A stretch of DNA of 64,000 nucleotides from a virus. Under the pieces are notes generated by a model. The model did not search any database. It was not told the DNA's origin and saw only the letters and a list, made by a program, of their open reading frames with translations. Below, piece after piece: positions 1-64,000 of the stretch (positions are counted from its first letter, which is position 1; the number at the start of each line of letters is the position of its first letter). The stretch spans positions 1-64,000 of the IMG/VR virus record IMGVR_UViG_3300009448_000012. One strand, written 5' to 3'. The translations under genes were made by a program, and so were the position numbers.

Positions 1-54
1 CACAAAAACTCAACGCTGCAATTTCACTGAACCTGGAGGTTGAATGTTTCCGTC

Positions 55-438
55 ATGACGAAAGGATCACCGAAGCCGTTGCATCTTGCGGTCGTCGATG
101 GATCGGCGTCGATTAATCCTGGACGATATGCGTCGAAGAACGAACGGATCAACGATGATTTGAAGATCGGTCCGCCCGCACCGTGGATCGTAATTAATGA
201 ACGATACCTTCGTTTGTGGATGTGGATGGTTGGGATCGGCACATGGTTGACCGAAGCTGATCGTCTGTCCATGGAACTTGGTTGCAGGATGACCATCGAA
301 TCCGAGGATTATCCCGCCGACACTAAGCTGGCCATGACACAAATGCGCATTCTAAAGGAATTGGGAATGACGCCCCTGTCGCGCGGCCGCACGTCGTCAG
401 GAAAGACGATGTCCAAGCCCGGCGGGTGGAAGCCGTGA
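55..438 (+). CDS. terS: Terminase small subunit, P27-like
   Basis: This is the DNA-recognition subunit that would pair with the large terminase 1.2 kb downstream for genome packaging. The 127-residue product has the P27 layout: a basic N-terminus with a PKPLHLAVVDG-type stretch, a central WLTEADRLSMEL helix, and a C-terminal LKELGMTPLSRGRTS segment close to the family's usual ending. Family assignment is from recall of P27 motifs. The start is uncertain: ATG 55 and TTG 40 are both in frame and a GGAGG sits at 35-39. An out-of-frame ATG at 44 opens a four-codon ORF whose TGA overlaps ATG 55, so coupled initiation is possible. The stop overlaps the next start (GTGA). Confidence 0.72.
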   Translation: MTKGSPKPLHLAVVDGSASINPGRYASKNERINDDLKIGPPAPWIVINERYLRLWMWMVGIGTWLTEADRLSMELGCRMTIESEDYPADTKLAMTQMRILKELGMTPLSRGRTSSGKTMSKPGGWKP

Positions 439-584
439 CCATCCGGACCGCCTGTCGCATCGCGATGTTCATCGTTGCGTCGTGGATAGCCGGTCAGATT
501 TTACTAGTCGCCTACGATGCCGGATTTCGATCGATCGGTATCGTTCCCGCCATCGTTCGATCGATAATGGAAACCCGCCAATGA
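435..584 (+). CDS. Small membrane protein, 49 residues
   Basis: A short gene that starts at GTG 435, overlapping the terS stop, and ends in TGA 582-584, overlapping the next ATG at 581. Both junctions are 4-base overlaps, which supports a translated gene. The product has one hydrophobic segment near residues 9-27 (IAMFIVASWIAGQILLVAY) followed by a basic tail, so it probably sits in the inner membrane with one span. I do not recognise a family. Its place inside a packaging operon is unusual for a membrane protein. Confidence 0.6.
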   Translation: MTIRTACRIAMFIVASWIAGQILLVAYDAGFRSIGIVPAIVRSIMETRQ

Positions 585-868
585 TTGGTTATCTCGACGT
601 TACCTTGGATTATATGATGACCGTCGACATCCGCGACGTTCTTCCGCGCAAATGGAAGGTGATCGGCAGTTTGCCGACAGCCTCGAACCATCTTCGCTTG
701 GTCATCACCGACACCGACAACGAACGTCACAATGGTTTCGCCTTTCATTTGAAGCGTATGAAAATGACCGTGGTCGACGACGGCGACACGCGGACGGTCA
801 AGGTCGAGGTCGACGACACGCCCGGTCTGTATGCCCGACCCAAGTCAGCCGGCGAGGTGGCGTCATGA
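581..868 (+). CDS. Hypothetical protein, paralogue of the next gene
   Basis: A 95-residue protein of unknown function. It opens MIGYLDVTLDYMMTVDIRD and carries a WKVIGSLPTASNHLRLVI strand-rich centre. The neighbouring product at 865-1098 repeats the same plan (MIGLLDV, then NWRVIGSARCERYGDVRLIV), so the two look like a diverged tandem duplication. It is joined by 4-base ATGA overlaps to the genes on both sides. No catalytic motif is visible. The mix of beta strands and short length would suit a small beta-barrel or adaptor, but that is a guess. Confidence 0.7.
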   Translation: MIGYLDVTLDYMMTVDIRDVLPRKWKVIGSLPTASNHLRLVITDTDNERHNGFAFHLKRMKMTVVDDGDTRTVKVEVDDTPGLYARPKSAGEVAS

Positions 869-1098
869 TTGGCTTGCTCGACGTCTCGGCGGAAAAGCTC
901 CGCGACCTTCCGGTCATCCTGCCGACGAACTGGCGCGTGATCGGGTCCGCCCGGTGCGAGCGCTACGGCGACGTCCGGCTGATCGTGTCGAACAATGTCA
1001 GCGACCAGATCCCGGCCGGGCACGCGGTGATCCCGCTGCTGACCCTCACCGCCCGCGACGCCCGCGACGTCCGTACGTTCACCCTGGAAATCGCATGA
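865..1098 (+). CDS. Hypothetical protein, paralogue of the previous gene
   Basis: A 77-residue protein related to the product of 581-868: both begin MIG-x-LDV and share an (N/K)W(R/K)VIGS strand followed by LRLVI or VRLIV. It is shorter at the C-terminus, which ends RDVRTFTLEIA. ATGA overlaps link it to the upstream and downstream genes. I do not recognise the family and see no metal-binding or catalytic residues. Confidence 0.68.
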   Translation: MIGLLDVSAEKLRDLPVILPTNWRVIGSARCERYGDVRLIVSNNVSDQIPAGHAVIPLLTLTARDARDVRTFTLEIA

Positions 1099-1451
1099 CC
1101 GACCGGCGAGGCGAGGCGATGACCGAGATCGTCACCAGCTACCGCGAGTTGCGGAAGGCATGCAGTCGGCTGGAGAAGCTTTTGCAGCGGATCACCGACG
1201 CCGATGACCGCGCGCTGACCGACAAGGACCTGAAGCGCCTCGACAAGGCGGTCACGGTGATGAAGGTCGGCTTCAAGATCGTGAAGAAGGTTAGCGGCGC
1301 AACCAAACGCGACCCGGCGCCGCAGTGTGACGTGTGCCGGACGCCGTTGGGCGTCGGCTGGTGCTCGGCATGTTCCGCCGAGGAAGACGCCCGCGACGAC
1401 GCAAGCCGCCCTGTGACCATCCTGGGGGCTTCTGGAGGCATGCCCGAATGA
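1095..1451 (+). CDS. Hypothetical protein with C-terminal zinc-ribbon motif
   Basis: A protein of about 118 residues. The N-terminal two thirds is helical and basic (RELRKACSRLEKLLQRITDA). Near the C-terminus CDVCRTPLGVGWCSAC gives two CxxC pairs, which should bind one zinc ion. Two starts are possible: ATG 1095, overlapping the upstream stop, or ATG 1119, which has a better purine-rich site (GGCGAGGCG). An exact copy of the 12-mer CCCTGTGACCAT lies inside the gene at 1409-1420. Function unknown; a DNA-binding accessory role in packaging is only a possibility. Confidence 0.68.
   Translation: MTDRRGEAMTEIVTSYRELRKACSRLEKLLQRITDADDRALTDKDLKRLDKAVTVMKVGFKIVKKVSGATKRDPAPQCDVCRTPLGVGWCSACSAEEDARDDASRPVTILGASGGMPE
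1409..1420 (+). repeat. Polar 12-mer CCCTGTGACCAT, copy 1
   Basis: Near the end of the gene 1095-1451, codon phase reading P-V-T-I. Confidence 0.7.
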
Positions 1452-1684
1452 CGAACGGACACCGCATCGACGTCGGGACGATCTGGCGAGAGGTCCAGGC
1501 GAACACCGCCCGGCTGATCGCCTGTCCGCGTCACCGGTTCCCGGACCGCACGGAATTCGGCCAGCGGTGGACCTGCGCGGCGTGTGGCGGCCTGCTCGAC
1601 GCCGGCGACGTCCTCGCCTACTGTCGAGGCTTCAAAGCCGCCGGCGGCGATCCTCGGGTCATCTGGGCACCGTTCGAGACATGA
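1448..1684 (+). CDS. Hypothetical protein with CxxC motif
   Basis: A 78-residue protein just before the large terminase. It contains CPRHRFPD and later CAACGGLLDAGD, so a CxxxH/CxxC pair could form a small zinc site. The ATG overlaps the upstream stop and its TGA overlaps the terminase ATG at 1681, giving one translationally coupled series from terS to terL. In other phages this slot often holds an HNH nuclease, but no HNH triad is visible here. Confidence 0.65.
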   Translation: MTNGHRIDVGTIWREVQANTARLIACPRHRFPDRTEFGQRWTCAACGGLLDAGDVLAYCRGFKAAGGDPRVIWAPFET

Positions 1685-3708
1685 ACATGCACGCGCCATT
1701 GATCCAGGAACCGGCGACGGTGTCGGAATTCCTCGGCGCGGGCGCGCCGCTCGACCCGGTGACGCTTTATGCGATCCTGGTGCTGACCGGCGCCGAGGTG
1801 GCGGGTCCGTATGTCCGCATGGCGTGCCAACGCCATCTGAACGACCTGAAGTACGGCGGCGGGCGCGGGTTGTGGTTCGACCAGGAAGCGGCCGCCCTGG
1901 TCTATGAGTTTTTCGAGAGCCGGCTTCGGCTTGCGGAAGGTCAGTTCGATGGCCAGCCGTTCCGGCTCCACATCTCGCAATCGTTCATCATCGGGTCGAT
2001 CTATGGGTGGAAGCGGAAGAACGACCAAGGGAAGGTCGTCCGCCGGTTTCAGCGCGCATACATCGAGATGGGGAAGGGCAACGGCAAGTCGCCGATGGTC
2101 GGCGGCATGGGCCTTTACGGCATGCTATGGGACCGCGAGCCGGGCGCGCAGATCTATTCCGCCGGCGCGACCTATGATCAAGCGTCCATCCTGTTCAACG
2201 ATGCCGTGAAGATGGCGCGCGCGGTCCCGGAATGGAACGACGAAGACGACCCGCTGATCCAGTACGCCGGGAACCAGAAGGTCTACAACATGGCGGTGAT
2301 CCCCCCGCCGCAAAGCCTGTCGTTTTTCCGGCCGATCAGTCGGGAAAAGTCGCGATCCGGATCGGGTCCGCGCCCGCACATGGCCTTGTGCGATGAGCTT
2401 CACGAACATCCGGACGGCGGCGTGATCGAGATGCTGGAGCGCGGATTTAAATTCCGCCAGCAACCGTTGCTGATCATGATCACGAACAGCGGGTCCGACC
2501 GTAAGTCCGTGTGCTGGGCCGAACATGAACACGCGGTCGCGGTGTGCGAAGGCAACGTCGAGGACGACAAAACCTTCGCCTATGTCTGTTCGCTCGATGA
2601 AGGTGACAAGCCGCTCGACCAGCCGGAAACGTGGAAGAAGGCGAACCCGCTGCTCGACGTCACGATCACCGAAGAATACCTTCGCGGCGTCGTGAAGCAG
2701 GCCAAGGACATCGCCGGCAAGCAAAACAACATTTTGCGGCTTCATTTTTGCGTTTGGACCGACTCGGCGACCGCCTGGATCAGCCGGAAGAAATGGGAAA
2801 GTTGCGAAGACCGGACGCTGAAGATCGAGGACATGCGCGGGCGCAAGGCGTGGGGCGGGCTCGACCTGTCGCAAACCAAGGACTTGACCGCGACCGCCTG
2901 GGTTTTCGAGGATGGTCACAAGCTGGTCGAGAACCGGAAGACGCCCGGTCAGTTCATCACGAAGCCGTGTTACATCCTGTTCGTTCGGAGCTACACGCCG
3001 GAAGAAACCATGCTGGAGCGCGCCAAGCTCGACCGAGCGCCTTATGACCAATGGGTCGAGAAAAAGCACATGGTCGGGACGCCGGGGCCGGTGATCCGCC
3101 TGGACATCGTCGCCGACGACCTCGCCGAGGACGTGAAAATGTTCGACGTCCAGGGCGTCGCGTATGATCAATATCTGATCCGTGATTTCGAAAAGGATTG
3201 GAACGACCTCAACCCGCCGGCGTGCAAATTCCACGACCATCCGCAAGGCGTGAGCTATCGCCGCGACAGCGACCTGTTCATGCCGCGATCGGTCGACAAG
3301 TTCGAAACGCTGTTGCTAGAGGGTCGTTTGCGGGTCCATGTGAATTTCCCGCTCCGGACGGCCGTCGCCGGCGCCGTGTTCTGGACCTCGCCGGCCGGGC
3401 TCAAACGCTTCATGAAGGACAAGGCGACCAGCCGCATCGACCCGGCGGTCGCGGCCGCCATGGCTGTAGGACTGGCGACCTTGAACGAACCCGACGACGA
3501 CAGCGTGTATAACAAGATCGGCGCGGCGAACGCGGCCGCCCAAGCCGCCGCGCAGGCGGAAGCGGAAAGAACCGGCGCCGTCGCCGCCGCGCTGGCGCCG
3601 GGTGGAGAAATCGACTACAAAATTCTGAACGACCCGACGCATCCGCTTTACGACGCCATGGTGCTCCGGTTCCGCAAATGGGAAGAAGATCAGGACGATG
3701 ACGACTGA
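1681..3708 (+). CDS. terL: Terminase large subunit
   Basis: The packaging motor: an ATPase that drives DNA into the prohead and a nuclease that cuts the concatemer. The 675-residue length is normal for the Terminase_1 (HK97-like) family. Walker A is GKGNGKS at about residues 131-137. The Walker B region MALCDELHEH places the acidic pair near 238-239. In the C-terminal nuclease half, GGLDLSQTKD (Asp about 395) and VAYDQY (Asp about 496) fit RNase H-fold metal ligands. The start ATG 1681 overlaps the previous stop. The N-terminal region before Walker A is about 130 residues, typical for the family. Confidence 0.95.
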   Translation: MNMHAPLIQEPATVSEFLGAGAPLDPVTLYAILVLTGAEVAGPYVRMACQRHLNDLKYGGGRGLWFDQEAAALVYEFFESRLRLAEGQFDGQPFRLHISQSFIIGSIYGWKRKNDQGKVVRRFQRAYIEMGKGNGKSPMVGGMGLYGMLWDREPGAQIYSAGATYDQASILFNDAVKMARAVPEWNDEDDPLIQYAGNQKVYNMAVIPPPQSLSFFRPISREKSRSGSGPRPHMALCDELHEHPDGGVIEMLERGFKFRQQPLLIMITNSGSDRKSVCWAEHEHAVAVCEGNVEDDKTFAYVCSLDEGDKPLDQPETWKKANPLLDVTITEEYLRGVVKQAKDIAGKQNNILRLHFCVWTDSATAWISRKKWESCEDRTLKIEDMRGRKAWGGLDLSQTKDLTATAWVFEDGHKLVENRKTPGQFITKPCYILFVRSYTPEETMLERAKLDRAPYDQWVEKKHMVGTPGPVIRLDIVADDLAEDVKMFDVQGVAYDQYLIRDFEKDWNDLNPPACKFHDHPQGVSYRRDSDLFMPRSVDKFETLLLEGRLRVHVNFPLRTAVAGAVFWTSPAGLKRFMKDKATSRIDPAVAAAMAVGLATLNEPDDDSVYNKIGAANAAAQAAAQAEAERTGAVAAALAPGGEIDYKILNDPTHPLYDAMVLRFRKWEEDQDDDD

Positions 3709-3729
3709 CCGCATGAAGGCGCCGCGCTG

Positions 3730-4173
3730 ATGGCGCGCTTTCGCCCGACACACCTTCACGTCCGGTCGGGCAAGCTGTACCAGTTCGCCGCATACGGTCG
3801 CGCGGAAGCTGACCTGATGCCGATGGCGGCTTATTTCGACGACGCCGGCGAATGGTGGTTCCGCGCTCGCAAGCTGTTCGACCAGCCGGAGCGCTTCGCA
3901 CCAGTCGCGACATGCGAGACGCCGGCGGGCATGATCCATGCCTGGGTGATCGAGTGCGGCGGCTCGAAGCCCGACCGCCCGCTGTATATGTCGGGCGTCG
4001 ACGGGCTCGGTCGGTTCAAATGGGCATACGACGCCGCCGACGCCGTCCGCTTCTCGCGCCGGGTGGACGCGGAAGCGGTCGCGGCCGGCGACACCTTGAC
4101 CACCAAACACAGGATTTGCGAACATGGCTGGATTGAAGCAAGCCCGGCGCCGGCTGGCGCGGGCGCGGGCTGA
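3730..4173 (+). CDS. Hypothetical protein between terminase and portal
   Basis: A 147-residue protein overlapping the portal gene by 50 bases. Two related halves are suggested by GEWWFRARKLFDQPERFAPV and GRFKWAYDAADAVRFSRRVD, each an aromatic strand followed by a helix rich in A, R and F. The C-terminus becomes a low-complexity PAPAGAGAG tail where it overlaps the portal start, so the last residues may be unconstrained. Function unknown. Confidence 0.6.
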   Translation: MARFRPTHLHVRSGKLYQFAAYGRAEADLMPMAAYFDDAGEWWFRARKLFDQPERFAPVATCETPAGMIHAWVIECGGSKPDRPLYMSGVDGLGRFKWAYDAADAVRFSRRVDAEAVAAGDTLTTKHRICEHGWIEASPAPAGAGAG

Positions 4174-5542
4174 AGCGCCGGTCGCACGGGTCACGCGCGA
4201 CGATCAGTACCATTCCGCGACGTCGCGGATCTTCTTCGCCGGCAAGACGCGGGCGGGCGTGCGCATCACCGGCGACAACGCGCTGACGATCTCGGCGGTT
4301 TGGGCGTGCATCCGGTTCTTGTCGCAGTCGATCGCGGCCTTGCCGTGGAATATCATCGACGACGTGACGAAGCTTCCGGTCAGCCTGTCGGTCAATGCGC
4401 AACGGGTCATCAAACGCCCGTCGCCCGAATATTCATCGTTTCAGTTTCGCGAAACGATGATGCATTGGGCGTTGCGCCACGGCAATGCCTACGCCGAGAT
4501 CGATCGCGATGTGCTGAACCGCCCGGTCGGCATGTTCCCGATTCATCCCGAACGCGTTTGTGTGATGCGCGACCCCGATACCCTGGAGCTTTTCTATACC
4601 GTGGACAACGGGACCGCACCGCCGACCGTCCTCGATGCGGCGTTCATGTTCCATTTGCGCGGCATGGGCGAAGGTCCTGTCGGCATGAACGTCATGGCCT
4701 ATGCGGCTGAAAGCCTGGGCTGGGTGAAAGCCGTCCAGCTATTCGGCGCCGGGTTCTTCGGCAACGGCGCGACGCCGGCCGGCATTGTGACCATGAAGAA
4801 GCCTTTGACGCCTGAAGGGCTCGCCGAGATCGAGAAGAAATTCCGGACGATGTACGGCGGGACGAAGAACGCCAACAAGACGGCCGTTCTCGATGCCGAC
4901 ATGGAATACAAGGCGCTGACCGTCGATCCGGACAAGGGTCAGTTCATCGAGACGAACCAATTCCTGATCGATGAGGTCTGTCGATGGTTCGGCGTCCCGC
5001 CGCATAAAATTTACAAGCTGCTGAATGCGACGTTCTCGAACATCGAACATCAATCCATCGAAGTCGTGATGGATTCACTGGTCCCGTGGGTCCGCCGGTT
5101 CGAGGACGAAGCCGAATACAAATTGCTTGGTCAGAACCGCGCCGGGCTCGTCAACAAGATGAACCTAAACGCCGTGCTGCGCGGCGATACGAAAACCCGC
5201 CTGGAGTATTTCCGGGGCTTGCGCGAGATCGGTGTCTTCCACGCCGACGATATTCTGGCGCTCGAAGATCTGCCGCTGATCGGCAAGTCGGGCGGCGGTG
5301 AAAAGCGCGTGATGCAAGGCCAGTACACGACGCTCGAAAAGATCGGCGAGGACCCGCCGAAGCCTGTCGCGCCGGCGGCGCCCGCACCAGGGCAACCGGA
5401 CCCGGCTGAACCGGACGAAGACGAAGCCGAGGACCCGCCGGCTGATCCCGAACGGGAGCAGACCGAGAGCGCCGAGACGACCGACGAATATCATCGCGCC
5501 CTTTTCACGCTCGACCGCATGGTGGAACATCATGGCCATTAA
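4124..5542 (+). CDS. Portal protein, HK97 family
   Basis: Forms the dodecameric ring at one capsid vertex through which DNA enters and leaves. The 472-residue product shows the family landmarks: AVWACIRFLSQSIAALPW near residue 60, HGNAYAEIDRD, the FGAGFFGNGATPAGIV segment, and the FLIDEVCRWFGVPPHKI...NATFSNIEHQ region. The C-terminal 70 residues are acidic and proline-rich, common in this family. Gene order terminase-portal-protease-capsid supports the call. It overlaps the next gene by 11 bases. Confidence 0.93.
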   Translation: MAGLKQARRRLARARAEAPVARVTRDDQYHSATSRIFFAGKTRAGVRITGDNALTISAVWACIRFLSQSIAALPWNIIDDVTKLPVSLSVNAQRVIKRPSPEYSSFQFRETMMHWALRHGNAYAEIDRDVLNRPVGMFPIHPERVCVMRDPDTLELFYTVDNGTAPPTVLDAAFMFHLRGMGEGPVGMNVMAYAAESLGWVKAVQLFGAGFFGNGATPAGIVTMKKPLTPEGLAEIEKKFRTMYGGTKNANKTAVLDADMEYKALTVDPDKGQFIETNQFLIDEVCRWFGVPPHKIYKLLNATFSNIEHQSIEVVMDSLVPWVRRFEDEAEYKLLGQNRAGLVNKMNLNAVLRGDTKTRLEYFRGLREIGVFHADDILALEDLPLIGKSGGGEKRVMQGQYTTLEKIGEDPPKPVAPAAPAPGQPDPAEPDEDEAEDPPADPEREQTESAETTDEYHRALFTLDRMVEHHGH

Positions 5543-7283
5543 GAAAATCGCCGTCGCGCCGGTGCATCCCTCGGCGGTTGGTCTGGAGCCGATCGCGGCG
5601 CCGATGATCCCGACGAACTGGCAAGGGGCGTTCGCCCGGCTGGTGGACAGCGTCACGATCGTCGTCACCGCGCAGGCGAAGAAGGTCGCGGACCTGACCC
5701 AAGCGCTCGCCGACGCGAACGGGCTGATCGCCGCGCTGACCAAGAAACAGGCGGATGATTACGCGCTGCTGGCGAAAGGGCTGGTTGGTCAGAACATCGC
5801 CGGCATTCGCGACGAAGCGAGCGAGATCCGCGCGGACCTGACCGACATCGCCGGCAAGGTCGAAGCGCTGATCAAGGGTCGCGCCGAGATCGTCGACAAC
5901 GTCCGCGCGACCGACAAGCGGATCGACGCCTTGCCGTCCGTGCATGAGACGGTCGCGAAGGTCGGCGAGATGGTCGCGGCCGGATACGAACATTCGATCA
6001 AGCTGATCACCGACATGACCGTCGAGAAGGTCACAGCGCTGGAGGCGGCCGCCGGCGCCGCGCGGGATATCGCCGAGGCGGTCCGCGACGAAGTCCGGAC
6101 GGTGGCGACCGGTCTCGGCGACCTGACCGAGACGCACACCGCGACGCGGCGCCAGCTCGACGCCCTTGCGTCCGACGTGAACGATATCGGCGAGGACCTT
6201 GGCGGCAAGGTGTCCGCGCTGACCAAGGGGCATTCCGACCTCACCGCGGCGAACTCGGAAAACGCCGCGGCGAATTCGAAGCTCGCCGCGGTCGTGACCG
6301 AGCACGTCGACCGGCTCGGCGCCAATCTCGGCACGCTCGAAGAACGGGTCGAGGACGCGGCGGCGAAGTTCGGCGACAAGGTGTCCGAACTGAAGGATCT
6401 GGTCGAGGACTACGCTTCGACGGCGAGCAGCGAAGACGCCGGGCTTGCGGACCAGCTCGGGAAGCTCGACGGTCATGTGACGGCCGCGCGTGAGGTCGCC
6501 GACGCCGCCCGCACGCGCGCGGCCGAAGCGATGAGCCATTGCAACGATCTTTCCGGCACGGTGAGCGCGATCATCAAGGCGCGGGCGGATGAGGCTGATC
6601 AATTCGCCGAGACGGTCGAGACGGTTGGGAACCAGGTTAAAACCATGGTCGACGACCTCGCCGCGCAATTCGGCGAAATGAGTCAGATGTCGGTCGACGA
6701 CGCCAAGCGGATCGAGCAGGTCGAGGAAACGGCGCGGACGATCGGCGCCGAGGTCCAGGGGCTCGCGAAGGTGATCGAAGCATGCCGCGACGCCGGCGCC
6801 GAGATCGCGACCGATGTGACGGACATGCTTCGCCGTGTGACCATCTCGCTTGGTCAAATGCCTTCCGGGTTCATGATCGACCAGGACGGCGAGCTTGTGC
6901 GGGTTGCGCAGTCGGGCGAGGTGACGAAGATCGGCAAGGTGGTGTCGCACGGCCGCGACGCACCGGAAATCGTTTCCGTGAAGATGGAAGGCGAGCGGTT
7001 GATTTTCGCTCGATCGGATCGGACTGAGATCGGATGCACGGTCGTTCGCGCGACCGTCGAGCCGGCGCCGGCGATCACCGGACCCGACGCGGTCGATCCG
7101 CTGACGATCGGCGCCCTGTCGAAGGACCCGGCATTGCTGGCGCGGCAGGTCGAACACATGGCCGAAATGCGGGCGGGTGGTAAAAAATATAAGGAAATAT
7201 CGGAGAAATTTGGTACTTCTGAAAAAACGGTCGCCAAGCTGATCAGGGGTTATCAGAATGCCCAAACTAAAAAAGACGCCTAA
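5532..7283 (+). CDS. Long coiled-coil protein with C-terminal helix-turn-helix
   Basis: A 583-residue protein of unknown function placed between portal and protease. Residues from about 40 to 430 are almost continuous heptad-like helix, rich in A, D, E, K and V and lacking proline. A strand-rich region follows (about 440-510; MPSGFMIDQDGELVRVAQSG). Near the C-terminus, MRAGGKKYKEISEKFGTSEK and TVAKLIRGYQ form a resolvase/Cro-like helix-turn-helix. Known phages rarely place such a gene here; a scaffold, an internal core protein or a DNA-binding protein packaged with the genome are options. It overlaps the protease gene by 26 bases, suggesting coupled translation. Confidence 0.75.
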   Translation: MAIKKIAVAPVHPSAVGLEPIAAPMIPTNWQGAFARLVDSVTIVVTAQAKKVADLTQALADANGLIAALTKKQADDYALLAKGLVGQNIAGIRDEASEIRADLTDIAGKVEALIKGRAEIVDNVRATDKRIDALPSVHETVAKVGEMVAAGYEHSIKLITDMTVEKVTALEAAAGAARDIAEAVRDEVRTVATGLGDLTETHTATRRQLDALASDVNDIGEDLGGKVSALTKGHSDLTAANSENAAANSKLAAVVTEHVDRLGANLGTLEERVEDAAAKFGDKVSELKDLVEDYASTASSEDAGLADQLGKLDGHVTAAREVADAARTRAAEAMSHCNDLSGTVSAIIKARADEADQFAETVETVGNQVKTMVDDLAAQFGEMSQMSVDDAKRIEQVEETARTIGAEVQGLAKVIEACRDAGAEIATDVTDMLRRVTISLGQMPSGFMIDQDGELVRVAQSGEVTKIGKVVSHGRDAPEIVSVKMEGERLIFARSDRTEIGCTVVRATVEPAPAITGPDAVDPLTIGALSKDPALLARQVEHMAEMRAGGKKYKEISEKFGTSEKTVAKLIRGYQNAQTKKDA

Positions 7284-8010
7284 CCAGCTCCGCGCCGAAT
7301 ACGGGGATATGTGGACCTACAATCTCACGCCGCCCGAACTGGAGAAACCCGGAACCGTGACCGCGCGCATCACCGACGCGAAAACCAAGCGCGGCGAAAT
7401 CATGATTTACGGCGCGATCGGGATGGACTGGTTCGGCGACGGCATCACCGCCAACTCGTTCGCGAAGGAATTAAAGTCCCTCGGCAAGGTCGACGTGATC
7501 GACCTGCGAATTAACAGCGAAGGCGGCGCCGTGCATGACGCGCGGGCCATTTATACGCTGTTGGTCCAGCACGGCGCGAAGATCGAAGTCCACATCGACG
7601 CGCTTGCGGCGTCCGCCGCGACCTTCATCGCGATGGCGGGCGACAAGATCACGATCGCCGAAAGCGGGATGTTCATGATCCACAATGCGCAGATGATCGC
7701 GCGCGGTGGAGCCGAGGACTTCGACGCGGCGGCCGTGTTTTTGCGGACGATTAATCGCACCATCCTGGACACCTACACGGCGCGCACCGGCGCGAAAGCC
7801 GAGCAGATCAAGAAATGGATGGACGCTGAAACGTGGTTCACCGGCGACGAAGCGCTTGACGCCGGGTTCGTGACGGACATAGTCAGGAACAAGACCAAGG
7901 ATGAAGCGAAAGCGAAAGCTGTCGTTTCGCCCGTTTGGAATTATACTAGCGTACCCGTGAACTTGCGGCCGAACCGCCAAAAGGTCATGGCATTGATGGG
8001 CAAAGGCTAA
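7258..8010 (+). CDS. Prohead maturation protease, ClpP-like (S14)
   Basis: Cleaves the capsid scaffold during head maturation. The 250-residue product has the ClpP-fold signature LRINSEGGAVHDARAIYTLL, the nucleophile in LAASAATFIAMAG (Ser about 119), the histidine in MFMIHNAQ (His about 142), and MDAETWFTGDEALDAGFVTD, whose Asp near 189 is a candidate third member. This family commonly sits between portal and capsid genes. The start overlaps the upstream gene; a 17-base gap with AGAGGACTGC leads to the capsid gene. Confidence 0.92.
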   Translation: MPKLKKTPNQLRAEYGDMWTYNLTPPELEKPGTVTARITDAKTKRGEIMIYGAIGMDWFGDGITANSFAKELKSLGKVDVIDLRINSEGGAVHDARAIYTLLVQHGAKIEVHIDALAASAATFIAMAGDKITIAESGMFMIHNAQMIARGGAEDFDAAAVFLRTINRTILDTYTARTGAKAEQIKKWMDAETWFTGDEALDAGFVTDIVRNKTKDEAKAKAVVSPVWNYTSVPVNLRPNRQKVMALMGKG

Positions 8011-8027
8011 CCAGAGGACTGCAACAC

Positions 8028-9479
8028 ATGGCCAAACGGCTTCATGTCATGCCTGACTTTCCGGAAATCCCGGCGGGCCTGATCGTTTACGGGATCACGA
8101 ACGACGCGCAAGATCGTCTTGTCGCGCTTCGCGAGGAACAGGCGGACGCGCAGGCGGAAGCCGAAGCCATCGTCGCGGCCGCCGATGACGATAACCGCGA
8201 CCTGACCGACGACGAAGCGAAGACGGTCGCGGAACTCAAGAGCCAGATTGACCGGCTCGAAACGCAGATCACCGCCCGCGCGGCCGTGGTTCGCGCGCCG
8301 TCGCCCGGCCGCCAGACCCGGCCGGAGCCGGAGACCAATCGCGGCGCCCGTGGCAACCAGACGCCCGCACCGCGTCGCGGCAACACCGTGCCGGCCTCGC
8401 CGAAGAACCGCAACGATGAAGCCACCTTCGGCTTCGGCTCGTTCGGCCTGTTTGCGCAGACCGTCCGCGTCGCGCAGGTCGGCAAGGGTGCCGATGGGTC
8501 CGACGCTCGCGAGCGTCTGCACAATGCCACGACGACGTTCGGCAACGAAGGCACCGGCGGCGACGGCGGCTTCCTGGTCCCGCCCGATTTCCGGAACCAG
8601 ATCTGGACGAAGGTGCTCGGCGAAGAGTCCCTAGTGTCCCGCACCGAACAGCTCGTGACGTCCGGCAACGGCCTGACGATCCCGGCTGACGAGACGGCGC
8701 CTTGGGATACGTCCAGCGCCGGCGGCATCCAGGCTTATTGGGAAAGCGAAGGCGGCGTCAAGACCCCGTCCAAGCCCGCTTTCGAGGCCAAGAACGCCCG
8801 TCTGAACAAGCTGATCTGTCTGGTTCCCGTCACCGACGAACTGTTGGAAGACGCGCCCGGCCTGGAAAGCTGGCTTCGTGCGAAGGCGCCGGTCAAGATG
8901 ACCAGCAAGCTGAACACGGCGCTCATTCGCGGGACCGGCGTCGGTCAGCCGCTCGGCGTCCTGACCGCCGGTTCGCTGGTGACGATCTCGAAGGAGACGT
9001 CGCAGAACGCCGACAGCATCGTCGCGATGAACATCTCGAAGATGTGGAACCGGCTCTATGCGCCGTTGCGCCGCAACGCCGTGTGGCTGATCAACCAGGA
9101 CATCGAGTCTCAGCTCGACTTCCTCGCCTTCCCCGATGCGGCCGGCGGTCATCCCGTCCCGCTGTACATGCCGGCCGGCGGCCTGTCCGCATCGCCGTAC
9201 AGCACGCTGAAGGGTCGTCCGGTGATCCCGGTCGAGGCAACCAGCACGCTCGGCGACAAGGGTGACATCATCCTTACCGACCTGTCGCAGTACATGACCC
9301 TGACCAAGGGCCGCGACATCAAGACCGACGTCTCGATCCATCTCTATTTCGATCAGGACATCACCGCGTTCCGCTTTGTTCTCCGCATCACCGGTCAGCC
9401 GATGTGGAACAACGTCATCACGCCGCAGTTCGGTTCGATGACCCGTTCTTGGGCGGTCACGCTCGAAGATCGCACCTAG
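8028..9479 (+). CDS. Major capsid protein, HK97 fold
   Basis: Builds the icosahedral shell. The 483-residue precursor begins with a charged helical delta domain (about residues 20-90, rich in E, A, D and R), then a basic low-complexity linker, then the shell domain starting near GGDGGFLVPPDFRNQIW (about 178). That sequence, TSGNGLTIPADETAPWD and the C-terminal QPMWNNVITPQFGSM are typical. The delta domain is the expected substrate of the ClpP-like protease upstream. The leader AGAGGACTGC before ATG 8028 recurs before ATG 9556, so the two head genes share a strong ribosome site. Confidence 0.94.
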   Translation: MAKRLHVMPDFPEIPAGLIVYGITNDAQDRLVALREEQADAQAEAEAIVAAADDDNRDLTDDEAKTVAELKSQIDRLETQITARAAVVRAPSPGRQTRPEPETNRGARGNQTPAPRRGNTVPASPKNRNDEATFGFGSFGLFAQTVRVAQVGKGADGSDARERLHNATTTFGNEGTGGDGGFLVPPDFRNQIWTKVLGEESLVSRTEQLVTSGNGLTIPADETAPWDTSSAGGIQAYWESEGGVKTPSKPAFEAKNARLNKLICLVPVTDELLEDAPGLESWLRAKAPVKMTSKLNTALIRGTGVGQPLGVLTAGSLVTISKETSQNADSIVAMNISKMWNRLYAPLRRNAVWLINQDIESQLDFLAFPDAAGGHPVPLYMPAGGLSASPYSTLKGRPVIPVEATSTLGDKGDIILTDLSQYMTLTKGRDIKTDVSIHLYFDQDITAFRFVLRITGQPMWNNVITPQFGSMTRSWAVTLEDRT

Positions 9480-9480
9480 T

Positions 9481-9555
9481 CTCTGATGACGGCGGCCGGC
9501 TAATCCCGGTCGCCTAAATCGGCCCTGTGATCATCATTTAAAGAGGACTGCCCCC
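9481..9555 (+). promoter_or_regulatory. Spacer with hairpin and shared ribosome site
   Basis: A 75-base gap after the capsid gene. It holds an imperfect GC hairpin (about 9490-9514), the near-match CCCTGTGATCAT of the polar 12-mer at 9523-9534, and AGAGGACTGC just before ATG 9556. There is no U-run after the hairpin, so transcription probably continues. Confidence 0.4.
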
Positions 9556-10062
9556 ATGGGCGTAAAGAACGAACACTTCCTGGAGTCGAACGACATTGTC
9601 TTCGGCTTCGGTGCTGCTGCACCGTCTAGCTCGACTGTTCAGCGCTTCAGCATGAAGAATTTCCAGCGCGCCAGCGTGCTGATTTTTCAGAACAAGGGCG
9701 CCGCGAACGGTTCGGCCATCGCGCTGAAGCAGGCGAAGGAAGTCGACGATAACCCGTCCGTCGAAAAGGTCCTGGAATTCACCAAGGCTTACCGCTCGCT
9801 TGCCGTTGGCTCGCAAGCGGCGCCCGTGAATAACTGGGCTGAATTCACTGTGGCGGCGAACACCTTCACGACCGACGCCACGAACGGCACGCGCGATGCC
9901 TACATGATCGACATCAAGGCCGAAGACCTCGATATCGATGGCGGCTTCGACGTGGTCGAGGTCGAAATCGGCAACGCCGCGTCGAACGTGCTCGCGGTCG
10001 TGATCCTGCTCCACGAAGCGCGCAACGCAGGCTTCCCGGTCGACAGCGGCATCGCCGACTAA
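9556..10062 (+). CDS. Probable head decoration or minor capsid protein
   Basis: A 168-residue protein next to the capsid gene. It is neutral to acidic and strand-rich (FQRASVLIFQNKGAANGSAI; YMIDIKAEDLDIDGGFDVVE), without coiled coil, membrane segment or catalytic motif. Its position, length and ribosome site identical to that of the capsid gene suggest a highly expressed virion protein such as a decoration protein. I do not recognise the family, so the role is inferred from context. Confidence 0.6.
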   Translation: MGVKNEHFLESNDIVFGFGAAAPSSSTVQRFSMKNFQRASVLIFQNKGAANGSAIALKQAKEVDDNPSVEKVLEFTKAYRSLAVGSQAAPVNNWAEFTVAANTFTTDATNGTRDAYMIDIKAEDLDIDGGFDVVEVEIGNAASNVLAVVILLHEARNAGFPVDSGIAD

Positions 10063-10133
10063 CCGTCGATCGCCTTTCCGAACGACCCCGGCGGTGGAGA
10101 TCCATCGTCGGGACGGTTTTCCCAATACTTACC

Positions 10134-10158
10134 GGCTGGCGATCGTGCCGGCCTTTTC
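10134..10158 (+). terminator. Possible rho-independent terminator after capsid genes
   Basis: GGCTGGC (10134-10140) pairs with GCCGGCC (10147-10153) around a six-base loop, followed by TTTTC. This would separate highly expressed capsid mRNA from the accessory cassette. The next gene's ribosome site lies immediately downstream, so read-through is needed or a second promoter exists. Confidence 0.5.
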
Positions 10159-10172
10159 TGGTGGGTCATATC

Positions 10173-10565
10173 ATGCCGAAAATTAGGTTCATTGAGCCGG
10201 CGACGATCGAACATCACGATCGTCGGGAGACGATCAAGGTCGGGACGGTCATGGACGTGACCGAGGCCAGCGCCACGCGTTGGGAACGCCGTGGTAAGGT
10301 CGAGCGGATCGACGAGTATGTCGCGCCGCAGATGCCGTTCACGCCGCCGGCGCCCGCATCGGTCCAGCCGCCCGCGCCAGTCGCACCACCAGCACCACCA
10401 GCACCGCCCGCGCCGCCGGCTCCGGAGCCTGAAGCCGACACGGCCGCGACGCCGGCGCCCGTCGCACCACCAGCACCGCCCGCGCCGCCGGCGCCCGCAC
10501 CGAAGCCGCGCGGCCGCCCGTCCAACAAGCCGGCCGCCGAGGGCTCGGACCCTTTGGCCCAATAG
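10173..10565 (+). CDS. Head-region protein with proline-alanine repeat and AT-hook-like tail
   Basis: A 130-residue protein. Residues 1-55 form a small domain (MPKIRFIEPATIEHHDRR ... VGTVMDVTEASATRWERRG) like short phage proteins found beside capsid genes. Residues 56-110 are almost only P and A in APPAPPAP units. The end, PKPRGRPSNKP, contains an RGRP AT-hook core. ATG 10173 has GGTGGG seven bases before it; GTG 10161 is a weaker alternative. The last codons include CCCTTTG at 10550-10556 in the phase of a -1 slippery site, two codons before the TAG, and the -1 frame continues into the next gene. Confidence 0.68.
   Translation: MPKIRFIEPATIEHHDRRETIKVGTVMDVTEASATRWERRGKVERIDEYVAPQMPFTPPAPASVQPPAPVAPPAPPAPPAPPAPEPEADTAATPAPVAPPAPPAPPAPAPKPRGRPSNKPAAEGSDPLAQ
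10550..10556 (+). promoter_or_regulatory. Candidate -1 ribosomal frameshift site C_CCT_TTG
   Basis: In the frame of the gene starting at 10173 the bases read C CCT TTG, matching X_XXY_YYZ. A -1 slip gives CCC TTT and then GGC CCA ATA, entering the frame of the DUF115-like gene and reading GPIGSTFPDWRGETVAVV without a stop. No ATG, GTG, TTG or CTG is present in that frame between about 10500 and 10637. A frameshift would make a fusion of about 341 residues. Confidence 0.45.
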
Positions 10566-10636
10566 GCAGCACCTTCCCGGACTGGCGAGGCGAAACGGTC
10601 GCGGTCGTCGCGGCCGGGCAATCTGCCGAAAGCATC

Positions 10637-11197
10637 ATGACCGCGATCACGCCGGGCTCGTTCCGGGTGATCGCGGTCAATCGGTCTTACCAGCTAGTCC
10701 CATGGGCCGAATGCCTGTACGCGGCCGATGCCGGATTTTGGAAGCACTACAAGGCGACCGGCTTCAAGGGCTGGCGCTTCTGTGCTGACGAGACGATCAG
10801 ATACATCGACGCGAGCGTTCACGCGGTCAAGATTGCCCGCGATCCCAAAGATCGCAGGCTGACGGAAATGGTCGCCGGACCGATCGGGACGGTCGGGTTC
10901 GGTGGTAACAGCGGATATCAGGCCGTTAATCTCGCCGCGCAGTTTGGAGCGCGACGGATCTTGCTTGTCGGTTTCGATTATTGCGGGGCGCATTGGCACC
11001 CTGACCACCCGAAGACTTTGCGCAATCCCACGGGCGCGGAATTCAGGCGATGGGCGATGGACCTCGACCGGGCGGCGGGAACGCTGAAGTCATGGGGGAT
11101 CGAGGTCCTGAATCTGTCGCCGGTCAGTAAATTAAGGGCTTTTCCATATGCCGACAGCCGTCTGTTTGATTCGGGACAACGTCCATTATCGGCATGA
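10637..11197 (+). CDS. DUF115/sialyltransferase-like Rossmann enzyme
   Basis: A likely nucleotide-sugar-handling enzyme. From ATG 10637 it has 186 residues, but the conserved first strand and turn of this kind of protein (ETVAVVAAGQSAESI) lies upstream in the same frame, at about 10587-10634, so the real product is longer. Recognisable segments are FRVIAVNRSYQLVPWAECLY, a GGNSGYQAVNLAAQFGARRI loop and helix, and VGFDY near the end. The missing start could be solved by -1 frameshifting from the upstream gene (site 10550-10556) or by a non-standard start. It overlaps the next gene by 50 bases and opens the glycan cassette. Confidence 0.62.
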   Translation: MTAITPGSFRVIAVNRSYQLVPWAECLYAADAGFWKHYKATGFKGWRFCADETIRYIDASVHAVKIARDPKDRRLTEMVAGPIGTVGFGGNSGYQAVNLAAQFGARRILLVGFDYCGAHWHPDHPKTLRNPTGAEFRRWAMDLDRAAGTLKSWGIEVLNLSPVSKLRAFPYADSRLFDSGQRPLSA

Positions 11198-11936
11198 TGC
11201 CTTTATTCGCGGCCTTGCCGCGCTCGGGTACACCGTGCGGACGAAGCCGCTCCAGCGCATAGCCGCCGACGACGTCCTGGTGATCTGGAATCGGGGCGCG
11301 CAATTCCAGTTCGAGGCGACCCGCCACACCAAAGCCGGGTCGCCGATCATCGTCGCGGAAAACGGGTACACCGACGCCGTCGACGACCATGGGCATCAGT
11401 GGTTTTCGCTCGCGCTCGACCATCATAACGGCGTCGGGCGCTGGTGGATCGAGGACCAGCCGCGCTTCCCGTCCATGGGCCAAGCCGTGGCGCCGTGGCG
11501 GGCTGAAGGGTCCTTCATCCTGGTGTTGCCGCAACGCGGCATTGGGGCGCCCGGCGTGGCCATGCCGCAGTCTTGGCCGCGCCTGATCGCGCAACGGCTC
11601 GCCAAGGTCACGGCGCGGCCGGTGCGCATCCGCGCGCATCCTGGTCTCAAGTCCTTGGCTAAGCCGCTGGCGCCCGCGCTGGAGGGCTGTCACGCCGTCG
11701 TGACTTGGGGATCAGGCGCGGCGCTGAAAGCGATCATGCTCGGCGTTCCCGCCTTCCACGAACTTCCCGGATGGATCGGCGCGCCGGCCGCGCGCTTCGG
11801 CATCGACCAGGGCGTCGAAAACCCCTTCCTCGGCGATCGCGGTCCGATGCTCGAACGAATGGCATGGTCACAATGGCCGATCGCCGACATCGCCGCCGGG
11901 ACCGCCTTTCGCACCCTTCTGAAATGCAATCACTGA
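11148..11936 (+). CDS. GT-B-like glycosyltransferase, paralogue 1
   Basis: A 262-residue protein with the look of the C-terminal half of GT-B transferases acting on capsule or lipopolysaccharide sugars. The best landmark is AVVTWGSGAALKAIMLGVPA near residue 190, the glycine-rich donor-binding turn followed by a helix and GVPAF. LVLPQRGIG and VRIRAHPGL precede it as Rossmann strands. Two related proteins follow (11983-12819 and 13355-14221) with the same final motif. The substrate is unknown; a cytoplasmic sugar transfer is inferred. Confidence 0.6.
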   Translation: MPTAVCLIRDNVHYRHDAFIRGLAALGYTVRTKPLQRIAADDVLVIWNRGAQFQFEATRHTKAGSPIIVAENGYTDAVDDHGHQWFSLALDHHNGVGRWWIEDQPRFPSMGQAVAPWRAEGSFILVLPQRGIGAPGVAMPQSWPRLIAQRLAKVTARPVRIRAHPGLKSLAKPLAPALEGCHAVVTWGSGAALKAIMLGVPAFHELPGWIGAPAARFGIDQGVENPFLGDRGPMLERMAWSQWPIADIAAGTAFRTLLKCNH

Positions 11937-11982
11937 TATTCGCCGCCGAACCCGTCCACAACCTACAATTGGGGCCCGAACT

Positions 11983-12819
11983 GTGAAAGTTCATTTATTC
12001 GCCGTATCCCGCCACGGCCGCGCCGGACACATCGCCGAGGCGATGCAAACCGGGCTGAAGCGCCACGGCATCGCCGCCGAGATCATCACCGACCAGCGAA
12101 CCGGGCGCGCCGTGCTCGGCGACGTCGCGATCGCGTATGGTTGGGTGCATGAACCCGTCTTCACCGCGTACCGGCACGCCGGCGCCCACTATGCTTATTT
12201 CGATATGGGCTATTTCAACCGGAAGCCGTCGAAGGACAAGGGCGGGTCCCGCGACGGTCATCACCGGCTCGCCGTGAACAGTTGGGACACCGCCGACACA
12301 ATGCGGACCCTGTGTCCATCCGACCGATGGGACGCGCTCGGGATCGAGGTCGCGCCCAATCGCGAGCAGCACGCCGGCGCGGTCCTGGTGTGCGGCATGT
12401 CCGAGAAGGCGGCCGGGACGCATGGGTTCCGGCCGGGTCAATGGGAAGCCGAGACCGTCGCGACCTTGCGCGCGGCGTTCCCGACGACCGAGATCGTCGA
12501 CCGACCTAAGCCCGCGAACCTGGACGCCGGCGAGCCGATCGCCGAGGTCCTGAAGCGGACGGCGATCGTCGTCAGCCACCATTCGAACGTCGCGGTCGAC
12601 GCCCTGGTCGCCGGCGTGCCGACCTATGCGCGAAAGGGCGTCGGCAAGCTGGTGTCGTGCTCGAACCCGGTGGACGCGGTCCGCATGATGGGGCCGATCG
12701 TCGCCGAGCCGATGCGCCGCCAGATCCTCGCCGACGTCGCATACGCGCAATGGTCGCCGCCGGAGATGCGCACCGGAGCGGCGTGGTCTCACATTCGGAG
12801 CCTGATCGATGCACAATGA
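11983..12819 (+). CDS. GT-B-like glycosyltransferase, paralogue 2
   Basis: A 278-residue protein starting at GTG 11983. It begins with a Rossmann strand (MKVHLFAVSRHGRAGHIAEA), and carries HYAYFDMGYFNRK and the C-terminal VVSHHSNVAVDALVAGVPTY motif, equivalent to the GSGAALKAIMLGVPA of its upstream neighbour. Such SNVAVDALVAGVP motifs bind the nucleotide-sugar donor in GT-B enzymes. A one-mismatch copy of the polar 12-mer (CCCTGTGTCCAT) lies at 12308-12319. It overlaps the next gene by 11 bases. Confidence 0.6.
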   Translation: MKVHLFAVSRHGRAGHIAEAMQTGLKRHGIAAEIITDQRTGRAVLGDVAIAYGWVHEPVFTAYRHAGAHYAYFDMGYFNRKPSKDKGGSRDGHHRLAVNSWDTADTMRTLCPSDRWDALGIEVAPNREQHAGAVLVCGMSEKAAGTHGFRPGQWEAETVATLRAAFPTTEIVDRPKPANLDAGEPIAEVLKRTAIVVSHHSNVAVDALVAGVPTYARKGVGKLVSCSNPVDAVRMMGPIVAEPMRRQILADVAYAQWSPPEMRTGAAWSHIRSLIDAQ

Positions 12820-13135
12820 CAATCCAGCGCCGCCGGCGGCCGGAGCGCCCGCGCGCGGGTACGCGATGGCCTTCACGCCCACGCGGCTCCAGCGGTTCTT
12901 GCGCGCCCTTGGGTTCGATCGCGGCGCGGTCCCGGACTTGCCGGTCGACGTAACCGACCGGTTACCGTGTTGGGCGACAACCGAGACGCATATCCGGTTC
13001 GACTTCCTCGACCGGGTTCGCCTGCTCGTGACCGGCCGGCTGTTCGTGAAGGCGCTCCACGCGATGGAGCACGATCCCGGCGAGGTGGTCACGCGGTCGG
13101 CGGTTTCCGTGAGGTGGACCGATGCTCGTCCATAA
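12809..13135 (+). CDS. Small hypothetical protein
   Basis: A 108-residue protein between glycosyltransferase genes. The N-terminus is proline-alanine rich; the centre reads RLQRFLRALGFDRG and then FDFLDRVRLLVTGRLFVKAL, a pattern I associate with small conserved phage proteins of unknown function. No membrane segment is obvious. Overlaps of 11 and 14 bases with its neighbours show it belongs to the same operon. Confidence 0.62.
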   Translation: MHNDNPAPPAAGAPARGYAMAFTPTRLQRFLRALGFDRGAVPDLPVDVTDRLPCWATTETHIRFDFLDRVRLLVTGRLFVKALHAMEHDPGEVVTRSAVSVRWTDARP

Positions 13136-13358
13136 TCGGTCGCGCTCGCCGGCGCGGGTCCAGCTCGACCGCGACTTCATCGACGGCAAGTTCGACGACG
13201 ACTTGTCGCGCTACACCAGCCTGTCGCGCGACCTGGACGCGCTCGAAGGCGCGAAGGACTTCATCGACGCCCGTCGTGACCGCCGGCGCGGTTATTGGGC
13301 GATCGGCGGGCTTGCCGTCTGCATTCTAATCGCTCTCAAGATTTTGGTGACGCTATGA
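13122..13358 (+). CDS. Small tail-anchored membrane protein
   Basis: A 78-residue protein with a charged helical N-terminal part (LSRDLDALEGAKDFIDARRD) and one hydrophobic C-terminal span, YWAIGGLAVCILIALKILVT. It would be anchored in the inner membrane with its N-terminus in the cytoplasm because of the RRDRRRG block before the span. It overlaps genes on both sides. It could recruit the neighbouring transferases to the membrane; this is inference. Confidence 0.62.
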   Translation: MLVHNRSRSPARVQLDRDFIDGKFDDDLSRYTSLSRDLDALEGAKDFIDARRDRRRGYWAIGGLAVCILIALKILVTL

Positions 13359-14221
13359 AATTCGCCTTCTATGTCTCGACCGGCAAAAGCCGGGAAGCGC
13401 CGCTTCGCGACGCCTGGACCGCCGGCGCGGCCGCGCTCGGCGACGAACTGGTGGTGACGTCGAACGATGTCGCGGCGCCGATCGACGCCGACGTCGCGGT
13501 GATGGTCGGACTCAAGTCCATCGACCTGCGCGAAGCGTGCAAGGCGGCGGGTCAGCGCGTGCTGATCTTCGACAAGGGGTATGACCGGAAAGAGGATTGG
13601 TGGCGCGTCTCGATCGATGCGCACCAGCCGACCGACTATCTGACCAAGCTGGTCCGCCCGCGCGCGCGCATGGACAAATGCGGGTGGAACCCGAAACCGT
13701 GGCGCGCGCCGACGCCTGACGGGCATGTGATCATCGCCGGCGGCGGCCGCAAATACTATGACGCCCACGATCTTCCGGACCCGGCGGACTACATCGCCGG
13801 CGTCGTGGCGGACCTGCGCGCGGCCGGCTGCTCGCGCCGGATCTGGTATCGCCCCAAGCCGTCGATGGCGGACGTTGCGCCGGTTGCCGACACGACGCTG
13901 TCGCGGCACAAGTCGATTTATGATCTGCTGAAGGGGGCTCACGTCCTGGTCACGTTCGGCTCGAACGCGTGCTTCGAAGCGGTGCTGGCCGGAATACCGT
14001 CGATCGTCACCGGCGACGCGGTGATGCGCCCGATCTCGTCCACACGGCTTGACGAGATCGAGGCGCCTCACTTAGCAGACGACGGGGGGCGTCTTTCGCT
14101 GCTGTCGAGCTTAGCATACTGCCAATTCCGGTTAAGCGAAATCTCGCAAGGTTGGGGCGTTCATGAAATTAAAGCGCAATTACAAGAAATTGTACGAAAC
14201 GCACCACACGAACAACCCTAA
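13355..14221 (+). CDS. GT-B-like glycosyltransferase, paralogue 3
   Basis: A 288-residue member of the same family as 11148 and 11983. It starts MKFAFYVSTGKSREAPLRDA, has a central GGRKYYD segment and the C-terminal donor motif VTFGSNACFEAVLAGIPSIV. ATG 13355 overlaps the upstream stop (ATGA). The last 59 bases overlap the following methyltransferase gene, and base composition there becomes more AT-rich, which may mark a recombination joint. Confidence 0.6.
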   Translation: MKFAFYVSTGKSREAPLRDAWTAGAAALGDELVVTSNDVAAPIDADVAVMVGLKSIDLREACKAAGQRVLIFDKGYDRKEDWWRVSIDAHQPTDYLTKLVRPRARMDKCGWNPKPWRAPTPDGHVIIAGGGRKYYDAHDLPDPADYIAGVVADLRAAGCSRRIWYRPKPSMADVAPVADTTLSRHKSIYDLLKGAHVLVTFGSNACFEAVLAGIPSIVTGDAVMRPISSTRLDEIEAPHLADDGGRLSLLSSLAYCQFRLSEISQGWGVHEIKAQLQEIVRNAPHEQP

Positions 14222-14690
14222 ACACTTCTCCGGAAACATTGGCGAGCTTCAGGTTCTCGAAATAAAGAGCCTTGTCGATTGGGCTCAACCTGACCGTTTG
14301 TTAGATTACGGGTCGGGAAAGGGTTTCCAATACCTGAAGCAACGTCGGCATGAACAATGGGGCGGCCTGCTGCCCCATTGCTACGACCCCGGCGTGATCC
14401 AGATCAGCACCAAGCCGCCGGGCGTTTTCGGCGGCGTCATTTGCACGGACGTTCTAGAGCACATCGACGCCGACGACCTCGACATGATCCTTGCTGACAT
14501 CATGTCGTCGATTGCCAAGACCGGGCGCGCCTTCGCCTATTTCCACATCAGCACGCGCCCGGCCGGGAAGACGTTCGAGGACGGCGAGAACGTCCATCTG
14601 ACCGTCGAGCCGCCGGCATGGTGGGAACAGAAGCTTCAGCGGTTCGTCACGCGGTCAGATTTCAGGATAAGAGCGACCTATGGGGATTAG
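14163..14690 (+). CDS. Class I SAM-dependent methyltransferase
   Basis: A 175-residue protein with the SAM-binding motif I RLLDYGSGKGFQYLK near residue 45, and an acidic strand ICTDVLEHIDADDLDMIL near 95 equivalent to motif IV. It is short for the class, with a reduced C-terminus. Methylation of a sugar is suggested by the surrounding transferases, but the substrate cannot be read from the sequence. It overlaps its upstream neighbour by 59 bases and the next gene by 11. Its first 100 bases are less GC-rich than the neighbours. Confidence 0.72.
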   Translation: MKLKRNYKKLYETHHTNNPKHFSGNIGELQVLEIKSLVDWAQPDRLLDYGSGKGFQYLKQRRHEQWGGLLPHCYDPGVIQISTKPPGVFGGVICTDVLEHIDADDLDMILADIMSSIAKTGRAFAYFHISTRPAGKTFEDGENVHLTVEPPAWWEQKLQRFVTRSDFRIRATYGD

Positions 14691-15492
14691 ACTGGTCATG
14701 ACCTGTCACGCCGAGGGCTGGCGCGACTATGGTCGGAAGATGGTTCAGACCTTCGTCGAGCACTGGCCGGCGGCCGCGACGCTCAACGTTTACGCGGAAG
14801 GCTTTTCGGTTGACGTCCAGGCGCCGAACGTTTTCGAACGCCGGCTTCCCGCTTGGCATGACGCCTGGAAAGCGCGACACGCCGAGAACCCGGACGCACA
14901 CGGGACCGACCCGCGCCGGTTCGGCGCGACCGATAAGCGCAAGGGCAAGGGATACAGCTACAGGCGCGATTGCGTGCGGTTCTCGCACAAGGTCGCGGCG
15001 CTGACCGACACCGCGCTGGAGTGCCGCGCGGCCGCGCCCGGCCTGCTGATCATGGTCGACGCCGACGTCATCACGCACGCCGGCGTGACGCTCGAATGGT
15101 TGAACCAGATCTTCCCGGACCCGGCGAGCTATCTGGCATGGCTCGACCGCGCGTCGTGGTATCCGGAATGCGGGTTCGTGATCTTCCGCGAAACGCATCC
15201 GGGTCACGACTGGTTCATGCGCGCGTTCCGATCCACCTATGAGACCGACGCCGTCTTCACCCTGTCCGAGACGCACGACAGCTTTGTTCTTCAGCAACTC
15301 GTCACCGACGCGGTCCGGTGCGGCAAGATCCCGGCGCCGTTCGGCCTGTCGAGCAAGGTCGGCAAGCGGTCGTCTCACCCCTTCGTCTATTCCCGCCTTG
15401 CCGAACGCCTTGACCACGCCAAGGGCAAGTTCAAGGTGGAGGGGCGGACGCCGAAAGGATACGTCCGCCGCACCGAGGCGCATTGGCTTTAG
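14680..15492 (+). CDS. GT-A-like glycosyltransferase
   Basis: A 270-residue protein with the metal-binding DxD of GT-A enzymes in GLLIMVDADVITH (about residues 125-128). Upstream, YSYRRDCVRFSHKVAAL resembles the segment that positions the nucleotide, and WYPECGFVIFRETHPGHDWF the acceptor side. A cytoplasmic transfer from a nucleotide sugar is likely; the sugar is unknown. Its stop codon overlaps the stop of the convergent methyltransferase gene on the other strand by four bases. Confidence 0.68.
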   Translation: MGIRLVMTCHAEGWRDYGRKMVQTFVEHWPAAATLNVYAEGFSVDVQAPNVFERRLPAWHDAWKARHAENPDAHGTDPRRFGATDKRKGKGYSYRRDCVRFSHKVAALTDTALECRAAAPGLLIMVDADVITHAGVTLEWLNQIFPDPASYLAWLDRASWYPECGFVIFRETHPGHDWFMRAFRSTYETDAVFTLSETHDSFVLQQLVTDAVRCGKIPAPFGLSSKVGKRSSHPFVYSRLAERLDHAKGKFKVEGRTPKGYVRRTEAHWL

Positions 15493-16022
15493 ATCTTGAC
15501 GAAGACGTGTTTCCGCCGGTTTCCGGACTTGCCTAATCGGTCGACCAGTCGGAAACCGGCGTCGACGAAGTCCTTCGCCTGGATCTCGTTAAACGGTTCG
15601 TCGTCGGGTCGGAAATCGGTGATGATTAATCCGCCCGATCTCAGCGATCGTTGCGCAAGGGGGATGTATTCCGACACCGGGTAATGCGTCCCCCAAGACT
15701 TGAACGACGTGATCAGGTCGACCGGTATGGTCAGGTCAGGGTTCTGAACGAACGCTTCGACAGGACAGTCGAGATGGATGTCAGCAAATGCTTTCGCGTC
15801 GGCGACGTTGTTCCATGCCAAGGCGCCTTCGCGATAGTCGTGAAAGATTTCACCGGAGCCGTCGCCGTCCATGAGAGCAAGATATTTGACCCGGCAATAT
15901 CGCGCGATGACAACGCTATGCACGCCGGATGCGCAACCGATGTCGAGCATCGAACCCGGTTTGTATTCGTCCAGGATCGGGCGGATGTGCTCCAGTAGCT
16001 TTTCGGAAAGTCTGGTGTTCAT
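15489..16022 (-). CDS. Class I SAM-dependent methyltransferase, reversed
   Basis: The only minus-strand gene in the left 31 kb. The 177-residue product has motif I GSMLDIGCASGVHSVVIAR near residue 25, LALMDGDGSG as the acidic second strand, and a late LRSGGLIITDFRPDDEPF that resembles the post-motif region of these enzymes. The start is ATG at 16020-16022; its upstream region is shared with the divergent FkbM gene at 16059. The reversed direction in the middle of an operon suggests later insertion or inversion, and a promoter of its own must lie in 16023-16060. Confidence 0.72.
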   Translation of the reverse strand: MNTRLSEKLLEHIRPILDEYKPGSMLDIGCASGVHSVVIARYCRVKYLALMDGDGSGEIFHDYREGALAWNNVADAKAFADIHLDCPVEAFVQNPDLTIPVDLITSFKSWGTHYPVSEYIPLAQRSLRSGGLIITDFRPDDEPFNEIQAKDFVDAGFRLVDRLGKSGNRRKHVFVKI

Positions 16023-16058
16023 GTGTCCTCGGTTTATGTGAAAGGGCAGGGTCGCAAA

Positions 16059-16670
16059 ATGAAATACCCCAAGACGGACGGCAAGGCGAAGCGGATCATC
16101 CGGAGCGGTGTCCCTTACCAGGGCGACCGGCTGGCGGCCGCCCTGCCCTTCCTGCGCGGGCGAAGGCGCGCGCTGGACATCGGGGCGCATATCGGCCTTT
16201 GGGCCGTCCAGCTCGCGCCGGTGTTCGCTAAGGTGGCATGCTTCGAGCCGCACCGCGCGAGCGCGGCCGCGCTGTGCGAGAACGTCGCGGACCTGGAGAA
16301 CGTCGAGACTTGGGAAGCGGCGGTGGGCGACGTCCTCGGCGTGCGCGGGCTGGTGCAAGACGGGCTCGCCGCGCATCTCGACGACGACGGTCCGATGAAA
16401 GTCTCGGTCGTGCGGCTCGACGACATTTGCGAGCGGTACGGTTGGGACGACGTCGACTTCATCAAGATGGACGTCGAAGGGTTCGAATATTTCGTGCTGC
16501 TCGGCGGCGAAAAGATGATCCGCGCGCAACGGCCGGTGATCGTGCTGGAGCAAAAGCACGACGGCCGGTATGGTGTGGACAAGCTCGCCGCGATATCGCT
16601 GCTTCAGCGATGGGGCGCAACCCTGGAATGGCGAATGAAACACGACTATTGCTTGAGGTGGAAGCGATGA
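16059..16670 (+). CDS. FkbM-type methyltransferase 1
   Basis: A 203-residue protein. RRRALDIGAHIGLWAVQL is motif I (about residues 33-50), CFEPH the SAM-binding acidic turn, and DFIKMDVEGFEYFVLLGGE the diagnostic FkbM strand and helix. FkbM enzymes O-methylate sugars and secondary metabolites. The gene is followed by a paralogue with the same plan; the stop overlaps that gene's ATG at 16667. ATG 16059 is chosen over ATG 16023 because the extra 12 residues look unstructured. Confidence 0.78.
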   Translation: MKYPKTDGKAKRIIRSGVPYQGDRLAAALPFLRGRRRALDIGAHIGLWAVQLAPVFAKVACFEPHRASAAALCENVADLENVETWEAAVGDVLGVRGLVQDGLAAHLDDDGPMKVSVVRLDDICERYGWDDVDFIKMDVEGFEYFVLLGGEKMIRAQRPVIVLEQKHDGRYGVDKLAAISLLQRWGATLEWRMKHDYCLRWKR

Positions 16671-17620
16671 AGCATGCGCGCGCGGATTATGACCGCATCC
16701 AAGATCCCGCCGGTCTGATCCCTGATGACGAACCGGTTTTCCTGATCCGTGGTCAGGACCTCGCCGCGCCCGACACCCTTCGCGCCTACGCGATGAACGC
16801 TCACGTCGCCGGCGCGGCGAACGACATCGTGATGGCGACGCTCGATCAGGCGCGCGCCATGGAACAGTGGCAACGCGAGCGCGCGCAAGACGCCGGACCT
16901 CGCCGTCGAAAGCGGGACCCTGTGACCATGACCGGACAAACCATCATTGCCGGAATCTCGGTCCCGCTCGGCGACACGCACTTCGGCGACCATCTCGCGC
17001 AAAGCCCGCTGTTCGCCGGCAAGGGGACTTACCAGTTCGCCAAGATCGAGAAGGCGCTGGCGGTCTCACCACACCGGCGCGGTGTCGCGCTCGATGTCGG
17101 CGGGCACATCGGCCTATGGTCGCGCGTGCTCGCACATCACTTCAAGACGGTGATCGCGCTGGAGCCGCTTCCCGCGCTGATCCCGCATTTCCGGTTCAAC
17201 ACCGACGACTGTCCGAACGTCCGCCTCTATGAGGTCGCGGCCGGCGCCGAGAACGACGACATCATGATCGTCACGGTCGCCAGTAATTCCGGGAACGGGC
17301 ACGTCGCGCCGCCGGGCGCGGTCGCCGATGTCAATGTTCACCGCACGCAATCGGTCCGCCTGGATTCGCTCAACCTTCATAACGTCGACCTGATCAAGAT
17401 CGACGTCGAAGGTTGGGAATTGCGGGTCGTCGAAGGCGCGGTGAAGACCATCATGCGGGACAAACCCGTCATGGTGGTCGAGCAGAAACCGAACAACGCC
17501 GAGCGGTACGGCGTGAAGCAGCGCGCGGCCGTCGACCTGCTCGCGTCGTGGGGATATGTCGTCGCGTGGGAAAAGGCGGGCGACGTGTGCATGACGCATC
17601 CGGGCGCGGTGGCGGCGTAA
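16667..17620 (+). CDS. FkbM-type methyltransferase 2 with extra N-terminal domain
   Basis: A 317-residue ORF. Residues 1-86 form a separate domain (RIQDPAGLIPDDEPVFLIRG ... DQARAMEQWQRE) that I would expect as a free-standing small protein. Residues 88-317 are an FkbM methyltransferase with VALDVGGHIGLWSRV, IALEP and DLIKIDVEGWELRVVEGA, paralogous to the previous gene. An internal ATG at 16928, inside the polar 12-mer (16918-16929), could start a 230-residue methyltransferase alone; no clear Shine-Dalgarno precedes it. The stop overlaps the next start (TAATG). Confidence 0.75.
   Translation: MKHARADYDRIQDPAGLIPDDEPVFLIRGQDLAAPDTLRAYAMNAHVAGAANDIVMATLDQARAMEQWQRERAQDAGPRRRKRDPVTMTGQTIIAGISVPLGDTHFGDHLAQSPLFAGKGTYQFAKIEKALAVSPHRRGVALDVGGHIGLWSRVLAHHFKTVIALEPLPALIPHFRFNTDDCPNVRLYEVAAGAENDDIMIVTVASNSGNGHVAPPGAVADVNVHRTQSVRLDSLNLHNVDLIKIDVEGWELRVVEGAVKTIMRDKPVMVVEQKPNNAERYGVKQRAAVDLLASWGYVVAWEKAGDVCMTHPGAVAA
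16918..16929 (+). repeat. Polar 12-mer, copy 2
   Basis: Its AT begins the internal ATG at 16928 of the FkbM methyltransferase ORF. Confidence 0.7.
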
Positions 17621-18360
17621 TGCGCGAGTCGATCTTCATCGGGTTCGATCGCCGGCATGCCGTCGCCTTGGCGGTGTGCCGGCACAGCATCGAACGGCGC
17701 CTGTCGCGCAAGATTCCGATCAGGGGGATCGCGCTCGACGAAGTCCGCGCCATGGGCCTTTACAGGCGACCGACCGAGACGCGCCCGACCGAAGACGGCG
17801 AGCATGTCCAGCTATGGGACACGATCAGCGAATTCGGCATGTCGACGGAATTCGCGATCAGCCGGTTCCTGACCCCGCATCTCGCCGGCGGCGGGCTCGC
17901 GCTGTTCATGGATTGCGACATGGCGGCCAGAGTGGACCTTGCGCGGCTGTTCGACCTGTACGACCCGCGATATGCAGTCATGTGCGTGAAGCACCGCCAC
18001 GAGCCGCCGGAAGGCGTCAAGATGGACGGGCAAGCGCAAGTCCGGTACACGCGGAAAAACTGGTCGTCGGTCATGCTGTTCAACTGCGATCATCCCGCGA
18101 ACGCCGGGCTGACCGTGGGGCTGATCAACAGCGTCGCCGGCCGCGACCTTCACCGGTTTTGCTGGTTGCCTGACGACCTGATCGGCGAACTGCATCCGCG
18201 TTGGAACCATCTGGTCGGGCATACCGTGTTGCACGAACCGCCTTCCGACACGAACCCGGCGGTGATCCATTGGACGGACGGTTATCCGCTGCTGAAGGGG
18301 TACGAAAGCGCCGATTTCGCCGATGTCTTTCACGCCGAACTGACGAGTTGGGCGAAATAG
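17620..18360 (+). CDS. GT8-like glycosyltransferase
   Basis: A 246-residue protein beginning MRESIFIGFDRRHAVALAV, with a DxD-like metal site in ALFMDCDMAARVDLARLFDL (about residues 100-103). STEFAISRFLTPHLAG just before it is typical of this fold. WTDGYPLLKGY near the end resembles the acceptor loop. It is the last gene of the glycan cassette; a 134-base gap follows. Substrate unknown. Confidence 0.68.
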   Translation: MRESIFIGFDRRHAVALAVCRHSIERRLSRKIPIRGIALDEVRAMGLYRRPTETRPTEDGEHVQLWDTISEFGMSTEFAISRFLTPHLAGGGLALFMDCDMAARVDLARLFDLYDPRYAVMCVKHRHEPPEGVKMDGQAQVRYTRKNWSSVMLFNCDHPANAGLTVGLINSVAGRDLHRFCWLPDDLIGELHPRWNHLVGHTVLHEPPSDTNPAVIHWTDGYPLLKGYESADFADVFHAELTSWAK

Positions 18361-18494
18361 TAAAAACGCATTCGCTTTCGGGAACGGGCGAAATCGACTA
18401 AGATGGTGCCGCGATCGGCGGCGCTCGATATACAGCGCCCGACGCCCTGTGTTATACATTTCGCAGAAAGCGATTTTCTGCGAGGTGCTGTGCT
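18361..18494 (+). promoter_or_regulatory. Gap with perfect hairpin before the connector gene
   Basis: This gap separates the glycan cassette from the resumed morphogenesis operon. TATACA-like boxes occur at about 18429 and 18453, and CCCTGTGTTATA around 18445. CGCAGAAA (18462-18469) pairs perfectly with TTTCTGCG (18475-18482) around a five-base loop, 13 bases before GTG 18495. A promoter here is plausible because the cassette interrupts the operon, but no good -35 box is visible. Confidence 0.4.
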
Positions 18495-19175
18495 GTGCTC
18501 GAAGTGATTGATCCGCCGGCTGATCGGATTGTCAGCCTCGCCGAGATGAAGCAGCATTTGCGCGTCGATCACACCGACGACGATCAGGTGATCGACGCCT
18601 ATATGCTCGCCGCCGAGGGTCGGATTGACGGGCCTTGGGGGATCACCGGCCGGGCGTTCCGGCCGCAAACCTACCGCTATTCGATCCCGAACTTTCTCAG
18701 CTCGATTCCGCTTCCGTTCCCGCCGCTGATCGAGGTCGTCAGCCTCGACTATCTCGACGACCAGGGCAATCCGCAAAACTTTGCCGAGGCGGGTCAGTGG
18801 CGCGCGATCGGCGTCGGCAATGAGCAGGGCGGCGCGATCGTCCCGCTGTCCGGCGTGACATGGCCTTCCGTGCTGGCCACCAGCGACCCCGATAAGGTCC
18901 GTGTGACCTTCACGGCCGGATACTATCGCGCGGGCTCACCGGAGAACGACGCGGTCCCGCCGACGATCAAGGCGGCGGTCAAGCTGATGGTCGGTGACTG
19001 GTATGAGCACCGCACGTCGTCGGTAATCGGCACGGTCGCGGGACCGACGCCGCACGGCGTCGAAATGCTGATCGCGCCCTTCAAGATTTACGGCGCATAC
19101 TTCGCCTATGATCCGGCGGCCGCCGGCGCGGTCTATTCCGAGGCATGGGAAGGCTTCGGTTGTTCAGCCTGCTAG
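18495..19175 (+). CDS. Head-tail connector, HK97 gp6-like
   Basis: A 226-residue protein that would form the ring under the portal. The N-terminus VSLAEMKQHLRVDHTDDDQV followed by AYMLAAEGRID is the classical signature of the gp6/gp15-type connector family. It has more C-terminal sequence than the shortest members. The start is GTG 18495. Head closure, gp10-like and tail-terminator genes follow in the standard order. Confidence 0.85.
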   Translation: MLEVIDPPADRIVSLAEMKQHLRVDHTDDDQVIDAYMLAAEGRIDGPWGITGRAFRPQTYRYSIPNFLSSIPLPFPPLIEVVSLDYLDDQGNPQNFAEAGQWRAIGVGNEQGGAIVPLSGVTWPSVLATSDPDKVRVTFTAGYYRAGSPENDAVPPTIKAAVKLMVGDWYEHRTSSVIGTVAGPTPHGVEMLIAPFKIYGAYFAYDPAAAGAVYSEAWEGFGCSAC

Positions 19176-19184
19176 GGGGACGTC

Positions 19185-19541
19185 ATGCCAGCACAGCTTC
19201 AAGCCGGCGATCTCGATCGGCGGATCACCATCGAGCGAAACACGCAAGTCGTCGCCGGCGACTTCAATGAGGTCCAGGACGCGTGGGCGGCGATCGCGAC
19301 CGTTTGGGCGAAGCGGCACGACGCCAGCGCCGGCGAGGCGGTCCGCGCACAGGAAGTCGGCGGACAGATCACGACCCGGTTCACGATCCGATATTCGATC
19401 CTCGCCGCGACGATCGACGTGAAGGACCGCATTCAGTTCGGTGACAGGTCGTTCAACATCACGGCCGTTCGCGAACCGACCGGGACCCGAAACCAGTGGA
19501 TCGAAATCGACGCGGTCGCGCGCTCGGACAAGGTGTCCTGA
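19185..19541 (+). CDS. Head closure / head-tail joining protein
   Basis: A 118-residue beta-rich protein of the SPP1 gp16-like head-tail joining group. LQAGDLDRRITIERNTQVVA at the N-terminus, WAAIATVWAKRHD and RFTIRYSILAATIDVKDRI are typical. It would close the connector after packaging and bind the tail. Its TGA overlaps the next ATG at 19541. Confidence 0.85.
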   Translation: MPAQLQAGDLDRRITIERNTQVVAGDFNEVQDAWAAIATVWAKRHDASAGEAVRAQEVGGQITTRFTIRYSILAATIDVKDRIQFGDRSFNITAVREPTGTRNQWIEIDAVARSDKVS

Positions 19542-20002
19542 TGGCACTCCAGAATTTTTTCAATCCGATCGAGGTCGAGGGGCTGGCCGAACTTCAGGTC
19601 GCCTTGCGCGAGCTTCCCGACGCGACCGCGCGGAACGTGCTTCGCCGGGTCGCGAAATCGGTGCTCCAGCCGATCGCGCAGCGGGCGCAATCGCTCGCGC
19701 CGGTCGAGGTCGGTCGGTTGCGCCGGTCGATCGTCGTCAGCGACAAGCTGACTCGTCGGCAGAAATCGCAGTTTCAGCGCGACGACCCGAACGACGTCAT
19801 CATGTTCGTCGGCGCCGGCGCGCTCGCACAGGCGCACATGATGGAATTCGGCACGACGGACATCAGCCCGCGCCCGTTCTTGCGGCCGGCGTGGGACGGC
19901 GGAAAAGACAAGGTGCTACAGTCGATTAAAGACCAACTGTGGATCGAGATTCAGAAGGCGGCGGCACGGCTGGCGCGCAAAGCGGCGAAGGGTACGGGAT
20001 AA
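19541..20002 (+). CDS. HK97 gp10-like neck protein
   Basis: A 153-residue protein of the HK97-gp10 family. The pattern EVEGLAELQVALRELPD, VLRRVAKSVLQPIAQRAQ, and AHMMEFGTTDISPRPFLRPA is diagnostic. It acts at the head-tail interface or in tail completion. The start ATG 19541 overlaps the preceding stop, and a basic helical tail ends the protein. Confidence 0.88.
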   Translation: MALQNFFNPIEVEGLAELQVALRELPDATARNVLRRVAKSVLQPIAQRAQSLAPVEVGRLRRSIVVSDKLTRRQKSQFQRDDPNDVIMFVGAGALAQAHMMEFGTTDISPRPFLRPAWDGGKDKVLQSIKDQLWIEIQKAAARLARKAAKGTG

Positions 20003-20006
20003 TCAC

Positions 20007-20411
20007 ATGGCGATCATGGAAGGCGAGTTGATCGATTTGCTGCTGACCCACGCGCCGATCGCCGCCATCGTGGGTACGCGGGTATACCCGGCGCGGCGCG
20101 CGCAGGGCTCGGCGTTCCCTGCCATCGTCGTGACCAGGGTCAGCGGTCAGCCGCTCTATGCGGACGACGGCGAGGTCGGTTTGCAGGATGCGCGCGTTCA
20201 GATCGACAGCGTCGCCATGACCTATACCGAGGCGAAGAATCTCGCGCAGGCGGTGCGCGCGCGGCTGACGGCTTTTAGTGGTGTACACGGCGACGTAAAC
20301 TTCAGCTATATCATGTTGGATGAAGAACGTGACTTGCCGGAAAGTGGAGCGAACGCGGCGGAATATACGACGCGCGTCGCGATGGATTTCATCGTCTGGA
20401 CCAGGGGTTAA
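20007..20411 (+). CDS. Tail terminator, DUF3168
   Basis: A 134-residue protein that caps the tail tube. EGELIDLLLTHAPIAAIVGT then RVYPARRAQGSAFPAIVVTR and the VQIDSVAMTYTEAKNLAQAV helix are characteristic of DUF3168. The next gene, the tail tube, follows after two bases. Confidence 0.88.
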   Translation: MAIMEGELIDLLLTHAPIAAIVGTRVYPARRAQGSAFPAIVVTRVSGQPLYADDGEVGLQDARVQIDSVAMTYTEAKNLAQAVRARLTAFSGVHGDVNFSYIMLDEERDLPESGANAAEYTTRVAMDFIVWTRG

Positions 20412-20413
20412 AA

Positions 20414-20815
20414 ATGGACGGTTTTCTAGGGCGTGACATCGTATTCCAGTGGGGCGGTAATTCGCCCGGCGATACGATCGCGGGCATCCGCGAAAAGGGT
20501 ATCGAATGCAGCGGCGAAGCCGTCGACGTCACGTCGGATGAAAACGACGGTTGGCGCGTCGTGCTGACCGAGGCGGGTCAGAACGAAGTCACCGTGTCGA
20601 TCAGCGGCGTGACCAAGGATGACCGGCTTGCGGCCGCGTGGTTCAGCCTGGAGCGGACGCAGCCCGTTTTTCTGACCTATCCGGACGGCCGGATCGTCAG
20701 CGGGACGTTCTATCTCCAGTCGTACACCGACACCGGACCTTACAATGACGCCACGACCTTCGAGGCGGAATTGATCAGCACCGGCGTAATCAGCTACACA
20801 CCGGCGACGGTGTAG
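20414..20815 (+). CDS. Major tail tube protein
   Basis: A 133-residue beta-rich protein. IREKGIECSGEAVDVTSDEN, DGWRVVL, VTVSISGVTKDDRL and the late ATTFEAELISTG match the TP901-type tail tube family. It polymerises around the tape measure. It ends two bases before the chaperone gene, so the tail genes are one transcript. Confidence 0.88.
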   Translation: MDGFLGRDIVFQWGGNSPGDTIAGIREKGIECSGEAVDVTSDENDGWRVVLTEAGQNEVTVSISGVTKDDRLAAAWFSLERTQPVFLTYPDGRIVSGTFYLQSYTDTGPYNDATTFEAELISTGVISYTPATV

Positions 20816-20816
20816 C

Positions 20817-21263
20817 ATGGGCGCTTTCGATGACGTGACCTTTCAGTGGGCAGGGGTCAGCTATACCATCCCTGCCAACAAAATGATGGGTGCGATCGCC
20901 CGCATCGAGGACCATGTGACCATGCCGGAGCTTCAGCGTTTCGGCGAGCGGGGGGCCGTTCCGCTGTCCCGCCTCGCCGGCGCCTTCGCTTCCGTCCTTC
21001 GATATGCCGGCGCCAATGTGGTGCATGAAGACGTTTACGCGGCGATGTTTGCCGGCGCGGAAAAACAAATGGAAGTCGCCGAAGCCGTCTCGCTCTTAAT
21101 GGCCATGATGGTTCCGGCGGGGTCCCGCGACAAGATCCTGAAGGTCGCCGAGGAAGCCAAAGCCGCCGGAGCAGTGCCGCCGGGAAACCCCGTCCCGGCC
21201 GCGACCGCTTCGTCGAAGAAGCTTACAAAATCGCGGTCGGGCAAGCGTGGGTCTCGCCTGTAG
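20817..21263 (+). CDS. Tail assembly chaperone, G product
   Basis: A 148-residue protein and the zero-frame product of the tail chaperone pair. MMGAIARIEDHVTMPELQRF and the helices around FASVLRYAGANVVHEDVYAA are similar to gene transfer agent and alphaproteobacterial phage chaperones. Translation can slip -1 at G_GGA_AAC (21182-21188), about 25 codons before this stop, to make a longer GT form. The final zero-frame segment after the site is basic and low complexity, as expected if only the fused form needs the downstream domain. Confidence 0.82.
   Translation: MGAFDDVTFQWAGVSYTIPANKMMGAIARIEDHVTMPELQRFGERGAVPLSRLAGAFASVLRYAGANVVHEDVYAAMFAGAEKQMEVAEAVSLLMAMMVPAGSRDKILKVAEEAKAAGAVPPGNPVPAATASSKKLTKSRSGKRGSRL
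21182..21188 (+). promoter_or_regulatory. -1 frameshift site G_GGA_AAC in tail chaperone gene
   Basis: The heptamer GGGAAAC lies in the exact X_XXY_YYZ phase of the gene starting at 20817. Programmed -1 frameshifting at GGGAAAG-type sites between the two tail chaperone genes is established for lambda-like phages. The -1 frame then stays open to the TGA at 21413-21415. Confidence 0.85.
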
Positions 21264-21415
21264 AATTCTGGCAAATGACGCCTCAAGAATTTCACTGGCT
21301 GTGCGAGGCGAAAATGCCGAAGAAGGTCTTCAAGGGCAAAAAGCGCTCGATGACCGAAGACGAAGCCGACGCAATTTACCGCAAAGCCTACGGACCACCA
21401 CCAGGGGAAGATTGA
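21188..21415 (+). CDS. Tail assembly chaperone, T extension reached by frameshift
   Basis: The -1 frame part of the GT fusion, about 75 codons after the slip. It has no good start of its own near the junction. Its sequence DRFVEEAYKIAVGQAWVSPV and EFWQMTPQEFHWLCEAKMP carries the W-x-MTP-x-E motif known from the C-terminal chaperone domain of gene transfer agent-like tails. The fused product would have about 199 residues. It ends five bases before the tape measure start at 21420. Confidence 0.8.
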   Translation, partial: PRPGRDRFVEEAYKIAVGQAWVSPVEFWQMTPQEFHWLCEAKMPKKVFKGKKRSMTEDEADAIYRKAYGPPPGED

Positions 21416-21419
21416 TCAA

Positions 21420-23693
21420 ATGGCAACGGCAGAAATCGGGGCTTTGCGCGTTCTGCTGTCCATCAACGCTGGTGAGTTCGCGCGCGGGATACAGCGCGCG
21501 AGCAAGGACGCGGACGGCTTCGGCGCGAGCATGTCCAAGCTTTCCGACAAAATGGAAGCGGCGAGCTACGAATTCAATTCCGGCGTCATGGCGGCACAGC
21601 GCTTTGCGTCGGTCGTGACCAGCATCATCGGCGTAAGCCGAGAATTCGGGTCCGGCATGTCGGCGGTGTCGACCCTGGTCGACACCAACACCGAAAGCAT
21701 GAAGCAGATGTCGGAAGCCGTCCTGAAGATCGGACGGAATACGCCTGTCGCCCTGTCCGACCTGACGACCGGTCTCTATGACCTGCGATCCGCCGGCACG
21801 TCGGCGGAAGACGCTATGGACCGCCTGGAGCGGTCCGCGCAACTCGGCGTTGCGGGCCTGGGCTCCACGAAGGAAGCCGTCGATCTGGTCACGTCCTCGA
21901 TCAACGCTTTCGGCCTGAAGGGGCGGGAAGCCGACGACGTCTATAACAACATCTTCAAGACGATCCAGGCGGGCAAGACCACGATCAGCGGGCTTGCGCA
22001 GGGCTTCGGCGCCGTCGCCTCGACCGTGTCGGCGGCGGGCGTGAGCCTGAAGGAATATCTCGCCTCGATCGCGGCGCTGACCGTCACCGGCTTGCCGGCG
22101 GCCGTGGCACATACGCAGATCCGCGCGGCGATCGCCGGCATGACGCGCGAGAGCGAGCTTGCGACGAAGGTGCTCGACGCGATGGGCGTCAAGACCTTCA
22201 AAGAACTGATCGACAAGTCGGGCGGCATGGTCAACGCCTTCAAGAACATCACGACCGCGCTCGGCGGGAACGACGCCGCCATGATCAAGCTGTTCGGCTC
22301 GGTCGAGGCTTACAACGCCGTGTTGTCGCTGACCGGGAAGCAGAACGACGCCTTCACGCAGAACATGGCCAAGATGAACGACGGCCTCGACGCGGTGACG
22401 GAAGGCTTCGATAAGCGCAACGAAGGCATGGGCGCCGCGATCGACAAGATGCGCAATGCGGTCCAGGAATTAGGGATCGCGCTCGGCGACGCGCTGGCGC
22501 CGACGATCAAAGCCGTCTCGGCGTTCGTGATCGACCTGACGACCGCGTTCAAGTCGCTCGACCCTGAAGTCCAGGCCATGATCACGCGGGTCGCACTGAT
22601 CGCGGCCGTGATCGCGCCGGCGGTGACGGCGATCGCCTTCTTCGTGAACGCGCTCGGCTCGATCGTCGGCGTCGTGGCCACGGTCAGCGCGGCGCTATGG
22701 GGGCTGGTCATGGTGGGCGGGCCGATCGCGCTGTTCGTCGTCACGGCGAGCGCGGCCGTGACGGCTTGGCAGATTTTCCAAACCGAGATCATCGCGATTT
22801 TCGACGCGGTCGCGAGCGCGATCGGGCGCAAGGTGACTGAGATGGTCGAATGGATGACCAAGCTCGGGACCTATGTGAGCGAGGTCTTTTCCAAGATTTG
22901 GAACGGCGAATTCGAGGAAGCCATGACCCGCATGGGTGAAGGCATCGCCGGCGGGATGATCGTCGCCAGTGACGCGACGGACCAGCTCGGGACGTCGATC
23001 AAGAACGTCGACCTGCTCGCGCAGGAACAGGCGAAGAAGGCGTTCGAGTACAAGGGGCCGGTGATCGCCGCGACCGACGCCGAGGCGAACGCGGTGCGCA
23101 ATCGGAACAGCGCCTATCGGGAAGGGCTCGCGCTGTTCAACGAGACGCTGGACCCGATGGAAAAGCTCATTTTCAAGCAGATGCAGATTCACGCGCTGAT
23201 GACACAGGGCGCGATCGACGCCACCACCTACGGCCGCGCCATGGCGGCCGCGTCGGTCTACAGCGCCAAGAACATGGACGCGCTCGCGTCGTCGGTCGGC
23301 TCGAACTTGGCGACCATCTTCGGCGACAGTAAAGCGGTCGCGATCGCGACCGCCCTGATCAACACCTATCAGGGCATCACGAAAGCGCTCGCGTCCTACC
23401 CGCCTCCGATTTCAACCGCGATGGCGGCGATCCAGGCGACCGCCGGCTTCGCGCAGGTGGCCAAGATCCGGTCGCAGACGTCCAAGGGCGGCGGGGGCGG
23501 TGGTGGGGGCGGTGGCGGCGGCGAGGCGGCTGCAGCGGCTGCTGTGCCTGCTGCAAGCGTCAATCAAACGCTGATGGTCCAGGGCGTGAACCCCGGACAG
23601 ATGTTCAGCGGCGAGAGCATGCGCGGGCTCGCCGAACAAATGCTGGAATACCAGCGCAACGGCGGCAAGGTCATACTCGATCGGGCGGGTTAA
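21420..23693 (+). CDS. Tail tape measure protein, TP901 family
   Basis: Sets tail length and is carried in the tail lumen. The 757-residue product has the TP901 core at about residues 75-260, including FGSGMSAVSTLVDTNTESMK, GLYDLRSAGTSAEDAM, and AAGVSLKEYLASIAALTVTG. A hydrophobic cluster with several membrane-like spans covers about 385-450. The C-terminus has a run of eleven or so glycines, then GEAAAAAAV. At about 1.5 angstrom per residue, the tail would be near 110 nm; this uses the general scaling rule. Confidence 0.93.
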   Translation: MATAEIGALRVLLSINAGEFARGIQRASKDADGFGASMSKLSDKMEAASYEFNSGVMAAQRFASVVTSIIGVSREFGSGMSAVSTLVDTNTESMKQMSEAVLKIGRNTPVALSDLTTGLYDLRSAGTSAEDAMDRLERSAQLGVAGLGSTKEAVDLVTSSINAFGLKGREADDVYNNIFKTIQAGKTTISGLAQGFGAVASTVSAAGVSLKEYLASIAALTVTGLPAAVAHTQIRAAIAGMTRESELATKVLDAMGVKTFKELIDKSGGMVNAFKNITTALGGNDAAMIKLFGSVEAYNAVLSLTGKQNDAFTQNMAKMNDGLDAVTEGFDKRNEGMGAAIDKMRNAVQELGIALGDALAPTIKAVSAFVIDLTTAFKSLDPEVQAMITRVALIAAVIAPAVTAIAFFVNALGSIVGVVATVSAALWGLVMVGGPIALFVVTASAAVTAWQIFQTEIIAIFDAVASAIGRKVTEMVEWMTKLGTYVSEVFSKIWNGEFEEAMTRMGEGIAGGMIVASDATDQLGTSIKNVDLLAQEQAKKAFEYKGPVIAATDAEANAVRNRNSAYREGLALFNETLDPMEKLIFKQMQIHALMTQGAIDATTYGRAMAAASVYSAKNMDALASSVGSNLATIFGDSKAVAIATALINTYQGITKALASYPPPISTAMAAIQATAGFAQVAKIRSQTSKGGGGGGGGGGGGEAAAAAAVPAASVNQTLMVQGVNPGQMFSGESMRGLAEQMLEYQRNGGKVILDRAG

Positions 23694-23723
23694 GCCCGTG
23701 CGCATCTTTCTGGAGCGGTCCAT

Positions 23724-24569
23724 ATGAGCGTCGTCATCTCGTCTTCGCTGGTCCTGTCGCGCGCCCTGGTGGGCGACGCCGTCAACGGCAATAGCCCAAT
23801 CATCGGTTATGAAAACCGGGTCACGGTCGACAACATCGAGACGACCAGCGAAGACCCGAACTTTCCCGCGACCAATCTCGCGAACGTGGCGACCCACGAA
23901 CTATGGAAGGGCATCAGCGGGTCGCCGGCGGCCGGCGACGAGTACATCACGATCACGACCGCGACCAGCGAAGAAATCGACTATGTCGGCATCGCGAATC
24001 ACAACCTTGGGTCCGGCCTGTTCCCGGTGTCGGTCGAGGTCCAGGCCGGCGAATTCGACTCGTTCGTGGAGGTCATCTCCGATCGGTTCCTGGTCGACGA
24101 CAAGCCGGTCATCTTCCGGTTCACGCCCCAAGCCGCGACGGCCGTGCGGGTGAAAATCCAGGCGTCGCAAGCGGCCGTGCCGGTCGTGCCGGAAGCGGCC
24201 GTCGTCTATGTCGGCAAGTTGCTCGTGCTCCAGCGCCGGATCTATGTCGGGCACACGCCCATTCCCTACGGCCGCAACACGCAAGTGATCAACGGCAAAA
24301 GCGAGAGCGGGAATTTCCTCGGTCGGATCATCGTCGGCGAGACGCGCTCGACCGGCATCAGCATGTCGAACATGACGCCGGCGTGGTATCGGACTTACAT
24401 GGACCCGTTCGTCGTGTCGGCGCAAAGCAAGCCGTTCTTTTTCAACTGGCGCCCGCTCGACTACCCGGAAGAAAGCGGCTTTTGCTGGGTCACTGACGAG
24501 CCGCGTCCTTCAAATCAGCGTCCTAACGGCATGATGCAAATCGCCTTTCAGATGAACGGGATCGTCTAA
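23724..24569 (+). CDS. Distal tail-like protein
   Basis: A 281-residue beta-rich protein just after the tape measure, the usual place of the distal tail hub. Segments such as VTVDNIETTSEDPNFPATNL, IDYVGIANHNLGSGLFPVSV and the late FFFNWRPLDYPEESGFCWVT suggest a discoidin-like or galectin-like fold; this is a resemblance, not a proven match. It overlaps the hub gene by one base. Confidence 0.68.
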   Translation: MSVVISSSLVLSRALVGDAVNGNSPIIGYENRVTVDNIETTSEDPNFPATNLANVATHELWKGISGSPAAGDEYITITTATSEEIDYVGIANHNLGSGLFPVSVEVQAGEFDSFVEVISDRFLVDDKPVIFRFTPQAATAVRVKIQASQAAVPVVPEAAVVYVGKLLVLQRRIYVGHTPIPYGRNTQVINGKSESGNFLGRIIVGETRSTGISMSNMTPAWYRTYMDPFVVSAQSKPFFFNWRPLDYPEESGFCWVTDEPRPSNQRPNGMMQIAFQMNGIV

Positions 24570-27520
24570 TGTCCGGTGAACGCGCCCTGGTGTATGTCGA
24601 AGTCGATGTCGATTACTGCTCGCTAAGGTACGGCGAGGGCGCTTGTCCGGCAATCCTCGGCGTCGACAGCGCTGACAAATGCTTCAACTCGCTCAAGACC
24701 TGCGCGGTGCGGACCGCGTTCACGAACGACCCTGTGACCATCCGGTTCGCACAGGACAATGTATATTTGCCCAAGGATATCCCGGCGATCCCGTCGATCA
24801 CGGGCGTCCAATTCTCGCCGGCGACGATCTCGCTCGGGAAGGACCTCGGTCAGCGCGCGACCCTGACGGTCGGTTTCCGCGATCATAAGCACAGCGACAC
24901 CGGCGAGGGCTTCGACAAATACCACGCCGAGCGCTCTTATAACCCGTTCGATCAAGGATCGTTTTGGGGGAAATTCCGCGCGCGCCAGCCCTATCTCAAG
25001 GGGCGGTCGATCCGGCTGATCCGTGGCTATCTTGGTCAAACGCTCGCCGAGATGGACACGCGGCATTACATCATCGAATCGTTCAACGGTCCGACGCCAC
25101 AGGGCTCTTACACTCTGATCGCGAAAGACGTCCTGAAGCTGGCCGATGGCGACCGCGCGCAAGCGCCGATGGTGTCCAACGGGTTCCTGGTCTCGGCGAT
25201 CGACGAAGTCGCGACGACCTTGAACCTGTCACCCAACGGGATCGGCGATTTCGAATATCCGAATTTCGGCTGGATCGCGATCGGCGGCGAAGAAATCATG
25301 GAATTCACCCGAACGGGTGGCATCGATGACAACACGCTGCTGATGCTTCACGGCGACGGCGCCGACAACGGGACGACCTTCACCGATTCGAGCGCGTCGA
25401 ACCGGACCGCGACGCGCGTCGGCACGCCTGTGACCGACACCGGGCTGGTCGTGCATGGGACGGCGTCGCTCCAGTTTCCAGGGTCCGACGACTTCCTGAC
25501 CTTTCCCGACGATGACGCCTGGAGCTTTCCCGGCGACTTCACGATCGATTGTTGGGTCTATGTCACCGACCTGTCCATAAACCGGGTTATGGTCTCGCAC
25601 TCGGACAACACCGCCGACAATCATTGGCGTTTTCAGGTGGGCACGAGCGGCGCGCTCGGGTTCATCGTCTTCGTCGGCGGCGTGCTGTCCTTTTCGATCC
25701 AGTCGCCGGCGAGCAGTATCACGATCAACAGTTGGACCCATGTCGCGGTCGTGCGAGAGGGAACGACGTGGCGGATGTACGTCAACGGCTTCGAGGCGTC
25801 GGAAGAAGTGAACGCCACGGCAATCACCAATTATTCGGGCCTGCTCCGCGTCGGCGTGAGCGGCGACGGGACCAGCTTCGACTTTTTCAGCAATATCGAC
25901 GAGTTGCGAATTTCCAAGGTTGCGCGCAGCGAATCCGAACTGATCGCGGGCCTGCTCAACCAGTATAACGACGGCGACATTCTCCAGATCGTTCGCGGGC
26001 AACTCGGCACGACGGCCGCCGAGCATGACGTTCAAGACCGCGTGCAATTGGTCGTGCGATATGACGGCGCGGACCCGGCTGACATCCTATACGACCTGTT
26101 CACGAATTACGCGCAGATCCCGGCCGAATATATCAGTCTCGGCGACTGGCAAACCGAGACCGGCTCATTCCTTCAGCGCCTTTACGGCGCGACGATCGCC
26201 GACCCGACCGACGTCACCAAGCTGGTGAGCGAGTTGGTCGAGCAAGCCGCGCTGGCGATCTGGTGGGACGACGTGAACCAGCTCATCCGCCTTAAGGTGT
26301 TGCGCTCGATCCTGACCGACACCGCGCTGTTCGACGACGACAATATCATGGCCGGGTCGCTCACCGTCCAGGAACAGCCCAATTTACGCGCGTCGCAGAT
26401 CTGGACCTACTACGGTCAGCGGAACCCGCTTCGTCCGATCGACGAACCCGACAATTTCCGCTCGACGCTGGCCACGGTCAATTTGCAAGCCGAGAGCGAC
26501 GAAGGTCAGCCGGCGATCATGAAGATTTTCGCCCGCTGGATTCCCGCGTTCGGGCGGGACACCGCCGAGCGGCTGAACGACATCCAGTTGGGCCGGTACC
26601 AAACGCCGCCGCGCCGCGTCACATTCGACGTCTTCCGGGGCTCGGTCGACGATCCCGTGTTGGGTTCCGGGTATCAGGTGGGTGCATACTCGATCCAGGA
26701 CGAATTCGGCGCCCCTGTGACCATGCCGATCCAGCTCACGCGCCTTAATCCGATGTCTGATCGCTTCAGCGTCGAAGGCGAGGAAATGCTTTTCGAAGCG
26801 CTCGACCCGGCGGACCTGCTCGACCGGACGATCGTGATCGATAGCGACATCCTGGACGTCAATCTTCGCGACCTTCACGACTCGATCTATCCGGAGCCGG
26901 TCGCGTTCGAAAGCCCGTCGATCACCGTGACGTGCATCGTCGAAAGCGACGTCCTGGTCGGCGCGAGCGGCGCCGATATCCCCGCGTTCGACGTCGGTGA
27001 CTGGCCGGGCGGCGTCACGATCACGGTCATCAATAACGGGCGCATTCAGGGCGCCGGCGGCGACGGCGGTGACGGCGGCAACTTCTCCGGAAGCAATTTT
27101 AAGGACGGCGAGGCGGGCGGCACGGCCGTTTATACGCGGTACCCGATCATGTTCGAGGACGCGGCCGGACAGACCTATGGCGGCGGCGGCGGTGGCGGCG
27201 GTGGCTACTTCAGGGGCGGCGGTGGCGGTGGCGGTGCTGGTCAGGTGCCGGGTGAAGGCGGACCCTTCACAACCGACCAGAACAGCCCCAAGTCGGGCGC
27301 GCCCGGCACGCTGGACGCGGGCGGCATCGGCGGCGACGGCGGCGGTGAATGGGACGACGACGGCGGTAACGGCGGCACGCCGGGCGTCGCGGGCGGCGTC
27401 GGCGAACCGGGTCCGCCGACAGCCGGCGCCGGCGGCGCGGCCGGGCACGCGATTGACGGACTGTCGTTCATAACGCAGGTTGGGGCGGAAGGTGATCGCC
27501 TTGGAGGGGAAGTGAACTAA
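24569..27520 (+). CDS. Tail hub / tip protein with inserted LamG domain and glycine-rich end
   Basis: A 983-residue baseplate hub and likely receptor-binding protein. Residues 1-250 resemble the N-terminal hub domain (EVDVDYCSLRYGEGACP, with four cysteines in the first 50). A laminin-G/concanavalin-type domain occupies about 252-463 (LLMLHGDGADNGTTFTDSSA; WSFPGDFTIDCWVYVTD; NIDELRISKVARSESEL) and splits the strand pair IMEFTRTGG / GDILQIVRGQLGTTAAEHD. The rest of the hub follows to about 815. Residues 825-960 are glycine-rich, like polyglycine receptor-binding tips. Two exact 12-mer copies lie within it. Confidence 0.85.
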   Translation: MSGERALVYVEVDVDYCSLRYGEGACPAILGVDSADKCFNSLKTCAVRTAFTNDPVTIRFAQDNVYLPKDIPAIPSITGVQFSPATISLGKDLGQRATLTVGFRDHKHSDTGEGFDKYHAERSYNPFDQGSFWGKFRARQPYLKGRSIRLIRGYLGQTLAEMDTRHYIIESFNGPTPQGSYTLIAKDVLKLADGDRAQAPMVSNGFLVSAIDEVATTLNLSPNGIGDFEYPNFGWIAIGGEEIMEFTRTGGIDDNTLLMLHGDGADNGTTFTDSSASNRTATRVGTPVTDTGLVVHGTASLQFPGSDDFLTFPDDDAWSFPGDFTIDCWVYVTDLSINRVMVSHSDNTADNHWRFQVGTSGALGFIVFVGGVLSFSIQSPASSITINSWTHVAVVREGTTWRMYVNGFEASEEVNATAITNYSGLLRVGVSGDGTSFDFFSNIDELRISKVARSESELIAGLLNQYNDGDILQIVRGQLGTTAAEHDVQDRVQLVVRYDGADPADILYDLFTNYAQIPAEYISLGDWQTETGSFLQRLYGATIADPTDVTKLVSELVEQAALAIWWDDVNQLIRLKVLRSILTDTALFDDDNIMAGSLTVQEQPNLRASQIWTYYGQRNPLRPIDEPDNFRSTLATVNLQAESDEGQPAIMKIFARWIPAFGRDTAERLNDIQLGRYQTPPRRVTFDVFRGSVDDPVLGSGYQVGAYSIQDEFGAPVTMPIQLTRLNPMSDRFSVEGEEMLFEALDPADLLDRTIVIDSDILDVNLRDLHDSIYPEPVAFESPSITVTCIVESDVLVGASGADIPAFDVGDWPGGVTITVINNGRIQGAGGDGGDGGNFSGSNFKDGEAGGTAVYTRYPIMFEDAAGQTYGGGGGGGGGYFRGGGGGGGAGQVPGEGGPFTTDQNSPKSGAPGTLDAGGIGGDGGGEWDDDGGNGGTPGVAGGVGEPGPPTAGAGGAAGHAIDGLSFITQVGAEGDRLGGEVN
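24730..24741 (+). repeat. Polar 12-mer, copy 3
   Basis: Inside the tail hub gene, sense strand, coding D-P-V-T-I. Confidence 0.7.
26713..26724 (+). repeat. Polar 12-mer, copy 4
   Basis: Inside the tail hub gene, sense strand, coding A-P-V-T-M, 2 kb after copy 3. Confidence 0.7.
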
Positions 27521-28710
27521 TGGTTCTCGCACGTTGGCAAGCGACCGTCGTCGACGACGAAGGCAACATTCTGACCGCCGCGAACGTCGAGGTCCGGCGC
27601 GAGATCGCCGGCGCGCCGATCGCCGTGATCTATAGCGACCGCGACGGGCTCACCCCCAAGGCGAACCCCTTCGCGGTGGAGCCGGACGGCTTCGCGGCCT
27701 TCCACGCGCTCGGCGGCGCCTATCGGATCACCGCGACGTCGGGCACGTTCTCGCGAACGTGGCGCTATGTCCCGATCGGCCTCGGCGCCGAGACGGACGG
27801 GCGCGGCGTCGGCATCGAATTCTCATTCAACACCGACACGACCGACGCGGACCCCGGTTCCGGATTTCTGAAATTCAACAATGCCACGTTGGCGAGCGTG
27901 ACGAAGCTGTTCATCAGTGACGACGCTCTGAACGATTCGGACATTTCGCCATGGATCGACAGTTGGGACGATGGCGGGTCGAGCGCGGATCGCGGGACCG
28001 TCATGATCCAATCGATCGAGGGCGTCAATTTCCTACTGGCGCGCGTGACGGGCTCGGTCGTCAACGATTCCGGATATCGCGATGTGACGGTTTCGCCGAT
28101 CGCCAGCAACGGGACGTTCGCGGCCGATCAATCCGTGTACGTGACGTTCAGCGTCAACGGTGCGGACGGCGAGGACGGCGCGGACGGTGACGTCGCGGGA
28201 CCCGGCGCGACCGTGGTCGACGGTCAAGTCACCCTGTTCGCGAGCGGCACGGGCTCGACGATCAAGGGGCTGTTCAGCAGTGACAGCCCGCTCGAACCGA
28301 TCTTGGGCAACGAACTGTTGCGCGCGGCCGAAGCGACCGACGCCGAGGTCCAGGCGGCGACGCCCGGCCGCAAAGCGCTGATGGCCGATCATCTCGAAAC
28401 GGCCGCGCTCGCGGAAGCGCTGGTCGACGCGGCGACGGTGGCGGTGGACTGGAAAGGCGCGATCAACTTCACCCTGACCGTCACGGCGAGCCGGATCATC
28501 GGCAATCCGACCGGCGGTATTCCCGGCACTCACCGGACCATCATGGTCCAGGGCAATGACGCGACCGACCGCGCGATCACGTTCGGAAACCAATTCCTCG
28601 GCGAAGTCCCGGTCATCACTGATTGCGACAGTGCACGGTGGTATCTGATCAGCATCTATTGTCACACCGCGTCGCACTTCATCGCCAGCGCTAAGAGGGC
28701 ATTCGGGTGA
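27520..28710 (+). CDS. Tail fibre protein with short collagen-like segment
   Basis: A 396-residue fibre. The N-terminal domain (VLARWQATVVDDEGNILTAA; GGAYRITATSGTFSRTWRYV) is the common phage Ig-like adaptor that binds the hub. A short collagen-like run, GADGEDGADGDVAGPGA, lies at about 210-226. The segment LLRAAEATDAEVQAATPGRK is typical of fibre trimers. The C-terminal beta domain probably contacts the host. It overlaps the next gene by four bases. Confidence 0.82.
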   Translation: MVLARWQATVVDDEGNILTAANVEVRREIAGAPIAVIYSDRDGLTPKANPFAVEPDGFAAFHALGGAYRITATSGTFSRTWRYVPIGLGAETDGRGVGIEFSFNTDTTDADPGSGFLKFNNATLASVTKLFISDDALNDSDISPWIDSWDDGGSSADRGTVMIQSIEGVNFLLARVTGSVVNDSGYRDVTVSPIASNGTFAADQSVYVTFSVNGADGEDGADGDVAGPGATVVDGQVTLFASGTGSTIKGLFSSDSPLEPILGNELLRAAEATDAEVQAATPGRKALMADHLETAALAEALVDAATVAVDWKGAINFTLTVTASRIIGNPTGGIPGTHRTIMVQGNDATDRAITFGNQFLGEVPVITDCDSARWYLISIYCHTASHFIASAKRAFG

Positions 28711-29342
28711 ACATGCTTCCCGGCTGGAATCCCGGTTTCATCGTTCCTCGACTGCTCCGCAGTCTCGCGCAACAGGCGACCACGTCCGCCGGCGCGACGT
28801 CGCTGACGTGTCCCACGGTGGCCAAAGGCGATCTGATCGTCGTGCTTTCCTACGCCACGGGATCGGCGGCGTTCGTCACACCGACCGGGTTCACGCCTTT
28901 GGTGCAAAGCGTTCTTGGAGCGGTGAGACAAGCGCTTAGTGCCAAGGTCGCGGACGGTACCGAGAGCGGGACCACAATCAACGGCATGACCGGAAGCGGT
29001 TTCGGTATGGTGTTGGTCACGCTTCGACCAGACACGCCGCTCGTGTCGTTTGTCTTGGCAAGTCCTCAAGGTGAATTGACGGACGGTAATCCGGTTGCGC
29101 AAAACGTGACGTCCGGTGCGGGACCTGCCCCGCTCATTGTTATCGGTGCTTACGGTTCGTTGGGCGTCGTCAATCCACGCACTTTCTCACCAGCGAAAGA
29201 CGGTGAAGTCCTGTTGGGTACCGGGACCATGTACATCGCTTGGAAGAATTATTTTAATTCACAAGTCGACGTGAGCATCGACATGGACGACGAAGGCAAC
29301 GGGAACGCGTTGCAATCGTGCTATCTCCGTTTGCAGGTGTGA
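28707..29342 (+). CDS. Probable tail fibre tip or accessory fibre protein
   Basis: A 211-residue, strand-rich, S/T/G/V-rich protein after the main fibre. TSAGATSLTCPTVAKGDLIV, VTPTGFTPLVQSV and the late CYLRLQV ending suggest a beta-sandwich, as seen in small fibre or collar proteins. GC content is lower than in the neighbouring genes in the second half. Function is inferred from context only. Confidence 0.6.
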   Translation: MNMLPGWNPGFIVPRLLRSLAQQATTSAGATSLTCPTVAKGDLIVVLSYATGSAAFVTPTGFTPLVQSVLGAVRQALSAKVADGTESGTTINGMTGSGFGMVLVTLRPDTPLVSFVLASPQGELTDGNPVAQNVTSGAGPAPLIVIGAYGSLGVVNPRTFSPAKDGEVLLGTGTMYIAWKNYFNSQVDVSIDMDDEGNGNALQSCYLRLQV

Positions 29343-29417
29343 CGCTGTAACTTTTTGACTTTGGTCGCGTTTACGTATTGGGCAAGACCGATTACCGTCC
29401 GGGGAAATGGTAAGATA

Positions 29418-29822
29418 ATGACCGAAGCGACCAGCAATTTCGAACACCGGCTGGATAGCCTGGAACAACAAGGCGTGGATAATCGGAACCGGCTGGTTCA
29501 TGTCGAACGGCAGGTCGCGGACGTCGCGCGCAATGTCGATTCACTAGGGACCAAACTCGACACGGTTGTCAGCGCCGTGACGACCGTCACCGCTCAGCCA
29601 AAATTCGACATTTACAAGGTCGTTCCGCTGATCGTTTCGATCGTCATCCTGGTCGGCGCCGCCTCGACGGCCGTGACGTATATCGCGTCGAACATCAACG
29701 CGCCGGCGATCGCCGAGGCCAAGGCGGAAATCAAGTTTCTGGGTCAGCGGCTCGACAACGGTTGGTTCAAGGCGTCCAATATGAGCATTCGAGCACCAGG
29801 GGGATCGGTATCGCCGCAATGA
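29418..29822 (+). CDS. Coiled-coil plus single-span membrane protein, lysis cassette
   Basis: A 134-residue protein with an N-terminal coiled coil (FEHRLDSLEQQGVDNRNRLV) and one span, VVPLIVSIVILVGAASTAVT. This is the architecture of XhlA-like or holin-associated proteins placed before lysozymes. ATG 29418 is chosen because the longer in-frame sequence from 29355 has no coil features. It overlaps the next gene. Confidence 0.68.
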   Translation: MTEATSNFEHRLDSLEQQGVDNRNRLVHVERQVADVARNVDSLGTKLDTVVSAVTTVTAQPKFDIYKVVPLIVSIVILVGAASTAVTYIASNINAPAIAEAKAEIKFLGQRLDNGWFKASNMSIRAPGGSVSPQ

Positions 29823-30007
29823 TCACAACACGACGCGCCGCGCTGATCGAGCGCAAGGACGCACTCGCCGCCAGCCTGCGCGCTGATGTCGAGGCCATGC
29901 CGAACGAGGTCGACCGCAAGGGGTTCTCGCAAGCCGTCGAGCTTGGGAACCTGCTCGCCGACATCTTGATCGACATCGCGCATCCCGTGACGGACGCCCC
30001 AAGCTAG
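29819..30007 (+). CDS. Small helical protein, lysis cassette
   Basis: A 62-residue protein, mostly helix (RRAALIERKDALAASLRADV; FSQAVELGNLLADILIDI), with no strong membrane segment. Its ATG overlaps the upstream stop by four bases and the lysozyme gene begins six bases downstream. Function unknown. Confidence 0.6.
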   Translation: MITTRRAALIERKDALAASLRADVEAMPNEVDRKGFSQAVELGNLLADILIDIAHPVTDAPS

Positions 30008-30009
30008 GA

Positions 30010-30021
30010 CCCTGTGACCAT
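30010..30021 (+). repeat. Polar 12-mer, copy 5
   Basis: Contains the lysozyme GTG start at 30014 and precedes ATG 30020. Confidence 0.7.
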
Positions 30022-30766
30022 GACGAACAGGCGATTGTCTAAGGCCGGTGCTGGCGCCGGTGCAGCGCATGAGGCTTGCTATTTGTTCGCCTATCCCGAT
30101 CCGGGAACCGGCGGCGATCCCTGGACGATCGGCGTCGGGCACACCGGCCGCGCCGGCTTGCCGAACGTGCGGCGCGGCGACCGGATCAGCTTCACCAGGG
30201 CGTTCGAGATTTACGCGGTCGACATGGGCAAGGTCGAGACCGACGTGAACCGGGCGATCACGGTGGACCTGGAGCAACATGAATTCGACGCGGCGTGCAT
30301 TTTCCATCTCAACACCGGCGCGATCCGCGCGGGCTCGGTCGACGACAAGCTGAACCGGGGCGACCGCGCGGGCGCGTTCAAGACGTGGGGCGCCTACATC
30401 AACGCCGGCGGCAAGCCGATGAAGGGGCTCATCACGCGCCGCGCCGAGGAAATCGAGATCTTCAAGACCGGGCGTTATCCGACGCGCCGGATCTTGGTCA
30501 AGGACACGCAAACGGGATCAGGGCGTTACGTCGCGCCGTCCTCGATTCCGTGGCGTGGGGACGTGCCGGCCGGCGGAATTGACCCGACGCCGGTCGCACG
30601 TCCCGCGATCGTCGCCGAAATACCGGCGCCCAAAATCGTGACCTCGCCGGTGAAGGTCGCCACGCCCGCGCGGCCGATCGGCAAGCCGGCGTCGGCGCCG
30701 TGGTATTCTCGATTTTGGGAATGGATCAGCACGGGCAATGACGGCGCAATCGCCGGCTTAGGATAG
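30014..30766 (+). CDS. Endolysin, GH24 lysozyme
   Basis: Hydrolyses peptidoglycan for host lysis. HEACYLFAYPDPGTGGDPWT followed by IGVGHTG gives the E-D-T triad of T4-type lysozymes: Glu about 20, Asp about 29, Thr about 38 in the longer numbering. ITRRAEEIEIFKTG is the usual end of the domain, near residue 155. A proline-alanine-rich linker and a C-terminal aromatic stretch (APWYSRFWEWISTG) follow; this tail could anchor at the membrane. No signal peptide is visible. The GTG or ATG start lies inside an exact copy of the polar 12-mer (30010-30021). Confidence 0.88.
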   Translation: MTMTNRRLSKAGAGAGAAHEACYLFAYPDPGTGGDPWTIGVGHTGRAGLPNVRRGDRISFTRAFEIYAVDMGKVETDVNRAITVDLEQHEFDAACIFHLNTGAIRAGSVDDKLNRGDRAGAFKTWGAYINAGGKPMKGLITRRAEEIEIFKTGRYPTRRILVKDTQTGSGRYVAPSSIPWRGDVPAGGIDPTPVARPAIVAEIPAPKIVTSPVKVATPARPIGKPASAPWYSRFWEWISTGNDGAIAGLG

Positions 30767-30779
30767 AAGGAACCATCGC

Positions 30780-31427
30780 ATGTACAATCGCTCCAAACTG
30801 GTCGCCCTGGTGGCGATCGCCGTCATGATCACAGCGGCGCCATCGCTGGCGCAAACCGTCGACTTGCGGACGCCGGCCGGCGAGGTCGTCACTTACCTGT
30901 TCGGCATGCTCGCGACGGCGCTGACCGCGCTCGCTAGCGTCGCGATCCGGCTGGTCATGGTCAAGGTCGGGATGCAGAACAGCGCGCTCGAACAGAACCT
31001 AAATGACCGGCTGAATGACATCATCTTCAAGGGGATGGACTTCGCGCAGGCGACTGCCGAAAACGAGATCCTGAAAAAGGGTTCGGGCCTGGAGGCGGTC
31101 AAGTTCGACAATTACTTCATTTCGCTGGCGGCGAGCTATGTCGCCGAGCGCGCGCCCGACATCCTGAAGAAGTTCACGGTCACGCAGGAAAAGCTTGTCG
31201 AAATGATCTGGGCTCGCATCCCCGCTTACGCGCAGACCGTGCCGGTCATGGGCGGCGCCTCGACGCCGGCGACCGGCAAGGCTGTCGCGGCCGTGACGGG
31301 CGGTCCCTCGATCCCTGCGCGCGCGCAGCCGGCGCCGGTGATCGAGCAGCCGAAGACCGAAACGCCATTGCCAGCCGACAAGGTGTCCGCTAGCATGTTC
31401 GACGAGGCGCCCCAAACAGGCGCTTAA
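30780..31427 (+). CDS. Signal-peptide membrane protein, possible holin
   Basis: A 215-residue protein. Residues 1-25 look like a cleavable signal peptide (LVALVAIAVMITAAPSLAQT), followed by one span, VVTYLFGMLATALTALASVA. The soluble part holds an amphipathic domain (NDIIFKGMDFAQA; ERAPDILKKFTVTQEKLVEM) as in LLH-type phage holins. The C-terminal 60 residues are proline- and alanine-rich. Position after the lysozyme supports a lysis role. Confidence 0.65.
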   Translation: MYNRSKLVALVAIAVMITAAPSLAQTVDLRTPAGEVVTYLFGMLATALTALASVAIRLVMVKVGMQNSALEQNLNDRLNDIIFKGMDFAQATAENEILKKGSGLEAVKFDNYFISLAASYVAERAPDILKKFTVTQEKLVEMIWARIPAYAQTVPVMGGASTPATGKAVAAVTGGPSIPARAQPAPVIEQPKTETPLPADKVSASMFDEAPQTGA

Positions 31428-31592
31428 ACGACCCGTGGGCGCGGGTACGGCGATGGCGCTGGTCGGTCGGTCCCTGGCGGGTTCCCGGTTCGACCAGCGC
31501 TTCACCCCGCTCCACCAAGCCCGATAACCTGCCCTGTCGTCTCCAGCATGCCGCAAGCTCGCACGGTCCGCCCGCGCGGGCTTGCGGTCCGT
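31428..31592. terminator. Convergent intergenic region between the two arms
   Basis: The plus-strand late genes end at 31427 and the minus-strand genes end at 31593, so transcription converges here. Candidate hairpins are the self-complementary GCCCGCGCGGGC around 31570-31582, flanked by CGGTCC on the left and CGGTCCG on the right, and GCGCC/GGCGC around 31408-31423. No clear U-run follows, so termination may be bidirectional but imperfect. I see no gene here. Confidence 0.4.
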
Positions 31593-31883
31593 TTAGGCGT
31601 CCCGCTGAAGCGGACCGCTGGCAAGCTCCATCTCGATGCCGTCCAGGCGCCCGACGACGCGCCAGCACGGCACGTAGTTGATCAGGCCCTTCTGTAGCTC
31701 GAACACGACGTGGCGGATCGGCGTGAGGCGTGGGGGCAGCACCAGGGCGGCTTCGACGGCCGTGACGAGCCGATGCGGTTCGTCGACCATGACGCGGACG
31801 ACCGGGGTCACATTCGGGTTCCACCCTTCGAGCGACTTGGACGCCCATGCGGCGCGGATCTCGGCGACGGCTTGCGTGGTCAT
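31593..31883 (-). CDS. Hypothetical protein
   Basis: A 96-residue protein, the most downstream gene of the minus-strand transcript. It has a helical N-terminus (TQAVAEIRAAWASKSLEGWN) and strand-helix alternation (RVMVDEPHRLVTAVEAALVL). ATG 31883 overlaps the stop of the upstream 55-residue zinc protein. Family not recognised. Confidence 0.65.
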   Translation of the reverse strand: MTTQAVAEIRAAWASKSLEGWNPNVTPVVRVMVDEPHRLVTAVEAALVLPPRLTPIRHVVFELQKGLINYVPCWRVVGRLDGIEMELASGPLQRDA

Positions 31884-32047
31884 TTCTGTTTGCCCGTCCC
31901 GTCGCATACCGGACAATCGACCGTCTCGACCGGTGTCTGGACGTGCTCGCGATCTTCGGCCGGGAAGATCTTCCCGAACGGCGCCGGCTGAACATCGACC
32001 TTCCCGTCGCCGCCGCATGGCTCGCACGGGTCCCCTTTAGCTGTCAT
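31880..32047 (-). CDS. Small DnaJ-type zinc-finger protein
   Basis: A 55-residue protein. CEPCGGDGKV and CPVCDGTGK are two CxxCxGxG units, the zinc-binding repeat of DnaJ central domains. The two units are separated by about 33 residues, so one zinc ion could bind both. Four-base overlaps on both sides confirm translation in this frame. A similar protein lies at 53996-54190. Confidence 0.68.
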   Translation of the reverse strand: MTAKGDPCEPCGGDGKVDVQPAPFGKIFPAEDREHVQTPVETVDCPVCDGTGKQK

Positions 32048-32325
32048 TGGCTGTCGTCCTTTTCTGGTTTGCCGAACAGTGCGATGAACGCGCGGCGCCG
32101 GCGGTGTCGGCGCTGGATAGCCTCGACCCGGCGCATGTGAGCGACGCGGCGATCGAGATCCGGCGTCTTGCTGGAGCTATTCAGGTTGCTCCACATGAAG
32201 ACGATCAGGATCGCGATATGATAGTACGCGAGCAGCCACAGCGCGGCCGTTTGGATACCGGGCGACCCGTATGCGAGCATCACCGCAAAGGTCCCGATCA
32301 GGGTCCCGTAGCTGATCAGCATCAT
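32044..32325 (-). CDS. Small membrane protein with two spans
   Basis: A 93-residue protein with two hydrophobic segments (MMLISYGTLIGTFAVMLAYG and ALWLLAYYHIAILIVFMW) and a basic C-terminal tail (RRVEAIQRRHRRRRAFIAL). The tail should be cytoplasmic. ATG 32325 overlaps the next upstream gene's stop. Function unknown. Confidence 0.65.
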   Translation of the reverse strand: MMLISYGTLIGTFAVMLAYGSPGIQTAALWLLAYYHIAILIVFMWSNLNSSSKTPDLDRRVAHMRRVEAIQRRHRRRRAFIALFGKPEKDDSQ

Positions 32326-32732
32326 TCCGGAATATCCGCGTCCAGCGCTTCGTCGATGTCCGCGATCAGCCGCGCGCGGACGCCGTCGCTCATCGGGTGC
32401 TCGACGTCGACGATCTCGCGGACGCTGGTCAGGGCGTCGCGAAGGTGCTGGACCATCATGCGATCGGTATTCGGCCCTGTGACCATCGGCGCGAGCGACA
32501 GCATCACTAGCCCGTCGCTCAGCGCGCCGAAGTCCGCGATATGGATGACCCGGACGCCGATCGGTTTGGTCGCGTCCTCGGCTAGGTCCTGGTTGCCGCG
32601 CCCCATTTCGAGCAGGTCGCCAGCCTTGACGTTGGCGCGGGTTTTGTCGACCAGGATTGCGCGCATCTCGCCGGCGCGGACGGCGTCCCAATAGTCGGCG
32701 CGGACAACTAGCTTGTGCGTCTTGGCGGTCAT
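32322..32732 (-). CDS. ASCH/DUF3850-like protein
   Basis: A 136-residue protein. The first half, HKLVVRADYWDAVRAGEMRA ... KAGDLLEM ... VRVIHIADF, follows the strand-helix-strand plan of DUF3850/ASCH domains, which are predicted RNA-binding beta-barrels. The C-terminal half is a separate helical part (RDALTSVREIVDVEHPMSDG). An exact copy of the polar 12-mer (32475-32486) lies inside the gene, antisense to it. The assignment is by pattern and moderate. Confidence 0.5.
   Translation of the reverse strand: MTAKTHKLVVRADYWDAVRAGEMRAILVDKTRANVKAGDLLEMGRGNQDLAEDATKPIGVRVIHIADFGALSDGLVMLSLAPMVTGPNTDRMMVQHLRDALTSVREIVDVEHPMSDGVRARLIADIDEALDADIPE
32475..32486 (+). repeat. Polar 12-mer, copy 6
   Basis: Antisense to the ASCH-like gene; on the coding strand it reads M-V-T-G. 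Confidence 0.7.
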
Positions 32733-32920
32733 TTGGTTCGGTCCAAGGTTGCGTCGATATAGTCGACCAGGGTTTCGTTGGGGCTGTCGGCTTCGTTGAC
32801 CCAAACGGTGCAACAGATCGACAGGGCGTTGATATCGGCGAAGATCGACCGGCGGATCACGGCCAGCGCTTCGCGGGCCTCGACAAGCCGAGGGTCTTCA
32901 GGCGGCGTGCTGGTGGTCAT
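32729..32920 (-). CDS. Small helical hypothetical protein
   Basis: A 63-residue protein (PRLVEAREALAVIRRSIFAD; NETLVDYIDATLDRTK). Its ATG lies 25 bases after a perfect GC hairpin (32945-32969). It overlaps the following gene by four bases. Function unknown. Confidence 0.58.
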   Translation of the reverse strand: MTTSTPPEDPRLVEAREALAVIRRSIFADINALSICCTVWVNEADSPNETLVDYIDATLDRTK

Positions 32921-32944
32921 GTGGCGGGCTCCGATCGTCCGCTA

Positions 32945-32969
32945 AGGCGCCGACACGCGGCCGGCGCCT
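32945..32969 (-). promoter_or_regulatory. Leader hairpin
   Basis: AGGCGCCG (32945-32952) pairs perfectly with CGGCGCCT (32962-32969). It sits between the stop of 32980 and the start at 32920. No U-run follows. Confidence 0.5.
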
Positions 32970-32979
32970 GGACTGACGG

Positions 32980-33132
32980 TCAGTTGTGCGACGGCTTGCC
33001 GGGGTCGCTGGTCGGCGGCGGCTCCGGTGAGTCGGGGCTGTCCCAAAAGTCCGGATTGCGGGGATCGAAATTCGGGAGGTTGGTCGGATACTGAATATCC
33101 GGGTCCGGCTTGGGCGGCGGGTTATCGGCCAT
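32980..33132 (-). CDS. Proline/aspartate-rich small protein
   Basis: A 50-residue low-complexity protein (ADNPPPKPDPDIQYPTNLPN; SPDSPEPPPTSDPGKP), probably unstructured. A good ribosome site, AAAGGAAAACC, precedes ATG 33132, and a perfect hairpin (33163-33183) lies 30 bases upstream, as with neighbouring genes. Confidence 0.55.
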   Translation of the reverse strand: MADNPPPKPDPDIQYPTNLPNFDPRNPDFWDSPDSPEPPPTSDPGKPSHN

Positions 33133-33162
33133 GGTTTTCCTTTCGGGCTGGTCGTCCACTAA

Positions 33163-33183
33163 GCCGCCGGGCTCGCCGGCGGC
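33163..33183 (-). promoter_or_regulatory. Leader hairpin
   Basis: GCCGCCGG (33163-33170) pairs with CCGGCGGC (33176-33183) around a five-base loop, upstream of the start at 33132. Confidence 0.5.
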
Positions 33184-33197
33184 CGGGAAGGCGACCG

Positions 33198-33380
33198 TCA
33201 TTTCGACGGCATCCATTCAGATCGCGCGCGCGGCTGATGTGTCCAGCGGACCCAAGTCCACCAGATCAGTTCGAGCCGCACGAAGCGGGCGTAAAGCCGG
33301 ATGCGTCGCGGCGCCTGATCGACCAGTTCGAACAGGCAAGCGAGGAACATCAGGCTGTGACCTAAAGCGTTTCGAAACAT
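33198..33380 (-). CDS. Small basic aromatic protein, possibly membrane-associated
   Basis: A 60-residue protein with a hydrophobic start (ALGHSLMFLACLFELV) and a W/R-rich end (LELIWWTWVRWTHQPRARSE). Its ATG shares one base with the stop of the upstream 38-residue gene, so translation is coupled. The DNA coding for WWTW contains a 12-mer (CCAAGTCCACCA, 33252-33263) found twice more near 35.5 and 35.8 kb. Confidence 0.5.
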   Translation of the reverse strand: MFRNALGHSLMFLACLFELVDQAPRRIRLYARFVRLELIWWTWVRWTHQPRARSEWMPSK

Positions 33381-33496
33381 CAGTGGTAAACCCCTGTTAG
33401 CAACCAGCCCATGAAGCGGTCGTCGCGGCATGCGATGACGAACATGACCAGCGTCATCAGCACGACGGTCATGACGGTGATCTGGTTCGTGGTCAT
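33380..33496 (-). CDS. Very small membrane protein, 38 residues
   Basis: The product has a single span, MTVVLMTLVMFVIAC, followed by RDDRFMGWLL. A GGAG site precedes ATG 33496. It is joined to the next gene by a TGATG overlap. A hairpin with a U-run lies 25 bases upstream. Function unknown. Confidence 0.52.
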   Translation of the reverse strand: MTTNQITVMTVVLMTLVMFVIACRDDRFMGWLLTGVYH

Positions 33497-33514
33497 GTTC
33501 GAGTCTCCAGATGT

Positions 33515-33547
33515 GAAAAAGGGACGGTCGCGATACACGGCCGCCCC
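33515..33547 (-). terminator. Rho-independent terminator after the beta-barrel gene
   Basis: On the minus strand GGGGCGG (33547-33541) pairs with CCGTCCC (33527-33521), one wobble pair included, and is followed by TTTTTC. It lies 50 bases downstream of the beta-barrel gene stop and just upstream of the 33496 start. Confidence 0.6.
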
Positions 33548-33597
33548 TTCACTTCGGTCCGCCGCTTCGGCTTATGCCTGGGCTGACGGTCGCGACG

Positions 33598-34380
33598 TTA
33601 GAAGTTGTAGTTCAGACCGACCCGGACAACGTCCAGGTTCGCGTCGCCGTCGTGCGTGAAGGCGAAGCAGTCGACGCCCTTGGAACCGCCGAAGCTGTTC
33701 AAGTCGAATCGCTGCCATTCGCCGAACGCGGACAGGTGCTCGGTCAGCTTGACGTCGACGCCGCCACCAAAGGTGAACGCGGTGACGGTGTCGCTATAGC
33801 CCATGACGCTCACGGTCTCGCCGCCGAGCACGGGGCCGCCGATCGAGCCGTCGACCGAAATGTCGACCATGCCGACACCGACGAAGCCGTACACGCCGAC
33901 GCGCTCGATGACCTCGACGCCGCCCTTCAGCACGGCCGCCGCACGCCAATCGGAACCGACCGACAGCTTCCCGGTCGCATAGGTTTCGTCGACCTGACTG
34001 AAGTCGACCATCAGCACGGGGCCGCCATAGATGCGGCCGGCTTGGAACATATAGCCGCCGCGCAGACCACCGCCGATGCCCTTGTCACTGATGTCCGGCA
34101 GATTGCCGGCGATGCCGCCCTTCGTGCCGAAGTACTCGTTCAACGGCTTCTGGACCGAGCAGTTCGGGCAATCTTCCCAATTCATCGAGCCTTCGTGCTC
34201 GACGTCCAGGCGGTCCCAATTCACCGAAGCGCCGACGAAGAACCCGCCGAAGCTCGACTTCGAAACCTGATAGATCGCGGGCGCGTCGGCGCCGACGTCC
34301 TTGGTCGATCCGCGCAGGTCAGCAGCGCCGACCGACGTTGCGCCGGCGACGATCGCCAGCAAGGCATAGATAATTCGCAT
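33598..34380 (-). CDS. Outer-membrane beta-barrel protein, Omp25/Omp31-like
   Basis: A 260-residue protein that resembles bacterial outer-membrane proteins of Rhizobiales. It starts with a signal peptide (RIIYALLAIVAGATSVGAAD), then SSFGGFFVGASVNWDRLDVE, the usual first strand of these barrels. Alternating strands follow, such as GGGLRGGYMFQAGRIYGGPV and VTAFTFGGGVDVKLTEHLSA. It ends VRVGLNYNF, with the C-terminal phenylalanine used by the BAM complex. The 140-residue loop region includes a CPNC pair. A phage copy could change host receptor exposure and exclude superinfection; this is inference. Confidence 0.85.
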   Translation of the reverse strand: MRIIYALLAIVAGATSVGAADLRGSTKDVGADAPAIYQVSKSSFGGFFVGASVNWDRLDVEHEGSMNWEDCPNCSVQKPLNEYFGTKGGIAGNLPDISDKGIGGGLRGGYMFQAGRIYGGPVLMVDFSQVDETYATGKLSVGSDWRAAAVLKGGVEVIERVGVYGFVGVGMVDISVDGSIGGPVLGGETVSVMGYSDTVTAFTFGGGVDVKLTEHLSAFGEWQRFDLNSFGGSKGVDCFAFTHDGDANLDVVRVGLNYNF

Positions 34381-34441
34381 GCTTGTCTTTCCCCGTTTGA
34401 GCCACAGGACACAATGCCCCGTGATCATCCTTACGCACACT

Positions 34442-34651
34442 CTAACCCTTGTTGCGGTCCCCGTAAGCTTCGTCGGCGCGGTCGAGGTCGCTGGCGGCGC
34501 GCAGGTGTTGCGCGGCTTCACCATCGAGCCGATCGGCCTTCGCGGCGTCGCCCTGGTCGCGGGCGGTTTCCGCCTGCTTCTGGAGGTCGACCGCGTCGTT
34601 CACAAGCGCTTTGCTCGCCTGTCCTACGGGATGCGCATATTCGTCTGACAT
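34442..34651 (-). CDS. Small helical charged protein
   Basis: A 69-residue protein made of amphipathic helix rich in A, D, E, K and R (SKALVNDAVDLQKQAETARD; HLRAASDLDRADEAYGDRNK). It lies after a strong hairpin-plus-U-run terminator (34671-34715). Function unknown. Confidence 0.58.
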   Translation of the reverse strand: MSDEYAHPVGQASKALVNDAVDLQKQAETARDQGDAAKADRLDGEAAQHLRAASDLDRADEAYGDRNKG

Positions 34652-34670
34652 CGGTGTTCGTCCTAGTGAA

Positions 34671-34715
34671 GAAAAATCCCGGCCGGGAGATGCAAGCAGG
34701 GCGTGACCGGCCGGG
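34671..34715 (-). terminator. Rho-independent terminator
   Basis: On the minus strand CCCGGCCGG (34715-34707) pairs perfectly with CCGGCCGGG (34686-34678) around a 20-base loop and is followed by ATTTTTC. It lies 25 bases before ATG 34651, so it could also act as an attenuator. Confidence 0.62.
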
Positions 34716-34748
34716 TCGGGCTTTGGAGAATGCCCACGCCCGCTTGTT

Positions 34749-34955
34749 CTATGAGTCGTCGGTGCAGATCTCGACGATCGGTCCTTCGACCACGTCTTCG
34801 CCTCCGTTGTCGGCGGTCAGATACCGCCCGGCCGGCGAGAATAGGAAGCCGCTCACGGCCGCCAGTCGCCCGGCGTCGGCGTCATAAGCTACGACGGTTG
34901 CGTCCGGCGGATACTGCTTCAGCTTCTCGATCAGGTTGGCGACCGTGGTCATCAT
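34749..34955 (-). CDS. Small hypothetical protein
   Basis: A 68-residue protein: TVANLIEKLKQYPPDATVVA is a pattern common in short phage proteins that read as a helix followed by a strand (VVAYDAD). It overlaps the upstream gene by four bases and ends 34 bases before the terminator. Confidence 0.62.
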   Translation of the reverse strand: MMTTVANLIEKLKQYPPDATVVAYDADAGRLAAVSGFLFSPAGRYLTADNGGEDVVEGPIVEICTDDS

Positions 34956-35134
34956 TCGGCGTCCGGTTTCGGCATCACGTTGTCGACGACGTGCCGGACT
35001 TCGTCAACGGCCTGTTCCGCATGCGCGATCGCGATCGCCGCGCTGTCCGGCTTGTCGTTCGCCGTGTCGCGAAGCGCTTGGCTCGTGTGGTCGGCGAGGT
35101 CGGATAAGGCGTCGTCCAGGCGTTCTTTGTTCAT
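34952..35134 (-). CDS. Small acidic helical protein
   Basis: A 60-residue protein (NKERLDDALSDLADHTSQAL; AIAHAEQAVDEVRHVVDNVM), entirely helical by composition. It follows an imperfect 11-base hairpin at 35159-35187. Function unknown. Confidence 0.58.
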   Translation of the reverse strand: MNKERLDDALSDLADHTSQALRDTANDKPDSAAIAIAHAEQAVDEVRHVVDNVMPKPDAE

Positions 35135-35158
35135 GTCGGTTTTCCGGGTGAAGGGGAC

Positions 35159-35187
35159 GGCGCCGACCGTTGCTAGCGGTCGACGCC
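35159..35187 (-). promoter_or_regulatory. Leader hairpin
   Basis: GGCGCCGACCG (35159-35169) pairs with CGGTCGACGCC (35177-35187) with one C-A mismatch, upstream of the start at 35134. Confidence 0.45.
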
Positions 35188-35200
35188 TGGGGGGACAACC

Positions 35201-35461
35201 TTAAAAAAGGGACAGTTGCAATTGCACCGGCCGCGTCGAGCGCTCGGCGATGTAGGCTTTCGCGATCTCGATCCGACGCGCTCGTTCTTCGGCGCGGTAC
35301 ACGATCAGATCATTTTCAATCTTGGTCCATTTGGCGTGGTCAGCTTCGGCTTTCGACTTCGTCCGAAAGGTCATGCAGTAGTATTCGTTTGCGATCTTCT
35401 TCGGATGCGTCGTGATTTTTCCGCTCACGAACCAGTAGCTACCACGTTTTTCGATTTGCAT
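35201..35461 (-). CDS. Small beta-alpha domain protein
   Basis: An 86-residue protein. RGSYWFVSGKITTHPKKIAN then YYCMTFRTKSKAEADHAKW fits the W/F-x-I strands plus F-x-T-x-x-x-A helix plan seen in many right-arm proteins of this phage. The C-terminal helix is basic. A perfect 10-base hairpin lies upstream (35499-35524). Function unknown. Confidence 0.62.
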   Translation of the reverse strand: MQIEKRGSYWFVSGKITTHPKKIANEYYCMTFRTKSKAEADHAKWTKIENDLIVYRAEERARRIEIAKAYIAERSTRPVQLQLSLF

Positions 35462-35498
35462 GTCTCATTCTCCAGTAGTTCGCAACGCCCTAGTTGGT

Positions 35499-35524
35499 GG
35501 ACTTGGGTCTGGGGACCCAAGTCC
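35499..35524 (-). promoter_or_regulatory. Leader hairpin
   Basis: GGACTTGGGT (35499-35508) pairs perfectly with ACCCAAGTCC (35515-35524) around a six-base loop, without a U-run, upstream of the start at 35461. Confidence 0.5.
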
Positions 35525-35531
35525 TAGTCGG

Positions 35532-35783
35532 TTACAGCTTGCAGTCGGGTGCGGGCTGATCCGGCTTTTGTTGTTCAGCTTTAAGCTTTTCTTCGAGGCG
35601 CTTTTTCATGAACTCACCGTAAACGGCGAGGACTTTTAATCCGACGTAACTGATAACGAAGCCAATCATTATCGTTCCGAGGACATCGCCTTTCGTGCAA
35701 CTCGCCGGCGACTTCGTTTCGGCTTGCGCCGGGACGACAATCAATTGCGCGGCGATGATTGCTGCGAAGATTTTCTTAAGCAT
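35532..35783 (-). CDS. Signal-peptide membrane protein
   Basis: An 83-residue protein with a signal peptide (KKIFAAIIAAQLIVVPAQAE), a second hydrophobic span (VLGTIMIGFVISYVGLKVLA), and a charged tail (MKKRLEEKLKAEQQKPDQPA). The periplasmic loop has one cysteine and the tail another. It is the first larger gene after promoter P35.95. Function unknown. Confidence 0.6.
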   Translation of the reverse strand: MLKKIFAAIIAAQLIVVPAQAETKSPASCTKGDVLGTIMIGFVISYVGLKVLAVYGEFMKKRLEEKLKAEQQKPDQPAPDCKL

Positions 35784-35804
35784 CACACATTCTCCATTTT
35801 GCGT

Positions 35805-35820
35805 TCCGGGGAACCCCGGA
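35805..35820 (-). promoter_or_regulatory. Palindrome containing GGGGAACCCC
   Basis: TCCGGGGAACCCCGGA is a perfect palindrome, 22 bases before ATG 35783. Its core is the same decamer found in the leader cassettes at 44.8-51.3 kb, but here the ribosome site (TGGAG) is separate from it. Confidence 0.5.
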
Positions 35821-35942
35821 CCGGATGGAACCAAGTCCACCAAGTAAGGCGTTGCTTGTTTCTTTGGCAGCTTTCCGTTCCAACGTTTGTTAGACTGCGC
35901 TTGGAACGGTAAAGGATCAGTGGGGCCTGTCTTCTGATTACT

Positions 35943-35971
35943 AATGTATGCTCACTTGTGCTCACCGTCAA
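35943..35971 (-). promoter_or_regulatory. Promoter P35.95 with direct-repeat operator
   Basis: On the minus strand TTGACG (35971-35966), a 17-base spacer, and TACATT (35948-35943). The spacer contains TGAGC twice at a 10-base period. It reads toward 35783 and overlaps the stop of the 35968 gene. Confidence 0.62.
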
Positions 35972-36075
35972 TAGAAAAACGAACGATTTTTCATTAAATC
36001 GACGATTATTGTTCCGACGATGAACGTCCAGATGATCACAGCGGCGGCGATGCTTGATCGAACGTGTCTAGGCAT
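35968..36075 (-). CDS. Very small membrane protein, 35 residues
   Basis: The product has one span, SIAAAVIIWTFIVGTIIVDL, between basic ends. AAGG lies seven bases before ATG 36075, and a hairpin (36094-36122) precedes it. Its TGA lies inside the -35 box of the next promoter. Function unknown. Confidence 0.5.
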   Translation of the reverse strand: MPRHVRSSIAAAVIIWTFIVGTIIVDLMKNRSFFY

Positions 36076-36093
36076 TGATTAACCTTGGAAAAT

Positions 36094-36122
36094 GGTCGTG
36101 CCGACCGATCATCGACACGACC
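36094..36122 (-). promoter_or_regulatory. Leader hairpin overlapping a 12-mer variant
   Basis: GGTCGTG (36094-36100) pairs with CACGACC (36116-36122). The last bases run into CCCTGTGATTAT (36121-36132), a two-mismatch relative of the polar 12-mer. Confidence 0.42.
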
Positions 36123-36128
36123 CTGTGA

Positions 36129-39100
36129 TTATTCCCCGCGTTTCGCGGCTTCGAGGTTTTCCAGCGCGGCCGTGATCTGATCACGGACATCGTTGAGCAG
36201 TTTGTAAGGATCGACGCCCACGCCGGCGGCGTCGATGTTGGTCTTGATCAGCTTCAGGTCAGCTTCGACGCCGCGCATCAGCTCGCGCCATTGCTTGATC
36301 ACGACGGTCTTAAGCGACGGCGCGGCCGCCGGCTTGGGACGGTTCTCCGGATCGAGCGACCGCGCCTTGACGACGCCTTCAGCCGTGCGGTGCGTGACGC
36401 CGCCGGCGATCTTCTTCCACGCCTTGCCCGTCCAGGTGTAAACGTCGGTCAGGTTGTTTCCGATGTCGCGGATCTCGCATGCGCCGACCTCGGTCCCGGC
36501 GTCGATCGGCACGGCGCCGGGATGAATGACCGCTTCGACTTCCTTCCACGTCAGGTCGTCGACCAGCCGATCGACGACGCCGGTGTTTTTCCATTCATCG
36601 ACCGCGTAAAGCCCGTCACCGGTCGAGACGGTGAACTTCACGCTGAACGTGCTGGTCGGTGACGGCTCGACCTCATCAGGCATGTCGACGTCGACCGCGT
36701 CGCCGGCGCGCGGCGGCGCGGTCAGGACGAACCCCTTAGCGGCCCAACGCTCGATCTGTTCTTCCGTGGGTGCGGCGAGCCGGGACACGTCGCCCATTCG
36801 TTGCGCCGCCTGTGCGACCAGCTCGACCGCGTCCCAATAGGTCGCCGAGACCGGGAAATTCTCGCCGCGCATGGTCAGCCATTGCCCCTTGGTCGCGCTC
36901 CAGCGTTGGACGCTCCAGCCGCCGGCGGGCTCGATCAGGTTCGGCATGATCCGAAACGTGCCTTCGTGCTCGGGAACGTTGGTCCCGACCGGCATGGTCA
37001 CGGTTTCGATGCGAACCGGCGGCTGTTGCGCGACGCTGGCGGCGTAAATCTGGTCGAAGGTCTCGGTCGGCGGGACATGCGCCGCGACGTTTGCGTGTGG
37101 CGGTTGTTCGGGCTGGTCAGCCTGCATCGTGCAATCCAGTGCGTGTTGACGGCGCCGGGCTTCCGAAAGCTGTTCAGCGACGTCGGCGAAGTGTTGGGGG
37201 TGTCGTTTCAGGTAGTGGATCGCGTCCGCCCGGTGGGCACTGTTCCCTTGCTGCTCGCCGCCGTTGGGTCCCTCGCCGGTGTGGCGAAGGTGATGATCGA
37301 GCGCTTCGAGACACGACAGGGCGGTCGCGATCGCGTGGCGGCCGTCCTGAAACCGGTTGGGCTTCGGCACGTCGCCGATCGGCGTCGTCCGCGTGGCGAT
37401 CGCCAGCGCTTCGTCGATCAGCTCGATCGCGCTCGGGACATATCGCGATATCATGCTGTCACCGCGCAGGCGGCGAAGGACCTCGGCGACCGCATCGAGG
37501 CGCGTGTTATTCGCCTCGATCATGCCGTCGCGAGCATCGACCGGTTCATCGTTGATCACGCTCACGGTTTGGTCGCTGATGATTTCGTCGATCAGCACCA
37601 TCGCCGAGCCGATCGCCGGGTCGTCGCTCCGGACACTATTCAGGATCTCGATCACGCGGGTCAGCCGGCGGACCGTCAGACCATCAGGTTCGTCGGCGAA
37701 TGGTTGCAAGCCTTGCAAGCCGCGATAGATCGTGTTTTCCGACCAGCCGGCCGCGACCAGCCTGGAGACGATCGTGTTCAGCGCGGCCGTTGCGTGGCTG
37801 TCGCGTCTCCATCCGAGGACCGCGCGGCACTGCTCGGCGAACGCGGTCAGTTCGGGACTATCCATTTTCCAGATCAAGCCGGTGTCCTGACCGTTCGGGT
37901 CGAGGATGCGGCGCGGCAGATCGTAACCAGGCGAAGCGCTGGCGATCTCGTTTTCACCGCGAACGATCGTGATCGCCTGACCGACCCTGTGACCATATTT
38001 CACGATCTCGCCTTCGGCCTCGGCGACGGTGTCGAACTGGCGCCATGGCCACAGCTCCGGCTCGCATTCCGATATCACCGCCGACCAATGTCCGCCGACC
38101 GGTGTCGCGCGCCAGCGCTCGATCTCGAACATGCCGTTCGTCGACGACTGGCGGACATGAAACGCACCGTCCATGATCCCGGCGACGGTCTCGGCGTCCT
38201 CGCCGGTGAGCAGTGCCGGCACATCGTCGGCGCTGATCAGCTCGACCGCGTAAGGGGCTTGTTCGCTGGACCAGTCGCCGAACGCTTGGATCGCCGAGGC
38301 GCGCGTATCGAACGACCTCGACAGCACGCGGTACATGACCGGGAAGCCGGTTTTCTTGTGAATGGCGGACCAGCCTTCGACGTCGTCGTGGATGAAGAAG
38401 AACCACAATCCGTTGTAGGGCGATTGCTGGATCTGAAACATCACCGGCGTCGGCTCGACCGCGATGTCGAAGTCGGGACCATTGGCGCCACGGAACGCGC
38501 TGATCGCGCGAAGCGCCTGTTCGCGGCTGACGAAGGTCGTCGGGCGAAGCGACGGTTCATCCGAGATACGCACGACCCGCTTGTCATAGCCGTCGTAAGG
38601 CGCGCCGATCCAAACGTATCCGCCTTGGTCGAGCCGCTGAATCAACCAGGACCCGGCGGCGTTCAGCACGATCCGCGCGGTCACGGTCGGGCGGGCGGGC
38701 ACATCGCGCGGCGAGGCGGGCGGCGTCGGTGTCATAGGCGGTTCGCCGGCGGGCTGGTTGTCGGCGATCCATTTTTCCGGCAAGCCGCTGATCCCCACGG
38801 TCAGCGGCACGTCGAGCATGAAGCGGTCTTTCATGCCGATCCGCGCGGCGTATCCGTGGATCGCCTTTTCGGTCGCTTCGTAGTTCGACCGAACCAGCAA
38901 GCCGTCGACCATGATGGTCCACCAGTTGCCGGCAAGGTCCTGTTGCTGGATCGCGCAGTCGGTGTTGATCATGCTTTTATCGCCGGCGCGCGAGAACCGC
39001 ACGATCCGGAACAGCTTGTCGGGACCCTGGACGATCGGCGCGTGATCGCCGGGAAGGAAGACCATCACGCCGGTTTTCGCCTTCGTCGCGGCGCGGTGTT

Positions 39101-39269
39101 TCTCGATCGCGGCGAGCGCGGCCGGGCTATCGGGGAAGGTTCCCGACAGCACGCTGTCGCTGTGCGGCGGGACCCAAACGCCGGCGGCGTTCCGTTGCTC
39201 GATCGCGATGGCGTAAGTCACCGGATCGCCGATCGGCTTGATCCGATATTCCTCGGTGTGCTGTGTCAT
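36129..39269 (-). CDS. Large modular protein with repeated strand-helix domains
   Basis: A 1046-residue protein of unknown function and the longest in the window. It contains about six copies of a 60-90-residue module with a first strand such as FRIVRF, ARIVL, FQIQQS, FHVRQS, FRIMPN or FSVKF, a tryptophan strand (WSVQRWSATKGQWLTM; FEIERWRATPVGGHWSAV), and a helix. Between modules 5 and 6 lies a helical region (about 490-720). The C-terminus is a coiled coil. The same module occurs singly in small neighbouring genes. It overlaps the upstream gene by four bases. It could be an injected internal protein or a host-interaction scaffold; both are guesses. Confidence 0.78.
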   Translation of the reverse strand: MTQHTEEYRIKPIGDPVTYAIAIEQRNAAGVWVPPHSDSVLSGTFPDSPAALAAIEKHRAATKAKTGVMVFLPGDHAPIVQGPDKLFRIVRFSRAGDKSMINTDCAIQQQDLAGNWWTIMVDGLLVRSNYEATEKAIHGYAARIGMKDRFMLDVPLTVGISGLPEKWIADNQPAGEPPMTPTPPASPRDVPARPTVTARIVLNAAGSWLIQRLDQGGYVWIGAPYDGYDKRVVRISDEPSLRPTTFVSREQALRAISAFRGANGPDFDIAVEPTPVMFQIQQSPYNGLWFFFIHDDVEGWSAIHKKTGFPVMYRVLSRSFDTRASAIQAFGDWSSEQAPYAVELISADDVPALLTGEDAETVAGIMDGAFHVRQSSTNGMFEIERWRATPVGGHWSAVISECEPELWPWRQFDTVAEAEGEIVKYGHRVGQAITIVRGENEIASASPGYDLPRRILDPNGQDTGLIWKMDSPELTAFAEQCRAVLGWRRDSHATAALNTIVSRLVAAGWSENTIYRGLQGLQPFADEPDGLTVRRLTRVIEILNSVRSDDPAIGSAMVLIDEIISDQTVSVINDEPVDARDGMIEANNTRLDAVAEVLRRLRGDSMISRYVPSAIELIDEALAIATRTTPIGDVPKPNRFQDGRHAIATALSCLEALDHHLRHTGEGPNGGEQQGNSAHRADAIHYLKRHPQHFADVAEQLSEARRRQHALDCTMQADQPEQPPHANVAAHVPPTETFDQIYAASVAQQPPVRIETVTMPVGTNVPEHEGTFRIMPNLIEPAGGWSVQRWSATKGQWLTMRGENFPVSATYWDAVELVAQAAQRMGDVSRLAAPTEEQIERWAAKGFVLTAPPRAGDAVDVDMPDEVEPSPTSTFSVKFTVSTGDGLYAVDEWKNTGVVDRLVDDLTWKEVEAVIHPGAVPIDAGTEVGACEIRDIGNNLTDVYTWTGKAWKKIAGGVTHRTAEGVVKARSLDPENRPKPAAAPSLKTVVIKQWRELMRGVEADLKLIKTNIDAAGVGVDPYKLLNDVRDQITAALENLEAAKRGE
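37985..37996 (+). repeat. Polar 12-mer, copy 7
   Basis: Antisense to the 1046-residue gene, in a second codon phase (Y-G-H-R). Confidence 0.7.
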
Positions 39270-39622
39270 AGGTCCTCATTGGGCAGGGTATCGCGAAAGT
39301 CTTCGTGCTGTTCGCCGTCCAGGCGGATGTGACGGGCGTTCTCGCACGTCATCATCTGGATTCGCAGGGGGATGTTATTCCCCTGGTTGATCTGGTTCAT
39401 CAGCCAACCGACGCAATGAACCTGTTCCTCGGTGTCGTGCTGGTGGCATCCCATGGCGACGATGATGCCGCCGGGCGTGTGCGAGGCGCCGGGCTCGGCG
39501 ATCGTGCATAACAACGCCCGGTGAAGGTCCTCGGAATAGCCGTCCGGGATCTCGCGCGGATCGGTCGTGACCTTCCACGGGCACTTGTCGCACTGGTGGA
39601 GCCGCTTCAGTTTCCAGGTCAT
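39266..39622 (-). CDS. DUF6283-like cysteine-rich protein
   Basis: A 118-residue protein. CDKCPWKVTTDPREIPDGYS, then AMGCHQ and VHCVGWLMNQINQGNNIPLR, match the DUF6283 pattern of CxxCPWR, a C-H pair and CxGWL. The cysteines and histidines probably bind zinc. Function of the family is unknown. The stop overlaps the start of the 1046-residue gene. Confidence 0.66.
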   Translation of the reverse strand: MTWKLKRLHQCDKCPWKVTTDPREIPDGYSEDLHRALLCTIAEPGASHTPGGIIVAMGCHQHDTEEQVHCVGWLMNQINQGNNIPLRIQMMTCENARHIRLDGEQHEDFRDTLPNEDL

Positions 39623-40041
39623 CAGAACACCAGCATGCCGACCGTGAAGGACACGACTGCCGTGATCACGAACCACGCGGCCGGATGGATCGCGCGCAGC
39701 ACGGCGCCGACGATCGACCAGTCGTCATGATCGAACACGCTCGACCGGAACGCGGCCGCGCGCGGCGAGCGGTTCAACCGGTTCAGAAACCGCGCGACGT
39801 TGCGCGCGTCGCGGGCGGCCGCCTCGCTCACGGCCGCGCCGAATTCGCGCAAGGCGTCGGCGAGGACCCGCATTTCGTCGGCGGTCGAGCGGCTGACCGG
39901 CTTCAGCCCTTGGCATTCAGGCGGCACAGGCTGACCCTGTGACCATCCTTGCTCGATCGCGCATCCATAGGACGCGGGACAGCCTTCAGCCGGGCACATG
40001 TGCCCTTCACGGCGCGTGCAATGCCAGCCTGGAAAGTTCAT
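39622..40041 (-). CDS. Cysteine-rich, C-terminally anchored membrane protein
   Basis: A 139-residue protein. The N-terminus has five cysteines and histidines within 35 residues (CTRREGHMCPAEGCPASYGC), the middle is an alanine-rich helix, and the C-terminus a span (IHPAAWFVITAVVSFTVGML). It should be anchored by the tail with the cysteine head in the cytoplasm. An antisense exact copy of the polar 12-mer lies at 39935-39946. Function unknown. Confidence 0.6.
   Translation of the reverse strand: MNFPGWHCTRREGHMCPAEGCPASYGCAIEQGWSQGQPVPPECQGLKPVSRSTADEMRVLADALREFGAAVSEAAARDARNVARFLNRLNRSPRAAAFRSSVFDHDDWSIVGAVLRAIHPAAWFVITAVVSFTVGMLVF
39935..39946 (+). repeat. Polar 12-mer, copy 8
   Basis: Antisense to the gene 39622-40041, in a third codon phase (W-S-Q-G). 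Confidence 0.7.
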
Positions 40042-40226
40042 GGGCGGGTTCTCCGTAAGCTTTGAATGATCGACGCCGCGTCCGCCATGATGCCGGCGAC
40101 GACGTTCGGCGCGTAAGGGATGTCGTCGACCACGGTGTCGAGCAGTTCGGTCAGGACGTGGTCGACCGTCTTTCGGCTGATCCGCATGGGACCGCGTTCC
40201 GCCTGCTTTTGCCTGACCGTGGTCAT
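40038..40226 (-). CDS. Small hypothetical protein
   Basis: A 62-residue basic protein with a helical centre (SRKTVDHVLTELLDTVVDDI; VVAGIMADAASIIQSL). Four-base overlaps link it to both neighbours. Longer forms starting upstream are possible but lack a better ribosome site. Confidence 0.58.
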   Translation of the reverse strand: MTTVRQKQAERGPMRISRKTVDHVLTELLDTVVDDIPYAPNVVAGIMADAASIIQSLRRTRP

Positions 40227-40630
40227 GCGGGTCGCTCCGGCAAGGCTTGAGCGCGCGCCCATTGGTCCCGCCAATAGCTGATCTCGTTGCGAAGGAAGGC
40301 TTCGTCGGTCAGCATGCGCGGGTCGGCTCGACGCCGGGTTATTTCCGCTCGACCGGCGTCGGTCATCTTCTCGCGAAACTGCTCGATCAGCGCGTCGAAG
40401 TCCTCGATCGTGACGGACGCCGGCTTACCGGGCTCCACCTTCACGAACGCCCGCACGGCGCGATAACCGAACTTCGTCGCATAGTTCGTCGTCACCGGGC
40501 GCTTACCGCGCAGCACGTCCGAGACGTCGCCGGCGTGCATGCGGTTGTCGACCGCCCATTTCGTCATTGACTTGCCGCTGGCCGCGATGCCGGCGCGGAT
40601 GATCTGCCGCATCTCGTCTTCGCTGATCAT
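40223..40630 (-). CDS. XRE-like DNA-binding protein
   Basis: A 135-residue protein with a Cro/CI-type helix-turn-helix at residues about 18-45: SGKSMTKWAVDNRMHAGDVS followed by DVLRGKRPVT. The recognition helix would be AGDVSDVLRG. The C-terminal half is a helical, charged domain. It is the clearest regulator candidate in the window and could bind the GCTCA-N5-GCTCA operators, but nothing proves that. It is co-transcribed with the small membrane and helical genes around it. Confidence 0.68.
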   Translation of the reverse strand: MISEDEMRQIIRAGIAASGKSMTKWAVDNRMHAGDVSDVLRGKRPVTTNYATKFGYRAVRAFVKVEPGKPASVTIEDFDALIEQFREKMTDAGRAEITRRRADPRMLTDEAFLRNEISYWRDQWARAQALPERPA

Positions 40631-41022
40631 GTTGGTCGTCCTATGCGGGCGACCAAGTCGTCGAGTGCAACCCCAATGTTGTTCGGGCGCGCGGTCGCCG
40701 ACCATGTGTCGTCAGTGTTGGTCGGCATGGACAGGAACAGGTCCCAAGCCGTCGAGCGATCGCCGAACACGGTTTCTTCAAGCTGAATCATCAGGTCGAC
40801 CCGTGACATGACCTGCGCGGTATCGCGGAAGAACGCCGCGAGATTGCCGATTGTCTCGGCGTCGGTCTCACCCTTGGTTTCTAGGAACCGTCCGATCAGC
40901 GCTGCGCGGACACTGTCCAGACCGGCGCCGAATTCCTCGGCGGGTCGCTGGAGCAGGTCGACCACGCCGGCGACGCCGATCTTGTCGACCTTGTCGATCG
41001 TCCGGAGAACTTGCGCCGTCAT
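40627..41022 (-). CDS. Hypothetical protein with HisRS-like segment
   Basis: A 131-residue protein. RTIDKVDKIGVAGVVDLLQ resembles the segment found in the catalytic domain of bacterial histidyl-tRNA synthetases (LDKxDKIG...V...LL). EFGAGLDSVRAALIGRFLE also fits. The rest has no synthetase motif, so it cannot be an active enzyme. It may be a chance likeness or a remnant. It overlaps both neighbours. Confidence 0.55.
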   Translation of the reverse strand: MTAQVLRTIDKVDKIGVAGVVDLLQRPAEEFGAGLDSVRAALIGRFLETKGETDAETIGNLAAFFRDTAQVMSRVDLMIQLEETVFGDRSTAWDLFLSMPTNTDDTWSATARPNNIGVALDDLVARIGRPT

Positions 41023-41372
41023 GCCGCGTTCCGATACTTTTCGGCCAGCACGCGGTCGACCAAGTCGCCCAAGGCGACGGCGACCGGCAGGGGGACCGCG
41101 TCGAACGCCCTGACGGCCGGATGCAGCTTCGGGAAGGCGATCGGGGCGGTCCAGGCTTCCGGGGCCTGTGCGGGCGCCTGTGCGGCTCTCACGGCAACCG
41201 GCTTAGCGGCGGCCGCCATCGGGAGACCGAGCATCGGCGCCCATAGCTCGACGCCTATGACGGTCAGGTAGGCGAGGGCGACGCCGGCGGCCGCGCCGAT
41301 CAGGGCGCCGGCCGCGACGTACAAGATCAGCTTGGTCGGGATCGTGATTGAGATCGTGTGATGTGACTTCAC
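41019..41372 (-). CDS. Membrane protein with N-terminal span
   Basis: A 117-residue protein. The span LILYVAAGALIGAAAGVALA is followed by YLTVIGVELWAPML, a proline-alanine linker and a soluble helical end. Function unknown. It overlaps the upstream gene by four bases. Confidence 0.6.
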   Translation of the reverse strand: MKSHHTISITIPTKLILYVAAGALIGAAAGVALAYLTVIGVELWAPMLGLPMAAAAKPVAVRAAQAPAQAPEAWTAPIAFPKLHPAVRAFDAVPLPVAVALGDLVDRVLAEKYRNAA

Positions 41373-41506
41373 TGCATATGCTCCAAACGGACCGCCAGCG
41401 GCTTGAAGCCGGCGAAGGCGGTGGTTAGGTCGGGACCGGCGGCCGCCGCGATTGCGAGCAGCACCAGACCGACCAGGATGAACACAGGGCCGCTTCGGTC
41501 ATTCAT
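41369..41506 (-). CDS. Very small membrane protein, 45 residues
   Basis: One span, VFILVGLVLLAIAAAAGPDL, then a short tail. ATG 41506 overlaps the stop of the upstream 34-residue ORF, and the stop overlaps the next gene. Function unknown. Confidence 0.5.
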   Translation of the reverse strand: MNDRSGPVFILVGLVLLAIAAAAGPDLTTAFAGFKPLAVRLEHMQ

Positions 41507-41607
41507 CGGCGCGCCGCATCATACAGCGCGCTTGCGGCGGGTGGCGAGGCGGGCGCGGTCGCGTACAGCCCGGCGAGGGCGACGGCGACCAGGGCGATCC
41601 ATTGCAC
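41503..41607 (-). CDS. Very small hydrophobic protein, 34 residues
   Basis: Starts at GTG 41607 with AGGA nine bases upstream. The product MQWIALVAVALAGLYATAPA looks like a signal peptide or short span. A perfect 9-base hairpin lies at 41630-41667. Its small size and GTG start keep confidence low. Confidence 0.4.
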   Translation of the reverse strand: MQWIALVAVALAGLYATAPASPPAASALYDAARR

Positions 41608-41629
41608 GGCGACGGTGTCCTTCAGGTTT

Positions 41630-41667
41630 GGGGACGCGAGCGCTTGGCGGCGCGCCGGCGCGTCCCC
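41630..41667 (-). promoter_or_regulatory. Leader hairpin
   Basis: GGGGACGCG (41630-41638) pairs perfectly with CGCGTCCCC (41659-41667) around a 20-base loop, 23 bases before the start at 41607. Confidence 0.48.
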
Positions 41668-41677
41668 TGGTGAGTGG

Positions 41678-42037
41678 CTATGCCGGGACTTCGTTCAGCT
41701 CCGGCAACGTGGATTCGGCCAGCCCGCGAAGGCGGCGGATCAGTTGGTGTGTCCGCGATCCCTTGCCGGCGCCCTGCTCGAACTGATGATCCAGTTCGGC
41801 CAGCTCGCGCGTGTTCTGGCTGATCAGGTCGAGCGCGGCCGTCGCGGCCTTGTCGGTCGGGCTGGTCTTGCTGGAGCCGCCCGACCGCATCAGGTCGACC
41901 AGGGCGTCCGAATATTCGGCGATGTCATTGACGACGATCTTTTCGTCCTGCTGGTCGGGCGTGTTGGCGGCCTTCAGCGCGGCGCTAAGACGGGTCGACA
42001 GAAGGGCGCGGATTAGTGCGATGCTTGACGATTTCAT
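41678..42037 (-). CDS. Helical hypothetical protein
   Basis: A 119-residue, almost all-helical protein (SSSIALIRALLSTRLSAALK; AEYSDALVDLMRSGG; LISQNTRELAELDHQFEQGA). Its first 53 bases overlap the end of the upstream gene in another frame. Function unknown. Confidence 0.6.
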   Translation of the reverse strand: MKSSSIALIRALLSTRLSAALKAANTPDQQDEKIVVNDIAEYSDALVDLMRSGGSSKTSPTDKAATAALDLISQNTRELAELDHQFEQGAGKGSRTHQLIRRLRGLAESTLPELNEVPA

Positions 42038-42284
42038 TTTTGGTTAGGACCTTTGTTTTTTCAGGGCTCAAGTAAGCGACGCCCCAAGGCGTCATTATCT
42101 GGTCAGGGTCAAGGACTTCGATCTTGGCTTCGTGCAACATCCATTTGGTACGCTTCGACAATCCCTTGTCGATGCCGTATCGGATGCGCCAATAGCGCGC
42201 GCGATAGTACCATTTGCCGTTGCAAGCCTTCGTGAAATGTCGGACGGCCTCCTTCGTTCTGATAATGTATTGTTCGCCGGGCAT
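41985..42284 (-). CDS. Hypothetical protein with beta-alpha plan
   Basis: A 99-residue basic protein. EAVRHFTKACNGKWYYRARY then WRIRYGIDKGLSKRTKWML suggests paired aromatic strands. It starts at ATG 42284, one base from the stop of the DUF2829-like gene. Function unknown. Confidence 0.58.
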   Translation of the reverse strand: MPGEQYIIRTKEAVRHFTKACNGKWYYRARYWRIRYGIDKGLSKRTKWMLHEAKIEVLDPDQIMTPWGVAYLSPEKTKVLTKNEIVKHRTNPRPSVDPS

Positions 42285-42517
42285 TAGTCGAGCCTGTCCC
42301 AATCGTCCGCGTACACGTCGGCGCGCTCCAGTGGTCCAGGCAATCCCGCCCGATGATCTTCGCACATGACGACAGTCCAGAAATGCACATGCGTCCGTCG
42401 GTCGATGAAATGCAGCGGATCGCCTGCGCGATAGGTCCATGCCGCGTAAGCTGGCCACGCCTTGCGATACAGGCGCTTCCCGGCTTTGATGTCGTCGCGT
42501 AGCTCGATCAACAGCAT
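42284..42517 (-). CDS. DUF2829/Tad2-like protein (candidate)
   Basis: A 77-residue protein. IELRDDIKAGKRLYRKAWP near the start and DVYADDWDRLD at the end follow the pattern of DUF2829 proteins, where A..I..GK...R..W opens and D.LA.DWE.. closes the domain. Members of this family include Tad2, which sequesters the signalling nucleotide of Thoeris defence. The centre (WTYRAGDPLHFIDRRTH) is more divergent. The match is by eye only. Confidence 0.4.
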   Translation of the reverse strand: MLLIELRDDIKAGKRLYRKAWPAYAAWTYRAGDPLHFIDRRTHVHFWTVVMCEDHRAGLPGPLERADVYADDWDRLD

Positions 42518-42762
42518 CAAATCGGCCTTGTGACTATGTCGCCTGCCATGCGGTCGACGTGCCAATGACCGCGTTGCGGGCCATGAATCTGAACGTTGTT
42601 CGTCGCACCGTTCGGCACGACACCGCGATCGGTCGCGATGGTGACGGCGTCGCGAACGGCGAGGTTGAACGTGTGGCTGAAACCGGTCGCGATCATGCGA
42701 TCGTCGACACCGACGATCGACCAGCGATACCAGCCGTGGAGCACGAAAATCCCGTGGCTCAT
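42517..42762 (-). CDS. Hypothetical protein
   Basis: An 81-residue protein with strands (SHGIFVLHGWYRWSIVGVDD) and a helix (TFNLAVRDAVTIATDRGVV), again resembling the aromatic-strand-plus-helix plan. It overlaps the upstream gene by four bases and shares one base with the downstream gene. Function unknown. Confidence 0.6.
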   Translation of the reverse strand: MSHGIFVLHGWYRWSIVGVDDRMIATGFSHTFNLAVRDAVTIATDRGVVPNGATNNVQIHGPQRGHWHVDRMAGDIVTRPI

Positions 42763-42944
42763 TTCAGCTCACCGACATCGATCGAGACGACGCGCATACA
42801 CTCCAGCGCCTCGGCGTTGGCGCCCTTGGCTTGGAGCGCTTCGACCGTGGCGGCACATTCGGCCGCCGAGTGCATCCGCTCGAAGATGGGTCCGAAGCCG
42901 GCGATCTGACCGACCAGGAACCAGGATACCGTCAGGACGTGCAT
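42759..42944 (-). CDS. Small exported or membrane protein
   Basis: A 61-residue protein. LTVSWFLVGQIAGFGPIF is a short hydrophobic start, followed by a helix with two cysteines (AAECAATVEALQAKGANAEA; LECMRVV). It might be periplasmic with a disulfide. Function unknown. Confidence 0.58.
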   Translation of the reverse strand: MHVLTVSWFLVGQIAGFGPIFERMHSAAECAATVEALQAKGANAEALECMRVVSIDVGELK

Positions 42945-42947
42945 GGG

Positions 42948-43253
42948 CTAGGCTCCTTCATCGTTCAGCCGCTTGGCGACCGAGACCGCCGCGCTTTCGA
43001 ATTCATACCGGATGATCCGCTTCGTCCGACTGCTCAGATGCTTTTCATCGGTGAAGCGATTGACGACGTACCAGCGCCGCCCCTTCGACTTGCTCCGGTC
43101 GTATGCCGGGACCCATTTCACGCTGTTCGCGAAGGCGTCGTCGATCGCCGCCTTGTAGCTTTCGAGCATCTGACCGTGGCTGATCGTGTCCAGGCAATCG
43201 GCCTTGATGAACACAATGTCGAGTCGGTGTTTGAGGGTGCGAGCGTCGATCAT
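42948..43253 (-). CDS. Small beta-alpha domain protein
   Basis: A 101-residue protein. The C-terminal half reads GRRWYVVNRFTDEKHLSSRT then YEFESAAVSVAKRLND, the module shared by many right-arm proteins. The N-terminal half is helical. It overlaps the upstream gene by four bases. Confidence 0.62.
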   Translation of the reverse strand: MIDARTLKHRLDIVFIKADCLDTISHGQMLESYKAAIDDAFANSVKWVPAYDRSKSKGRRWYVVNRFTDEKHLSSRTKRIIRYEFESAAVSVAKRLNDEGA

Positions 43254-43501
43254 TTGGCGGACACCTTCAGGGCGAATCGGATGTGGCGGGCATAGACCGC
43301 GACGGCTTTCCAGTAGGCGGCCATCGGCGCTTTATGCCTGACCCAACTGTGTTCGGCGGCCGCGCGGGCGTCCTGTGACAGCTCATATAGAAGCTGTTCT
43401 AGGGCGACGCGGGCTTCCGGCGGAAGCTCCGCGATCTTCTGTGCGGCCGGCAAGCGCAAGATCGGATTGCGCGTTTCGGGCTTCGTGCTGCGCGCGGTCA
43501 T
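43250..43501 (-). CDS. Helical hypothetical protein
   Basis: An 83-residue helical protein (AAQKIAELPPEARVALEQLL; AYWKAVAVYARHIRFALKV). No motif. Four-base overlaps with both neighbours. Confidence 0.62.
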   Translation of the reverse strand: MTARSTKPETRNPILRLPAAQKIAELPPEARVALEQLLYELSQDARAAAEHSWVRHKAPMAAYWKAVAVYARHIRFALKVSAK

Positions 43502-43836
43502 TTCTTCCTCGCATTCAACTGGTCAGCGAAGCGCGCGGCGCCTTCCTCGGTCTTGTAGAGCACGGGCATCGCTCCACCGTCGCGGCGCGTCGTGCGGTTC
43601 CACGACCGGCCGTCAAGGTGCCGGATAGTCCATCGCTGGTTGTCCGGATTGAACACCGGGCGCCACGGCGTGAGCACGTCGAGCGCGGCCGGGATCTCGA
43701 CTTGCAATTCCTCGACCGTGTTCAAGCCGAAGTGAATCGCTAAATCATCCTCACCGGTCATCTTGTCGATCGCTTCGTATTTGGCGGTCAGCACGGCCGC
43801 GATCAGCGCGCGGACCTTCTCGATCTCGACCTTCAT
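43498..43836 (-). CDS. Small beta-alpha domain protein
   Basis: A 112-residue protein. Residues 1-45 are helical; the C-terminal domain reads QRWTIRHLDGRSWNRTTRRD then VLYKTEEGAARFADQLNARK. This is the W-x-I, D-G turn, Y/F-x-T-x-x-x-A and LN pattern repeated in this genome. Paralogous to 43833 and 44456. Confidence 0.68.
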   Translation of the reverse strand: MKVEIEKVRALIAAVLTAKYEAIDKMTGEDDLAIHFGLNTVEELQVEIPAALDVLTPWRPVFNPDNQRWTIRHLDGRSWNRTTRRDGGAMPVLYKTEEGAARFADQLNARKK

Positions 43837-44186
43837 TTGGCTGTTCCTCTGGTCTCGGCGTGCCGTTCGCTGTTCAGTTCGTAGGCGCGGCGCTCGGCGG
43901 CTTCGTGCTTGCCGAACGTGATCGCCCTGGTCGACCCGCCCTTGGCCAAGCAGCCATAGAGCGCGCCGGTCGCGTGGTCGCGGATACCGAACCGGCCGCC
44001 GACCGTCTCGACTTTGAAGTCCTCGATCATGGTGAACTCGGCGCGGATCGCGTCGCCGATCTGATCGGCGATCCAGGCGTGATCGTCGACCATCGCCCGG
44101 AACAGATCCGGCGTTTCTTCGAGTTTTTCCATCGTGCGGTCGATCGCGGCGAGCGCGCGGGCAATGACGTCCTGTTCTTTCAGCAT
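43833..44186 (-). CDS. Small beta-alpha domain protein
   Basis: A 117-residue paralogue of the genes beside it. N-terminal helices (ALAAIDRTMEKLEETPDLFR) are followed by GGRFGIRDHATGALYGCLAK and ITFGKHEAAERRAYELNSER. The same LN ending closes the helix. Function unknown. Confidence 0.68.
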   Translation of the reverse strand: MLKEQDVIARALAAIDRTMEKLEETPDLFRAMVDDHAWIADQIGDAIRAEFTMIEDFKVETVGGRFGIRDHATGALYGCLAKGGSTRAITFGKHEAAERRAYELNSERHAETRGTAK

Positions 44187-44190
44187 GGGA

Positions 44191-44466
44191 TCACCGCCAG
44201 TAAGTCACGCCGTCGTCGCACAACCATCCGGTTTTGCCGGAGATCACGACCACGGACACAGGGTTCGTTCCGGACGGTGCGGACGGGTTCACCGTGACGC
44301 CGGTCGACCTGCTGGTCTTGCCGACGACGCGGCACGCGTGCTCGACCTTGAAGGCTTCCCATGTCTCGGTTTCTCGCGAGGACATGACGACAGCGACGAC
44401 GACGAACAGGACGACCGTCACGGAAAGGGCGACCAGCAAAGGCAACGTGTGATCTCTATTCGACAT
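44191..44466 (-). CDS. Membrane protein with periplasmic cysteine pair
   Basis: A 91-residue protein. The span LPLLVALSVTVVLFVVVAVV is followed by a periplasmic-style domain with HACRVVGKTS and GKTGWLCDDGVTYWR, whose two cysteines could form a disulfide. Such small proteins are common in alphaproteobacterial phages. It overlaps the upstream gene by 11 bases. Confidence 0.66.
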   Translation of the reverse strand: MSNRDHTLPLLVALSVTVVLFVVVAVVMSSRETETWEAFKVEHACRVVGKTSRSTGVTVNPSAPSGTNPVSVVVISGKTGWLCDDGVTYWR

Positions 44467-44836
44467 CGGACATCGCCTTTCTGATCGCTTCGTTCAGCGC
44501 GAACGCGCGGCGCTCGGCGGCCGCCTGGGTCTTGTAGTAAATCGGGTACCGCCGGCCGCCACGGCCGCGCGTCTGTTCGAGCACGGTCCCGTCGAGGTGT
44601 TCGACGACATACCGGCCGCCGTGGCTGTGCTTCGCGGTCCACAGGGCGCCGCGCTTGAATTCCTGGTTGACCTCGATCACCGCGCGTTCGCGCACCATCG
44701 CGGCGCCGGCGAGGATGCCGGCGATCGTCAGTTCGTTGTCCGGCGTTTCCTCGATCGTGGCTGCGTACTTTTCGACGAATTCCAGCGCGCGCAGCAACGC
44801 GGCGGTGACACGGTCGATCGTGTTCTGTTCGGTCAT
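44456..44836 (-). CDS. Small beta-alpha domain protein
   Basis: A 126-residue protein with an N-terminal helical part (DRVTAALLRALEFVEKYAAT) and the shared C-terminal module GGRYVVEHLDGTVLEQTRGR then IYYKTQAAAERRAFALNEAI. The palindrome GGGGAACCCC (44838-44847) covers its ribosome site. Confidence 0.68.
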   Translation of the reverse strand: MTEQNTIDRVTAALLRALEFVEKYAATIEETPDNELTIAGILAGAAMVRERAVIEVNQEFKRGALWTAKHSHGGRYVVEHLDGTVLEQTRGRGGRRYPIYYKTQAAAERRAFALNEAIRKAMSDVE

Positions 44837-44837
44837 T

Positions 44838-44847
44838 GGGGAACCCC
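44838..44847 (-). promoter_or_regulatory. GGGGAACCCC ribosome-site palindrome without hairpin
   Basis: Here the cassette is reduced to the palindrome, because the upstream gene's stop lies at 44847-44849. No GC hairpin precedes it. Confidence 0.5.
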
Positions 44848-45026
44848 TAAGAGATGATTGCCAAGGTGATGATTAAGCCGGTCAGGATAATGGTCACGAA
44901 GATGATCGGACCCGCCCGGCGCTGGAGGTTGTAAGTCGCCTTGTACCGGCGCCACGGGTCCGAGAGGACGAACAGGGCGGCGCCGGCGAGGACCAACAAG
45001 GCGAGGGTTAGCGGTGTGATGGTCAC
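44847..45026 (-). CDS. Small membrane protein with two spans
   Basis: A 59-residue protein starting at GTG 45026. Spans are LTLALLVLAGAALFVLSD and GPIIFVTIILTGLIITLAII, with a basic loop (WRRYKATYNLQRRAG) between. The GTG lies inside ACCTGTGACCAT, a one-mismatch, minus-strand relative of the polar 12-mer. Function unknown. Confidence 0.55.
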   Translation of the reverse strand: MTITPLTLALLVLAGAALFVLSDPWRRYKATYNLQRRAGPIIFVTIILTGLIITLAIIS

Positions 45027-45030
45027 AGGT

Positions 45031-45636
45031 TCATTCCCCGCGCAGCCATTGACGGATCAAGTCCAGGTCGTCGAAGTCCTGGTCGTTCATCATGCAAATG
45101 ACGTCGAGCATGAACCGGACGTTCTCGCGCGACACCGGCTTGCCGGACGCAAAAAGAAAGCGGGACATGATCGCGGTCGCCTTGTCGAAAGTGCGAACCT
45201 TGGTTTCTTCGGTCACGGCCTCGGCGACCAGGGCTGACGACGCCTTCAGCGCGTCGACGACCGGCGCGGTCGGGCGCTGCTCGACCAGCTCGTGACGGTG
45301 GGCGACGTAATCCAGCATTTCTTGCTGGTACGCGCGCAGCTTGGGCGCGCGCGGCGTCGCCAGCGCGGCCGCTTCCTCGGCGGTGAGCTTCTTCCCGCTG
45401 ACGACCGCGTGTTCGGTCTTGTCGGCGTACAGAACGGGCGACATGCTGTACCGACCTTGCGGGTCGATTGCCTCGACGCCGTCGATCACGCGGATCGTGC
45501 GGCGGACTTCCTCGCCGCGAACCTTGATCCACACGCATTTGTCGGTGCGGCGGATGATCTCGAAAGCGAAGATGGTGTCATAGTCGGCGCTGGAGCGGGC
45601 GGCGTAGGACTGGCCGGGAACGAATTTGATGGTCAT
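45031..45636 (-). CDS. Hypothetical early protein
   Basis: A 201-residue protein. The N-terminal half is strand-rich (KFVPGQSYAARSSADYDTIF; KCVWIKVRGEEVRRTIRVID) and ends in GRYSMSPVLYAD, a combination I associate with small conserved phage proteins. The C-terminal half is helical. The start ATG 45636 follows a full leader cassette (45637-45689). Confidence 0.66.
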   Translation of the reverse strand: MTIKFVPGQSYAARSSADYDTIFAFEIIRRTDKCVWIKVRGEEVRRTIRVIDGVEAIDPQGRYSMSPVLYADKTEHAVVSGKKLTAEEAAALATPRAPKLRAYQQEMLDYVAHRHELVEQRPTAPVVDALKASSALVAEAVTEETKVRTFDKATAIMSRFLFASGKPVSRENVRFMLDVICMMNDQDFDDLDLIRQWLRGE

Positions 45637-45689
45637 GACGGGGAACCCCTTGAGAGTGGCGGGCGCCGCGCGGGCGCCCTGGTTGGTGG
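45637..45689 (-). repeat. Leader cassette, variant B
   Basis: Between two genes. GGGCGCC (45661-45667) and GGCGCCC (45673-45679) form a 7-base stem with five-base loop; GGGGAACCCC lies at 45640-45649. Confidence 0.7.
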
Positions 45690-45842
45690 TCAGTTCTTGC
45701 GGAAGCTGCGAACGATCTCGCGACGAAAACCGGGCGAAAGCTGGTGCCACTGATCCTCGGTCCCCGCGAACGCGCCAAGCGCGACGGCTTCGGCGTGGGT
45801 CGGCGTCGGGCTGGCAGGCTTCCATGCGTGATATCTGGCCAT
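45690..45842 (-). CDS. Small hypothetical protein
   Basis: A 50-residue protein (ARYHAWKPASPTPTHAEAVA; WHQLSPGFRREIVRSFRKN). It is the first gene after promoter P45.9 and sits between two leader cassettes. Function unknown. Confidence 0.58.
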   Translation of the reverse strand: MARYHAWKPASPTPTHAEAVALGAFAGTEDQWHQLSPGFRREIVRSFRKN

Positions 45843-45923
45843 CTTGGGGAACCCCTTGAGAGAACCGGGCGACACCGCGCCGCCCGTGCTTTCGTTTCTA
45901 TAGGCTCACTCGTGCTCAGTCAA
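45843..45923 (-). promoter_or_regulatory. Promoter P45.9 with leader cassette, variant A
   Basis: On the minus strand TTGACT (45923-45918), then TATAGA (45902-45897) at 15 bases or TAGAAA at 17. The spacer holds TGAGC twice at a 10-base period. CGGGCG (45866-45871) and CGCCCG (45881-45886) form the hairpin; GGGGAACCCC is at 45846-45855. The helicase stop codon lies inside the promoter. Confidence 0.68.
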
Positions 45924-47334
45924 GCGGTATGTCACTAAATCGTTCCAGGGTGAGCGGGTCGACGTGCAAGTGATGTTGCGCCCTGGTGATCGCGACATAG
46001 AACAGCCGGCGTTCTTCCAAGCTGATGTTGGCGTCGTCGTCCTCGGCGTCGCCGCGCATGAAGTCGTCATTGATCGCCACGGAAGGCCATTCCAGCCCCT
46101 TGGCCTTGTGACCCGTGGCGAGCGTGACGCAACCTGTCACCGGCTTGTCGCGGATCTGCTCCAGGACCCGCCGGAGCTTGCTACAGCCGTATTTGCCGAC
46201 CAGATTGACGAAGACCTTCAGGGACGCCCCTTCGTCCGTGGCGGCGTATTCCTGGACCTTGCTCCAGGTCTCGAAACCAAGCAGCTCGCCGGCCTTGGGC
46301 AACCGGCCGTTCTGAAGCCCGTCCGCGTCGTCGACCAGCGCGCGCAGCTCGCCGGCGCCCTTGGGCGTGTAGACGATCCGGCCGGCGTCCAGATACCGGA
46401 AGGCGTTTTCGATCAGCCCGGTGTTCGTGCGGACCAGGACCGCGTCGACGCCGGCGGGACGACCGCCGCTGACGGTGTCACGAATGACGCTGTGACCATG
46501 AAGCGGGTACTTTTCGCCCATGGCGGTCAGCACGCCGTTCGCGGCGGCCGCGATCTGGTCGCCGAAGCGGAAGGACTTCGTCAGCCGGCATTCATGACCC
46601 GGCAAGATGGTCAGGGCGTCTTTGGCGCCGCGCCATGCATAGATCTGCTGATGACTGTCGCCGACCGCGATGATCTGGGCTTCCTGGTTCCGGATCACGC
46701 CGAGGACGACGCCGTTCGTGTCCTGGGCTTCGTCGACCAGGATGAAGTCGAACCGCAAGCGCGGATTGCTCAGCGCCCAAAGCTTCACGTATCCGTCGCC
46801 GCCCAAGGGCATGTCGTCCGCCGGGTCGGTCATGTGCGACCAGACGTCGGCGGCCGCGACCGGCGCCCATTTATAGAAGAATTCCTGGACCTCGGTCGTC
46901 ATGCCGGGCACGCGCGGAACAAAGAATTCCGTGATCGAGCGCGAATCGGACTGACAGAAACGGGTCAGCACGCTGGCGACGATCGACTTGAAGATGTCCG
47001 GGTTTACCGGAAGCTTGTCCTTGACGCATGAAATGTCGAAGCTCCAGGACTTCGGCGACTTGCGAAGCTTGCGTTCCGGGTCGAACCCGCGATCGGCGAC
47101 CGCGCGAAAGGCGAGGCTGTGCGTCGTGCGGCACTCGACGTTGTAGGGGAATTTCAGGCGGGCGTCGGTCGCAACCGACGTGTTGAACGCCATGTAAAGC
47201 CCGCGATAGGTCTTCATCTGGATCGCGAAATTCACAAGGGTCGAGGTCTTGCCGGCGCCGGCGAAGGCGATGAACTTCGTCGGGAGCCGCTTCATCGCAT
47301 AGTCGATCGCGTAACATTGTTCGGGCGTGAGCAT
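45916..47334 (-). CDS. Superfamily 1 helicase, UvrD/FBH1-like
   Basis: A 472-residue ATP-dependent DNA helicase for replication or recombination. Walker A is FAGAGKTSTL (Lys about 29). Motif II is LVDEAQD (about 201-205). Motif III is GDSHQQIYAWRGA, motif IV-like KSFRFG, motif V TGHKAKGLEWPSV, and motif VI RRLFYVAITRAQ. It is short because 1B/2B subdomains are reduced, as in FBH1-type phage helicases. It ends inside promoter P45.9. Its upstream neighbour is four bases away. Confidence 0.9.
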   Translation of the reverse strand: MLTPEQCYAIDYAMKRLPTKFIAFAGAGKTSTLVNFAIQMKTYRGLYMAFNTSVATDARLKFPYNVECRTTHSLAFRAVADRGFDPERKLRKSPKSWSFDISCVKDKLPVNPDIFKSIVASVLTRFCQSDSRSITEFFVPRVPGMTTEVQEFFYKWAPVAAADVWSHMTDPADDMPLGGDGYVKLWALSNPRLRFDFILVDEAQDTNGVVLGVIRNQEAQIIAVGDSHQQIYAWRGAKDALTILPGHECRLTKSFRFGDQIAAAANGVLTAMGEKYPLHGHSVIRDTVSGGRPAGVDAVLVRTNTGLIENAFRYLDAGRIVYTPKGAGELRALVDDADGLQNGRLPKAGELLGFETWSKVQEYAATDEGASLKVFVNLVGKYGCSKLRRVLEQIRDKPVTGCVTLATGHKAKGLEWPSVAINDDFMRGDAEDDDANISLEERRLFYVAITRAQHHLHVDPLTLERFSDIPLD

Positions 47335-47338
47335 GGCG

Positions 47339-47701
47339 CTAGACCTTCAGGAATTGAACGGGAAGCTCGGGATCATATGCAAGGATCTCGGTCACTTCCT
47401 TCGCGGTCAAAGGCTTGCCGTCCGTCTTGCCGTTCACCGCGACATATCCGCCGGCGATCTTGCTGGTCAACGTGCTGACATGGATCACGACGCTGATCGG
47501 ATAGGTCACGACGGGAAGGTTCGCGCGATAGACGACTTCGACCTTCAGTTCAGCTTTGTCGCGAAGCCCGGCGACATAGGTCTTGCATGCGACGAGCGTG
47601 GGGAATTTCGTGAACAGCTCGCGGGCGGCGTCTTCGCGCGTGTCATGCGCGGTGGAGCACACCGGACCGTCGCCGCGTATGATGGCTGAAGCAGTGAACA
47701 T
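47339..47701 (-). CDS. Hypothetical protein
   Basis: A 120-residue protein, mixed strands and helices (FTASAIIRGDGPVCSTAHDT; AELKVEVVYRANLPVVTYPI). It lies directly upstream of the helicase gene, so it is likely co-expressed. Function unknown. Confidence 0.62.
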   Translation of the reverse strand: MFTASAIIRGDGPVCSTAHDTREDAARELFTKFPTLVACKTYVAGLRDKAELKVEVVYRANLPVVTYPISVVIHVSTLTSKIAGGYVAVNGKTDGKPLTAKEVTEILAYDPELPVQFLKV

Positions 47702-47754
47702 GATGGGGAACCCCTTGAGAGTGGCGGGCGCCGCGCGGGCGCCCTGGTTGGTGG
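47702..47754 (-). repeat. Leader cassette, variant B
   Basis: Stem GGGCGCC (47726-47732) with GGCGCCC (47738-47744), loop five bases; GGGGAACCCC at 47705-47714. Sequence nearly identical to the copy at 45637-45689. Confidence 0.7.
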
Positions 47755-47958
47755 TCAGCGGGCGAAATGGGTCCAGTGTGCGTTCAGACGGTCGCGATCG
47801 GTTGCGCCGGCATAAAGGGAGTGGACACCGGTCGGACCGTACATCCGAAATTCGTTGTCACTTTTGCAGTAAATCAGCTTGCAAGTCCGGTCGGCGCTCA
47901 TGACGAAAGCACCGGACTTATTGAGAAGCTTCGCGAACTGTTGGGTCGTGATATTCAT
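47755..47958 (-). CDS. Small hypothetical protein
   Basis: A 67-residue protein (TTQQFAKLLNKSGAFVMSAD; CKLIYCKSDNEFRMYGPTGV). It has two cysteines in a strand region and stands between two leader cassettes. Function unknown. Confidence 0.6.
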   Translation of the reverse strand: MNITTQQFAKLLNKSGAFVMSADRTCKLIYCKSDNEFRMYGPTGVHSLYAGATDRDRLNAHWTHFAR

Positions 47959-48011
47959 TTGGGGAACCCCTTGAGAGTGGCGGGCGGCTCGCGGCCGCCC
48001 TGGTTGGTGAA
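47959..48011 (-). repeat. Leader cassette, variant B with compensatory stem change
   Basis: The stem is GGGCGGC (47982-47988) with GCCGCCC (47994-48000) instead of GGGCGCC/GGCGCCC, so both sides changed and pairing is kept. GGGGAACCCC at 47961-47970. Confidence 0.7.
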
Positions 48012-48143
48012 TTATTTCCGAGGCGCTTTGATAGTGGCTTCAAGGGCGGCGATACGGCGGACCATTTCTTTTCTTGTTATCATGCCGTCCCGGTGGTGTT
48101 GCTTGGCGTCTTCGATGTACAGCTTGACTTCATCGTTCGTCAT
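48012..48143 (-). CDS. Very small helical protein, 43 residues
   Basis: TNDEVKLYIEDAKQHHRDGM then RKEMVRRIAALEATIKAPRK, a charged helical hairpin. It is the first gene after promoter P48.2. Its start is fixed by the cassette ribosome site. Function unknown. Confidence 0.52.
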   Translation of the reverse strand: MTNDEVKLYIEDAKQHHRDGMITRKEMVRRIAALEATIKAPRK

Positions 48144-48223
48144 CTGGGGAACCCCTTGAGAGAACCGGGCGACACCGCGCCGCCCGTGCAACAAGTCATA
48201 AAGGCTCACTTGTGCTCAGTCAA
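48144..48223 (-). promoter_or_regulatory. Promoter P48.2 with leader cassette, variant A
   Basis: On the minus strand TTGACT (48223-48218), 17 bases, TATGAC (48200-48195). Spacer holds the TGAGC direct repeat. An AT-rich palindrome, ATTAAAAATCTTTTTAAT (48225-48242), lies just upstream like an UP element. Hairpin 48166-48186; GGGGAACCCC 48146-48155. Confidence 0.78.
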
Positions 48224-48237
48224 GATTAAAAATCTTT

Positions 48238-48864
48238 TTAATTTTTCCAGGCGTTGAGCGCCGCGCGTGCGGCTGCTTCCCTGGTGGCGAAGCGGCGGAA
48301 ACCGCCGGAAATGGTCACAAGGTCCTGATAACTCGCACCGTCGAACTTCCACGCGGACCAGCGCTTGTTGCTTTTGACGCCGCTCGACCCGGCCGTCGAG
48401 ACGGTGACGGTGATGACCTTGTCGCCGTGACCCTTGATCACCGTCTTCCATTGCCGGGCGCTTGAACCTTGCAAGAACGTCTGACCGCCGATCTCGAAGC
48501 TTTCCAGCTTGGCGGCGCGGGTCGCTTCGTCGCGGGCGTCCGCTTGGGCGATGCGATGGTCGAGGTCGGTTTTGCCGGTGCTGTCGATCGGCAGGGCGCG
48601 CAGCTCGGCGGCGACGTTGCTGCCCAACGCAACACCGCGATGAACCGTCGCCTCGATCCGCATGTCGCCGACGCGGGCGAAGGCTTGCGTATACCGGATG
48701 ACGACGGGATGACGCTCCAGGCGGACCAGGATGTCGTCGAGGCATTCGCCCATGTTCAGCGCGAGCGCGAACACGCGATTGACGAAGCGGGTTTCGCGGG
48801 TCTCGCCGGCGTCGATCGCGTCGGCAAGTTCGGCGTTGGTCATGGTCTTGATCGGTTTGGTCAT
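48238..48864 (-). CDS. Hypothetical protein ending in the beta-alpha module
   Basis: A 208-residue protein. The N-terminal half is helical (TMTNAELADAIDAGETRETR; LNMGECLDDILVRLE). The C-terminal part, KTVIKGHGDKVITVTVSTAG to FRRFATREAAARAALNAWKN, matches the shared module with F-x-T-x-x-x-A-x-x-A and LN. It ends at the UP-like element of P48.2. Confidence 0.65.
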   Translation of the reverse strand: MTKPIKTMTNAELADAIDAGETRETRFVNRVFALALNMGECLDDILVRLERHPVVIRYTQAFARVGDMRIEATVHRGVALGSNVAAELRALPIDSTGKTDLDHRIAQADARDEATRAAKLESFEIGGQTFLQGSSARQWKTVIKGHGDKVITVTVSTAGSSGVKSNKRWSAWKFDGASYQDLVTISGGFRRFATREAAARAALNAWKN

Positions 48865-48922
48865 AGCGGGGAACCCCTTGAGAGTGGCGGGCGCCGGCGA
48901 TGCCGGGCGCCCTGGTTGGTGA
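48865..48922 (-). repeat. Leader cassette, variant B, longer stem
   Basis: The stem is extended (about 48889-48912) with GGGCGC and CGGC on one side and the matching bases on the other. GGGGAACCCC at 48868-48877. Confidence 0.65.
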
Positions 48923-49105
48923 TCAGCGGCAGGACAGGACGAAGGCGAGAGCGGTCCTCGGCGACTTGGCTTGAACCCAGCCATTGTTACAGCGAAGGAC
49001 GCGGCGATCGTCGTCGTCGTAGCACAGATATAGGCCGTGCTCGTTGCAGGTCTTGAGCGCTTCGACGACCATGTTCCAAGATGTGGAGCGGCGGCGGAAT
49101 GTCAT
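48923..49105 (-). CDS. Small hypothetical protein
   Basis: A 60-residue protein (STSWNMVVEALKTCNEHGLY; DDDRRVLRCNNGWVQAKSPR), with a helix followed by strands and three cysteines. Cassettes flank it on both sides. Function unknown. Confidence 0.58.
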   Translation of the reverse strand: MTFRRRSTSWNMVVEALKTCNEHGLYLCYDDDDRRVLRCNNGWVQAKSPRTALAFVLSCR

Positions 49106-49158
49106 AACGGGGAACCCCTTGAGAGTGGTGGGCGCCGCGCGGGCGCCCTGGTTGGTGA
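49106..49158 (-). repeat. Leader cassette, variant B
   Basis: Stem GGGCGCC (49130-49136) with GGCGCCC (49142-49148); GGGGAACCCC at 49109-49118. One base differs from the 45637 copy in the hairpin foot. Confidence 0.68.
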
Positions 49159-49323
49159 TTAGATCAGGCGAGATTCGACCCAATGGATTTCACCGAATGC
49201 GTCTTCGAAACGCCAAGCCATTTTAGAGGCTTCTGTTTCTGAAACGAAAGTCATGGGCGTGCGGTCTTGGTTGCAAACCAGCATGAATTTGTCGTTTTGC
49301 ATGAAACGGATGACGAAGATCAT
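49159..49323 (-). CDS. Small beta-alpha domain protein
   Basis: A 54-residue protein consisting of the shared module alone: IFVIRFMQNDKFMLVCNQD, then TFVSETEASKMAWRFEDAFG. It is the first gene after promoter P49.4. Function unknown. Confidence 0.58.
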   Translation of the reverse strand: MIFVIRFMQNDKFMLVCNQDRTPMTFVSETEASKMAWRFEDAFGEIHWVESRLI

Positions 49324-49404
49324 ATCGGGGAACCCCTTGAGAGAACCGGGCGACACCGCGCCGCCCGTGCAACAAGTCATAAAGGCTCACTTGTGCTCAG
49401 TCAA
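49324..49404 (-). promoter_or_regulatory. Promoter P49.4 with leader cassette, variant A
   Basis: TTGACT (49404-49399), 17 bases, TATGAC (49381-49376), TGAGC direct repeat in the spacer, hairpin 49347-49367, GGGGAACCCC 49327-49336. About 100 bases are practically identical to P48.2, including the AT palindrome upstream. Confidence 0.78.
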
Positions 49405-49418
49405 GATTAAAAATCTTT

Positions 49419-49619
49419 TTAATTCACGACCCGGTATTCGAGGCGCGTCAACCATCCCGACATATCGGGAAATCCGTCCGGGTCGGTGTATCCGTCCAGC
49501 CCGATGAACCGGCTTTCGCCGGTGTGCTCGCCGGTCAGTTGGGTGATGTAAACGATCAAGCCTTCCTGGATCAGCATGAAGCCGACACCGTCTTTCGCGA
49601 GCACCGCCCTTGTGATCAT
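49419..49619 (-). CDS. Small hypothetical protein
   Basis: A 66-residue protein of mainly strands (VLAKDGVGFMLIQEGLIVYI; ESRFIGLDGYTDPDGFPDM). ATG 49619 has AAAGGG before it without the palindrome, and lies in CCTTGTGATCAT, a degenerate relative of the polar 12-mer. Function unknown. Confidence 0.55.
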   Translation of the reverse strand: MITRAVLAKDGVGFMLIQEGLIVYITQLTGEHTGESRFIGLDGYTDPDGFPDMSGWLTRLEYRVVN

Positions 49620-49643
49620 GATGCTGAACCCTTTGGTTGAATG

Positions 49644-49991
49644 TTACCGGCGAACCGGCTTGCGTTTGGGAAGGTCCTCGACGATCTCGCGTTGCTCGCC
49701 GGGCAAGCCCGACCGGTTGTCGCTGTAGGCTTGCGCAAGCTCGCGCGTCTCGAAGCGCATGTGCGCGCCGCGATTGGCGATGAACCATTTCCACACGACC
49801 CGCCCTTCGAACCGGTACCGGATGCGGAAGCGGCGCGGACCGTCGTCGACCTTCTTCACCAGCCGACTGACGACCTCGAACAGCTCGGACAGGCGCGGGC
49901 ACATCGTCGGGCCGATCGGAAGCGCGACGATCTCGGCGAGCAGTTCGCGGGCTTCCTGCGCGGTCATGTCGACCTGGATTGCGTCGGTCAT
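49644..49991 (-). CDS. Small beta-alpha domain protein
   Basis: A 115-residue protein. N-terminal helices (AQEARELLAEIVALPIGP; LSELFEVVSRLVKKV) precede RFRIRYRFEGRVVWKWFIAN and RFETRELAQAYSDNRSG, the shared module. The C-terminus is basic. It overlaps the upstream gene by four bases. Confidence 0.64.
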   Translation of the reverse strand: MTDAIQVDMTAQEARELLAEIVALPIGPTMCPRLSELFEVVSRLVKKVDDGPRRFRIRYRFEGRVVWKWFIANRGAHMRFETRELAQAYSDNRSGLPGEQREIVEDLPKRKPVRR

Positions 49992-50224
49992 GACTGCTCC
50001 GCCTTCAGCTCGATGATCTCGAAATGGACGTCGGTGATCAGTTCTTGCATGTGATGGCGGATGCGCAGTTCGGCTGATGCGCGGGACGCGGCGAACTGCG
50101 CATAATGGCGGGTGACGCCTTGGGCGGTTTCGCCGACGATCAGCCACGCGAACGGGCGGATGCGGGCGGTTTCCTGATTCGGAATATTCAGGACGTGACC
50201 GGTCGTGAAGATGACTTGCTTCAT
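49988..50224 (-). CDS. Small hypothetical protein
   Basis: A 78-residue protein: KQVIFTTGHVLNIPNQE, RPFAWLIVGETAQGVTRHYA, and a helix (ASRASAELRIRHHMQELITD). It starts at a cassette ribosome site. Function unknown. Confidence 0.62.
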   Translation of the reverse strand: MKQVIFTTGHVLNIPNQETARIRPFAWLIVGETAQGVTRHYAQFAASRASAELRIRHHMQELITDVHFEIIELKAEQS

Positions 50225-50281
50225 GGGGGAACCCCTTGAGAGTGGCGGGCGCCGGCCGGAGCCGGGCGCCTTGGTTGCGGC
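50225..50281 (-). repeat. Leader cassette, variant B, longer stem
   Basis: The stem between about 50247 and 50270 combines GGCGCC and GCCGG segments; GGGGAACCCC at 50226-50235. Confidence 0.62.
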
Positions 50282-50965
50282 CTAGTCGAGGATGAAGGTT
50301 TTCAGCCAAGCGGGGCCGTGCGAGTTGCGCAGGGCGTACACGACGGCTTCGGCGTCGGTGGTGGTGACGGCGCGTTCCCAAAGCTTGCGGATGTCGCGTT
50401 TCCAGTTGCGCGAGTCGCGAATGATGAAGGTCGTCAGGGCGGCTTTTTGCTCGGCGGTCAGCGGGGCGTGAGCCGCCTTGCGGCCCTTTCGGGCCGGTTT
50501 GGCGGGCTTGGCGGCCGGCGTGTCGTCGACGACCTCATAGGTCGTTCCGTCGCGGCTGGCGGCGACATAGGTCGCCATGCTGGCTTCAGCGCCGGCGCGG
50601 GTTTCGAAACGCGCATCCTGGTTGCTGCTACCGTTGCCGATGTGGAACGACCGGCCGTCCTTATAGGTGTACTTGATCCGGAAGGGCTGGCGGGCGGTCA
50701 GCTCGGCTTTCCACGCCTTGGCGTCGTGCTCGACGGTCGGGACGATCTCGATCGCGCCGTCCGTGGTCTTGCGAGCGGACTGCCATGCTGCGGCGGCTTT
50801 CTGTGCGAGGTCGTGACGGCTGCTGAAGCCGGTTTCAACCGCGTTGCCGTACTTGGGATGGTTGCTGACGGCTTTCCAGGCGAAGGCGAGCTTCATGGTC
50901 GTCGAGCGATGGACGAAGGAACCGTCCTTGAAGGTGGCGACCAGGGTGATTTTTTTGGCGGGCAT
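50282..50965 (-). CDS. Multi-part protein with beta-alpha modules
   Basis: A 227-residue protein. Two related units are visible: ITLVATFKDGSFVHRSTTMK then SRHDLAQKAAAAWQ, and FRIKYTYKDGRSFHIGNGSS then RFETRAGAEASMATYVAAS. A basic alanine-proline linker (AKPAKPARKGRKAAHAPLT) and a helical C-terminal domain follow. The start is at the cassette of P51.0. Function unknown. Confidence 0.66.
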   Translation of the reverse strand: MPAKKITLVATFKDGSFVHRSTTMKLAFAWKAVSNHPKYGNAVETGFSSRHDLAQKAAAAWQSARKTTDGAIEIVPTVEHDAKAWKAELTARQPFRIKYTYKDGRSFHIGNGSSNQDARFETRAGAEASMATYVAASRDGTTYEVVDDTPAAKPAKPARKGRKAAHAPLTAEQKAALTTFIIRDSRNWKRDIRKLWERAVTTTDAEAVVYALRNSHGPAWLKTFILD

Positions 50966-51045
50966 TGGGGGAACCCCTTGAGAGAACCGGGCGACACCGC
51001 GCCGCCCGTGCAACAAGTCATAAAGGCTCACTTGTGCTCAGTCAA
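50966..51045 (-). promoter_or_regulatory. Promoter P51.0 with leader cassette, variant A
   Basis: TTGACT (as TTGACTGAGC; -35 at 51045-51040), 17 bases, TATGAC (51022-51017). Hairpin 50988-51008 and GGGGAACCCC 50968-50977. The upstream AT palindrome differs by one base from P48.2 and P49.4. Confidence 0.78.
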
Positions 51046-51259
51046 CATTAAAAATCTTTTTAATTTTCGGGATCGCCGCGACGCTGGTTTCAGGGTGGAT
51101 CTTACGGAACTTGACCGCCGGCTTACGGACGTTGCGACCGTACTGGTCGACGATGGTCACGCCGGCGCGACCGCGCGATGCGTCGCGGATCTCGGTCAGG
51201 CTGGCGAACGCCTTGGGCTCGATCTCGCCGGTGCTGGTGTTCTTGACGCGGTATGTCAT
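51038..51259 (-). CDS. Small hypothetical protein
   Basis: A 73-residue basic protein: MTYRVKNTSTGEIEPKAFAS, LTEIRDASRGRAGVTIVDQY, VRKPAVKFRKIHPET. Its last codons run into promoter P51.0. Function unknown. Confidence 0.58.
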   Translation of the reverse strand: MTYRVKNTSTGEIEPKAFASLTEIRDASRGRAGVTIVDQYGRNVRKPAVKFRKIHPETSVAAIPKIKKIFNVD

Positions 51260-51353
51260 GGGGAACCCCTTGAGAGGGCGACCGTCAGGTCGCTGTGAGA
51301 GTGGTGGGCGCCCGGCACGGACCGTTTAGGCCGTGGTGCGAGCGCCCTGGTGA
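51260..51353 (-). repeat. Leader cassette, expanded copy
   Basis: GGGGAACCCC (51261-51270) followed, in the upstream direction, by two hairpin-capable segments: GCGACC/GGTCGC around 51278-51295 and GGGCGC/GCGCCC between about 51307 and 51348. It looks like two cassette units joined. Confidence 0.55.
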
Positions 51354-51527
51354 CTAGCTGACTGCTTCGACCGAATAGATCACGTCCTTGTCGAGGTTGG
51401 CCATCTCGCACCGGACTGAGTAATTCTCGGCGGTGTGCCTCGTCAGCGGCTCGCCGCGCATGTTGGTCGTGGCGACGATCTCGACTTCGTTCGTGACCTT
51501 GTTCGTCTTAATGACTTGGTAGTTCAT
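51354..51527 (-). CDS. Small hypothetical protein, 57 residues
   Basis: NYQVIKTNKVTNEVEIVATT, then HTAENYSVRCEMANLDKDVI, a strand-rich protein. It is the first gene after the P51.6 promoter. Its pattern (a short strand, GEP turn, strand) resembles 51038. Function unknown. Confidence 0.55.
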   Translation of the reverse strand: MNYQVIKTNKVTNEVEIVATTNMRGEPLTRHTAENYSVRCEMANLDKDVIYSVEAVS

Positions 51528-51562
51528 GGCGCTTTCTCCAAAGCTTCGTTGCCGATGAACTG

Positions 51563-51591
51563 AACATAAGGCTCACTCGTGCTCACCGCAA
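51563..51591 (-). promoter_or_regulatory. Promoter P51.6 with direct-repeat operator
   Basis: TTGCGG (51591-51586), 17 bases, TATGTT (51568-51563). The spacer holds TGAGC twice at a 10-base period. It lies just after the DNA polymerase gene and drives 51527 leftwards. Confidence 0.62.
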
Positions 51592-51594
51592 GAC

Positions 51595-53655
51595 CTAAAA
51601 CAATAATTTATTGGTCTCGGCGATATAATGGTCGTAATCGATATCGGGAATGTGCTCGCCGTCATAAACGTCTTGTACCTTCACCTTGCGGGTATGGTGG
51701 AATTCGGCGTGTTCTTCGAATTCATATTTGTATTTGAAGCGCGGACCATGTTCGCCGCATTGCGAGCACCGAAAGTCGCCCTTGGGTCCGTAGCAGGTCG
51801 CCAGCAACTCGGCGAACAGCGCGAACCGGCGCCATTCGTCCGGCTTTTTCGCGGTGGGCGGCATCAGTTTGAAGATCGGCTGACCGGCCGGGCTCACGTA
51901 ATAGCGGGTTGTTTGCTGGCATTCGGTCCCGTCGCCGAGGATCAGCCGCGATTGCCCTGTGACCTTGGCGCGTGCGAGGAAGTCCCATTGGTCCGGGTGG
52001 CGGTGGATGAAGTCGGTCGGGTCATGATCATCACAAAGCGCCGCATCGGCCGCACGCGGGATCACCAACATCGAATGGTCCTTGTGCCACGCCTTTTGCT
52101 TGCCGACCTTCAGTTCGAAATCATAGGCGCCTTTGCGTTTCCGCTTGCCGGCTTCGTCCTTGTTGATCGCGTCCATGTTGTATTCGCCGATGTAGCTGTT
52201 CACATCGCGGATGAACATGCGCCCGTAATGCAGCTTCTCCAGCTTCATTTGCGTGACCGATTGCCACCAGTCGCACACCGCGTCGAACTGCGCGCGCATC
52301 ACGCGCGGAAACTTCAACGTCATGCCGTCCGTGTTGACCTGAAGGATCTCCAGGCTGGGCACGGCCGCCAGAAACCGTTCGGCCAGCATGACCAGCATGA
52401 GTTGCCCGTTCACCGTGATCGCCATGGTGTATTGCGGGTCGTAAAACGGTCCGTGCATGTTGTTCGAATCGCCGTAAACGCCGTTGTTCGCGAGCTTCAG
52501 CGCGTCGGACTTGACCATGTCCTTGATCGCCTTCGCCGCGACGCGTTGGGCTTTCAGCTCGCGATAGACCTCGACGAACAGCGGTCCGAGGTGGGCAGGG
52601 TACAAGCCCCATTCGATGGCGATCGAGGGATAGAAGGCTTCGACGTCGACGTCGACGATCTCGTAAATCGCGTCGGCGACGACCGCGCGCCGCGTCACCG
52701 ACCCGTGCAAGCCGCCCGTGCCGAACACCATCGTGAAGCCGTCGACGCTGGCCTTCAGGTTCTTGAAGACGCCCTTCGTCTCGACCTTGGCGGATTTCAG
52801 CTCGCCGGCTTCGATCTCCAGCGGGTTCAGCACCTTCGCCTTGAGCGTTTCGAGCACCGCGTTCGGTTCCGGATTGTCGAACCTGATCCACGGGAAGATC
52901 ACATCGGCAAGGGCGACGCTGTTCCGCCACGTCTGGCGCGGCTGGCGCCGGCCGTTGACCTTATCAAAGCAGATGCCGGGCGATCGTTCTTCGAGCGCTT
53001 TGGTGAAGAAGGATTTCCCGATTTTGGTGTCGTTATCGTTCAGATGACGTTCGCCGAGTTGTTCGCGAAACCCGATCATCTCCATCGTTTCCCAAGCGAA
53101 TTTCTTGGTACTGAACAGGTCGTTCCGGTTGTAGTCTAGACCGATATCCATTTCCGCATGCGTCAAGACCTTCGTATGATGGAAGGGCATTTCCTGGACG
53201 CGGCGGGCGCGCATGTTCATCTGAAGCGTCTTCAGGCTGGTCATGCGGTTCTTGTTGTCGAAATGGTGGATCAGCCGTAAGTCGACCTGCTTCACCAGTT
53301 CATCGCGATAGTGGACCCGGTGAATCCAGGACGGACCGCCTCGCTTGCCGTTCTCGATGATCTCGGTCGCGAACAGCTTCAGGTTCGCGCAGATCTGGAG
53401 CGCCGGCGTCCCGGCGTCGATCAGCTCGACCGCGCGGTGGATGATCGGATAGTCGAAACTGAGATTATTGAAGCCGTACATCCGGCGGAAATATCCGGAG
53501 CGCAGCACCGACACCATAAGAGGACCGTCGTTCCGGCGATCGCTGATTTCATAGATCCAGGTTGTATCGTCACCCTTGGTCAACGGGGTGAACCCTAGAC
53601 AGAACCAGTTCGGAAGGGTCTCGACGTCGCCGATGGTGTCGATCCATGCGTTCAT
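51595..53655 (-). CDS. DNA polymerase, family B
   Basis: A 686-residue replicative polymerase. Exonuclease motifs: DVETL (Asp10, Glu12), NNLSFDYP (Asp68) and DYNRND (Tyr175, Asp179). Polymerase motifs: A, DVEAFYPS (Asp337); B, KLANNGVYG (Lys387); C, VNTDGM (Thr442, Asp443). All catalytic carboxylates I can place are present, so it should be active with proofreading. Motif C has NTDG rather than the usual DTDS. It is short, without a long N-terminal domain. A C-terminal CxxC...H region (CSQCGEHGPRF) may bind zinc. It overlaps the DUF4031 gene by four bases. Confidence 0.9.
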   Translation of the reverse strand: MNAWIDTIGDVETLPNWFCLGFTPLTKGDDTTWIYEISDRRNDGPLMVSVLRSGYFRRMYGFNNLSFDYPIIHRAVELIDAGTPALQICANLKLFATEIIENGKRGGPSWIHRVHYRDELVKQVDLRLIHHFDNKNRMTSLKTLQMNMRARRVQEMPFHHTKVLTHAEMDIGLDYNRNDLFSTKKFAWETMEMIGFREQLGERHLNDNDTKIGKSFFTKALEERSPGICFDKVNGRRQPRQTWRNSVALADVIFPWIRFDNPEPNAVLETLKAKVLNPLEIEAGELKSAKVETKGVFKNLKASVDGFTMVFGTGGLHGSVTRRAVVADAIYEIVDVDVEAFYPSIAIEWGLYPAHLGPLFVEVYRELKAQRVAAKAIKDMVKSDALKLANNGVYGDSNNMHGPFYDPQYTMAITVNGQLMLVMLAERFLAAVPSLEILQVNTDGMTLKFPRVMRAQFDAVCDWWQSVTQMKLEKLHYGRMFIRDVNSYIGEYNMDAINKDEAGKRKRKGAYDFELKVGKQKAWHKDHSMLVIPRAADAALCDDHDPTDFIHRHPDQWDFLARAKVTGQSRLILGDGTECQQTTRYYVSPAGQPIFKLMPPTAKKPDEWRRFALFAELLATCYGPKGDFRCSQCGEHGPRFKYKYEFEEHAEFHHTRKVKVQDVYDGEHIPDIDYDHYIAETNKLLF

Positions 53656-53999
53656 ATGCGGGTCCTGGTCCTGGTTCGCGGGATGGTGCAGCGCATGCGC
53701 ATATACAGGGCGTCGAGCGCCGCTTGCGGGTCGGTGGGTAGCTCGCCGGTGATGTCCCGGATCATGCGCATCGCCGAGCACTGGCGCAAGGTGATCTCGA
53801 CGGCGCCGTGTGCGATCGCGGCCGCGCGCTTGGTCATGGCGACGTCGTAGTGATCGCCCTGGTACCAGTGCCGCGCCACGCCGATCGCGGCCGCCATGGC
53901 GTGCAATTCACCCTCGGTCGTCGCGATCATGTGCGACATGCGCATGCCGCGAAAGCGACCCATATCCGACCGGTGCATGTCGTCGACGAAGACCGTCAC
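53652..53999 (-). CDS. DUF4031 protein
   Basis: A 115-residue protein starting at GTG 53999. VTVFVDDMHR, the SHMIATTEGELHAMAAAIG segment, ARHWYQGDHYDVAMTKRAAA and GAVEITLRQ match DUF4031, a small family often found near phage replication genes. Conserved aspartates and histidines in VDDM and HYD suggest a metal site. Function of the family is not known. Confidence 0.82.
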   Translation of the reverse strand: MTVFVDDMHRSDMGRFRGMRMSHMIATTEGELHAMAAAIGVARHWYQGDHYDVAMTKRAAAIAHGAVEITLRQCSAMRMIRDITGELPTDPQAALDALYMRMRCTIPRTRTRTRI

Positions 54000-54190
54000 C
54001 GCTGGCGCCACCACCAGACCAGGACGTCGCGCCAGCGCCAGCGGCCGGAGCCGGCGCACTGGTCGCAACGTTCCTCACGAACGTTCCCATATCCGCCGTA
54101 AACGGCTTCGATGCCGGAGCCGCCGCACATCCGACAGTCGCCCACGGCGCGCCAGCGCCAATAGAGGCGCCACTTCAGCCCTGTGATCAT
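53996..54190 (-). CDS. Small DnaJ-type zinc-finger protein
   Basis: A 64-residue protein with CRMCGGSG and CDQCAGSG, two CxxCxGxG units, and a W/R-rich tail (WRWRDVLVWWWRQR). It resembles 31880-32047. The ATG lies in CCCTGTGATCAT, a one-mismatch relative of the polar 12-mer. Four-base overlaps on both sides. Confidence 0.65.
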   Translation of the reverse strand: MITGLKWRLYWRWRAVGDCRMCGGSGIEAVYGGYGNVREERCDQCAGSGRWRWRDVLVWWWRQR

Positions 54191-54405
54191 TTCGCCCGTC
54201 CCTTCTTCGCCCGGCATCGTCGCATGCGTTCGGCGGCCGTCATGGGCTCGGCGCCGATGCGCGGACGGCCGGCGGGTCCCTTCATGATGACGGCGACCGC
54301 TTTCTTCAGCGCCTCGGCGTCGGTCTCGGCGAGCTTGACCGCGTCGATCGCCGCCATGATCCGCCGCTTCATGTTGTATTTGCGTTTGCGCTCGGTCGGC
54401 GTCAT
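54187..54405 (-). CDS. Small basic protein with repeated ERxRxxR helices
   Basis: A 72-residue protein. TPTERKRKYNMKRRIMAAID and MTAAERMRRCRAKKGRAK are two copies of a basic TxxERxRR helix, common in small phage DNA-binding proteins. A middle helix is hydrophobic. A nucleic-acid-binding role is likely but not proven. Confidence 0.6.
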   Translation of the reverse strand: MTPTERKRKYNMKRRIMAAIDAVKLAETDAEALKKAVAVIMKGPAGRPRIGAEPMTAAERMRRCRAKKGRAK

Positions 54406-55103
54406 AGCGCGATGTGCCGGCGCATGCCCGCATCCGACATCGAGTGGTATCCGTAAGGCTTCTTCTTTTTGAACCATCCGTCCTCGATCCCGTGGATCAT
54501 CGCCCAAGCCTCGCCGACCGGGTCCCGCCGGCTGAACAGGTTGATCGCATAGTGACCCTTGCCTGTTTTCTTGCCGTTCATGGTGCCGTCGTCGATGAAC
54601 GACGGGTGGAGCATGCCGCCGGCGAACGACAGATTGAACGCCGAGCGGTCGGGTGTCTCGACGGCGCCGATGGTGTCCAGGATCTCGCGCGCGTTGGCGG
54701 TCGACAGCCGCGCGCCTTGGGCGCCGATCGTGACCCCGCGCAGGATCGCCCGATCGGTCGTGAAGATCCTGGTCGCGAGCAGGTCCCGGAAGCAGTCGTC
54801 ATAAGCGAGGTCGACAGCATGGTGATAGGTCCCGTGGCAACCGCGCGGTTCCGGGTCGATCGCGACGACCTCGCCGAGGCGGGTCGCGACGTCCATGACG
54901 AACGGTTCCATCATCATGAACGTCGACGTCACCGTCAGCCGGTCTTCATCCTGGTCGTAGCTGATCGGAAACTTGAACAGCCGCGATCGCGGGTATCGTG
55001 GCGCCGGGTCCTCGATGCAGCGATTCAGGTCGAGGTGATATTCGTTCGCGACCAGCCCGGCGTCGATGATCTTGGCGGCGAGCGGTGTCGTGATCGGGAT
55101 CAT
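54402..55103 (-). CDS. Hypothetical protein of the replication block
   Basis: A 233-residue protein of mixed structure: TPLAAKIIDAGLVANEYHLD, RSRLFKFPISYDQDEDRLTV, GCHGTYHHAVDLAYDDCFRD, TMNGKKTGKGHYAINLF. Several H, D and C residues cluster in the middle and might bind metal. It lies between polymerase-linked genes. I do not recognise a family. Confidence 0.66.
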   Translation of the reverse strand: MIPITTPLAAKIIDAGLVANEYHLDLNRCIEDPAPRYPRSRLFKFPISYDQDEDRLTVTSTFMMMEPFVMDVATRLGEVVAIDPEPRGCHGTYHHAVDLAYDDCFRDLLATRIFTTDRAILRGVTIGAQGARLSTANAREILDTIGAVETPDRSAFNLSFAGGMLHPSFIDDGTMNGKKTGKGHYAINLFSRRDPVGEAWAMIHGIEDGWFKKKKPYGYHSMSDAGMRRHIAL

Positions 55104-55402
55104 CGGACAAGCCAATTGCTCACGGGCTCGGACATGCGCGCTTCGTCCGCGATGATCACAGCGGGGTCGGCGCGGCGGATCGAGGTCGGCCAGAACCAGT
55201 TCAGAAACTCGCGTTCGCGACCCGTCCAGTCGCTCGCCGCGATGAAGCCGCTCGGCGCCGGCGCGCCCCATGCGCGCGGGAAGAACCGCCAGTAAATGAT
55301 CGGGTACCAGCGGAAGAAGATGTCGATCGGCGCGATCCAGCCGCGCAAGTCGGTCGTCAGCTTGAAGTGATAGAGGCGATCGGTCGAGCGTCTGATTCTC
55401 AT
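55100..55402 (-). CDS. Aromatic hypothetical protein
   Basis: A 100-residue protein rich in W, F, Y and R (IDIFFRWYPIIYWRFFPRAW). It could be a peripheral membrane protein or a folded aromatic core. It overlaps both neighbours by four bases. Function unknown. Confidence 0.6.
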   Translation of the reverse strand: MRIRRSTDRLYHFKLTTDLRGWIAPIDIFFRWYPIIYWRFFPRAWGAPAPSGFIAASDWTGREREFLNWFWPTSIRRADPAVIIADEARMSEPVSNWLVR

Positions 55403-55611
55403 TTGGCGGGTTTCCTGTGGCTGATGACGACACCTTTCCGGAAGACGCGGCCGGTGCCGCACGGGCATTCGTGCTCTAGGTCCTCGGACCAGTGCGCGGC
55501 CGCGTAGGGGCCGAACCTGTGCTGGCGGTCGCAGTGACAGCGCCACAGGCTTCCGGGGCTGTACGCGGCGCCCTTGACCGCTAGGGGAATGGCGGGTTCG
55601 ACCTCGGTCAT
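55399..55611 (-). CDS. Small zinc-binding protein
   Basis: A 70-residue protein. CHCDRQHRFG and CPCGTGRVF provide two cysteine pairs for one zinc site, with SEDLEHE between. It ends one base before the next gene begins. Function unknown. Confidence 0.62.
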   Translation of the reverse strand: MTEVEPAIPLAVKGAAYSPGSLWRCHCDRQHRFGPYAAAHWSEDLEHECPCGTGRVFRKGVVISHRKPAK

Positions 55612-55612
55612 G

Positions 55613-55828
55613 TCACACCGTCCCAAAGTCGTCGATGTGACGACCCTGGTCGTCATAGACGTGCATCTTCGTCATGGTCCCCGCATTGTCGGCGGCGACC
55701 TTCAGCGCCTCGACCAGGGTGTCGAAGTCGCCCTGGACCCAATCGCTTCCGTCGCGGTCGAAGGTGTCCACACCGACGACGCGGAATTTCCCCACGGGGG
55801 CTTGCAAGGTAGTGCGGACGAAGCTCAT
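55613..55828 (-). CDS. Small beta-alpha protein
   Basis: A 71-residue protein: FRVVGVDTFDRDGSDWVQGD, FDTLVEALKVAADNA, and MHVYDDQGRHIDDFG. This strand-helix-strand plan, with F-D-T-x-x-E-A before the helix, is shared by many small phage proteins. It overlaps the upstream gene by four bases. Confidence 0.66.
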   Translation of the reverse strand: MSFVRTTLQAPVGKFRVVGVDTFDRDGSDWVQGDFDTLVEALKVAADNAGTMTKMHVYDDQGRHIDDFGTV

Positions 55829-56085
55829 TGGATGCATTTTCCTACGGTTTGCAGGGCGGTGATCAGATCGGCGAACAGCGTGAACGCCCGCACGATCGCA
55901 AGTAGGTTGACGACCAGGGTCGCGCTTACGATCACGACCAGCACGCTAAGCCACGGGAACGGGCGTCCCGTGGGGAACAGCTTCAGGATGCGTCGCGAAC
56001 AGCGTTCGGCGGCCGTCCGGTGCATGGGGACCTCGCCGTGTATCAGCTCGTGAACGATCTGCTCAAGGCGTGAATCGTTGGTCAT
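55825..56085 (-). CDS. Membrane protein with C-terminal span
   Basis: An 86-residue protein. A basic N-terminus (LEQIVHELIHGEVPMHRTAA; RCSRRILKLF) is followed by FPWLSVLVVIVSATLVVNLL and a second weaker hydrophobic stretch. Function unknown. Confidence 0.62.
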   Translation of the reverse strand: MTNDSRLEQIVHELIHGEVPMHRTAAERCSRRILKLFPTGRPFPWLSVLVVIVSATLVVNLLAIVRAFTLFADLITALQTVGKCIQ

Positions 56086-56381
56086 GTCGTCGCCTTTGTT
56101 TTCGGATGCGGCGCGGCCGGGAAGCCGGCGCCGTGCATCGCGTAAATCCACACGGTATTGTCGGGCACGCCGGCGTCGATCGCCACCATCATCACCGCGC
56201 GCGCCAGCTCGATGCGGTGATGCGCCTCGAACGATTTCAGCGGCGGCCGGGCGTGCTCCAGGTAGTCGGCGAGCAGCACGGCGACCCGGTTCCATTCCAC
56301 GCGCAGGCGATCAGCCCGCGCGGGCTTGCGCTTCAGCATCGTCCGGACGCGCTCCAGGGCGGCTTGCTGGTCCGTCTTCAT
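56082..56381 (-). CDS. Helical hypothetical protein
   Basis: A 99-residue protein, mostly helix (ALERVRTMLKRKPARADRLR; LADYLEHARPPLKSFEAHHR). No recognisable motif. Four-base overlaps on both sides. Confidence 0.62.
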   Translation of the reverse strand: MKTDQQAALERVRTMLKRKPARADRLRVEWNRVAVLLADYLEHARPPLKSFEAHHRIELARAVMMVAIDAGVPDNTVWIYAMHGAGFPAAPHPKTKATT

Positions 56382-56614
56382 GCCGGCGACGACCTTCCTA
56401 GATTGTCGATCAGCGTCTTGACGTAATTGCATGCGATCTCGGTCGCGTCGGTCCATTCGCCGCACACCGCGCGGTGATGAAGCAGGCTTTCAAGACCCTG
56501 CTTTTCTAACCAGGTCATGACCCCTGGATCGAGCTTGCGCCCTGACAGGTTGACGCGGATGAACATCCCGACGCGCGTCACGCTCAGCCGATAAAAATTG
56601 ATGTATCCGGTCAT
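56378..56614 (-). CDS. Hypothetical protein
   Basis: A 78-residue protein: YINFYRLSVTRVGMFIRVNL, then WLEKQGLESLLHHRAVCGEW and an amphipathic helix. Mixed fold. Function unknown. Confidence 0.6.
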   Translation of the reverse strand: MTGYINFYRLSVTRVGMFIRVNLSGRKLDPGVMTWLEKQGLESLLHHRAVCGEWTDATEIACNYVKTLIDNLGRSSPA

Positions 56615-56754
56615 CCGATCGGCCGTTTCTTGCCGTTGTCCATCAACCATTTCATGAACCCGGCCGGCATCGGCGAGCAACGGCACGTTTCGGGCGTGCA
56701 TTGCTTGCGATCGATGGGACAGCGCGCGGTCGGTGGCTTGGGTGTTTCGGTCAT
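56611..56754 (-). CDS. Very small cysteine-rich protein, 47 residues
   Basis: CPIDRKQCTPETCRCSPMPA contains four cysteines in 14 residues, likely one zinc site. The rest is a short helix. Overlaps of four bases on both sides support translation. Confidence 0.55.
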   Translation of the reverse strand: MTETPKPPTARCPIDRKQCTPETCRCSPMPAGFMKWLMDNGKKRPIG

Positions 56755-56951
56755 GGCAGATCCAAATAGCGAACGATCTCGGCGTCGGTCATGCCGCCGG
56801 CGCGCAAGCGCTCGACGACCTGATGGGCGACCAGTTGCGCGACCGGATAGGTGATCGCGTTCAGCGACCGGCGAAGCTCGGTCCATAGGGCATGGGCCAG
56901 CCGCTCGGCGGGCGCGTTCTCGAACCCCGCTTCAATCTCGATGTCAATCAT
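56751..56951 (-). CDS. Small helical protein
   Basis: A 66-residue protein (ERLAHALWTELRRSLNAITY; LRAGGMTDAEIVRYLDLP). The end resembles a small helix-turn-helix, but the turn is not convincing. Function unknown. Confidence 0.58.
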   Translation of the reverse strand: MIDIEIEAGFENAPAERLAHALWTELRRSLNAITYPVAQLVAHQVVERLRAGGMTDAEIVRYLDLP

Positions 56952-57360
56952 AGGGGATCGGCATTTCGAACGGCGTCCGCCCGTGGACGCCGTAACTTGA
57001 ATGTGCCGACATGCGGAAGATTCGCATCTCCATCCGCAGTTCATGGGCGCGGTCAAGATCGTTGCGAAGTTTCGCCTCGGCGATGTCGCGACTGAAGCGG
57101 TCGAAAATGGTGAAATAGTCGACCGGCGACATGCGGCGCCGGCGCCCATAGTTCGCGCGCAGGTATTCCGCCCGATGCGTGAGCGGATCGCGCTGGCCGG
57201 TCATGCCTGTGATGATCCGAGCGCGCCAATACTCCTCGGACCGGCTGGTGTGCCATCGGTCGCGTAAGTGAGTGCCGTCGTCGACGACGACGTGCCACAG
57301 GTTGGCGGCGCAATGGGCGCGGCCGGACGCATAGACGATTCTGCCTTTTGGGTCGCTCAT
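56944..57360 (-). CDS. Hypothetical protein
   Basis: A 138-residue basic protein. ANLWHVVVDDGTHLRDRWHT suggests strands; RYLRANYGRR-like and SRDIAEAKLRNDLDRAHELR give helices. ATG 57360 overlaps the upstream stop. Function unknown. Confidence 0.62.
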   Translation of the reverse strand: MSDPKGRIVYASGRAHCAANLWHVVVDDGTHLRDRWHTSRSEEYWRARIITGMTGQRDPLTHRAEYLRANYGRRRRMSPVDYFTIFDRFSRDIAEAKLRNDLDRAHELRMEMRIFRMSAHSSYGVHGRTPFEMPIPYD

Positions 57361-57599
57361 CCGTTGCACCTTCTGTCGTTCCATTTGTACGCGGCCAGCT
57401 CGATCGCGGCCTTCAGGGGCTCGCGAATGCTGGCGGTGTTGTGCGGCGTCTCGACGATCGGACCGTCCGCCCGACAGACGCCGCAACGCACGTTCGTCCG
57501 GTCGGGTGTCGGATAAGGCTCGCCGTTGCCAAACGCGGTCCCGATCTCCAGATCAGACGACGCGCAAAACGGGCACGCTCTCAAGTCGTGTTCGCTCAT
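57357..57599 (-). CDS. Lar-like zinc-ribbon protein
   Basis: An 80-residue protein. LRACPFCASSDLEIGTAFG, then VRCGVCRADGPIV and an ending EPLKAAIELAAYKWNDR match the Lar-type pattern: CPFC, CxxC and a helix ending WN-R. In Rac prophage, Lar alleviates type I restriction. Here the function is inferred from the pattern only. Confidence 0.6.
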   Translation of the reverse strand: MSEHDLRACPFCASSDLEIGTAFGNGEPYPTPDRTNVRCGVCRADGPIVETPHNTASIREPLKAAIELAAYKWNDRRCNG

Positions 57600-57979
57600 A
57601 GCGTCAAGATCCACAGGACAACCACGACGGCCGCAATACCGCCAAACAATGCACCGACCAGGGCGCCGAGCAGGGCGACCAGCACACGGCCGCGCTGGCG
57701 CCGCGCCGGCGGCGTTGGCCAGTCGTCGATCGCCCGGTGGGTGCTCGGCGTATCGAGGACCGACCGATAGAGGATGAACCCCGGCACGCTGTCGCGGGCG
57801 CGGCCGATCGGGCTGTGACCACGGTTCTCCGGCGGCGCCGGCGGCCGTCCGCTGGAGCCGCCACGGGGCGGCGTGGCGGGCGCGGGCACGTCCGGCGCGC
57901 GATAGCCGCCGCGCGACGATTGCGGGGCTGGTGGCGGCGGTGGCGGTCCCTTGGGGCGGTTGTTCGGTTCTCGGATCAT
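57596..57979 (-). CDS. Proline-rich protein with C-terminal membrane anchor
   Basis: A 127-residue protein. Residues 1-55 are proline- and arginine-rich (PKGPPPPPPAPQSSRGG), residues 56-95 form a small domain, and the end is one span (VLVALLGALVGALFGGIAAV). It should be anchored by its C-terminus with a long cytoplasmic arm. Function unknown. Confidence 0.62.
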   Translation of the reverse strand: MIREPNNRPKGPPPPPPAPQSSRGGYRAPDVPAPATPPRGGSSGRPPAPPENRGHSPIGRARDSVPGFILYRSVLDTPSTHRAIDDWPTPPARRQRGRVLVALLGALVGALFGGIAAVVVVLWILTL

Positions 57980-58155
57980 CAGCGGCGTTTCCTCACTAGC
58001 GCGACGCGTTCGTCGTCGGCGGCTTTGCGCTCCAGCTCGGCGGCGCGTTGATTGAGCGCGGCCGCCGTCTCGGACTGTTTGGTTTCGCGAGCGGCCTTGG
58101 CCAGCCGGCGAAGGTGGAGCGCTCGGCGTTTCATCCCGTGGATTTCAGCGTTCAT
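57979..58155 (-). CDS. Small basic helical protein, 58 residues
   Basis: MKRRALHLRRLAKAARETKQ and LNQRAAELERKAADDERVAL, a highly charged helical coil. It overlaps the next gene by one base and the upstream one by 11. Function unknown. Confidence 0.52.
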   Translation of the reverse strand: MNAEIHGMKRRALHLRRLAKAARETKQSETAAALNQRAAELERKAADDERVALVRKRR

Positions 58156-58354
58156 CGATCGCGATCCTGATCAGCTTCAGATCGGCGGGCGTGATCTGGT
58201 GGAGCATGCGGCGCACAGCCGCCCTGTGATATTCCCGCGCGTGATGGTTTGGCCAAAGCTTCGCGCCGCATGCCGCCAGCGCGAGACGTTCGACCATCTC
58301 AGCAAATGCAACCGTCGTGTCCGCGACGGATTGCTTGTTCGTCCCCCTAGTCAT
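58145..58354 (-). CDS. Small helical protein
   Basis: A 69-residue protein (ADTTVAFAEMVERLALAACG; YHRAAVRRMLHQITPADLKL). No motif recognised. Confidence 0.58.
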   Translation of the reverse strand: MTRGTNKQSVADTTVAFAEMVERLALAACGAKLWPNHHAREYHRAAVRRMLHQITPADLKLIRIAIDER

Positions 58355-58364
58355 AATCACACGG

Positions 58365-58766
58365 TCAGGCGCGATGCAGTGCGTGCGGGCGCCTGAAGAA
58401 TACGGGCGGATTGCGGCGCGACCAGCCGGCGGACATGCCGACAGCTCGCCAGTAAGGTTTCGGGAACGCGACCGGGCGGCCGTCCGGCTGGACCGTGTCC
58501 GGGTCCCAATAGACGACGTTGAGCGCGGGACCCTTTTCGTTCTCGCCTTGGCAAAGCGCGACAAGGCGCGGTCCCCAAAGCTTGCCGGCCGGCGGCGTGC
58601 GCAAGCCGAATTCCTCGGCGCGGCTGATCGGATGCCAGCCGAACGCGTCGATCAGGTCAGCTTCAAGGTGTTGGGTTTCTTCTTCGAAATTCGTCGAGGA
58701 CATTTTCTCGACGTGGTCGCTGTAGCGTTCGATCGCTGCGCGGATGGTCTCGTGAACTGTCTGCAT
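58365..58766 (-). CDS. Hypothetical protein
   Basis: A 133-residue protein. N-terminal helices (ETIRAAIERYSDHVEKMSST) are followed by strands (KLWGPRLVALCQGENEKGPA; LNVVYWDPDTVQPDGRPVAF) and a basic end. GGGGAACCCC (58768-58777) covers the ribosome site, so this gene uses the same leader type as the 45-51 kb block. Confidence 0.62.
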   Translation of the reverse strand: MQTVHETIRAAIERYSDHVEKMSSTNFEEETQHLEADLIDAFGWHPISRAEEFGLRTPPAGKLWGPRLVALCQGENEKGPALNVVYWDPDTVQPDGRPVAFPKPYWRAVGMSAGWSRRNPPVFFRRPHALHRA

Positions 58767-58767
58767 A

Positions 58768-58827
58768 GGGGAACCCCTTTAGGGCGCTAGGGCCAGAGAT
58801 GGCGGGACGGTCGCGGCGACCGCCCGC
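58768..58827 (-). repeat. Leader cassette copy with palindrome and hairpin
   Basis: GGGGAACCCC (58768-58777), then the inverted repeat GCGGG-A-CGGTCGC / GCGACCGCCCGC (58802-58827) with one bulged A. This copy lies 7 kb away from the main group. Confidence 0.55.
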
Positions 58828-58846
58828 TGTTGCATGCGAGGCGAGA

Positions 58847-59008
58847 TTACTCGGCGATCTGTTCCGGATGACAGGCGGGCTTGTCCTCGAAGCCGGTGTC
58901 GGCGTTCTGTGCGGGGACGTCCTTGGTCTCGGTCTCGGTCTCGACCTCGGTTTCGGCCGGCGTCACGGTCTCGGTCTCGGTCGTGGGTACGGTGTCGGCG
59001 TCCTGCAT
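58847..59008 (-). CDS. Acidic Thr-Glu repeat protein, 53 residues
   Basis: A low-complexity acidic protein: TETETVTPAETEVETETETK, then DKPACHPEQIAE. AAAGGAACGACA gives a good ribosome site before ATG 59008, and a promoter lies just upstream. Its negative charge would suit a DNA mimic or an anti-restriction protein; this is speculation. Confidence 0.5.
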   Translation of the reverse strand: MQDADTVPTTETETVTPAETEVETETETKDVPAQNADTGFEDKPACHPEQIAE

Positions 59009-59049
59009 TGTCGTTCCTTTGGTTGCGGTTCAAAAAGCTCAGTACGGTT

Positions 59050-59079
59050 CATATAGGCTCGGATGCGTTACGCTTGCAA
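59050..59079 (-). promoter_or_regulatory. Promoter P59.05
   Basis: TTGCAA (59079-59074), 18 bases, TATATG (59055-59050), reading toward 59008. It has one GAGCC near -10 but lacks the full GCTCA direct repeat, so it may be regulated differently. Confidence 0.55.
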
Positions 59080-59082
59080 GCG

Positions 59083-59535
59083 CTAATTTCGTTTCAGAAA
59101 CAGCGGTTCAAGTTCGTCCCATAAGTGACGGATCGGCAAGCATAAAACCGGCGTGCAATCCTTCTGCTCAAGGTAACGCTGGAGCAGGGCGCCGAGGTCC
59201 TTGTGATCGCACAACCCGCGAAAATGATCGGTCCGCATGAACCAGCCGGGCATTGGGTCGACGCTGGTCTTGTGGCGGACCAGCGGCCGGATCTCGTTCA
59301 GCACGACCAGGACGCTTTCGGCGTCGGTCTCGGCGAGGTGGAGCGTCACGGCGAGGTGATACAGAAAGGCATGCCAGCGCATCCACGACGTCGGGCGTGT
59401 GTCGGACGATGCGTCCCACGGCCGGATCGTTCCCTTCTGGTACAGGCGGGCGATCACGTCGGCGACGTCCATACTGTCGCCGTGCCGCTCGACCAGGAAC
59501 GCGCGCAGGTCTTGAAAGCCGATCTCGGACAGCAT
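59083..59535 (-). CDS. Hypothetical protein
   Basis: A 150-residue mainly helical protein: IGFQDLRAFLVERHGDSMDV, ARLYQKGTIRPWDASSDTRP, LAVTLHLAETDAESVLVVLN. Conserved-looking W and H residues (WMRWHAFLYHL) are present. No family recognised. It ends just before promoter P59.05. Confidence 0.64.
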   Translation of the reverse strand: MLSEIGFQDLRAFLVERHGDSMDVADVIARLYQKGTIRPWDASSDTRPTSWMRWHAFLYHLAVTLHLAETDAESVLVVLNEIRPLVRHKTSVDPMPGWFMRTDHFRGLCDHKDLGALLQRYLEQKDCTPVLCLPIRHLWDELEPLFLKRN

Positions 59536-59542
59536 GGCGGAC

Positions 59543-59776
59543 TCACTTTTTCAGGAAGACGGTCGGACGATAGGCGCCGTTCGACACCGCCCAAACGACG
59601 CTTTCGACCTTGAAGGTCGTCCCGACATATCGCCCGGTTCCGCCGGCGGGCGGAAGCTGAATTCGCACGCCGTCACCGACGCGCGGCACGGTGGACATGA
59701 TGGCGCCAACGTCATGGAATTCGGGCACACCGTCGCGGGCGCCGTCGCCGATGTACACCAGTTCGACAGTAATCAT
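59543..59776 (-). CDS. Small beta-rich protein
   Basis: A 77-residue protein of strands: ITVELVYIGDGARDGVPEFH, VPRVGDGVRIQLPPAGGTGR, VGTTFKVESVVW. The plan resembles a small SH3-like barrel. It lies next to the AT-rich repeat region. Function unknown. Confidence 0.62.
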   Translation of the reverse strand: MITVELVYIGDGARDGVPEFHDVGAIMSTVPRVGDGVRIQLPPAGGTGRYVGTTFKVESVVWAVSNGAYRPTVFLKK

Positions 59777-60432
59777 TTGGCGGGTTCCTTCGATTTGAAC
59801 TATTGGAGATGGGTCCGAATAGTTTTATGAACGAATTGTGGCGAAACCGAAAAGTTTGGACGTGCTCCGAACTTTGGTTTTAACTATTGGTCGGTTGTAG
59901 GAAAAGTTCGGTGCTACCGAAAACTATCGTTTGAACTTTTCCGACCTGCTCCGAATAGTTCGATTGACGGCAACTTACTGTCACGAACTTTTCGGTCGAC
60001 CTCCGAACTTTTCCGTTTCGCCACAATTCGTTCATAAAACTATTTGGTCGACCTCGGAAAAGTTCGGACTGCATTCAAATAGTTTTATGAACGAATTGTG
60101 GCAACTCCAAACTTTTCGGACCTGCTCCAAACTTTGGAAATCCGTTCATGTAGATGAACGGAAGTTTTCGTCGGTTGTAGGAAAAGTTCGGTGCTACCGA
60201 AAACTATCGTTTGAACTATTGGCGACGGCTCCGAACTTTTCGGTTTCGCCACAATTCGTTCATAAAACTATTCGGATGCGCTCCAAACTTTTCGGACCTG
60301 CTCCAAACTATTGCCCGAACTTTTCGTCGGTTGTAGGAAAAGTTCGGTGCTACCGAAAACTGTTCGATTAGCGGCAACTTGCTGTCACGAATTGTTCGGA
60401 GCAGGTCCGAACTTATTTTGAACACAATTGAC
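59777..60432. repeat. AT-rich mosaic of direct and inverted repeats; candidate origin
   Basis: A gene-free region. A 22-base unit beginning AGTTTTATGAACG occurs at 59821-59842 and 60081-60102 and inverted at 60020-60041 and 60248-60269. A 47-base unit (59891-59937, 60171-60217) recurs shortened at 60327-60361. A third unit with GGCAACTT-x-CTGTCACGAA occurs at about 59959-59990 and 60362-60393. GACCTGCTCC-type joints recur four times, once inverted. CCGTTCAT-GTAG-ATGAACGG (60142-60161) is a hairpin. The composition is far more AT-rich than the rest. Replication origin is the leading idea because polymerase, SSB-like and helicase genes lie on the same arm. Confidence 0.75.
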
Positions 60433-60494
60433 CCGCCCGCGCGGCGCTGCTTCCACGCGGGCGGACCCTGGTCGCCATAATCGGCCGGCGACCA
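60433..60494 (-). terminator. Two strong hairpins after the SSB-like gene
   Basis: CCGCCCGCG (60433-60441) pairs with CGCGGGCGG (60456-60464), and TGGTCGCC (60469-60476) with GGCGACCA (60487-60494). Both stems are perfect. They lie downstream of the gene ending at 60501 and border the AT-rich repeats. No U-run follows closely. Confidence 0.5.
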
Positions 60495-60500
60495 GAACCG

Positions 60501-61736
60501 TTAGACGACCGGGTCAGCTTCCCATGCGGTCCGCGTCGCGTTCGGCCGGAAGCCGGGCGTCGCTGGCCAGCCGGCGGCCGCCGCGAGTACGGCGCTTTCG
60601 GCCTGGATCTGCGCGGCCGTGCGAGGCGCCGGCGGCGTCAAGAACCCCGGATGCGGGCTCACCGGCGGCGGGGGCGGATTACCAGGGGACGCAGTCGTCG
60701 AGCCAAGCGGATCTGTAGAAGGGGCAGGGACCGGCGACGCGCCGGCCGGGACACCCTGGACGCCCGCACCGGCTAAAGGGTCAGAAGGGTAAGCAGTGGT
60801 CGCACCACCAGCGGGCGGCGTGGTATGGGTCGGCGCCGATGTAGCCAAAGGAACCGGGGACGCGAGCGAACCGGGCGGTGTCGGTAATGCAGCCGCAAGC
60901 GGGGCAGTGACCGTCTGTTCCAAAGGGTCCGGGTCATAGCCGCTCCGATCGGCCTTCAGCCGGTGTCCGGGATAGTGCTGAACCCCGGCATCGGCCGCGA
61001 TCTTGGCGCTGATCTGTTCCTGGGTCATCACCGGCGCGACAGGCGCCACGGGAGCGGGCGGCGGCGGTGCTGGTGGTGCGGGCGGCGTGGGGCTCGGCAC
61101 GGCCGGAGCGCCGCCGGGCGTGGTATTGCCGGCGACTGGCAGGGCGCTGGCGCCGGGCGGCAACGTCGCCTGATGCTGCGCGAACAGTTGCGCCGCTGTC
61201 GGGCCTTGCTGGATCACCGGACCATAGCCGAGCAGGCGGACGCAGTTGGGATTGAGATAGATCCCCGCGTTCTTGTCGGTCAGCATGTTGCAGGCCATCG
61301 CGCCGGCGACGTCGACGTAAAATCCGCACTCGATCAGCGCCGGGTCGATCGGCTGGTCCTGCGCGTTGGCGCATTTGATCGGGAACAGCGACGTCGAGAA
61401 CCGGAAGATCCAGCAACCTGCGAAGCCTTCGCGGTTCCGGTTCTTTTCGCTGTCGCCGTCCTCAATCTTCCAGGCGAAGTTCGGCGCGCCGAGGCCCTGG
61501 TTGATCTGTGCCATGATACCGGCGTTCTGCTGATAGCCGCTGACCGCAACCTGTTTGGCCAACTGGATCACCGGCATCACGCGGGCGTCGGTCTTGGGCA
61601 CGGCGACGCCGAAGAAGGCGGTCGGCTTCTCACGCTCGCGACCCTGCTGATCGGTCGTCTGAACGGTATGAGGGTCGCCCATGACGATCCGGCCGGGCGG
61701 CAAATAAAAGGGCGTGTTCTGTGTCTTAGGCGCCAT
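60501..61736 (-). CDS. ssDNA-binding protein, DUF2815-like, with long proline-rich tail
   Basis: A 411-residue protein. The N-terminal 180 residues resemble the DUF2815 type of single-strand DNA-binding protein (GRIVMGDPHTVQTTDQQGRE; TAFFGVAVPKTDARV; GCWIFRFSTS; GFYVDVAGAMAC). The remaining 230 residues are mostly P, A, G and T, with two copies of a short motif: DAGVQHYPGHRLKADRSGYD and AAGWPATPGFRPNATRTAWE. The tail may bind partners, as C-terminal tails of SSBs do. It is co-transcribed with the nuclease upstream, four bases away. Confidence 0.72.
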   Translation of the reverse strand: MAPKTQNTPFYLPPGRIVMGDPHTVQTTDQQGREREKPTAFFGVAVPKTDARVMPVIQLAKQVAVSGYQQNAGIMAQINQGLGAPNFAWKIEDGDSEKNRNREGFAGCWIFRFSTSLFPIKCANAQDQPIDPALIECGFYVDVAGAMACNMLTDKNAGIYLNPNCVRLLGYGPVIQQGPTAAQLFAQHQATLPPGASALPVAGNTTPGGAPAVPSPTPPAPPAPPPPAPVAPVAPVMTQEQISAKIAADAGVQHYPGHRLKADRSGYDPDPLEQTVTAPLAAALPTPPGSLASPVPLATSAPTHTTPPAGGATTAYPSDPLAGAGVQGVPAGASPVPAPSTDPLGSTTASPGNPPPPPVSPHPGFLTPPAPRTAAQIQAESAVLAAAAGWPATPGFRPNATRTAWEADPVV

Positions 61737-61740
61737 GTGA

Positions 61741-62874
61741 TTATGATCCTGACTTCATTGCAGCTTTGAACAGTTTCGCGATTGCGGATTGTGTCGCGGG
61801 AACCAGCTTCCGCCCTGCTGGGTCCCGTTTTACGACCATAGGGTCATTCGTAATTCGGACGTCGGCACCTTCCCTTTCCATTTCCGCCGGCGTCTTGGGG
61901 ACTTGCTTATAAGGGTCGACACCGGTCAGCATGCCGACGATATCCATCGGAAGCGCGAATTCGCGGTCCTTGGTCCGCTGCTCGAACATCCATCCGGGAA
62001 TAAACTCGCCGCGCAGCATGCGCCCTTCGACCTCGGCGGCGACGCCGGACTTGCGCGCCTTGATCAGGGCGCCGGCGATCTCCAGGAACGAGGCTTCGGC
62101 GCCGAGCGCGGCCGCGCTCATTGCTTCCATGCGGCCGCCGCGTATGCCTTCGAAGATGGTGTAAATCGAGGTCGTCAGCGCCTCGCACCGCGCGCGGCCG
62201 CCGCACTGTGTACACCAGGGACCGACTCGACCTTGGGGATCGCCGGCGAGCGCGGCAAAGGCTTTGCTCGCAAGCCAATTATACCACGTCGTCAGCTCCG
62301 GTTCATCGACCCGCCAGTCGCGAATCTTCCCGTCCGGATGGTGCGGGCGCGGCTGATAGATCGTCATGATCACATCGTCGTGCTTTTCCGGGTCGAAGGT
62401 CGCGAGCGCTTCGCAGATCAGTTGCGGATTGCCCGTGACCTCGATCGGCAACCAGCCGTATTTCAGTTCGACGATATGCAGGGTGGACGAATTCGCGATC
62501 ACCATGCTGTCCAGTCGTCCATTGATGGACAAATGCGGAATGCTTACCTTGACTTGCGTGTGGACTACCTCGCCGAGCGACTGGCAGTAATCGACATATC
62601 CCTGGACGTGCTGGACCATGTCGGCGGTCACGATCCAGCCGTTCGGCGCGGTCTCGCCGAAGAACTCGCCGGCGCTGACCGCGTCACCGCGCAGCACGCC
62701 GTTCGCGACCCAATCGGCCGCCTGACCTTCTCGCCGGGCGTCGGTGTCGTTCGGGTCGTCGTCGATCGGCGGCGGCAAACCGTCGAGCGCGCCGGCGGGT
62801 CCTCGGCGGGACAGTTGCGCGGTCAGCGCGCAGTTCGTCCATAAATGGGCGGTCGAAGGTGTCAACATTTCCAA
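61741..62874 (-). CDS. PD-(D/E)XK nuclease, DUF2800/Cas4-like
   Basis: A 377-residue nuclease for recombination or end processing. The PD-(D/E)XK core is GRLDSMVI (Asp122), HIVELKYG (Glu136, Lys138). Four cysteines fit an Fe-S cluster: Cys15 in LWTNCALT, and Cys221, Cys224 and Cys230 in WCTQCGGRARC, as in Cas4 and AddB. STAHLWTNC at the N-terminus is typical of DUF2800. Pairing with a DUF2815-like SSB is common in phages. ATG 62874 or ATG 62868 are possible starts. Confidence 0.85.
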   Translation of the reverse strand: MEMLTPSTAHLWTNCALTAQLSRRGPAGALDGLPPPIDDDPNDTDARREGQAADWVANGVLRGDAVSAGEFFGETAPNGWIVTADMVQHVQGYVDYCQSLGEVVHTQVKVSIPHLSINGRLDSMVIANSSTLHIVELKYGWLPIEVTGNPQLICEALATFDPEKHDDVIMTIYQPRPHHPDGKIRDWRVDEPELTTWYNWLASKAFAALAGDPQGRVGPWCTQCGGRARCEALTTSIYTIFEGIRGGRMEAMSAAALGAEASFLEIAGALIKARKSGVAAEVEGRMLRGEFIPGWMFEQRTKDREFALPMDIVGMLTGVDPYKQVPKTPAEMEREGADVRITNDPMVVKRDPAGRKLVPATQSAIAKLFKAAMKSGS

Positions 62875-63074
62875 AATCCCCGCGCGTCGTTCGGCATGCC
62901 GTGGCGTAACAGCGCCTCGACGTCGTCCAGGGCGGCGCGATAGCCGCCGTCATATCCTTCACCCGCCAGCCCGCGCCCATAGACGCCTTGGGACTGCTCG
63001 GCGATCCGCTGGTCGATCTTGCGGCGCGCCGAGACCAGTCGCTTCAGGAATTGGGCGCGGGTCAGGGCCGGCAT
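62862..63074 (-). CDS. Small basic helical protein
   Basis: A 70-residue protein (LTRAQFLKRLVSARRKIDQR; GYRAALDDVEALLRHGMPN). It overlaps the nuclease gene by 13 bases. Function unknown. Confidence 0.6.
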   Translation of the reverse strand: MPALTRAQFLKRLVSARRKIDQRIAEQSQGVYGRGLAGEGYDGGYRAALDDVEALLRHGMPNDARGFWKC

Positions 63075-63075
63075 G

Positions 63076-63708
63076 TCAGACCGGCCGGCGCGGCTTGGTC
63101 GCCCAATTCCGGCGAACGTACATATCGACCGTTTCCAGGGCGACGCCGCCGACCTGATCGAGTAGGGACCCGACGCTGACCTTGTGATTATCCGGATTTT
63201 TCATCAGGCTTGTCATGATCAGCGCGCGAAGACCGATCCAGAATTCCGCGTCCGCCTCGAACCGCATGTCGGGCGCCGGCGGCGGCGGGGCGAAGGGTGC
63301 GGTCGGCGGCTTCGGCAGGGGTGGCGGGGTGATGGGCTTCGGACCCTGTGACCGGGCGTCAAGCGCTCGCTCGGCGCCGGGCGGCATGGGCACAGGGAAC
63401 AGCTTTTCGGTACCGAGATACGTCTTGCCCTTGTGCTGCTCGACCATCAGGCGGGAATGCTGACCGCATCCTTCGCACTCATAGACCACGCTGACCGCGT
63501 CGCGGCGCGTTGACGGGTTCTCATGGATGCGCGGGTTCGGGAAGGTCAGGCGCGGTCGATCATAGGCGCGGTGACTGTAGGTCGGACTGTCCTCGCCGGC
63601 GGGGCGGGCGTGGATGTCGACGGCCGTGTGATGCACGAACGTGTTGCGGCAATGGGCGCAAATCAGCGCATGCGAGGCGTCGCCGTCGTGGTCGATGATA
63701 ATGCTCAT
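63076..63708 (-). CDS. Zinc-binding protein with proline-rich linker
   Basis: A 210-residue protein. CAHCRNTFVHH near residue 17 and CEGCGQH near residue 77 could form one zinc site. A proline-rich linker (PKPITPPPLPKPPTAPFAPP) leads to a helical C-terminal domain (IGLRALIMTSLMKNPDNHKV; LLDQVGGVALETVDMYVRRN). Function unknown; the location beside replication genes suggests a DNA role. Confidence 0.66.
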   Translation of the reverse strand: MSIIIDHDGDASHALICAHCRNTFVHHTAVDIHARPAGEDSPTYSHRAYDRPRLTFPNPRIHENPSTRRDAVSVVYECEGCGQHSRLMVEQHKGKTYLGTEKLFPVPMPPGAERALDARSQGPKPITPPPLPKPPTAPFAPPPPAPDMRFEADAEFWIGLRALIMTSLMKNPDNHKVSVGSLLDQVGGVALETVDMYVRRNWATKPRRPV

Positions 63709-63968
63709 TTGATCCAGCCTCGTTCGCGAAGACCTTCGACGATCTCGATCGTGATGTTTTCGCAGTGTTTTGACATCTTGACGGTGTCTAGCGTGTCAAG
63801 AGTCCCGGCTTTCTCGCGTGCTTTCAAGATTGCTTGCGAGAACGTATGAGGCATGTTGCGCCGGATCATTTCAATGTCCGCAACCATTTCTTGCGGTACG
63901 GTGCGAGCCGCCTTCAAGCGCGCGATTGCTTCACGTTGTTCTTTCGAATGCGGTGCAGGTTTGTTCAT
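63705..63968 (-). CDS. Helical hypothetical protein
   Basis: An 87-residue protein, nearly all helix (KEQREAIARLKAARTVPQEM; FSQAILKAREKAGTL; ENITIEIVEGLRERGWIK). It is the most upstream minus-strand gene in the window; its promoter must lie beyond base 64000 or in 63969-64000. Function unknown. Confidence 0.62.
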   Translation of the reverse strand: MNKPAPHSKEQREAIARLKAARTVPQEMVADIEMIRRNMPHTFSQAILKAREKAGTLDTLDTVKMSKHCENITIEIVEGLRERGWIK

Positions 63969-64000
63969 GCTTCCGTTTTCGATAGCAATCGCAGCAAGGG

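Follow-up and report, generated by a model that had tools for sequence, protein, structure and literature searches.

A regularly spaced, strand-specific motif array in a phage genome and its candidate role in priming DNA synthesis

Introduction

What kind of signal recurs as an identical 12-base sequence along a phage genome, and what might read it? The question is raised by the first 64,000 nucleotides (hereafter the window) of the 74.6-kb phage record IMGVR_UViG_3300009448_000012, in which a preliminary description had reported eight exact copies of CCCTGTGACCAT, all on the plus strand. Here, we follow up that description computationally, considering in turn the sites themselves, their spacing, their fate in related phages and the phage protein that may recognise them.

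Copies, strands and excess over the null model

The eight exact copies are all plus and lie at the positions claimed, and a ninth lies at 68111 (plus), beyond the window, giving 9 plus and 0 minus copies in the record. Near copies previously noted at 6833, 9523, 12308, 20912, 51955 and 54179 are likewise present. The sites of the window are as follows.

1409-1420, plus: exact copy CCCTGTGACCAT, inside plus-strand gene 1095-1451
2912-2923, minus: family member GCTTGTGACCAT, antisense within terL, score 18.4
4783-4794, plus: family member CATTGTGACCAT, within portal gene, score 20.5
6833-6844, plus: family member CCGTGTGACCAT, core retained in sibling L011
9523-9534, plus: family member CCCTGTGATCAT, intergenic, score 24.0
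11864-11875, minus: family member CATTGTGACCAT, core retained in sibling G394
12308-12319, plus: family member CCCTGTGTCCAT, matrix match
13723-13734, plus: family member GCATGTGATCAT, core retained in sibling G394
16918-16929, plus: exact copy CCCTGTGACCAT
19999-20010, minus: family member CCATGTGATTAT, between plus-strand genes
20912-20923, plus: family member CCATGTGACCAT, matrix match
24730-24741, plus: exact copy CCCTGTGACCAT, tail fibre gene, retained in sibling G394 (16523)
26713-26724, plus: exact copy CCCTGTGACCAT, tail fibre gene, absent from G394 (lost)
30010-30021, plus: exact copy CCCTGTGACCAT, endolysin gene start, retained in G394 (21761)
30825-30836, minus: family member CGCTGTGATCAT, matrix match
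32475-32486, plus: exact copy CCCTGTGACCAT, within minus-strand gene 32322-32732
36032-36043, minus: family member CGCTGTGATCAT, intergenic
36121-36132, plus: family member CCCTGTGATTAT, intergenic
37985-37996, plus: exact copy CCCTGTGACCAT, within minus-strand gene 36129-39269
39935-39946, plus: exact copy CCCTGTGACCAT, adjoining start of minus-strand gene 39622-39927
41478-41489, minus: family member CCCTGTGTTCAT, matrix match
42526-42537, plus: family member CCTTGTGACTAT, matrix match
43207-43218, minus: family member CATTGTGTTCAT, matrix match
45019-45030, minus: family member ACCTGTGACCAT, one-mismatch copy
46488-46499, plus: family member CGCTGTGACCAT, matrix match
48311-48322, minus: family member CCTTGTGACCAT, one-mismatch copy
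49608-49619, plus: family member CCTTGTGATCAT, matrix match
51955-51966, plus: weak member CCCTGTGACCTT, within DNA polymerase gene
54179-54190, plus: family member CCCTGTGATCAT, matrix match
55152-55163, minus: family member CGCTGTGATCAT, matrix match
58353-58364, minus: family member CCGTGTGATTAT, intergenic
61733-61744, plus: family member CCATGTGATTAT, gene junction
62366-62377, minus: family member CGATGTGATCAT, matrix match
63180-63191, plus: family member CCTTGTGATTAT, matrix match

A codon-preserving null, i.e., a shuffle keeping every protein and the codon usage, predicts 0.68 copies of CCCTGTGA on the plus strand (never more than 3 in any of 300 shuffles) and 0.39 on the minus strand. 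Across the record, 16 were observed on plus and none on minus, a ~20-fold excess. The full motif, cGRCCnTGTGAYCATs, is found on both strands, and a position matrix of this refined motif located 25 plus and 15 minus sites in the record (nulls 2.4 and 1.7), 21 and 12 of them in the window, with 0 and 1 sites for reversed-matrix controls. Bare TGTGA, stripped of its flanks, showed just a modest excess in every phage. A first wide matrix search was discarded after drifting into codon periodicity.

Strict polarity is limited to the strongest copies. The CCC...A subset is polar here (16:0), as is CCNTGTGAYYAT in sibling G394 (5:0), whereas 25:15 alone gives no significant strand bias (binomial p ~0.15), and polarity was dropped as the defining feature once the matrix had returned 15 minus sites. 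The earlier claim of a signal on one strand only therefore holds for the strongest copies and fails for the motif as a whole. Nor is there only one minus-strand relative, as had been thought: the window contains three one-mismatch minus copies (45019, 48311 and 63386), and a fourth lies at 67114 of the record, beyond it. The minus relative previously given as 45015 is the site at 45019.

Predicted genes contain 30 of the 40 sites, and the other 10 are intergenic, an enrichment given that intergenic DNA makes up 8.4% of the sequence. Orientation is independent of gene direction, with both orientations found within genes of both directions, and 13 sites are antisense to genes. Three exact copies had been assigned to minus-strand genes, which is correct for those at 32475 and 37985, while the third (39935) sits beside the start of such a gene. 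Cluster A mycobacteriophage stoperators are similar in being short asymmetric sites that recur tens of times along a phage genome (PMC6550527, PMC9934374). However, stoperators are transcription-oriented and mostly intergenic (PMC9934374, PMC5721134) and the array here is neither, so that a stoperator-like site, one of the readings first proposed, is not supported.

Codon or codon-pair bias could be imagined to produce such repeats, since [C]CCT GTG ACC AT[C/G] is a convenient way for a GC-rich phage to encode Pro-Val-Thr-Ile/Met. This phase is indeed shared by 15 of the 17 same-strand in-gene sites, and the shuffle does not remove context-dependent codon choice. Against this stand the 13 antisense and 10 intergenic sites, the size of the CCCTGTGA excess over the codon null and an even spacing that codon bias would not be expected to create; as sole cause it is already refuted, and we regard it as scarcely credible. 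The repeats are a real, DNA-level signal and not a coding effect, because the excess survives the codon-preserving null, the sites occupy genes of both directions as well as intergenic sequence, they are retained above the neutral level and their spacing is over-regular. The preliminary view that coding cannot explain the repeats is thus borne out, and of its "directional DNA signal" the DNA-level part is supported, and strict polarity and the mechanisms named are not.

Spacing and strand organisation

Mean gaps are 2.6 kb between plus sites and ~4.1 kb between minus sites. For the plus gaps, the coefficient of variation (CV) is 0.32, where random placement gives 0.95 (reported p 0.0000, 20,000 simulations); that of the minus gaps is 0.55 (p 0.0075, simulated random placement). 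Among 303 comparison six- and seven-mers found 27-31 times on the plus strand, CV was ~1.0 with a minimum of 0.65, and none matched the motif's 0.32. Strand-label permutation showed the regularity to be strand-specific, both in G000 and in G406 (p<2e-4 each) and over eight records combined (p 2e-6, or 5e-4 under a stricter cut-off).

The two sets of sites were not found to split into replication arms (25:15 intermixed; arc test p 1.0, G000). Simple bidirectional forks would predict their segregation along the genome. GC skew of the plus strand is positive in plus genes, minus genes and intergenic sequence alike, and G406 has a uniform positive skew yet no plus excess of sites.

Chi and KOPS of Escherichia coli are host-chromosome signals that the array resembles in being oriented, octamer-like and scattered in coding sequence. 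A host-encoded signal of this kind, copied into the phage, would suit the 16:0 distribution of the strongest 8-mer and the density of approximately one per 4.6 kb, similar to that of Chi in E. coli. However, a host Chi or KOPS is expected to be abundant in host chromosomes and common to other phages of the same host. The 12-mer was not enriched, having at most 2 copies in any of 385 alphaproteobacterial genomes, a survey that may not include the phage's host, and the core is absent from other Sinorhizobium and Rhizobium phages while being present in HMSP1-Susan. The use of both strands, the over-regular spacing and the intermixing of orientations, where Chi and KOPS keep one orientation along a replication arm, also argue against a host signal. 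The Chi-like or KOPS-like element suggested at first is therefore not supported, either by the alphaproteobacterial genomes surveyed or by the phages, and we consider it quite improbable.

Relatives and the replication module

Sites are held above neutral 9-mers between siblings, yet they also turn over: 5 of 11 sites were retained, where the figure for all 9-mers is 9.5% (p 0.002), and some copies were lost (e.g., 26713 in G394).

A packaging or DNA-entry orientation signal for terminase or portal would account for siblings L010-L012, where all six matches (6:0) run in the same direction relative to terL. However, ~75 distant terL relatives held one site in 0.96 Mb, phages with just replication genes in common with this one have the motif, and 15 sites run in the opposite direction. 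The link to terL and packaging was rejected on the distant relatives without the motif, and the packaging or transfer signal of the preliminary description is highly unlikely.

The motif tracks the replication module, not terL. Blind motif searches in G395, HMSP1-Susan, G406 and G403 returned as a leading dispersed motif TGTGA..AT, TGTG..CAT, CTGTG...AT, TGTG.T.AC or TGTGG...TC, and G395 and HMSP1-Susan, the latter a cultured Sinorhizobium phage, share essentially just replication genes with this phage, at ~40% identity. The module comprises the following genes.

51595-53655, minus: DNA polymerase gene (phrog_1252), shared replication module
60501-61736, minus: Gp2.5-like ssDNA-binding/annealing protein gene
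61741-62868, minus: DUF2800 (phrog_69) exonuclease gene
65388-66929 of the record, beyond the window: helicase gene
70391-70855 of the record, beyond the window: VRR_NUC-like endonuclease gene
71276-73642 of the record, beyond the window: primase gene

Of 46 primase-bearing records, 6 had TGTG at the top of the 256 four-base cores, whereas in the 29 control records, which do not have that primase, TGTG never ranked better than 17 (Mann-Whitney p 6e-4). It was not a leading core in most of the 46, some of which carry other dispersed motifs, e.g., AAGGTNCG. The positives all fall within one 16-row part of the primase tree, yet by parsimony they are not clustered on that tree (6 changes vs 5.9 in shuffles) or on the helicase tree. 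The idea that the motif goes with the entire primase family was rejected, since the TGTGAYYAT form is absent from most primase relatives at ~40% identity and the trees show no clustering. An exact 14-mer scan of IMG/VR, whose listed matches were mostly chance, led to G394, G395 and G396; polymerase-based relatives were absent among the IMG/VR matches listed.

Gene content cannot separate polymerase, annealing protein, exonuclease, helicase and primase, which occur as a set; therefore, the reader of the sites could be another module protein. The main rival to a primase is accordingly another phage-encoded binding protein, of the replication module or of regulation. The sites might then halt the DUF2800 exonuclease in the manner of Chi, load the helicase or the annealing protein, or be the asymmetric operators of a repressor, scattered in large number as in phage P1. 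The intergenic enrichment would fit this reading, whereas operators need neither even per-strand spacing nor mostly in-gene positions. We know of no site of any of these proteins with a GTGA/GTGG core, which homologous primases do have (PMC8718748, PMC8076596), and we hold this rival possible but unlikely.

The primase and a proposed mechanism

Judged from its predicted protein, the primase, whose HMSP1-Susan homologue is ATS92115.1, belongs to the archaeo-eukaryotic PrimPols of the NrS-1/pRN1 type and combines a helix-bundle domain (HBD) with a helicase part. Its profile matched the NrS-1 primase structures 6k9a/6a9w (E 3e-36) and 6k9c (1e-13), with sequence and fold homology to both NrS-1 N300 and the NrS-1 C-terminal helicase region; the HBD alone matched NrS-1 (HMMER domain i-E 7e-14) and Pfam PF22763. 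NrS-1 also gave the top Foldseek matches of the primase model (mean pLDDT 76.5). The catalytic DxD and sGxGxH motifs are present and align with NrS-1, and across 14 primases D84, D86, G118 and H120 are invariant, S115 and G116 nearly so. Across six phages a pyrimidine directly precedes GTG in 125 of 132 cases, a count requiring just the motif's 3' part.

We propose that the repeats are probably sites, arrayed over the whole genome, at which primase initiates, the plus strand being the main lagging-strand template. The phage's own PrimPol (71276-73642) would be the reader, its HBD recognising GTGA within ...CCCT|GTGA|YCAT on exposed single-stranded template. The primer would start opposite the pyrimidine immediately 5' of GTG, which is usually T, so that it would begin with A, and synthesis would then continue into CCC (primer 5'-AGGG). 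With near-regular sites on both strands, no long stretch would be left in which discontinuous synthesis could not begin. The greater density and strength of the plus set suggest that in this lineage the lagging strand is copied mainly from plus.

More broadly, we give an even chance to the proposal that certain tailed phages encoding an HBD-type PrimPol have their priming built into the genome as a selected, even, strand-specific, genome-wide array of ~12-base initiation sites, whose motif diverges between lineages and from which fragment starts, and perhaps fork direction, could be read. In well-studied systems, primase sites are so short that chance places them everywhere. If confirmed, a long priming array that is under selection and evenly spaced would represent a novel form of genome organisation; sequence would suffice to predict where discontinuous DNA copying starts, and primase specificity would have a bioinformatic readout for many phages. 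HMSP1-Susan on Sinorhizobium meliloti offers a cultured test case, and no prior report of such an array was found in the literature searched, the coverage of which is incomplete.

Comparison with characterised primases

NrS-1 primase recognises 5'-TTTGGTTA-3', 5'-GTGA-3' and 5'-GTGG-3' (PMC8718748). The two systems are alike in their homologous HBD primases and the GTGA/GTGG core, and initiation is likewise predicted here at the base just 5' of GTG. The motif here extends further, to GRCCN on the upstream side and YCAT on the downstream side, and the YCAT half had no match among primase sites found in the literature. Phage NrS-1 differs from the phage studied here in that its genome lacks a dispersed array with even spacing; among the 256 four-base cores TGTG is in 23rd place there, and TGTGACC is absent.

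The pRN1 primase ORF904 belongs to an archaeal plasmid, and no genome-wide array is reported in the pRN1 studies cited here. It uses a GTG site at which ATP pairs with the T upstream of GTG (PMC11009956), and priming is abolished by a GTG to CTG change (PMC8076596). Its template reads 5'-CTGTG..., as in CCCTGTGA, with the first NTP placed opposite the T before GTG and the second opposite C (PMC8076596, PMC11009956), and the same bases occupy these positions in CCCTGTGA.

Gene content of the phage

The complete record (G000; 74,557 bases, the window being its first 64,000) represents a tailed phage, with terL, portal, capsid, tape measure, tail fibre and endolysin genes followed by a replication module comprising a polymerase, a Gp2.5-like annealing protein, a DUF2800 exonuclease, a helicase, a VRR_NUC-like endonuclease and a DUF5906 primase. 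No integrase was seen among the proteins searched, and among known phages the closest matches to terL, at ~45-54%, include Paracoccus, Rhizobium and Sinorhizobium phages. The terL of one sibling contig (L012:1134-4247) carries an intein-like insertion of ~1 kb, with a LAGLIDADG-like match, which splits the ATPase domain.

Motif family and strand distribution

The eight exact copies of the 12-mer in the preliminary description were recovered, all on the plus strand (1409, 16918, 24730, 26713, 30010, 32475, 37985 and 39935), and a ninth is present in the whole record. Raw k-mer counts are misleading in this genome because CpG-rich codon patterns dominate; the null used for comparison shuffles synonymous codons strand by strand in the genes, and bases inside the intergenic gaps. 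Under this null 0.68 plus-strand and 0.39 minus-strand copies of CCCTGTGA are expected, and 16 and 0 were found. A position matrix seeded from the exact copies and grown to convergence on cGRCCnTGTGAYCATs yielded 25 plus-strand and 15 minus-strand sites (null 2.4 and 1.7; reversed matrix 0 and 1), 30 of them within genes, in both gene directions and both orientations, and 10 intergenic. The polarity first described thus holds for the strongest subset but not for the family, which is two-stranded. The strand difference of that subset was seen again in the sibling contigs G394 (5:0) and L010-L012 (6:0).

Spacing of sites

Spacing was tested on 47 sites, at a cut-off slightly looser than for the 40-site set, with 20,000 simulations. 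Plus-strand gaps averaged 2.6 kb with a CV of 0.32, against 0.95 at random (p printed as 0.0000), and the largest was 4.0 kb (random 10.2); minus-strand gaps averaged 4.1 kb (CV 0.55, p 0.0075). None of 303 6- and 7-mers with 27-31 plus-strand copies was equally even, the minimum CV being 0.65. When strand labels were permuted over the same positions, the regularity disappeared in G000 and in the phage record G406 (p<2e-4 each); the combined p over eight records was 2e-6, rising to 5e-4 when the cut-off was tightened. Regularity was absent from record G404 whatever the cut-off and slight in G396 (p 0.03, at the loosest cut-off only). Sorting of plus and minus sites into arms was looked for and not found. 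The even spacing can naturally be read as an array of candidate priming sites, which would set a limit on each strand to the length of DNA left unprimed.

Conservation and turnover in siblings

G394 is collinear with G000 at ~70% DNA identity, with motif sites partly at different places. Across G394 and L010-L012, 5 of 11 sites were retained, compared with 9.5% for any 9-mer at the same tolerance (p 0.002), the remainder having been gained or lost. At one locus the siblings encode DPVTM with the motif and the window DPVTL without it; the peptide therefore does not impose the site. Retention with turnover looks like the pattern of a dispersed signal selected for presence rather than place.

Occurrence in other phages

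Phages sharing the replication module carry the motif, in part, and more distant terL relatives had one site in 0.96 Mb. G000 has essentially only replication genes in common with G395 and HMSP1-Susan, the main ones at ~38-42% identity. A signal encoded by the host, such as the Chi- or KOPS-like elements first proposed, is a weakened but conceivable alternative.

TGTGAYYAT counts per record, with the reversed-pattern control in brackets
G000: 25/13 (0/0)
G394: 8/3 (0/0)
G395: 13/10 (0/0)
Sinorhizobium phage HMSP1-Susan: 9/5 (1/1)
G396: 4/6 (0/0)
G406: 6/5 (0/1)

Blind searches, using gapped motifs against the codon null with no seed, placed TGTG..CAT or TGTGA..AT (G395), CTGTG...AT (HMSP1-Susan), TGTG.T.AC (G406) and TGTGG...TC (G403) at or near the top. 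When all 256 four-base cores were ranked in 46 primase-bearing and 29 control records, which are not independent and are unequal in length, TGTG ranked first in 6 of the 46 and fourth or better in 11 (best control rank 17; Mann-Whitney p 6e-4, the control set including G394, a fragment in which the primase stretch is missing). Many of the 46 are negative for this core or carry other dispersed motifs, trees gave no clean clustering of motif-positive records, and the NrS-1 phage genome has no site array.

Two IMG/VR contigs whose related primase belongs to another clade (L235 and L237) had CGNACCTT/AAGGTNCG at the top of the blind search, dispersed and strongly biased to one strand (27:3 and 29:2). 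L272 carries GGTAAACC-like repeats.

Primase and candidate priming sites

The G000 primase is homologous to the NrS-1 primase-polymerase (N-terminal part E 3e-36, helix-bundle domain alone 7e-14, helicase part 1e-13), and its predicted structure has NrS-1 as top matches. For the NrS-1 enzyme the priming sites are 5'-GTGA-3' and 5'-GTGG-3', and synthesis begins at the base immediately upstream (PMC8718748). The pRN1 primase requires GTG, and priming is abolished by GTG to CTG (PMC8076596); on its template CTGTGCTCA, T pairs with ATP and the C before GTG with dGTP (PMC11009956). The array motifs share this GTG core, the next base being A in most phages and G in G403; the likeness does not account for the YCAT half. 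With only the 3' motif part required, GTG was preceded by a pyrimidine in 125 of the 132 cases, 103 of which had T, as expected if the primer starts with a purine. From these comparisons we infer that the primase may read the sites and prime at them.

Plus-strand GC skew at fourfold sites was positive in plus genes (0.040) and minus genes (0.111), as well as in intergenic sequence (0.080), which fits a plus strand that would be the usual lagging-strand template and bears more and stronger sites; G406 departs from this pattern. The motif class was picked post hoc, with the data already seen, as were several of the tests. Least open to this objection are the blind searches, the empirical null for spacing and the GTG specificity known from publications.

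Other repeats and elements

Further elements in the window
45640-51004, plus strand: 10 copies of a second repeat, GGGGAACCCCTTGAGAG (CTCTCAAGGGGTTCCCC in gene direction)
58768: a related copy
45820, 48120, 49301 and 50942: four GGGGAACCCCTTGAGAG copies that form part of a longer, 126-nt unit, possibly including a promoter
59880-60400: intergenic AT-rich block with direct and inverted AAAAGTTCGG-type repeats, adjoining the replication genes

Copies of the second repeat lie just before the start codons of minus genes, behind a GC-rich hairpin, and are reminiscent of the start-associated sequences of cluster K mycobacteriophages. The AT-rich block is a candidate replication origin. In Rhizobium phage RHph_X2_26 (L313-L316), GGAGTC/GACTCC, a GANTC-containing hexamer, is strongly over-represented (44-47 vs ~9). 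In Agrobacterium phage 7-7-1 (L214), one strand holds 10 copies of CTACAAAT and the other none, where 0.4 would be expected; this may be a phage promoter element.

Follow-up and report, generated by a model that had tools for sequence, protein, structure and literature searches.

The small genes in part of this viral DNA are preceded again and again by the same short sequence, which raises the question of whether that sequence serves their expression, their exchange by recombination, the binding of a protein, or nothing beyond ordinary ribosome binding. The DNA analysed here (the window, 64,000 nt of a 74,557-base record) comes from a tailed phage, probably one with an alphaproteobacterial host, and the leaders in which the sequence is found serve genes of the phage early region.

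A recurrent decamer occupies the ribosome-binding position

The decamer GGGGAACCCC is found 14 times in the window as an exact match, whereas 100 dinucleotide-preserving shuffles gave an expectation of 0.17 and never as many as 14 copies. Eleven copies are clustered within 5.6 kb (45640-51269), and positions 64001-74557, the remainder of the record, contain no further exact copy of the core AAGGGGTTCCCC. All 14 copies read GGGGTTCCCC on the minus strand. For 13 of these, an ATG is located 0-3 nt downstream of the decamer and the GGGG ends 6-9 nt upstream of the ATG of a called gene, in agreement with the Shine-Dalgarno role assigned in the original prediction. The copy positions given there also held, with the exception of one that is 51260 rather than 51261, as did the placement of the motif beside the ATG other than at 35808. 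The description of the motif as a palindrome did not: a perfect palindrome is ruled out by the AA/TT centre and, given that the reverse complement differs there, GGGGAACCCC is an oriented, interrupted inverted repeat. Within the window, CTCAAGGGGTTCCCC is exact in 11 of the 14 copies and the core AAGGGGTTCCCC in 12, the core variants being TAGGGG at 44838 and CCGGGG at 35808.

35808-35817, minus strand: GGGGTTCCCC copy not associated with a start; ATG 35783 lies 25 nt downstream

A second purine-rich stretch separates this copy from ATG 35783, and the copy sits within a longer dyad. Such a location, together with the dyad symmetry of the outer bases, would fit an element that works as DNA and not as RNA, bound by a repressor or silencer protein of the phage, and a DNA-binding role is what the authors favoured for the cluster K ESAS (PMC3203893). 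We consider this explanation improbable for GGGGAACCCC, as a nearly symmetric site is found in one orientation in every copy, 13 of 14 copies are fixed at the Shine-Dalgarno distance, and a separate 15-mer, one copy of which is reversed, is the better candidate for a DNA operator.

Two leader types head units and join inner cistrons

The copies had been described as a single modular leader cassette. The leaders are modular, but they are of two types rather than one. Type A leaders (seven copies) span the stop codon of one gene to the start codon of the next, with ACCAACCAGGGCG followed by a variable hairpin and then CTCTCAAGGGGTTCCCC. In type B leaders (four copies) a putative promoter is added; its spacer holds a repeated 15-bp operator-like motif, TGAGCACRAGTGAGC, and the predicted transcript start is ~2 nt upstream of the hairpin, at CACGGG near 51010, 49369, 48188 and 45888. 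The leaders are arranged in the order B-A, B-A-A, B-A-A, B-A; B leaders head units, while A leaders serve inner cistrons.

51260-51353, minus strand: type A leader, two-hairpin form; hairpins 51306-51347 and 51278-51293
50968-51067, minus strand: type B leader; AT-rich stretch, TTGACT-17-TATGAC, 15-mer 51026-51040, hairpin 50988-51008, AAGGGGTTCCCC 50968-50979
50226-50281, minus strand: type A leader; hairpin 50248-50270
49327-49426, minus strand: type B leader; 15-mer 49385-49399, hairpin 49347-49367
49109-49158, minus strand: type A leader; hairpin 49130-49148
48868-48922, minus strand: type A leader; hairpin 48889-48912
48146-48245, minus strand: type B leader; 15-mer 48204-48218, hairpin 48166-48186
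47961-48011, minus strand: type A leader; hairpin 47982-48000, which includes a compensated base pair
47705-47754, minus strand: type A leader; hairpin 47726-47744
45846-45923, minus strand: type B leader whose -10 and upstream part have diverged; 15-mer 45904-45918, same hairpin (45866-45886) and core
45640-45689, minus strand: type A leader; hairpin 45661-45679
44838-44849, minus strand: solitary core TAGGGGTTCCCC without hairpin, before gene 44456-44836; the upstream gene has its stop codon inside the core
58768-58827, minus strand: solitary core AAGGGGTTCCCC (58768-58779); the hairpin upstream of it (58802-58827) is unrelated

A hairpin accompanies GGGGAACCCC, as had been predicted, in 12 of the 13 start-associated copies, the exception being 44838, where the gap is 10 nt and has no hairpin; the 35808 copy is not start-associated.

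Three of the type B leaders differ from one another at only 1-2 of 100 positions. This near identity, the presence of 11 copies in 5.6 kb and the lack of a copy in other genomes searched are what would be left if a spacer with no function beyond an ordinary ribosome-binding site had recently been duplicated locally. We regard this origin as very unlikely. In the leader at 45846, the -10 region is changed at 9 of 13 positions, compared to 0 of 43 in the hairpin and core. The core is likewise retained in two divergent contexts, outside any cassette, where the decamer persists even in the copy without any hairpin, which speaks against mere duplication. TTCCCC is present in 13/13 start-associated copies and cannot pair with what we take to be the anti-Shine-Dalgarno sequence. 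Finally, the hairpin is kept as a structure though its sequences differ.

Hairpin structure and folding

For the hairpins, 94.2% of cells were paired, compared to 40-60% in slid frames. One pair varies as C-G, G-C and G-U; the covariation is thin, with a score equalled by 32 of 500 shuffles. Folding energy was below the shuffled mean in all 12 motif gaps computed, with p < 0.05 in only four of these 12. Gaps without the core also contain hairpins, and thus the hairpin may be unconnected with the core. The computed mean probability that the GGGG pairs with its own CCCC ranged from 0.17 to 0.74 in 13 leaders. Intrinsic termination was ruled out as a role for the hairpins, given that no terminator-like site was detected by a sequence criterion on the minus strand at 44000-53700 and that no T-run follows them. 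An Rfam family was also rejected, the single match (E 0.8) being at 55732-55792, away from the leaders.

A 15-mer lies within promoter-like sequences

The 15-mer is present six times in the window compared to 0.01 expected, once in reverse orientation, and all six copies are surrounded by a TTG...-17-TA... arrangement. In the B leaders this takes the form TTGACT-17-TATGAC/TAGAAA around the common 15-mer, which is weakly dyadic. These putative promoters, whose -10 lacks the final T, were absent from the output of a generic promoter scan. Two 15-mers are found in other promoter-like sequences:

51563-51591, minus strand: TTGCGG-17-TATGTT; 15-mer 51571-51585, with an ordinary ribosome-binding site downstream
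35943-35971, minus strand: TTGACG-17-TACATT; 15-mer 35950-35964

Six stretches in the viral collection carry the 15-mer, one copy each, none together with GGGGTTCCCC in the DNA scanned.

Genes behind the leaders and the search for relatives

The leaders precede about a dozen small genes, which are mutually unrelated orphans. Unrelated small ORFs behind one leader had been expected, and blastp among the 13 leader-associated proteins gave no matching pair at E 0.01, ruling out paralogous genes as the source of the common leaders. The core lies in front of one of three paralogues and not the other two. The cassette protein encoded at 50282-50965 had no match in viral_contigs and in phages matched only over a 56-residue end (43% identical, Rhodobacter phages). 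No match in phages was found for the protein at 48238-48864, and the helicase at 45916-47334 had none in viral_contigs and at most 38% identity in phages.

No relative carrying the leader was detected in the collections searched. Positions 40000-64000 had no megablast match among 50,697 phage records, and the DNA polymerase, as a single query, had none in viral_contigs. With a five-member polymerase profile, 80 of 540 loci were retained (best among the 80, 45% identity), and the leader motifs were found at none of these 80 in the DNA scanned. The terminase identified four loci, with 69-72% identity in three 4-5 kb contigs and 49% in one 53 kb contig. The exact core was absent from the 13 records scanned for it (the four terminase records and nine of the 80 polymerase records), two of which had one match with one mismatch, and no viral contig matched CTCTCAAGGGGTTCCCC. 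Looser motif patterns matched seven viral and 15 genome stretches; as each of these 22 had a lone match without cassette context, we took them to be due to chance. A seemingly start-associated repeat in Rhodobacter phage RcPutin proved to be an iteron-like array.

These data bear on the possibility that the leaders are mainly recombination joints similar to PeSLs, with ORFs swapped or gained by homologous recombination and the expression signals riding along. The leaders extend almost exactly from stop to start, with similarity ending 0-3 nt before the ATG, and the close agreement of three B leaders, the unrelated orphans behind them and the uneven distribution of the core among the paralogues all point in this direction. 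However, searches of the collections turned up no relative in which one of these joints is followed by a different gene, and the solitary copies retain only the 10-12 nt core, which is too short for efficient homologous recombination. We view recombination as an unlikely main role.

A model for two standard expression leaders

On balance, we think it probable that the phage employs two standard expression leaders, which would protect the transcript and also supply a uniform ribosome-binding site that partly masks itself. A B leader, in which the operator-like 15-mer lies between -35 and -10, would start a transcription unit, with the promoter followed by the GC hairpin ~2 nt from the predicted 5´ end, the core AAGGGGTTCCCC and the ATG. 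An A leader would occupy the space between two successive genes, from the stop of the first to the start of the second, with a hairpin and the same core. One DNA-binding protein, of phage or host, could act on the common 15-mer and set the timing of the units. The HTH-like product of 40223-40630 and the RNA-binding-like product of 32322-32732 are the first candidates for proteins that might recognise the 15-mer or the core. The hairpins may protect the head transcripts at their 5´ ends and the mRNA at its internal junctions, and may insulate each ribosome-binding site from its neighbour. The AAGGGG would pair with 16S rRNA. Folding of the invariant CCCC back on the GGGG could partly mask the translation start in the same way for every gene, and any small ORF placed behind a leader would obtain standard expression.

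We also raise, tentatively and as a less likely extension, that the core is a translational operator, with a trans-acting phage or host factor opening or locking the GGG-GUUC-CCC fold that covers the Shine-Dalgarno and ~13 unrelated genes forming one translational regulon. If so, the same G-tract, Shine-Dalgarno and C-tract design would have evolved at least three times in phages of unrelated hosts (clusters K and EF and this phage). 

A case outside the actinobacteriophages with this layout, another sequence and a clean split between head and inner leaders would point to a strategy general among phages, in which small orphan genes are given standard expression cartridges. The leaders could also serve as compact insulated expression parts.

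Comparison with known systems

PeSLs (promoter early stem-loops) are reportedly called promoter-terminator motifs in the title of a 2014 paper by Comeau. Like the T4-type PeSLs and the HGTV-1 motif, which were proposed to aid modular shuffling, the leaders repeat a putative promoter and a stem-loop in front of numerous small genes without known function (PMC4503421, PMC3950731); the two elements stand together in the four B leaders. In contrast to PeSLs, the hairpin lies on the downstream side of the putative promoter, without a T-run, and a fixed ribosome-binding core is attached to it; by the same sequence criterion (minus strand 44000-53700) no stem-loop qualifies as a terminator. The 17-bp dyads of cluster O mycobacteriophages, some linked to deletions by recombination, and the 18-bp inverted repeats of cluster EG Microbacterium phages are also many, short and intergenic (PMC4351075, PMC7302621). 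Those repeats, however, lie away from the ribosome-binding site (as a rule 14-22 bp upstream in EG, about a third intragenic in O), and the cluster O repeats, unlike the leaders, are not consistently oriented (PMC4351075).

The likeness to the start-associated sequences (SAS) of cluster K and their extended form (ESAS) goes further than originally claimed. As in the SAS, about 11-19 copies occupy the ribosome-binding position beside an ATG in the non-structural half of the genome, behind genes with large gaps, and the G-tract, Shine-Dalgarno, C-tract layout is conserved beyond the bases that pair with 16S rRNA. Some copies carry an upstream extension with a promoter-like sequence and a repeated motif, which recalls the ESAS, including that of Adephagia (PMC11373665). 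An ESAS has a SigA-like promoter with an imperfect 15-17 bp inverted repeat upstream of the SAS; the B leaders approach this with TTGACT-17-TATGAC/TAGAAA and the common 15-mer, but they escaped the promoter scan and the 15-mer is only weakly dyadic. The sequences differ (AAGGGGTTCCCC here, GGGATAGGAGCCC in the SAS): allowing up to two mismatches, the 13-bp GGGATAGGAGCCC had two matches in the 74,557-base record, each with two mismatches and neither before a called start, and GGGAAAGGACCCC had none. Also unlike cluster K, there is a second, promoterless form for inner cistrons, and the upstream element is a hairpin of RNA type in which some change is compensated, whereas pairing in RNA found no support in the ESAS repeats. 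Cluster EF Microbacterium phages have ten GGGAAAGGACCCC copies at ribosome-binding positions, each extended upstream, but with another sequence, an ESAS weakly conserved around GTAGAG and an actinobacterial host (PMC7302621). The SAS were named in 2011 with their function open since (PMC3203893), and their role was still termed ill-defined in 2024 (PMC11373665); a case outside the actinobacteriophages such as the leaders described here would make that question testable with simple reporters. As judged from sequence, the leader is a known design, that of SAS/ESAS and PeSLs, carried out in a different sequence.

An oriented repeat precedes small genes on the minus strand

The original prediction described a modular leader cassette built on a repeated decamer, GGGGAACCCC. 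The decamer was found 14 times against 0.17 expected, and every copy reads GGGGTTCCCC on the minus strand. It had been called a palindrome; with two central bases that break the symmetry, it is instead an inverted repeat with an orientation. Its placement at gene starts held for 13 of 14 copies, in which 0-3 nt separate the decamer from a called gene's ATG (genes were called with our own codon-score script and no standard gene finder), and failed for the copy at 35808. This stray decamer lies within TCCGGGGTTCCCCGGA (35784-35825, minus strand), after which a four-codon frame, ATG-GAG-AAT-GTG-TGA, overlaps the start ATG of gene 35783 (minus strand). The core, in which the decamer is extended to a fixed ribosome-binding sequence, is exact as AAGGGGTTCCCC in 12 of the 14 copies; CTCAAGGGGTTCCCC is present in 11.

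AAGGGG is able to pair with the anti-Shine-Dalgarno. TTCCCC is not, yet none of the 13 start-associated copies departs from it. In computed folds of the 13 leaders, the mean probability of pairing between GGGG and the CCCC of the same copy is 0.17-0.74, and that of AAGGGG being unpaired is 0.19-0.49; on these values, the core is predicted to give a partly masked translation start.

Leaders occur in two forms

Leaders with the core, named by decamer position
45640, 47705, 47961, 48868, 49109, 50226; minus strand; type A, hairpin and core between a stop and the next start
51260; minus strand; type A, two-hairpin form
45846, 48146, 49327, 50968; minus strand; type B, promoter-like sequence, hairpin and core

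Type A leaders occupy the stop-to-start gap (53-58 nt; 94 nt at 51260) and consist of ACCAACCAGGGCG, hairpin and CTCTCAAGGGGTTCCCC in the six (of seven) that were aligned, with 50226 departing slightly. Type B leaders consist of TTGACT, 17 nt containing TGAGCACRAGTGAGC, TATGAC (TAGAAA in B45846), a hairpin and the same core as type A, with an AT-rich stretch upstream in three of four that resembles an UP element. Assuming a start 7 nt past the -10, the stem would begin ~2 nt from the transcript 5´ end. Down the strand, the leaders run B-A, B-A-A, B-A-A, B-A, with some leaderless genes interspersed; a further unit is headed by a promoter-like site at 51585 carrying the operator-like 15-mer of the type B spacer, and leader 51260 precedes its second gene.

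The window has six copies of the 15-mer where 0.01 would be expected, each within a promoter-like arrangement on the minus strand. The type B promoters, with a -10 that is missing its final T, were not among the hits of a generic promoter scan. A reverse-oriented 15-mer, TGAGCACAAGTGAGC (L009:3239-3253; record position 65238, outside the window), separates divergent genes at 64300-65208 (minus strand) and 65382-66929 (plus strand, helicase match).

Hairpin conservation and termination

In an alignment of seven rows, two of them identical, which covers six distinct hairpin sequences (five type A, one type B), 94.2% of cells were paired versus 40-60% with the partner slid by 1-3 columns. One pair varies between C-G, G-C and G-U; because the covariation score was equalled in 32 of 500 shuffles, this support is modest. 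Folding energy was computed for 12 of the 13 motif gaps, all but the 10-nt one at 44836; it lay under the mean of the shuffles in every case, with p < 0.05 in four. Several core-free gaps of 50-100 nt also contain hairpins, some of them stronger (before 64226, 35461 and 35134), and intercistronic hairpins are thus a wider habit of the phage.

A terminator scan of 44000-53700 gave no site on the minus strand and seven on the plus strand, against 11.4 expected. Minus-strand gaps at 33497-33597 and 34652-34748 have GC hairpins with a run of some five T behind them; these resemble real terminators, and the leader hairpins do not.

Unrelated genes follow the leaders

As predicted, unrelated genes stand behind the common leader, with no pairwise match at E 0.01 among the 13 proteins. 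Scanned one at a time, seven of these gave no match at E 0.001 to any family of Pfam or PHROGs. When 61 early-region proteins, all 13 included, were scanned together, three Pfam and seven PHROGs families hit one member apiece; two of the matches, a weak one to phrog_33250 (unknown function) and a Gp2.5-like one, are attributed to the set of 61 as a whole. Since only one of three adjacent paralogues at 43498-44836 (minus strand; 43498, 43833 and 44456) carries the core, that at 44456, the leader is not bound to one family of genes. Minus-strand genes at 40223-40630 (HTH-like; phrog_925, E 7.6e-4) and 32322-32732 (RNA-binding-like; phrog_986, E 1.5e-7) encode candidate trans-acting factors, which by these matches are no more than leads.

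Change is uneven among copies

Relative to B48146, B49327 differs at 2 of 100 positions and B50968 at 1 of 100. B45846 is unchanged in hairpin and core (0 of 43 positions) and changed at 9 of 13 positions in the -10 region and 17 of 22 further upstream. Over the 40 nt that precede the decamer, in-register matches to a type A leader number 20 at 58768 and 11 at 44838. Such unequal change (B45846, 58768, 44838) fits selection on the core or module exchange better than a single recent duplication. The original observation is sound and the structure richer than first described, best read as a modular leader for gene expression that comes in two forms.

Phage background and comparison with known systems

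The window covers bases 1-64000 of an IMG/VR virus record 74,557 bases long. This DNA (62.8% GC) encodes terminase, portal, capsid and tail proteins on the plus strand and replication-type proteins (DNA polymerase, helicase, exonuclease) on the minus strand. The closest terminases are from Paracoccus phage Shpa (54%), a faecal phage (49%) and Rhizobium phages (46%), and the closest DNA polymerases from a Rhizobium phage and an unassigned phage (~40-43%), with Klebsiella phages near (38%); the host is likely an alphaproteobacterium. Amid the structural genes (11148-17620, plus strand), proteins 11148, 12043 and 13355 are mutually related, 16059 and 16667 form a second related pair, and the ORF spanning 16667 matches a methyltransferase family. 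About 650 noncoding bases at 59790-60450, dense in direct and inverted repeats (e.g. ATAGTTTTATGAACGAATTGTGGCGAAACCG, AAAAGTTCGG), might serve as an origin of replication or a partition site.

The cassette was not found in any other genome searched (viral contigs, genomes and phage loci). A scan for 12-mers recurring immediately ahead of ORF starts gave 12 in the present record. The positive control, 20.8 kb of Mycobacterium phage Anaya with its start-associated sequences (SAS), gave 10, and none of 84 viral loci (1.03 Mb; low-complexity 12-mers omitted) gave more than five. Among the papers listed by literature searches, none was on an SAS-like leader from a phage of alphaproteobacteria, which does not itself prove absence from print. 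Published accounts describe SAS (GGGATAGGAGCCC) with upstream extensions (ESAS) in cluster K mycobacteriophages (PMC3203893), SAS of different sequence in Microbacterium phages of cluster EF (PMC7302621), ESAS in Adephagia that include SigA-like promoters with an inverted repeat (PMC11373665), and promoter early stem-loops, combining promoter and stem-loop, in T4-type phages, with a similar motif in HGTV-1 (PMC4503421, PMC3950731). The present leaders are like SAS/ESAS in their putative working and unlike them in sequence; as the SAS/ESAS sequence is absent, we do not file them as members of that group.
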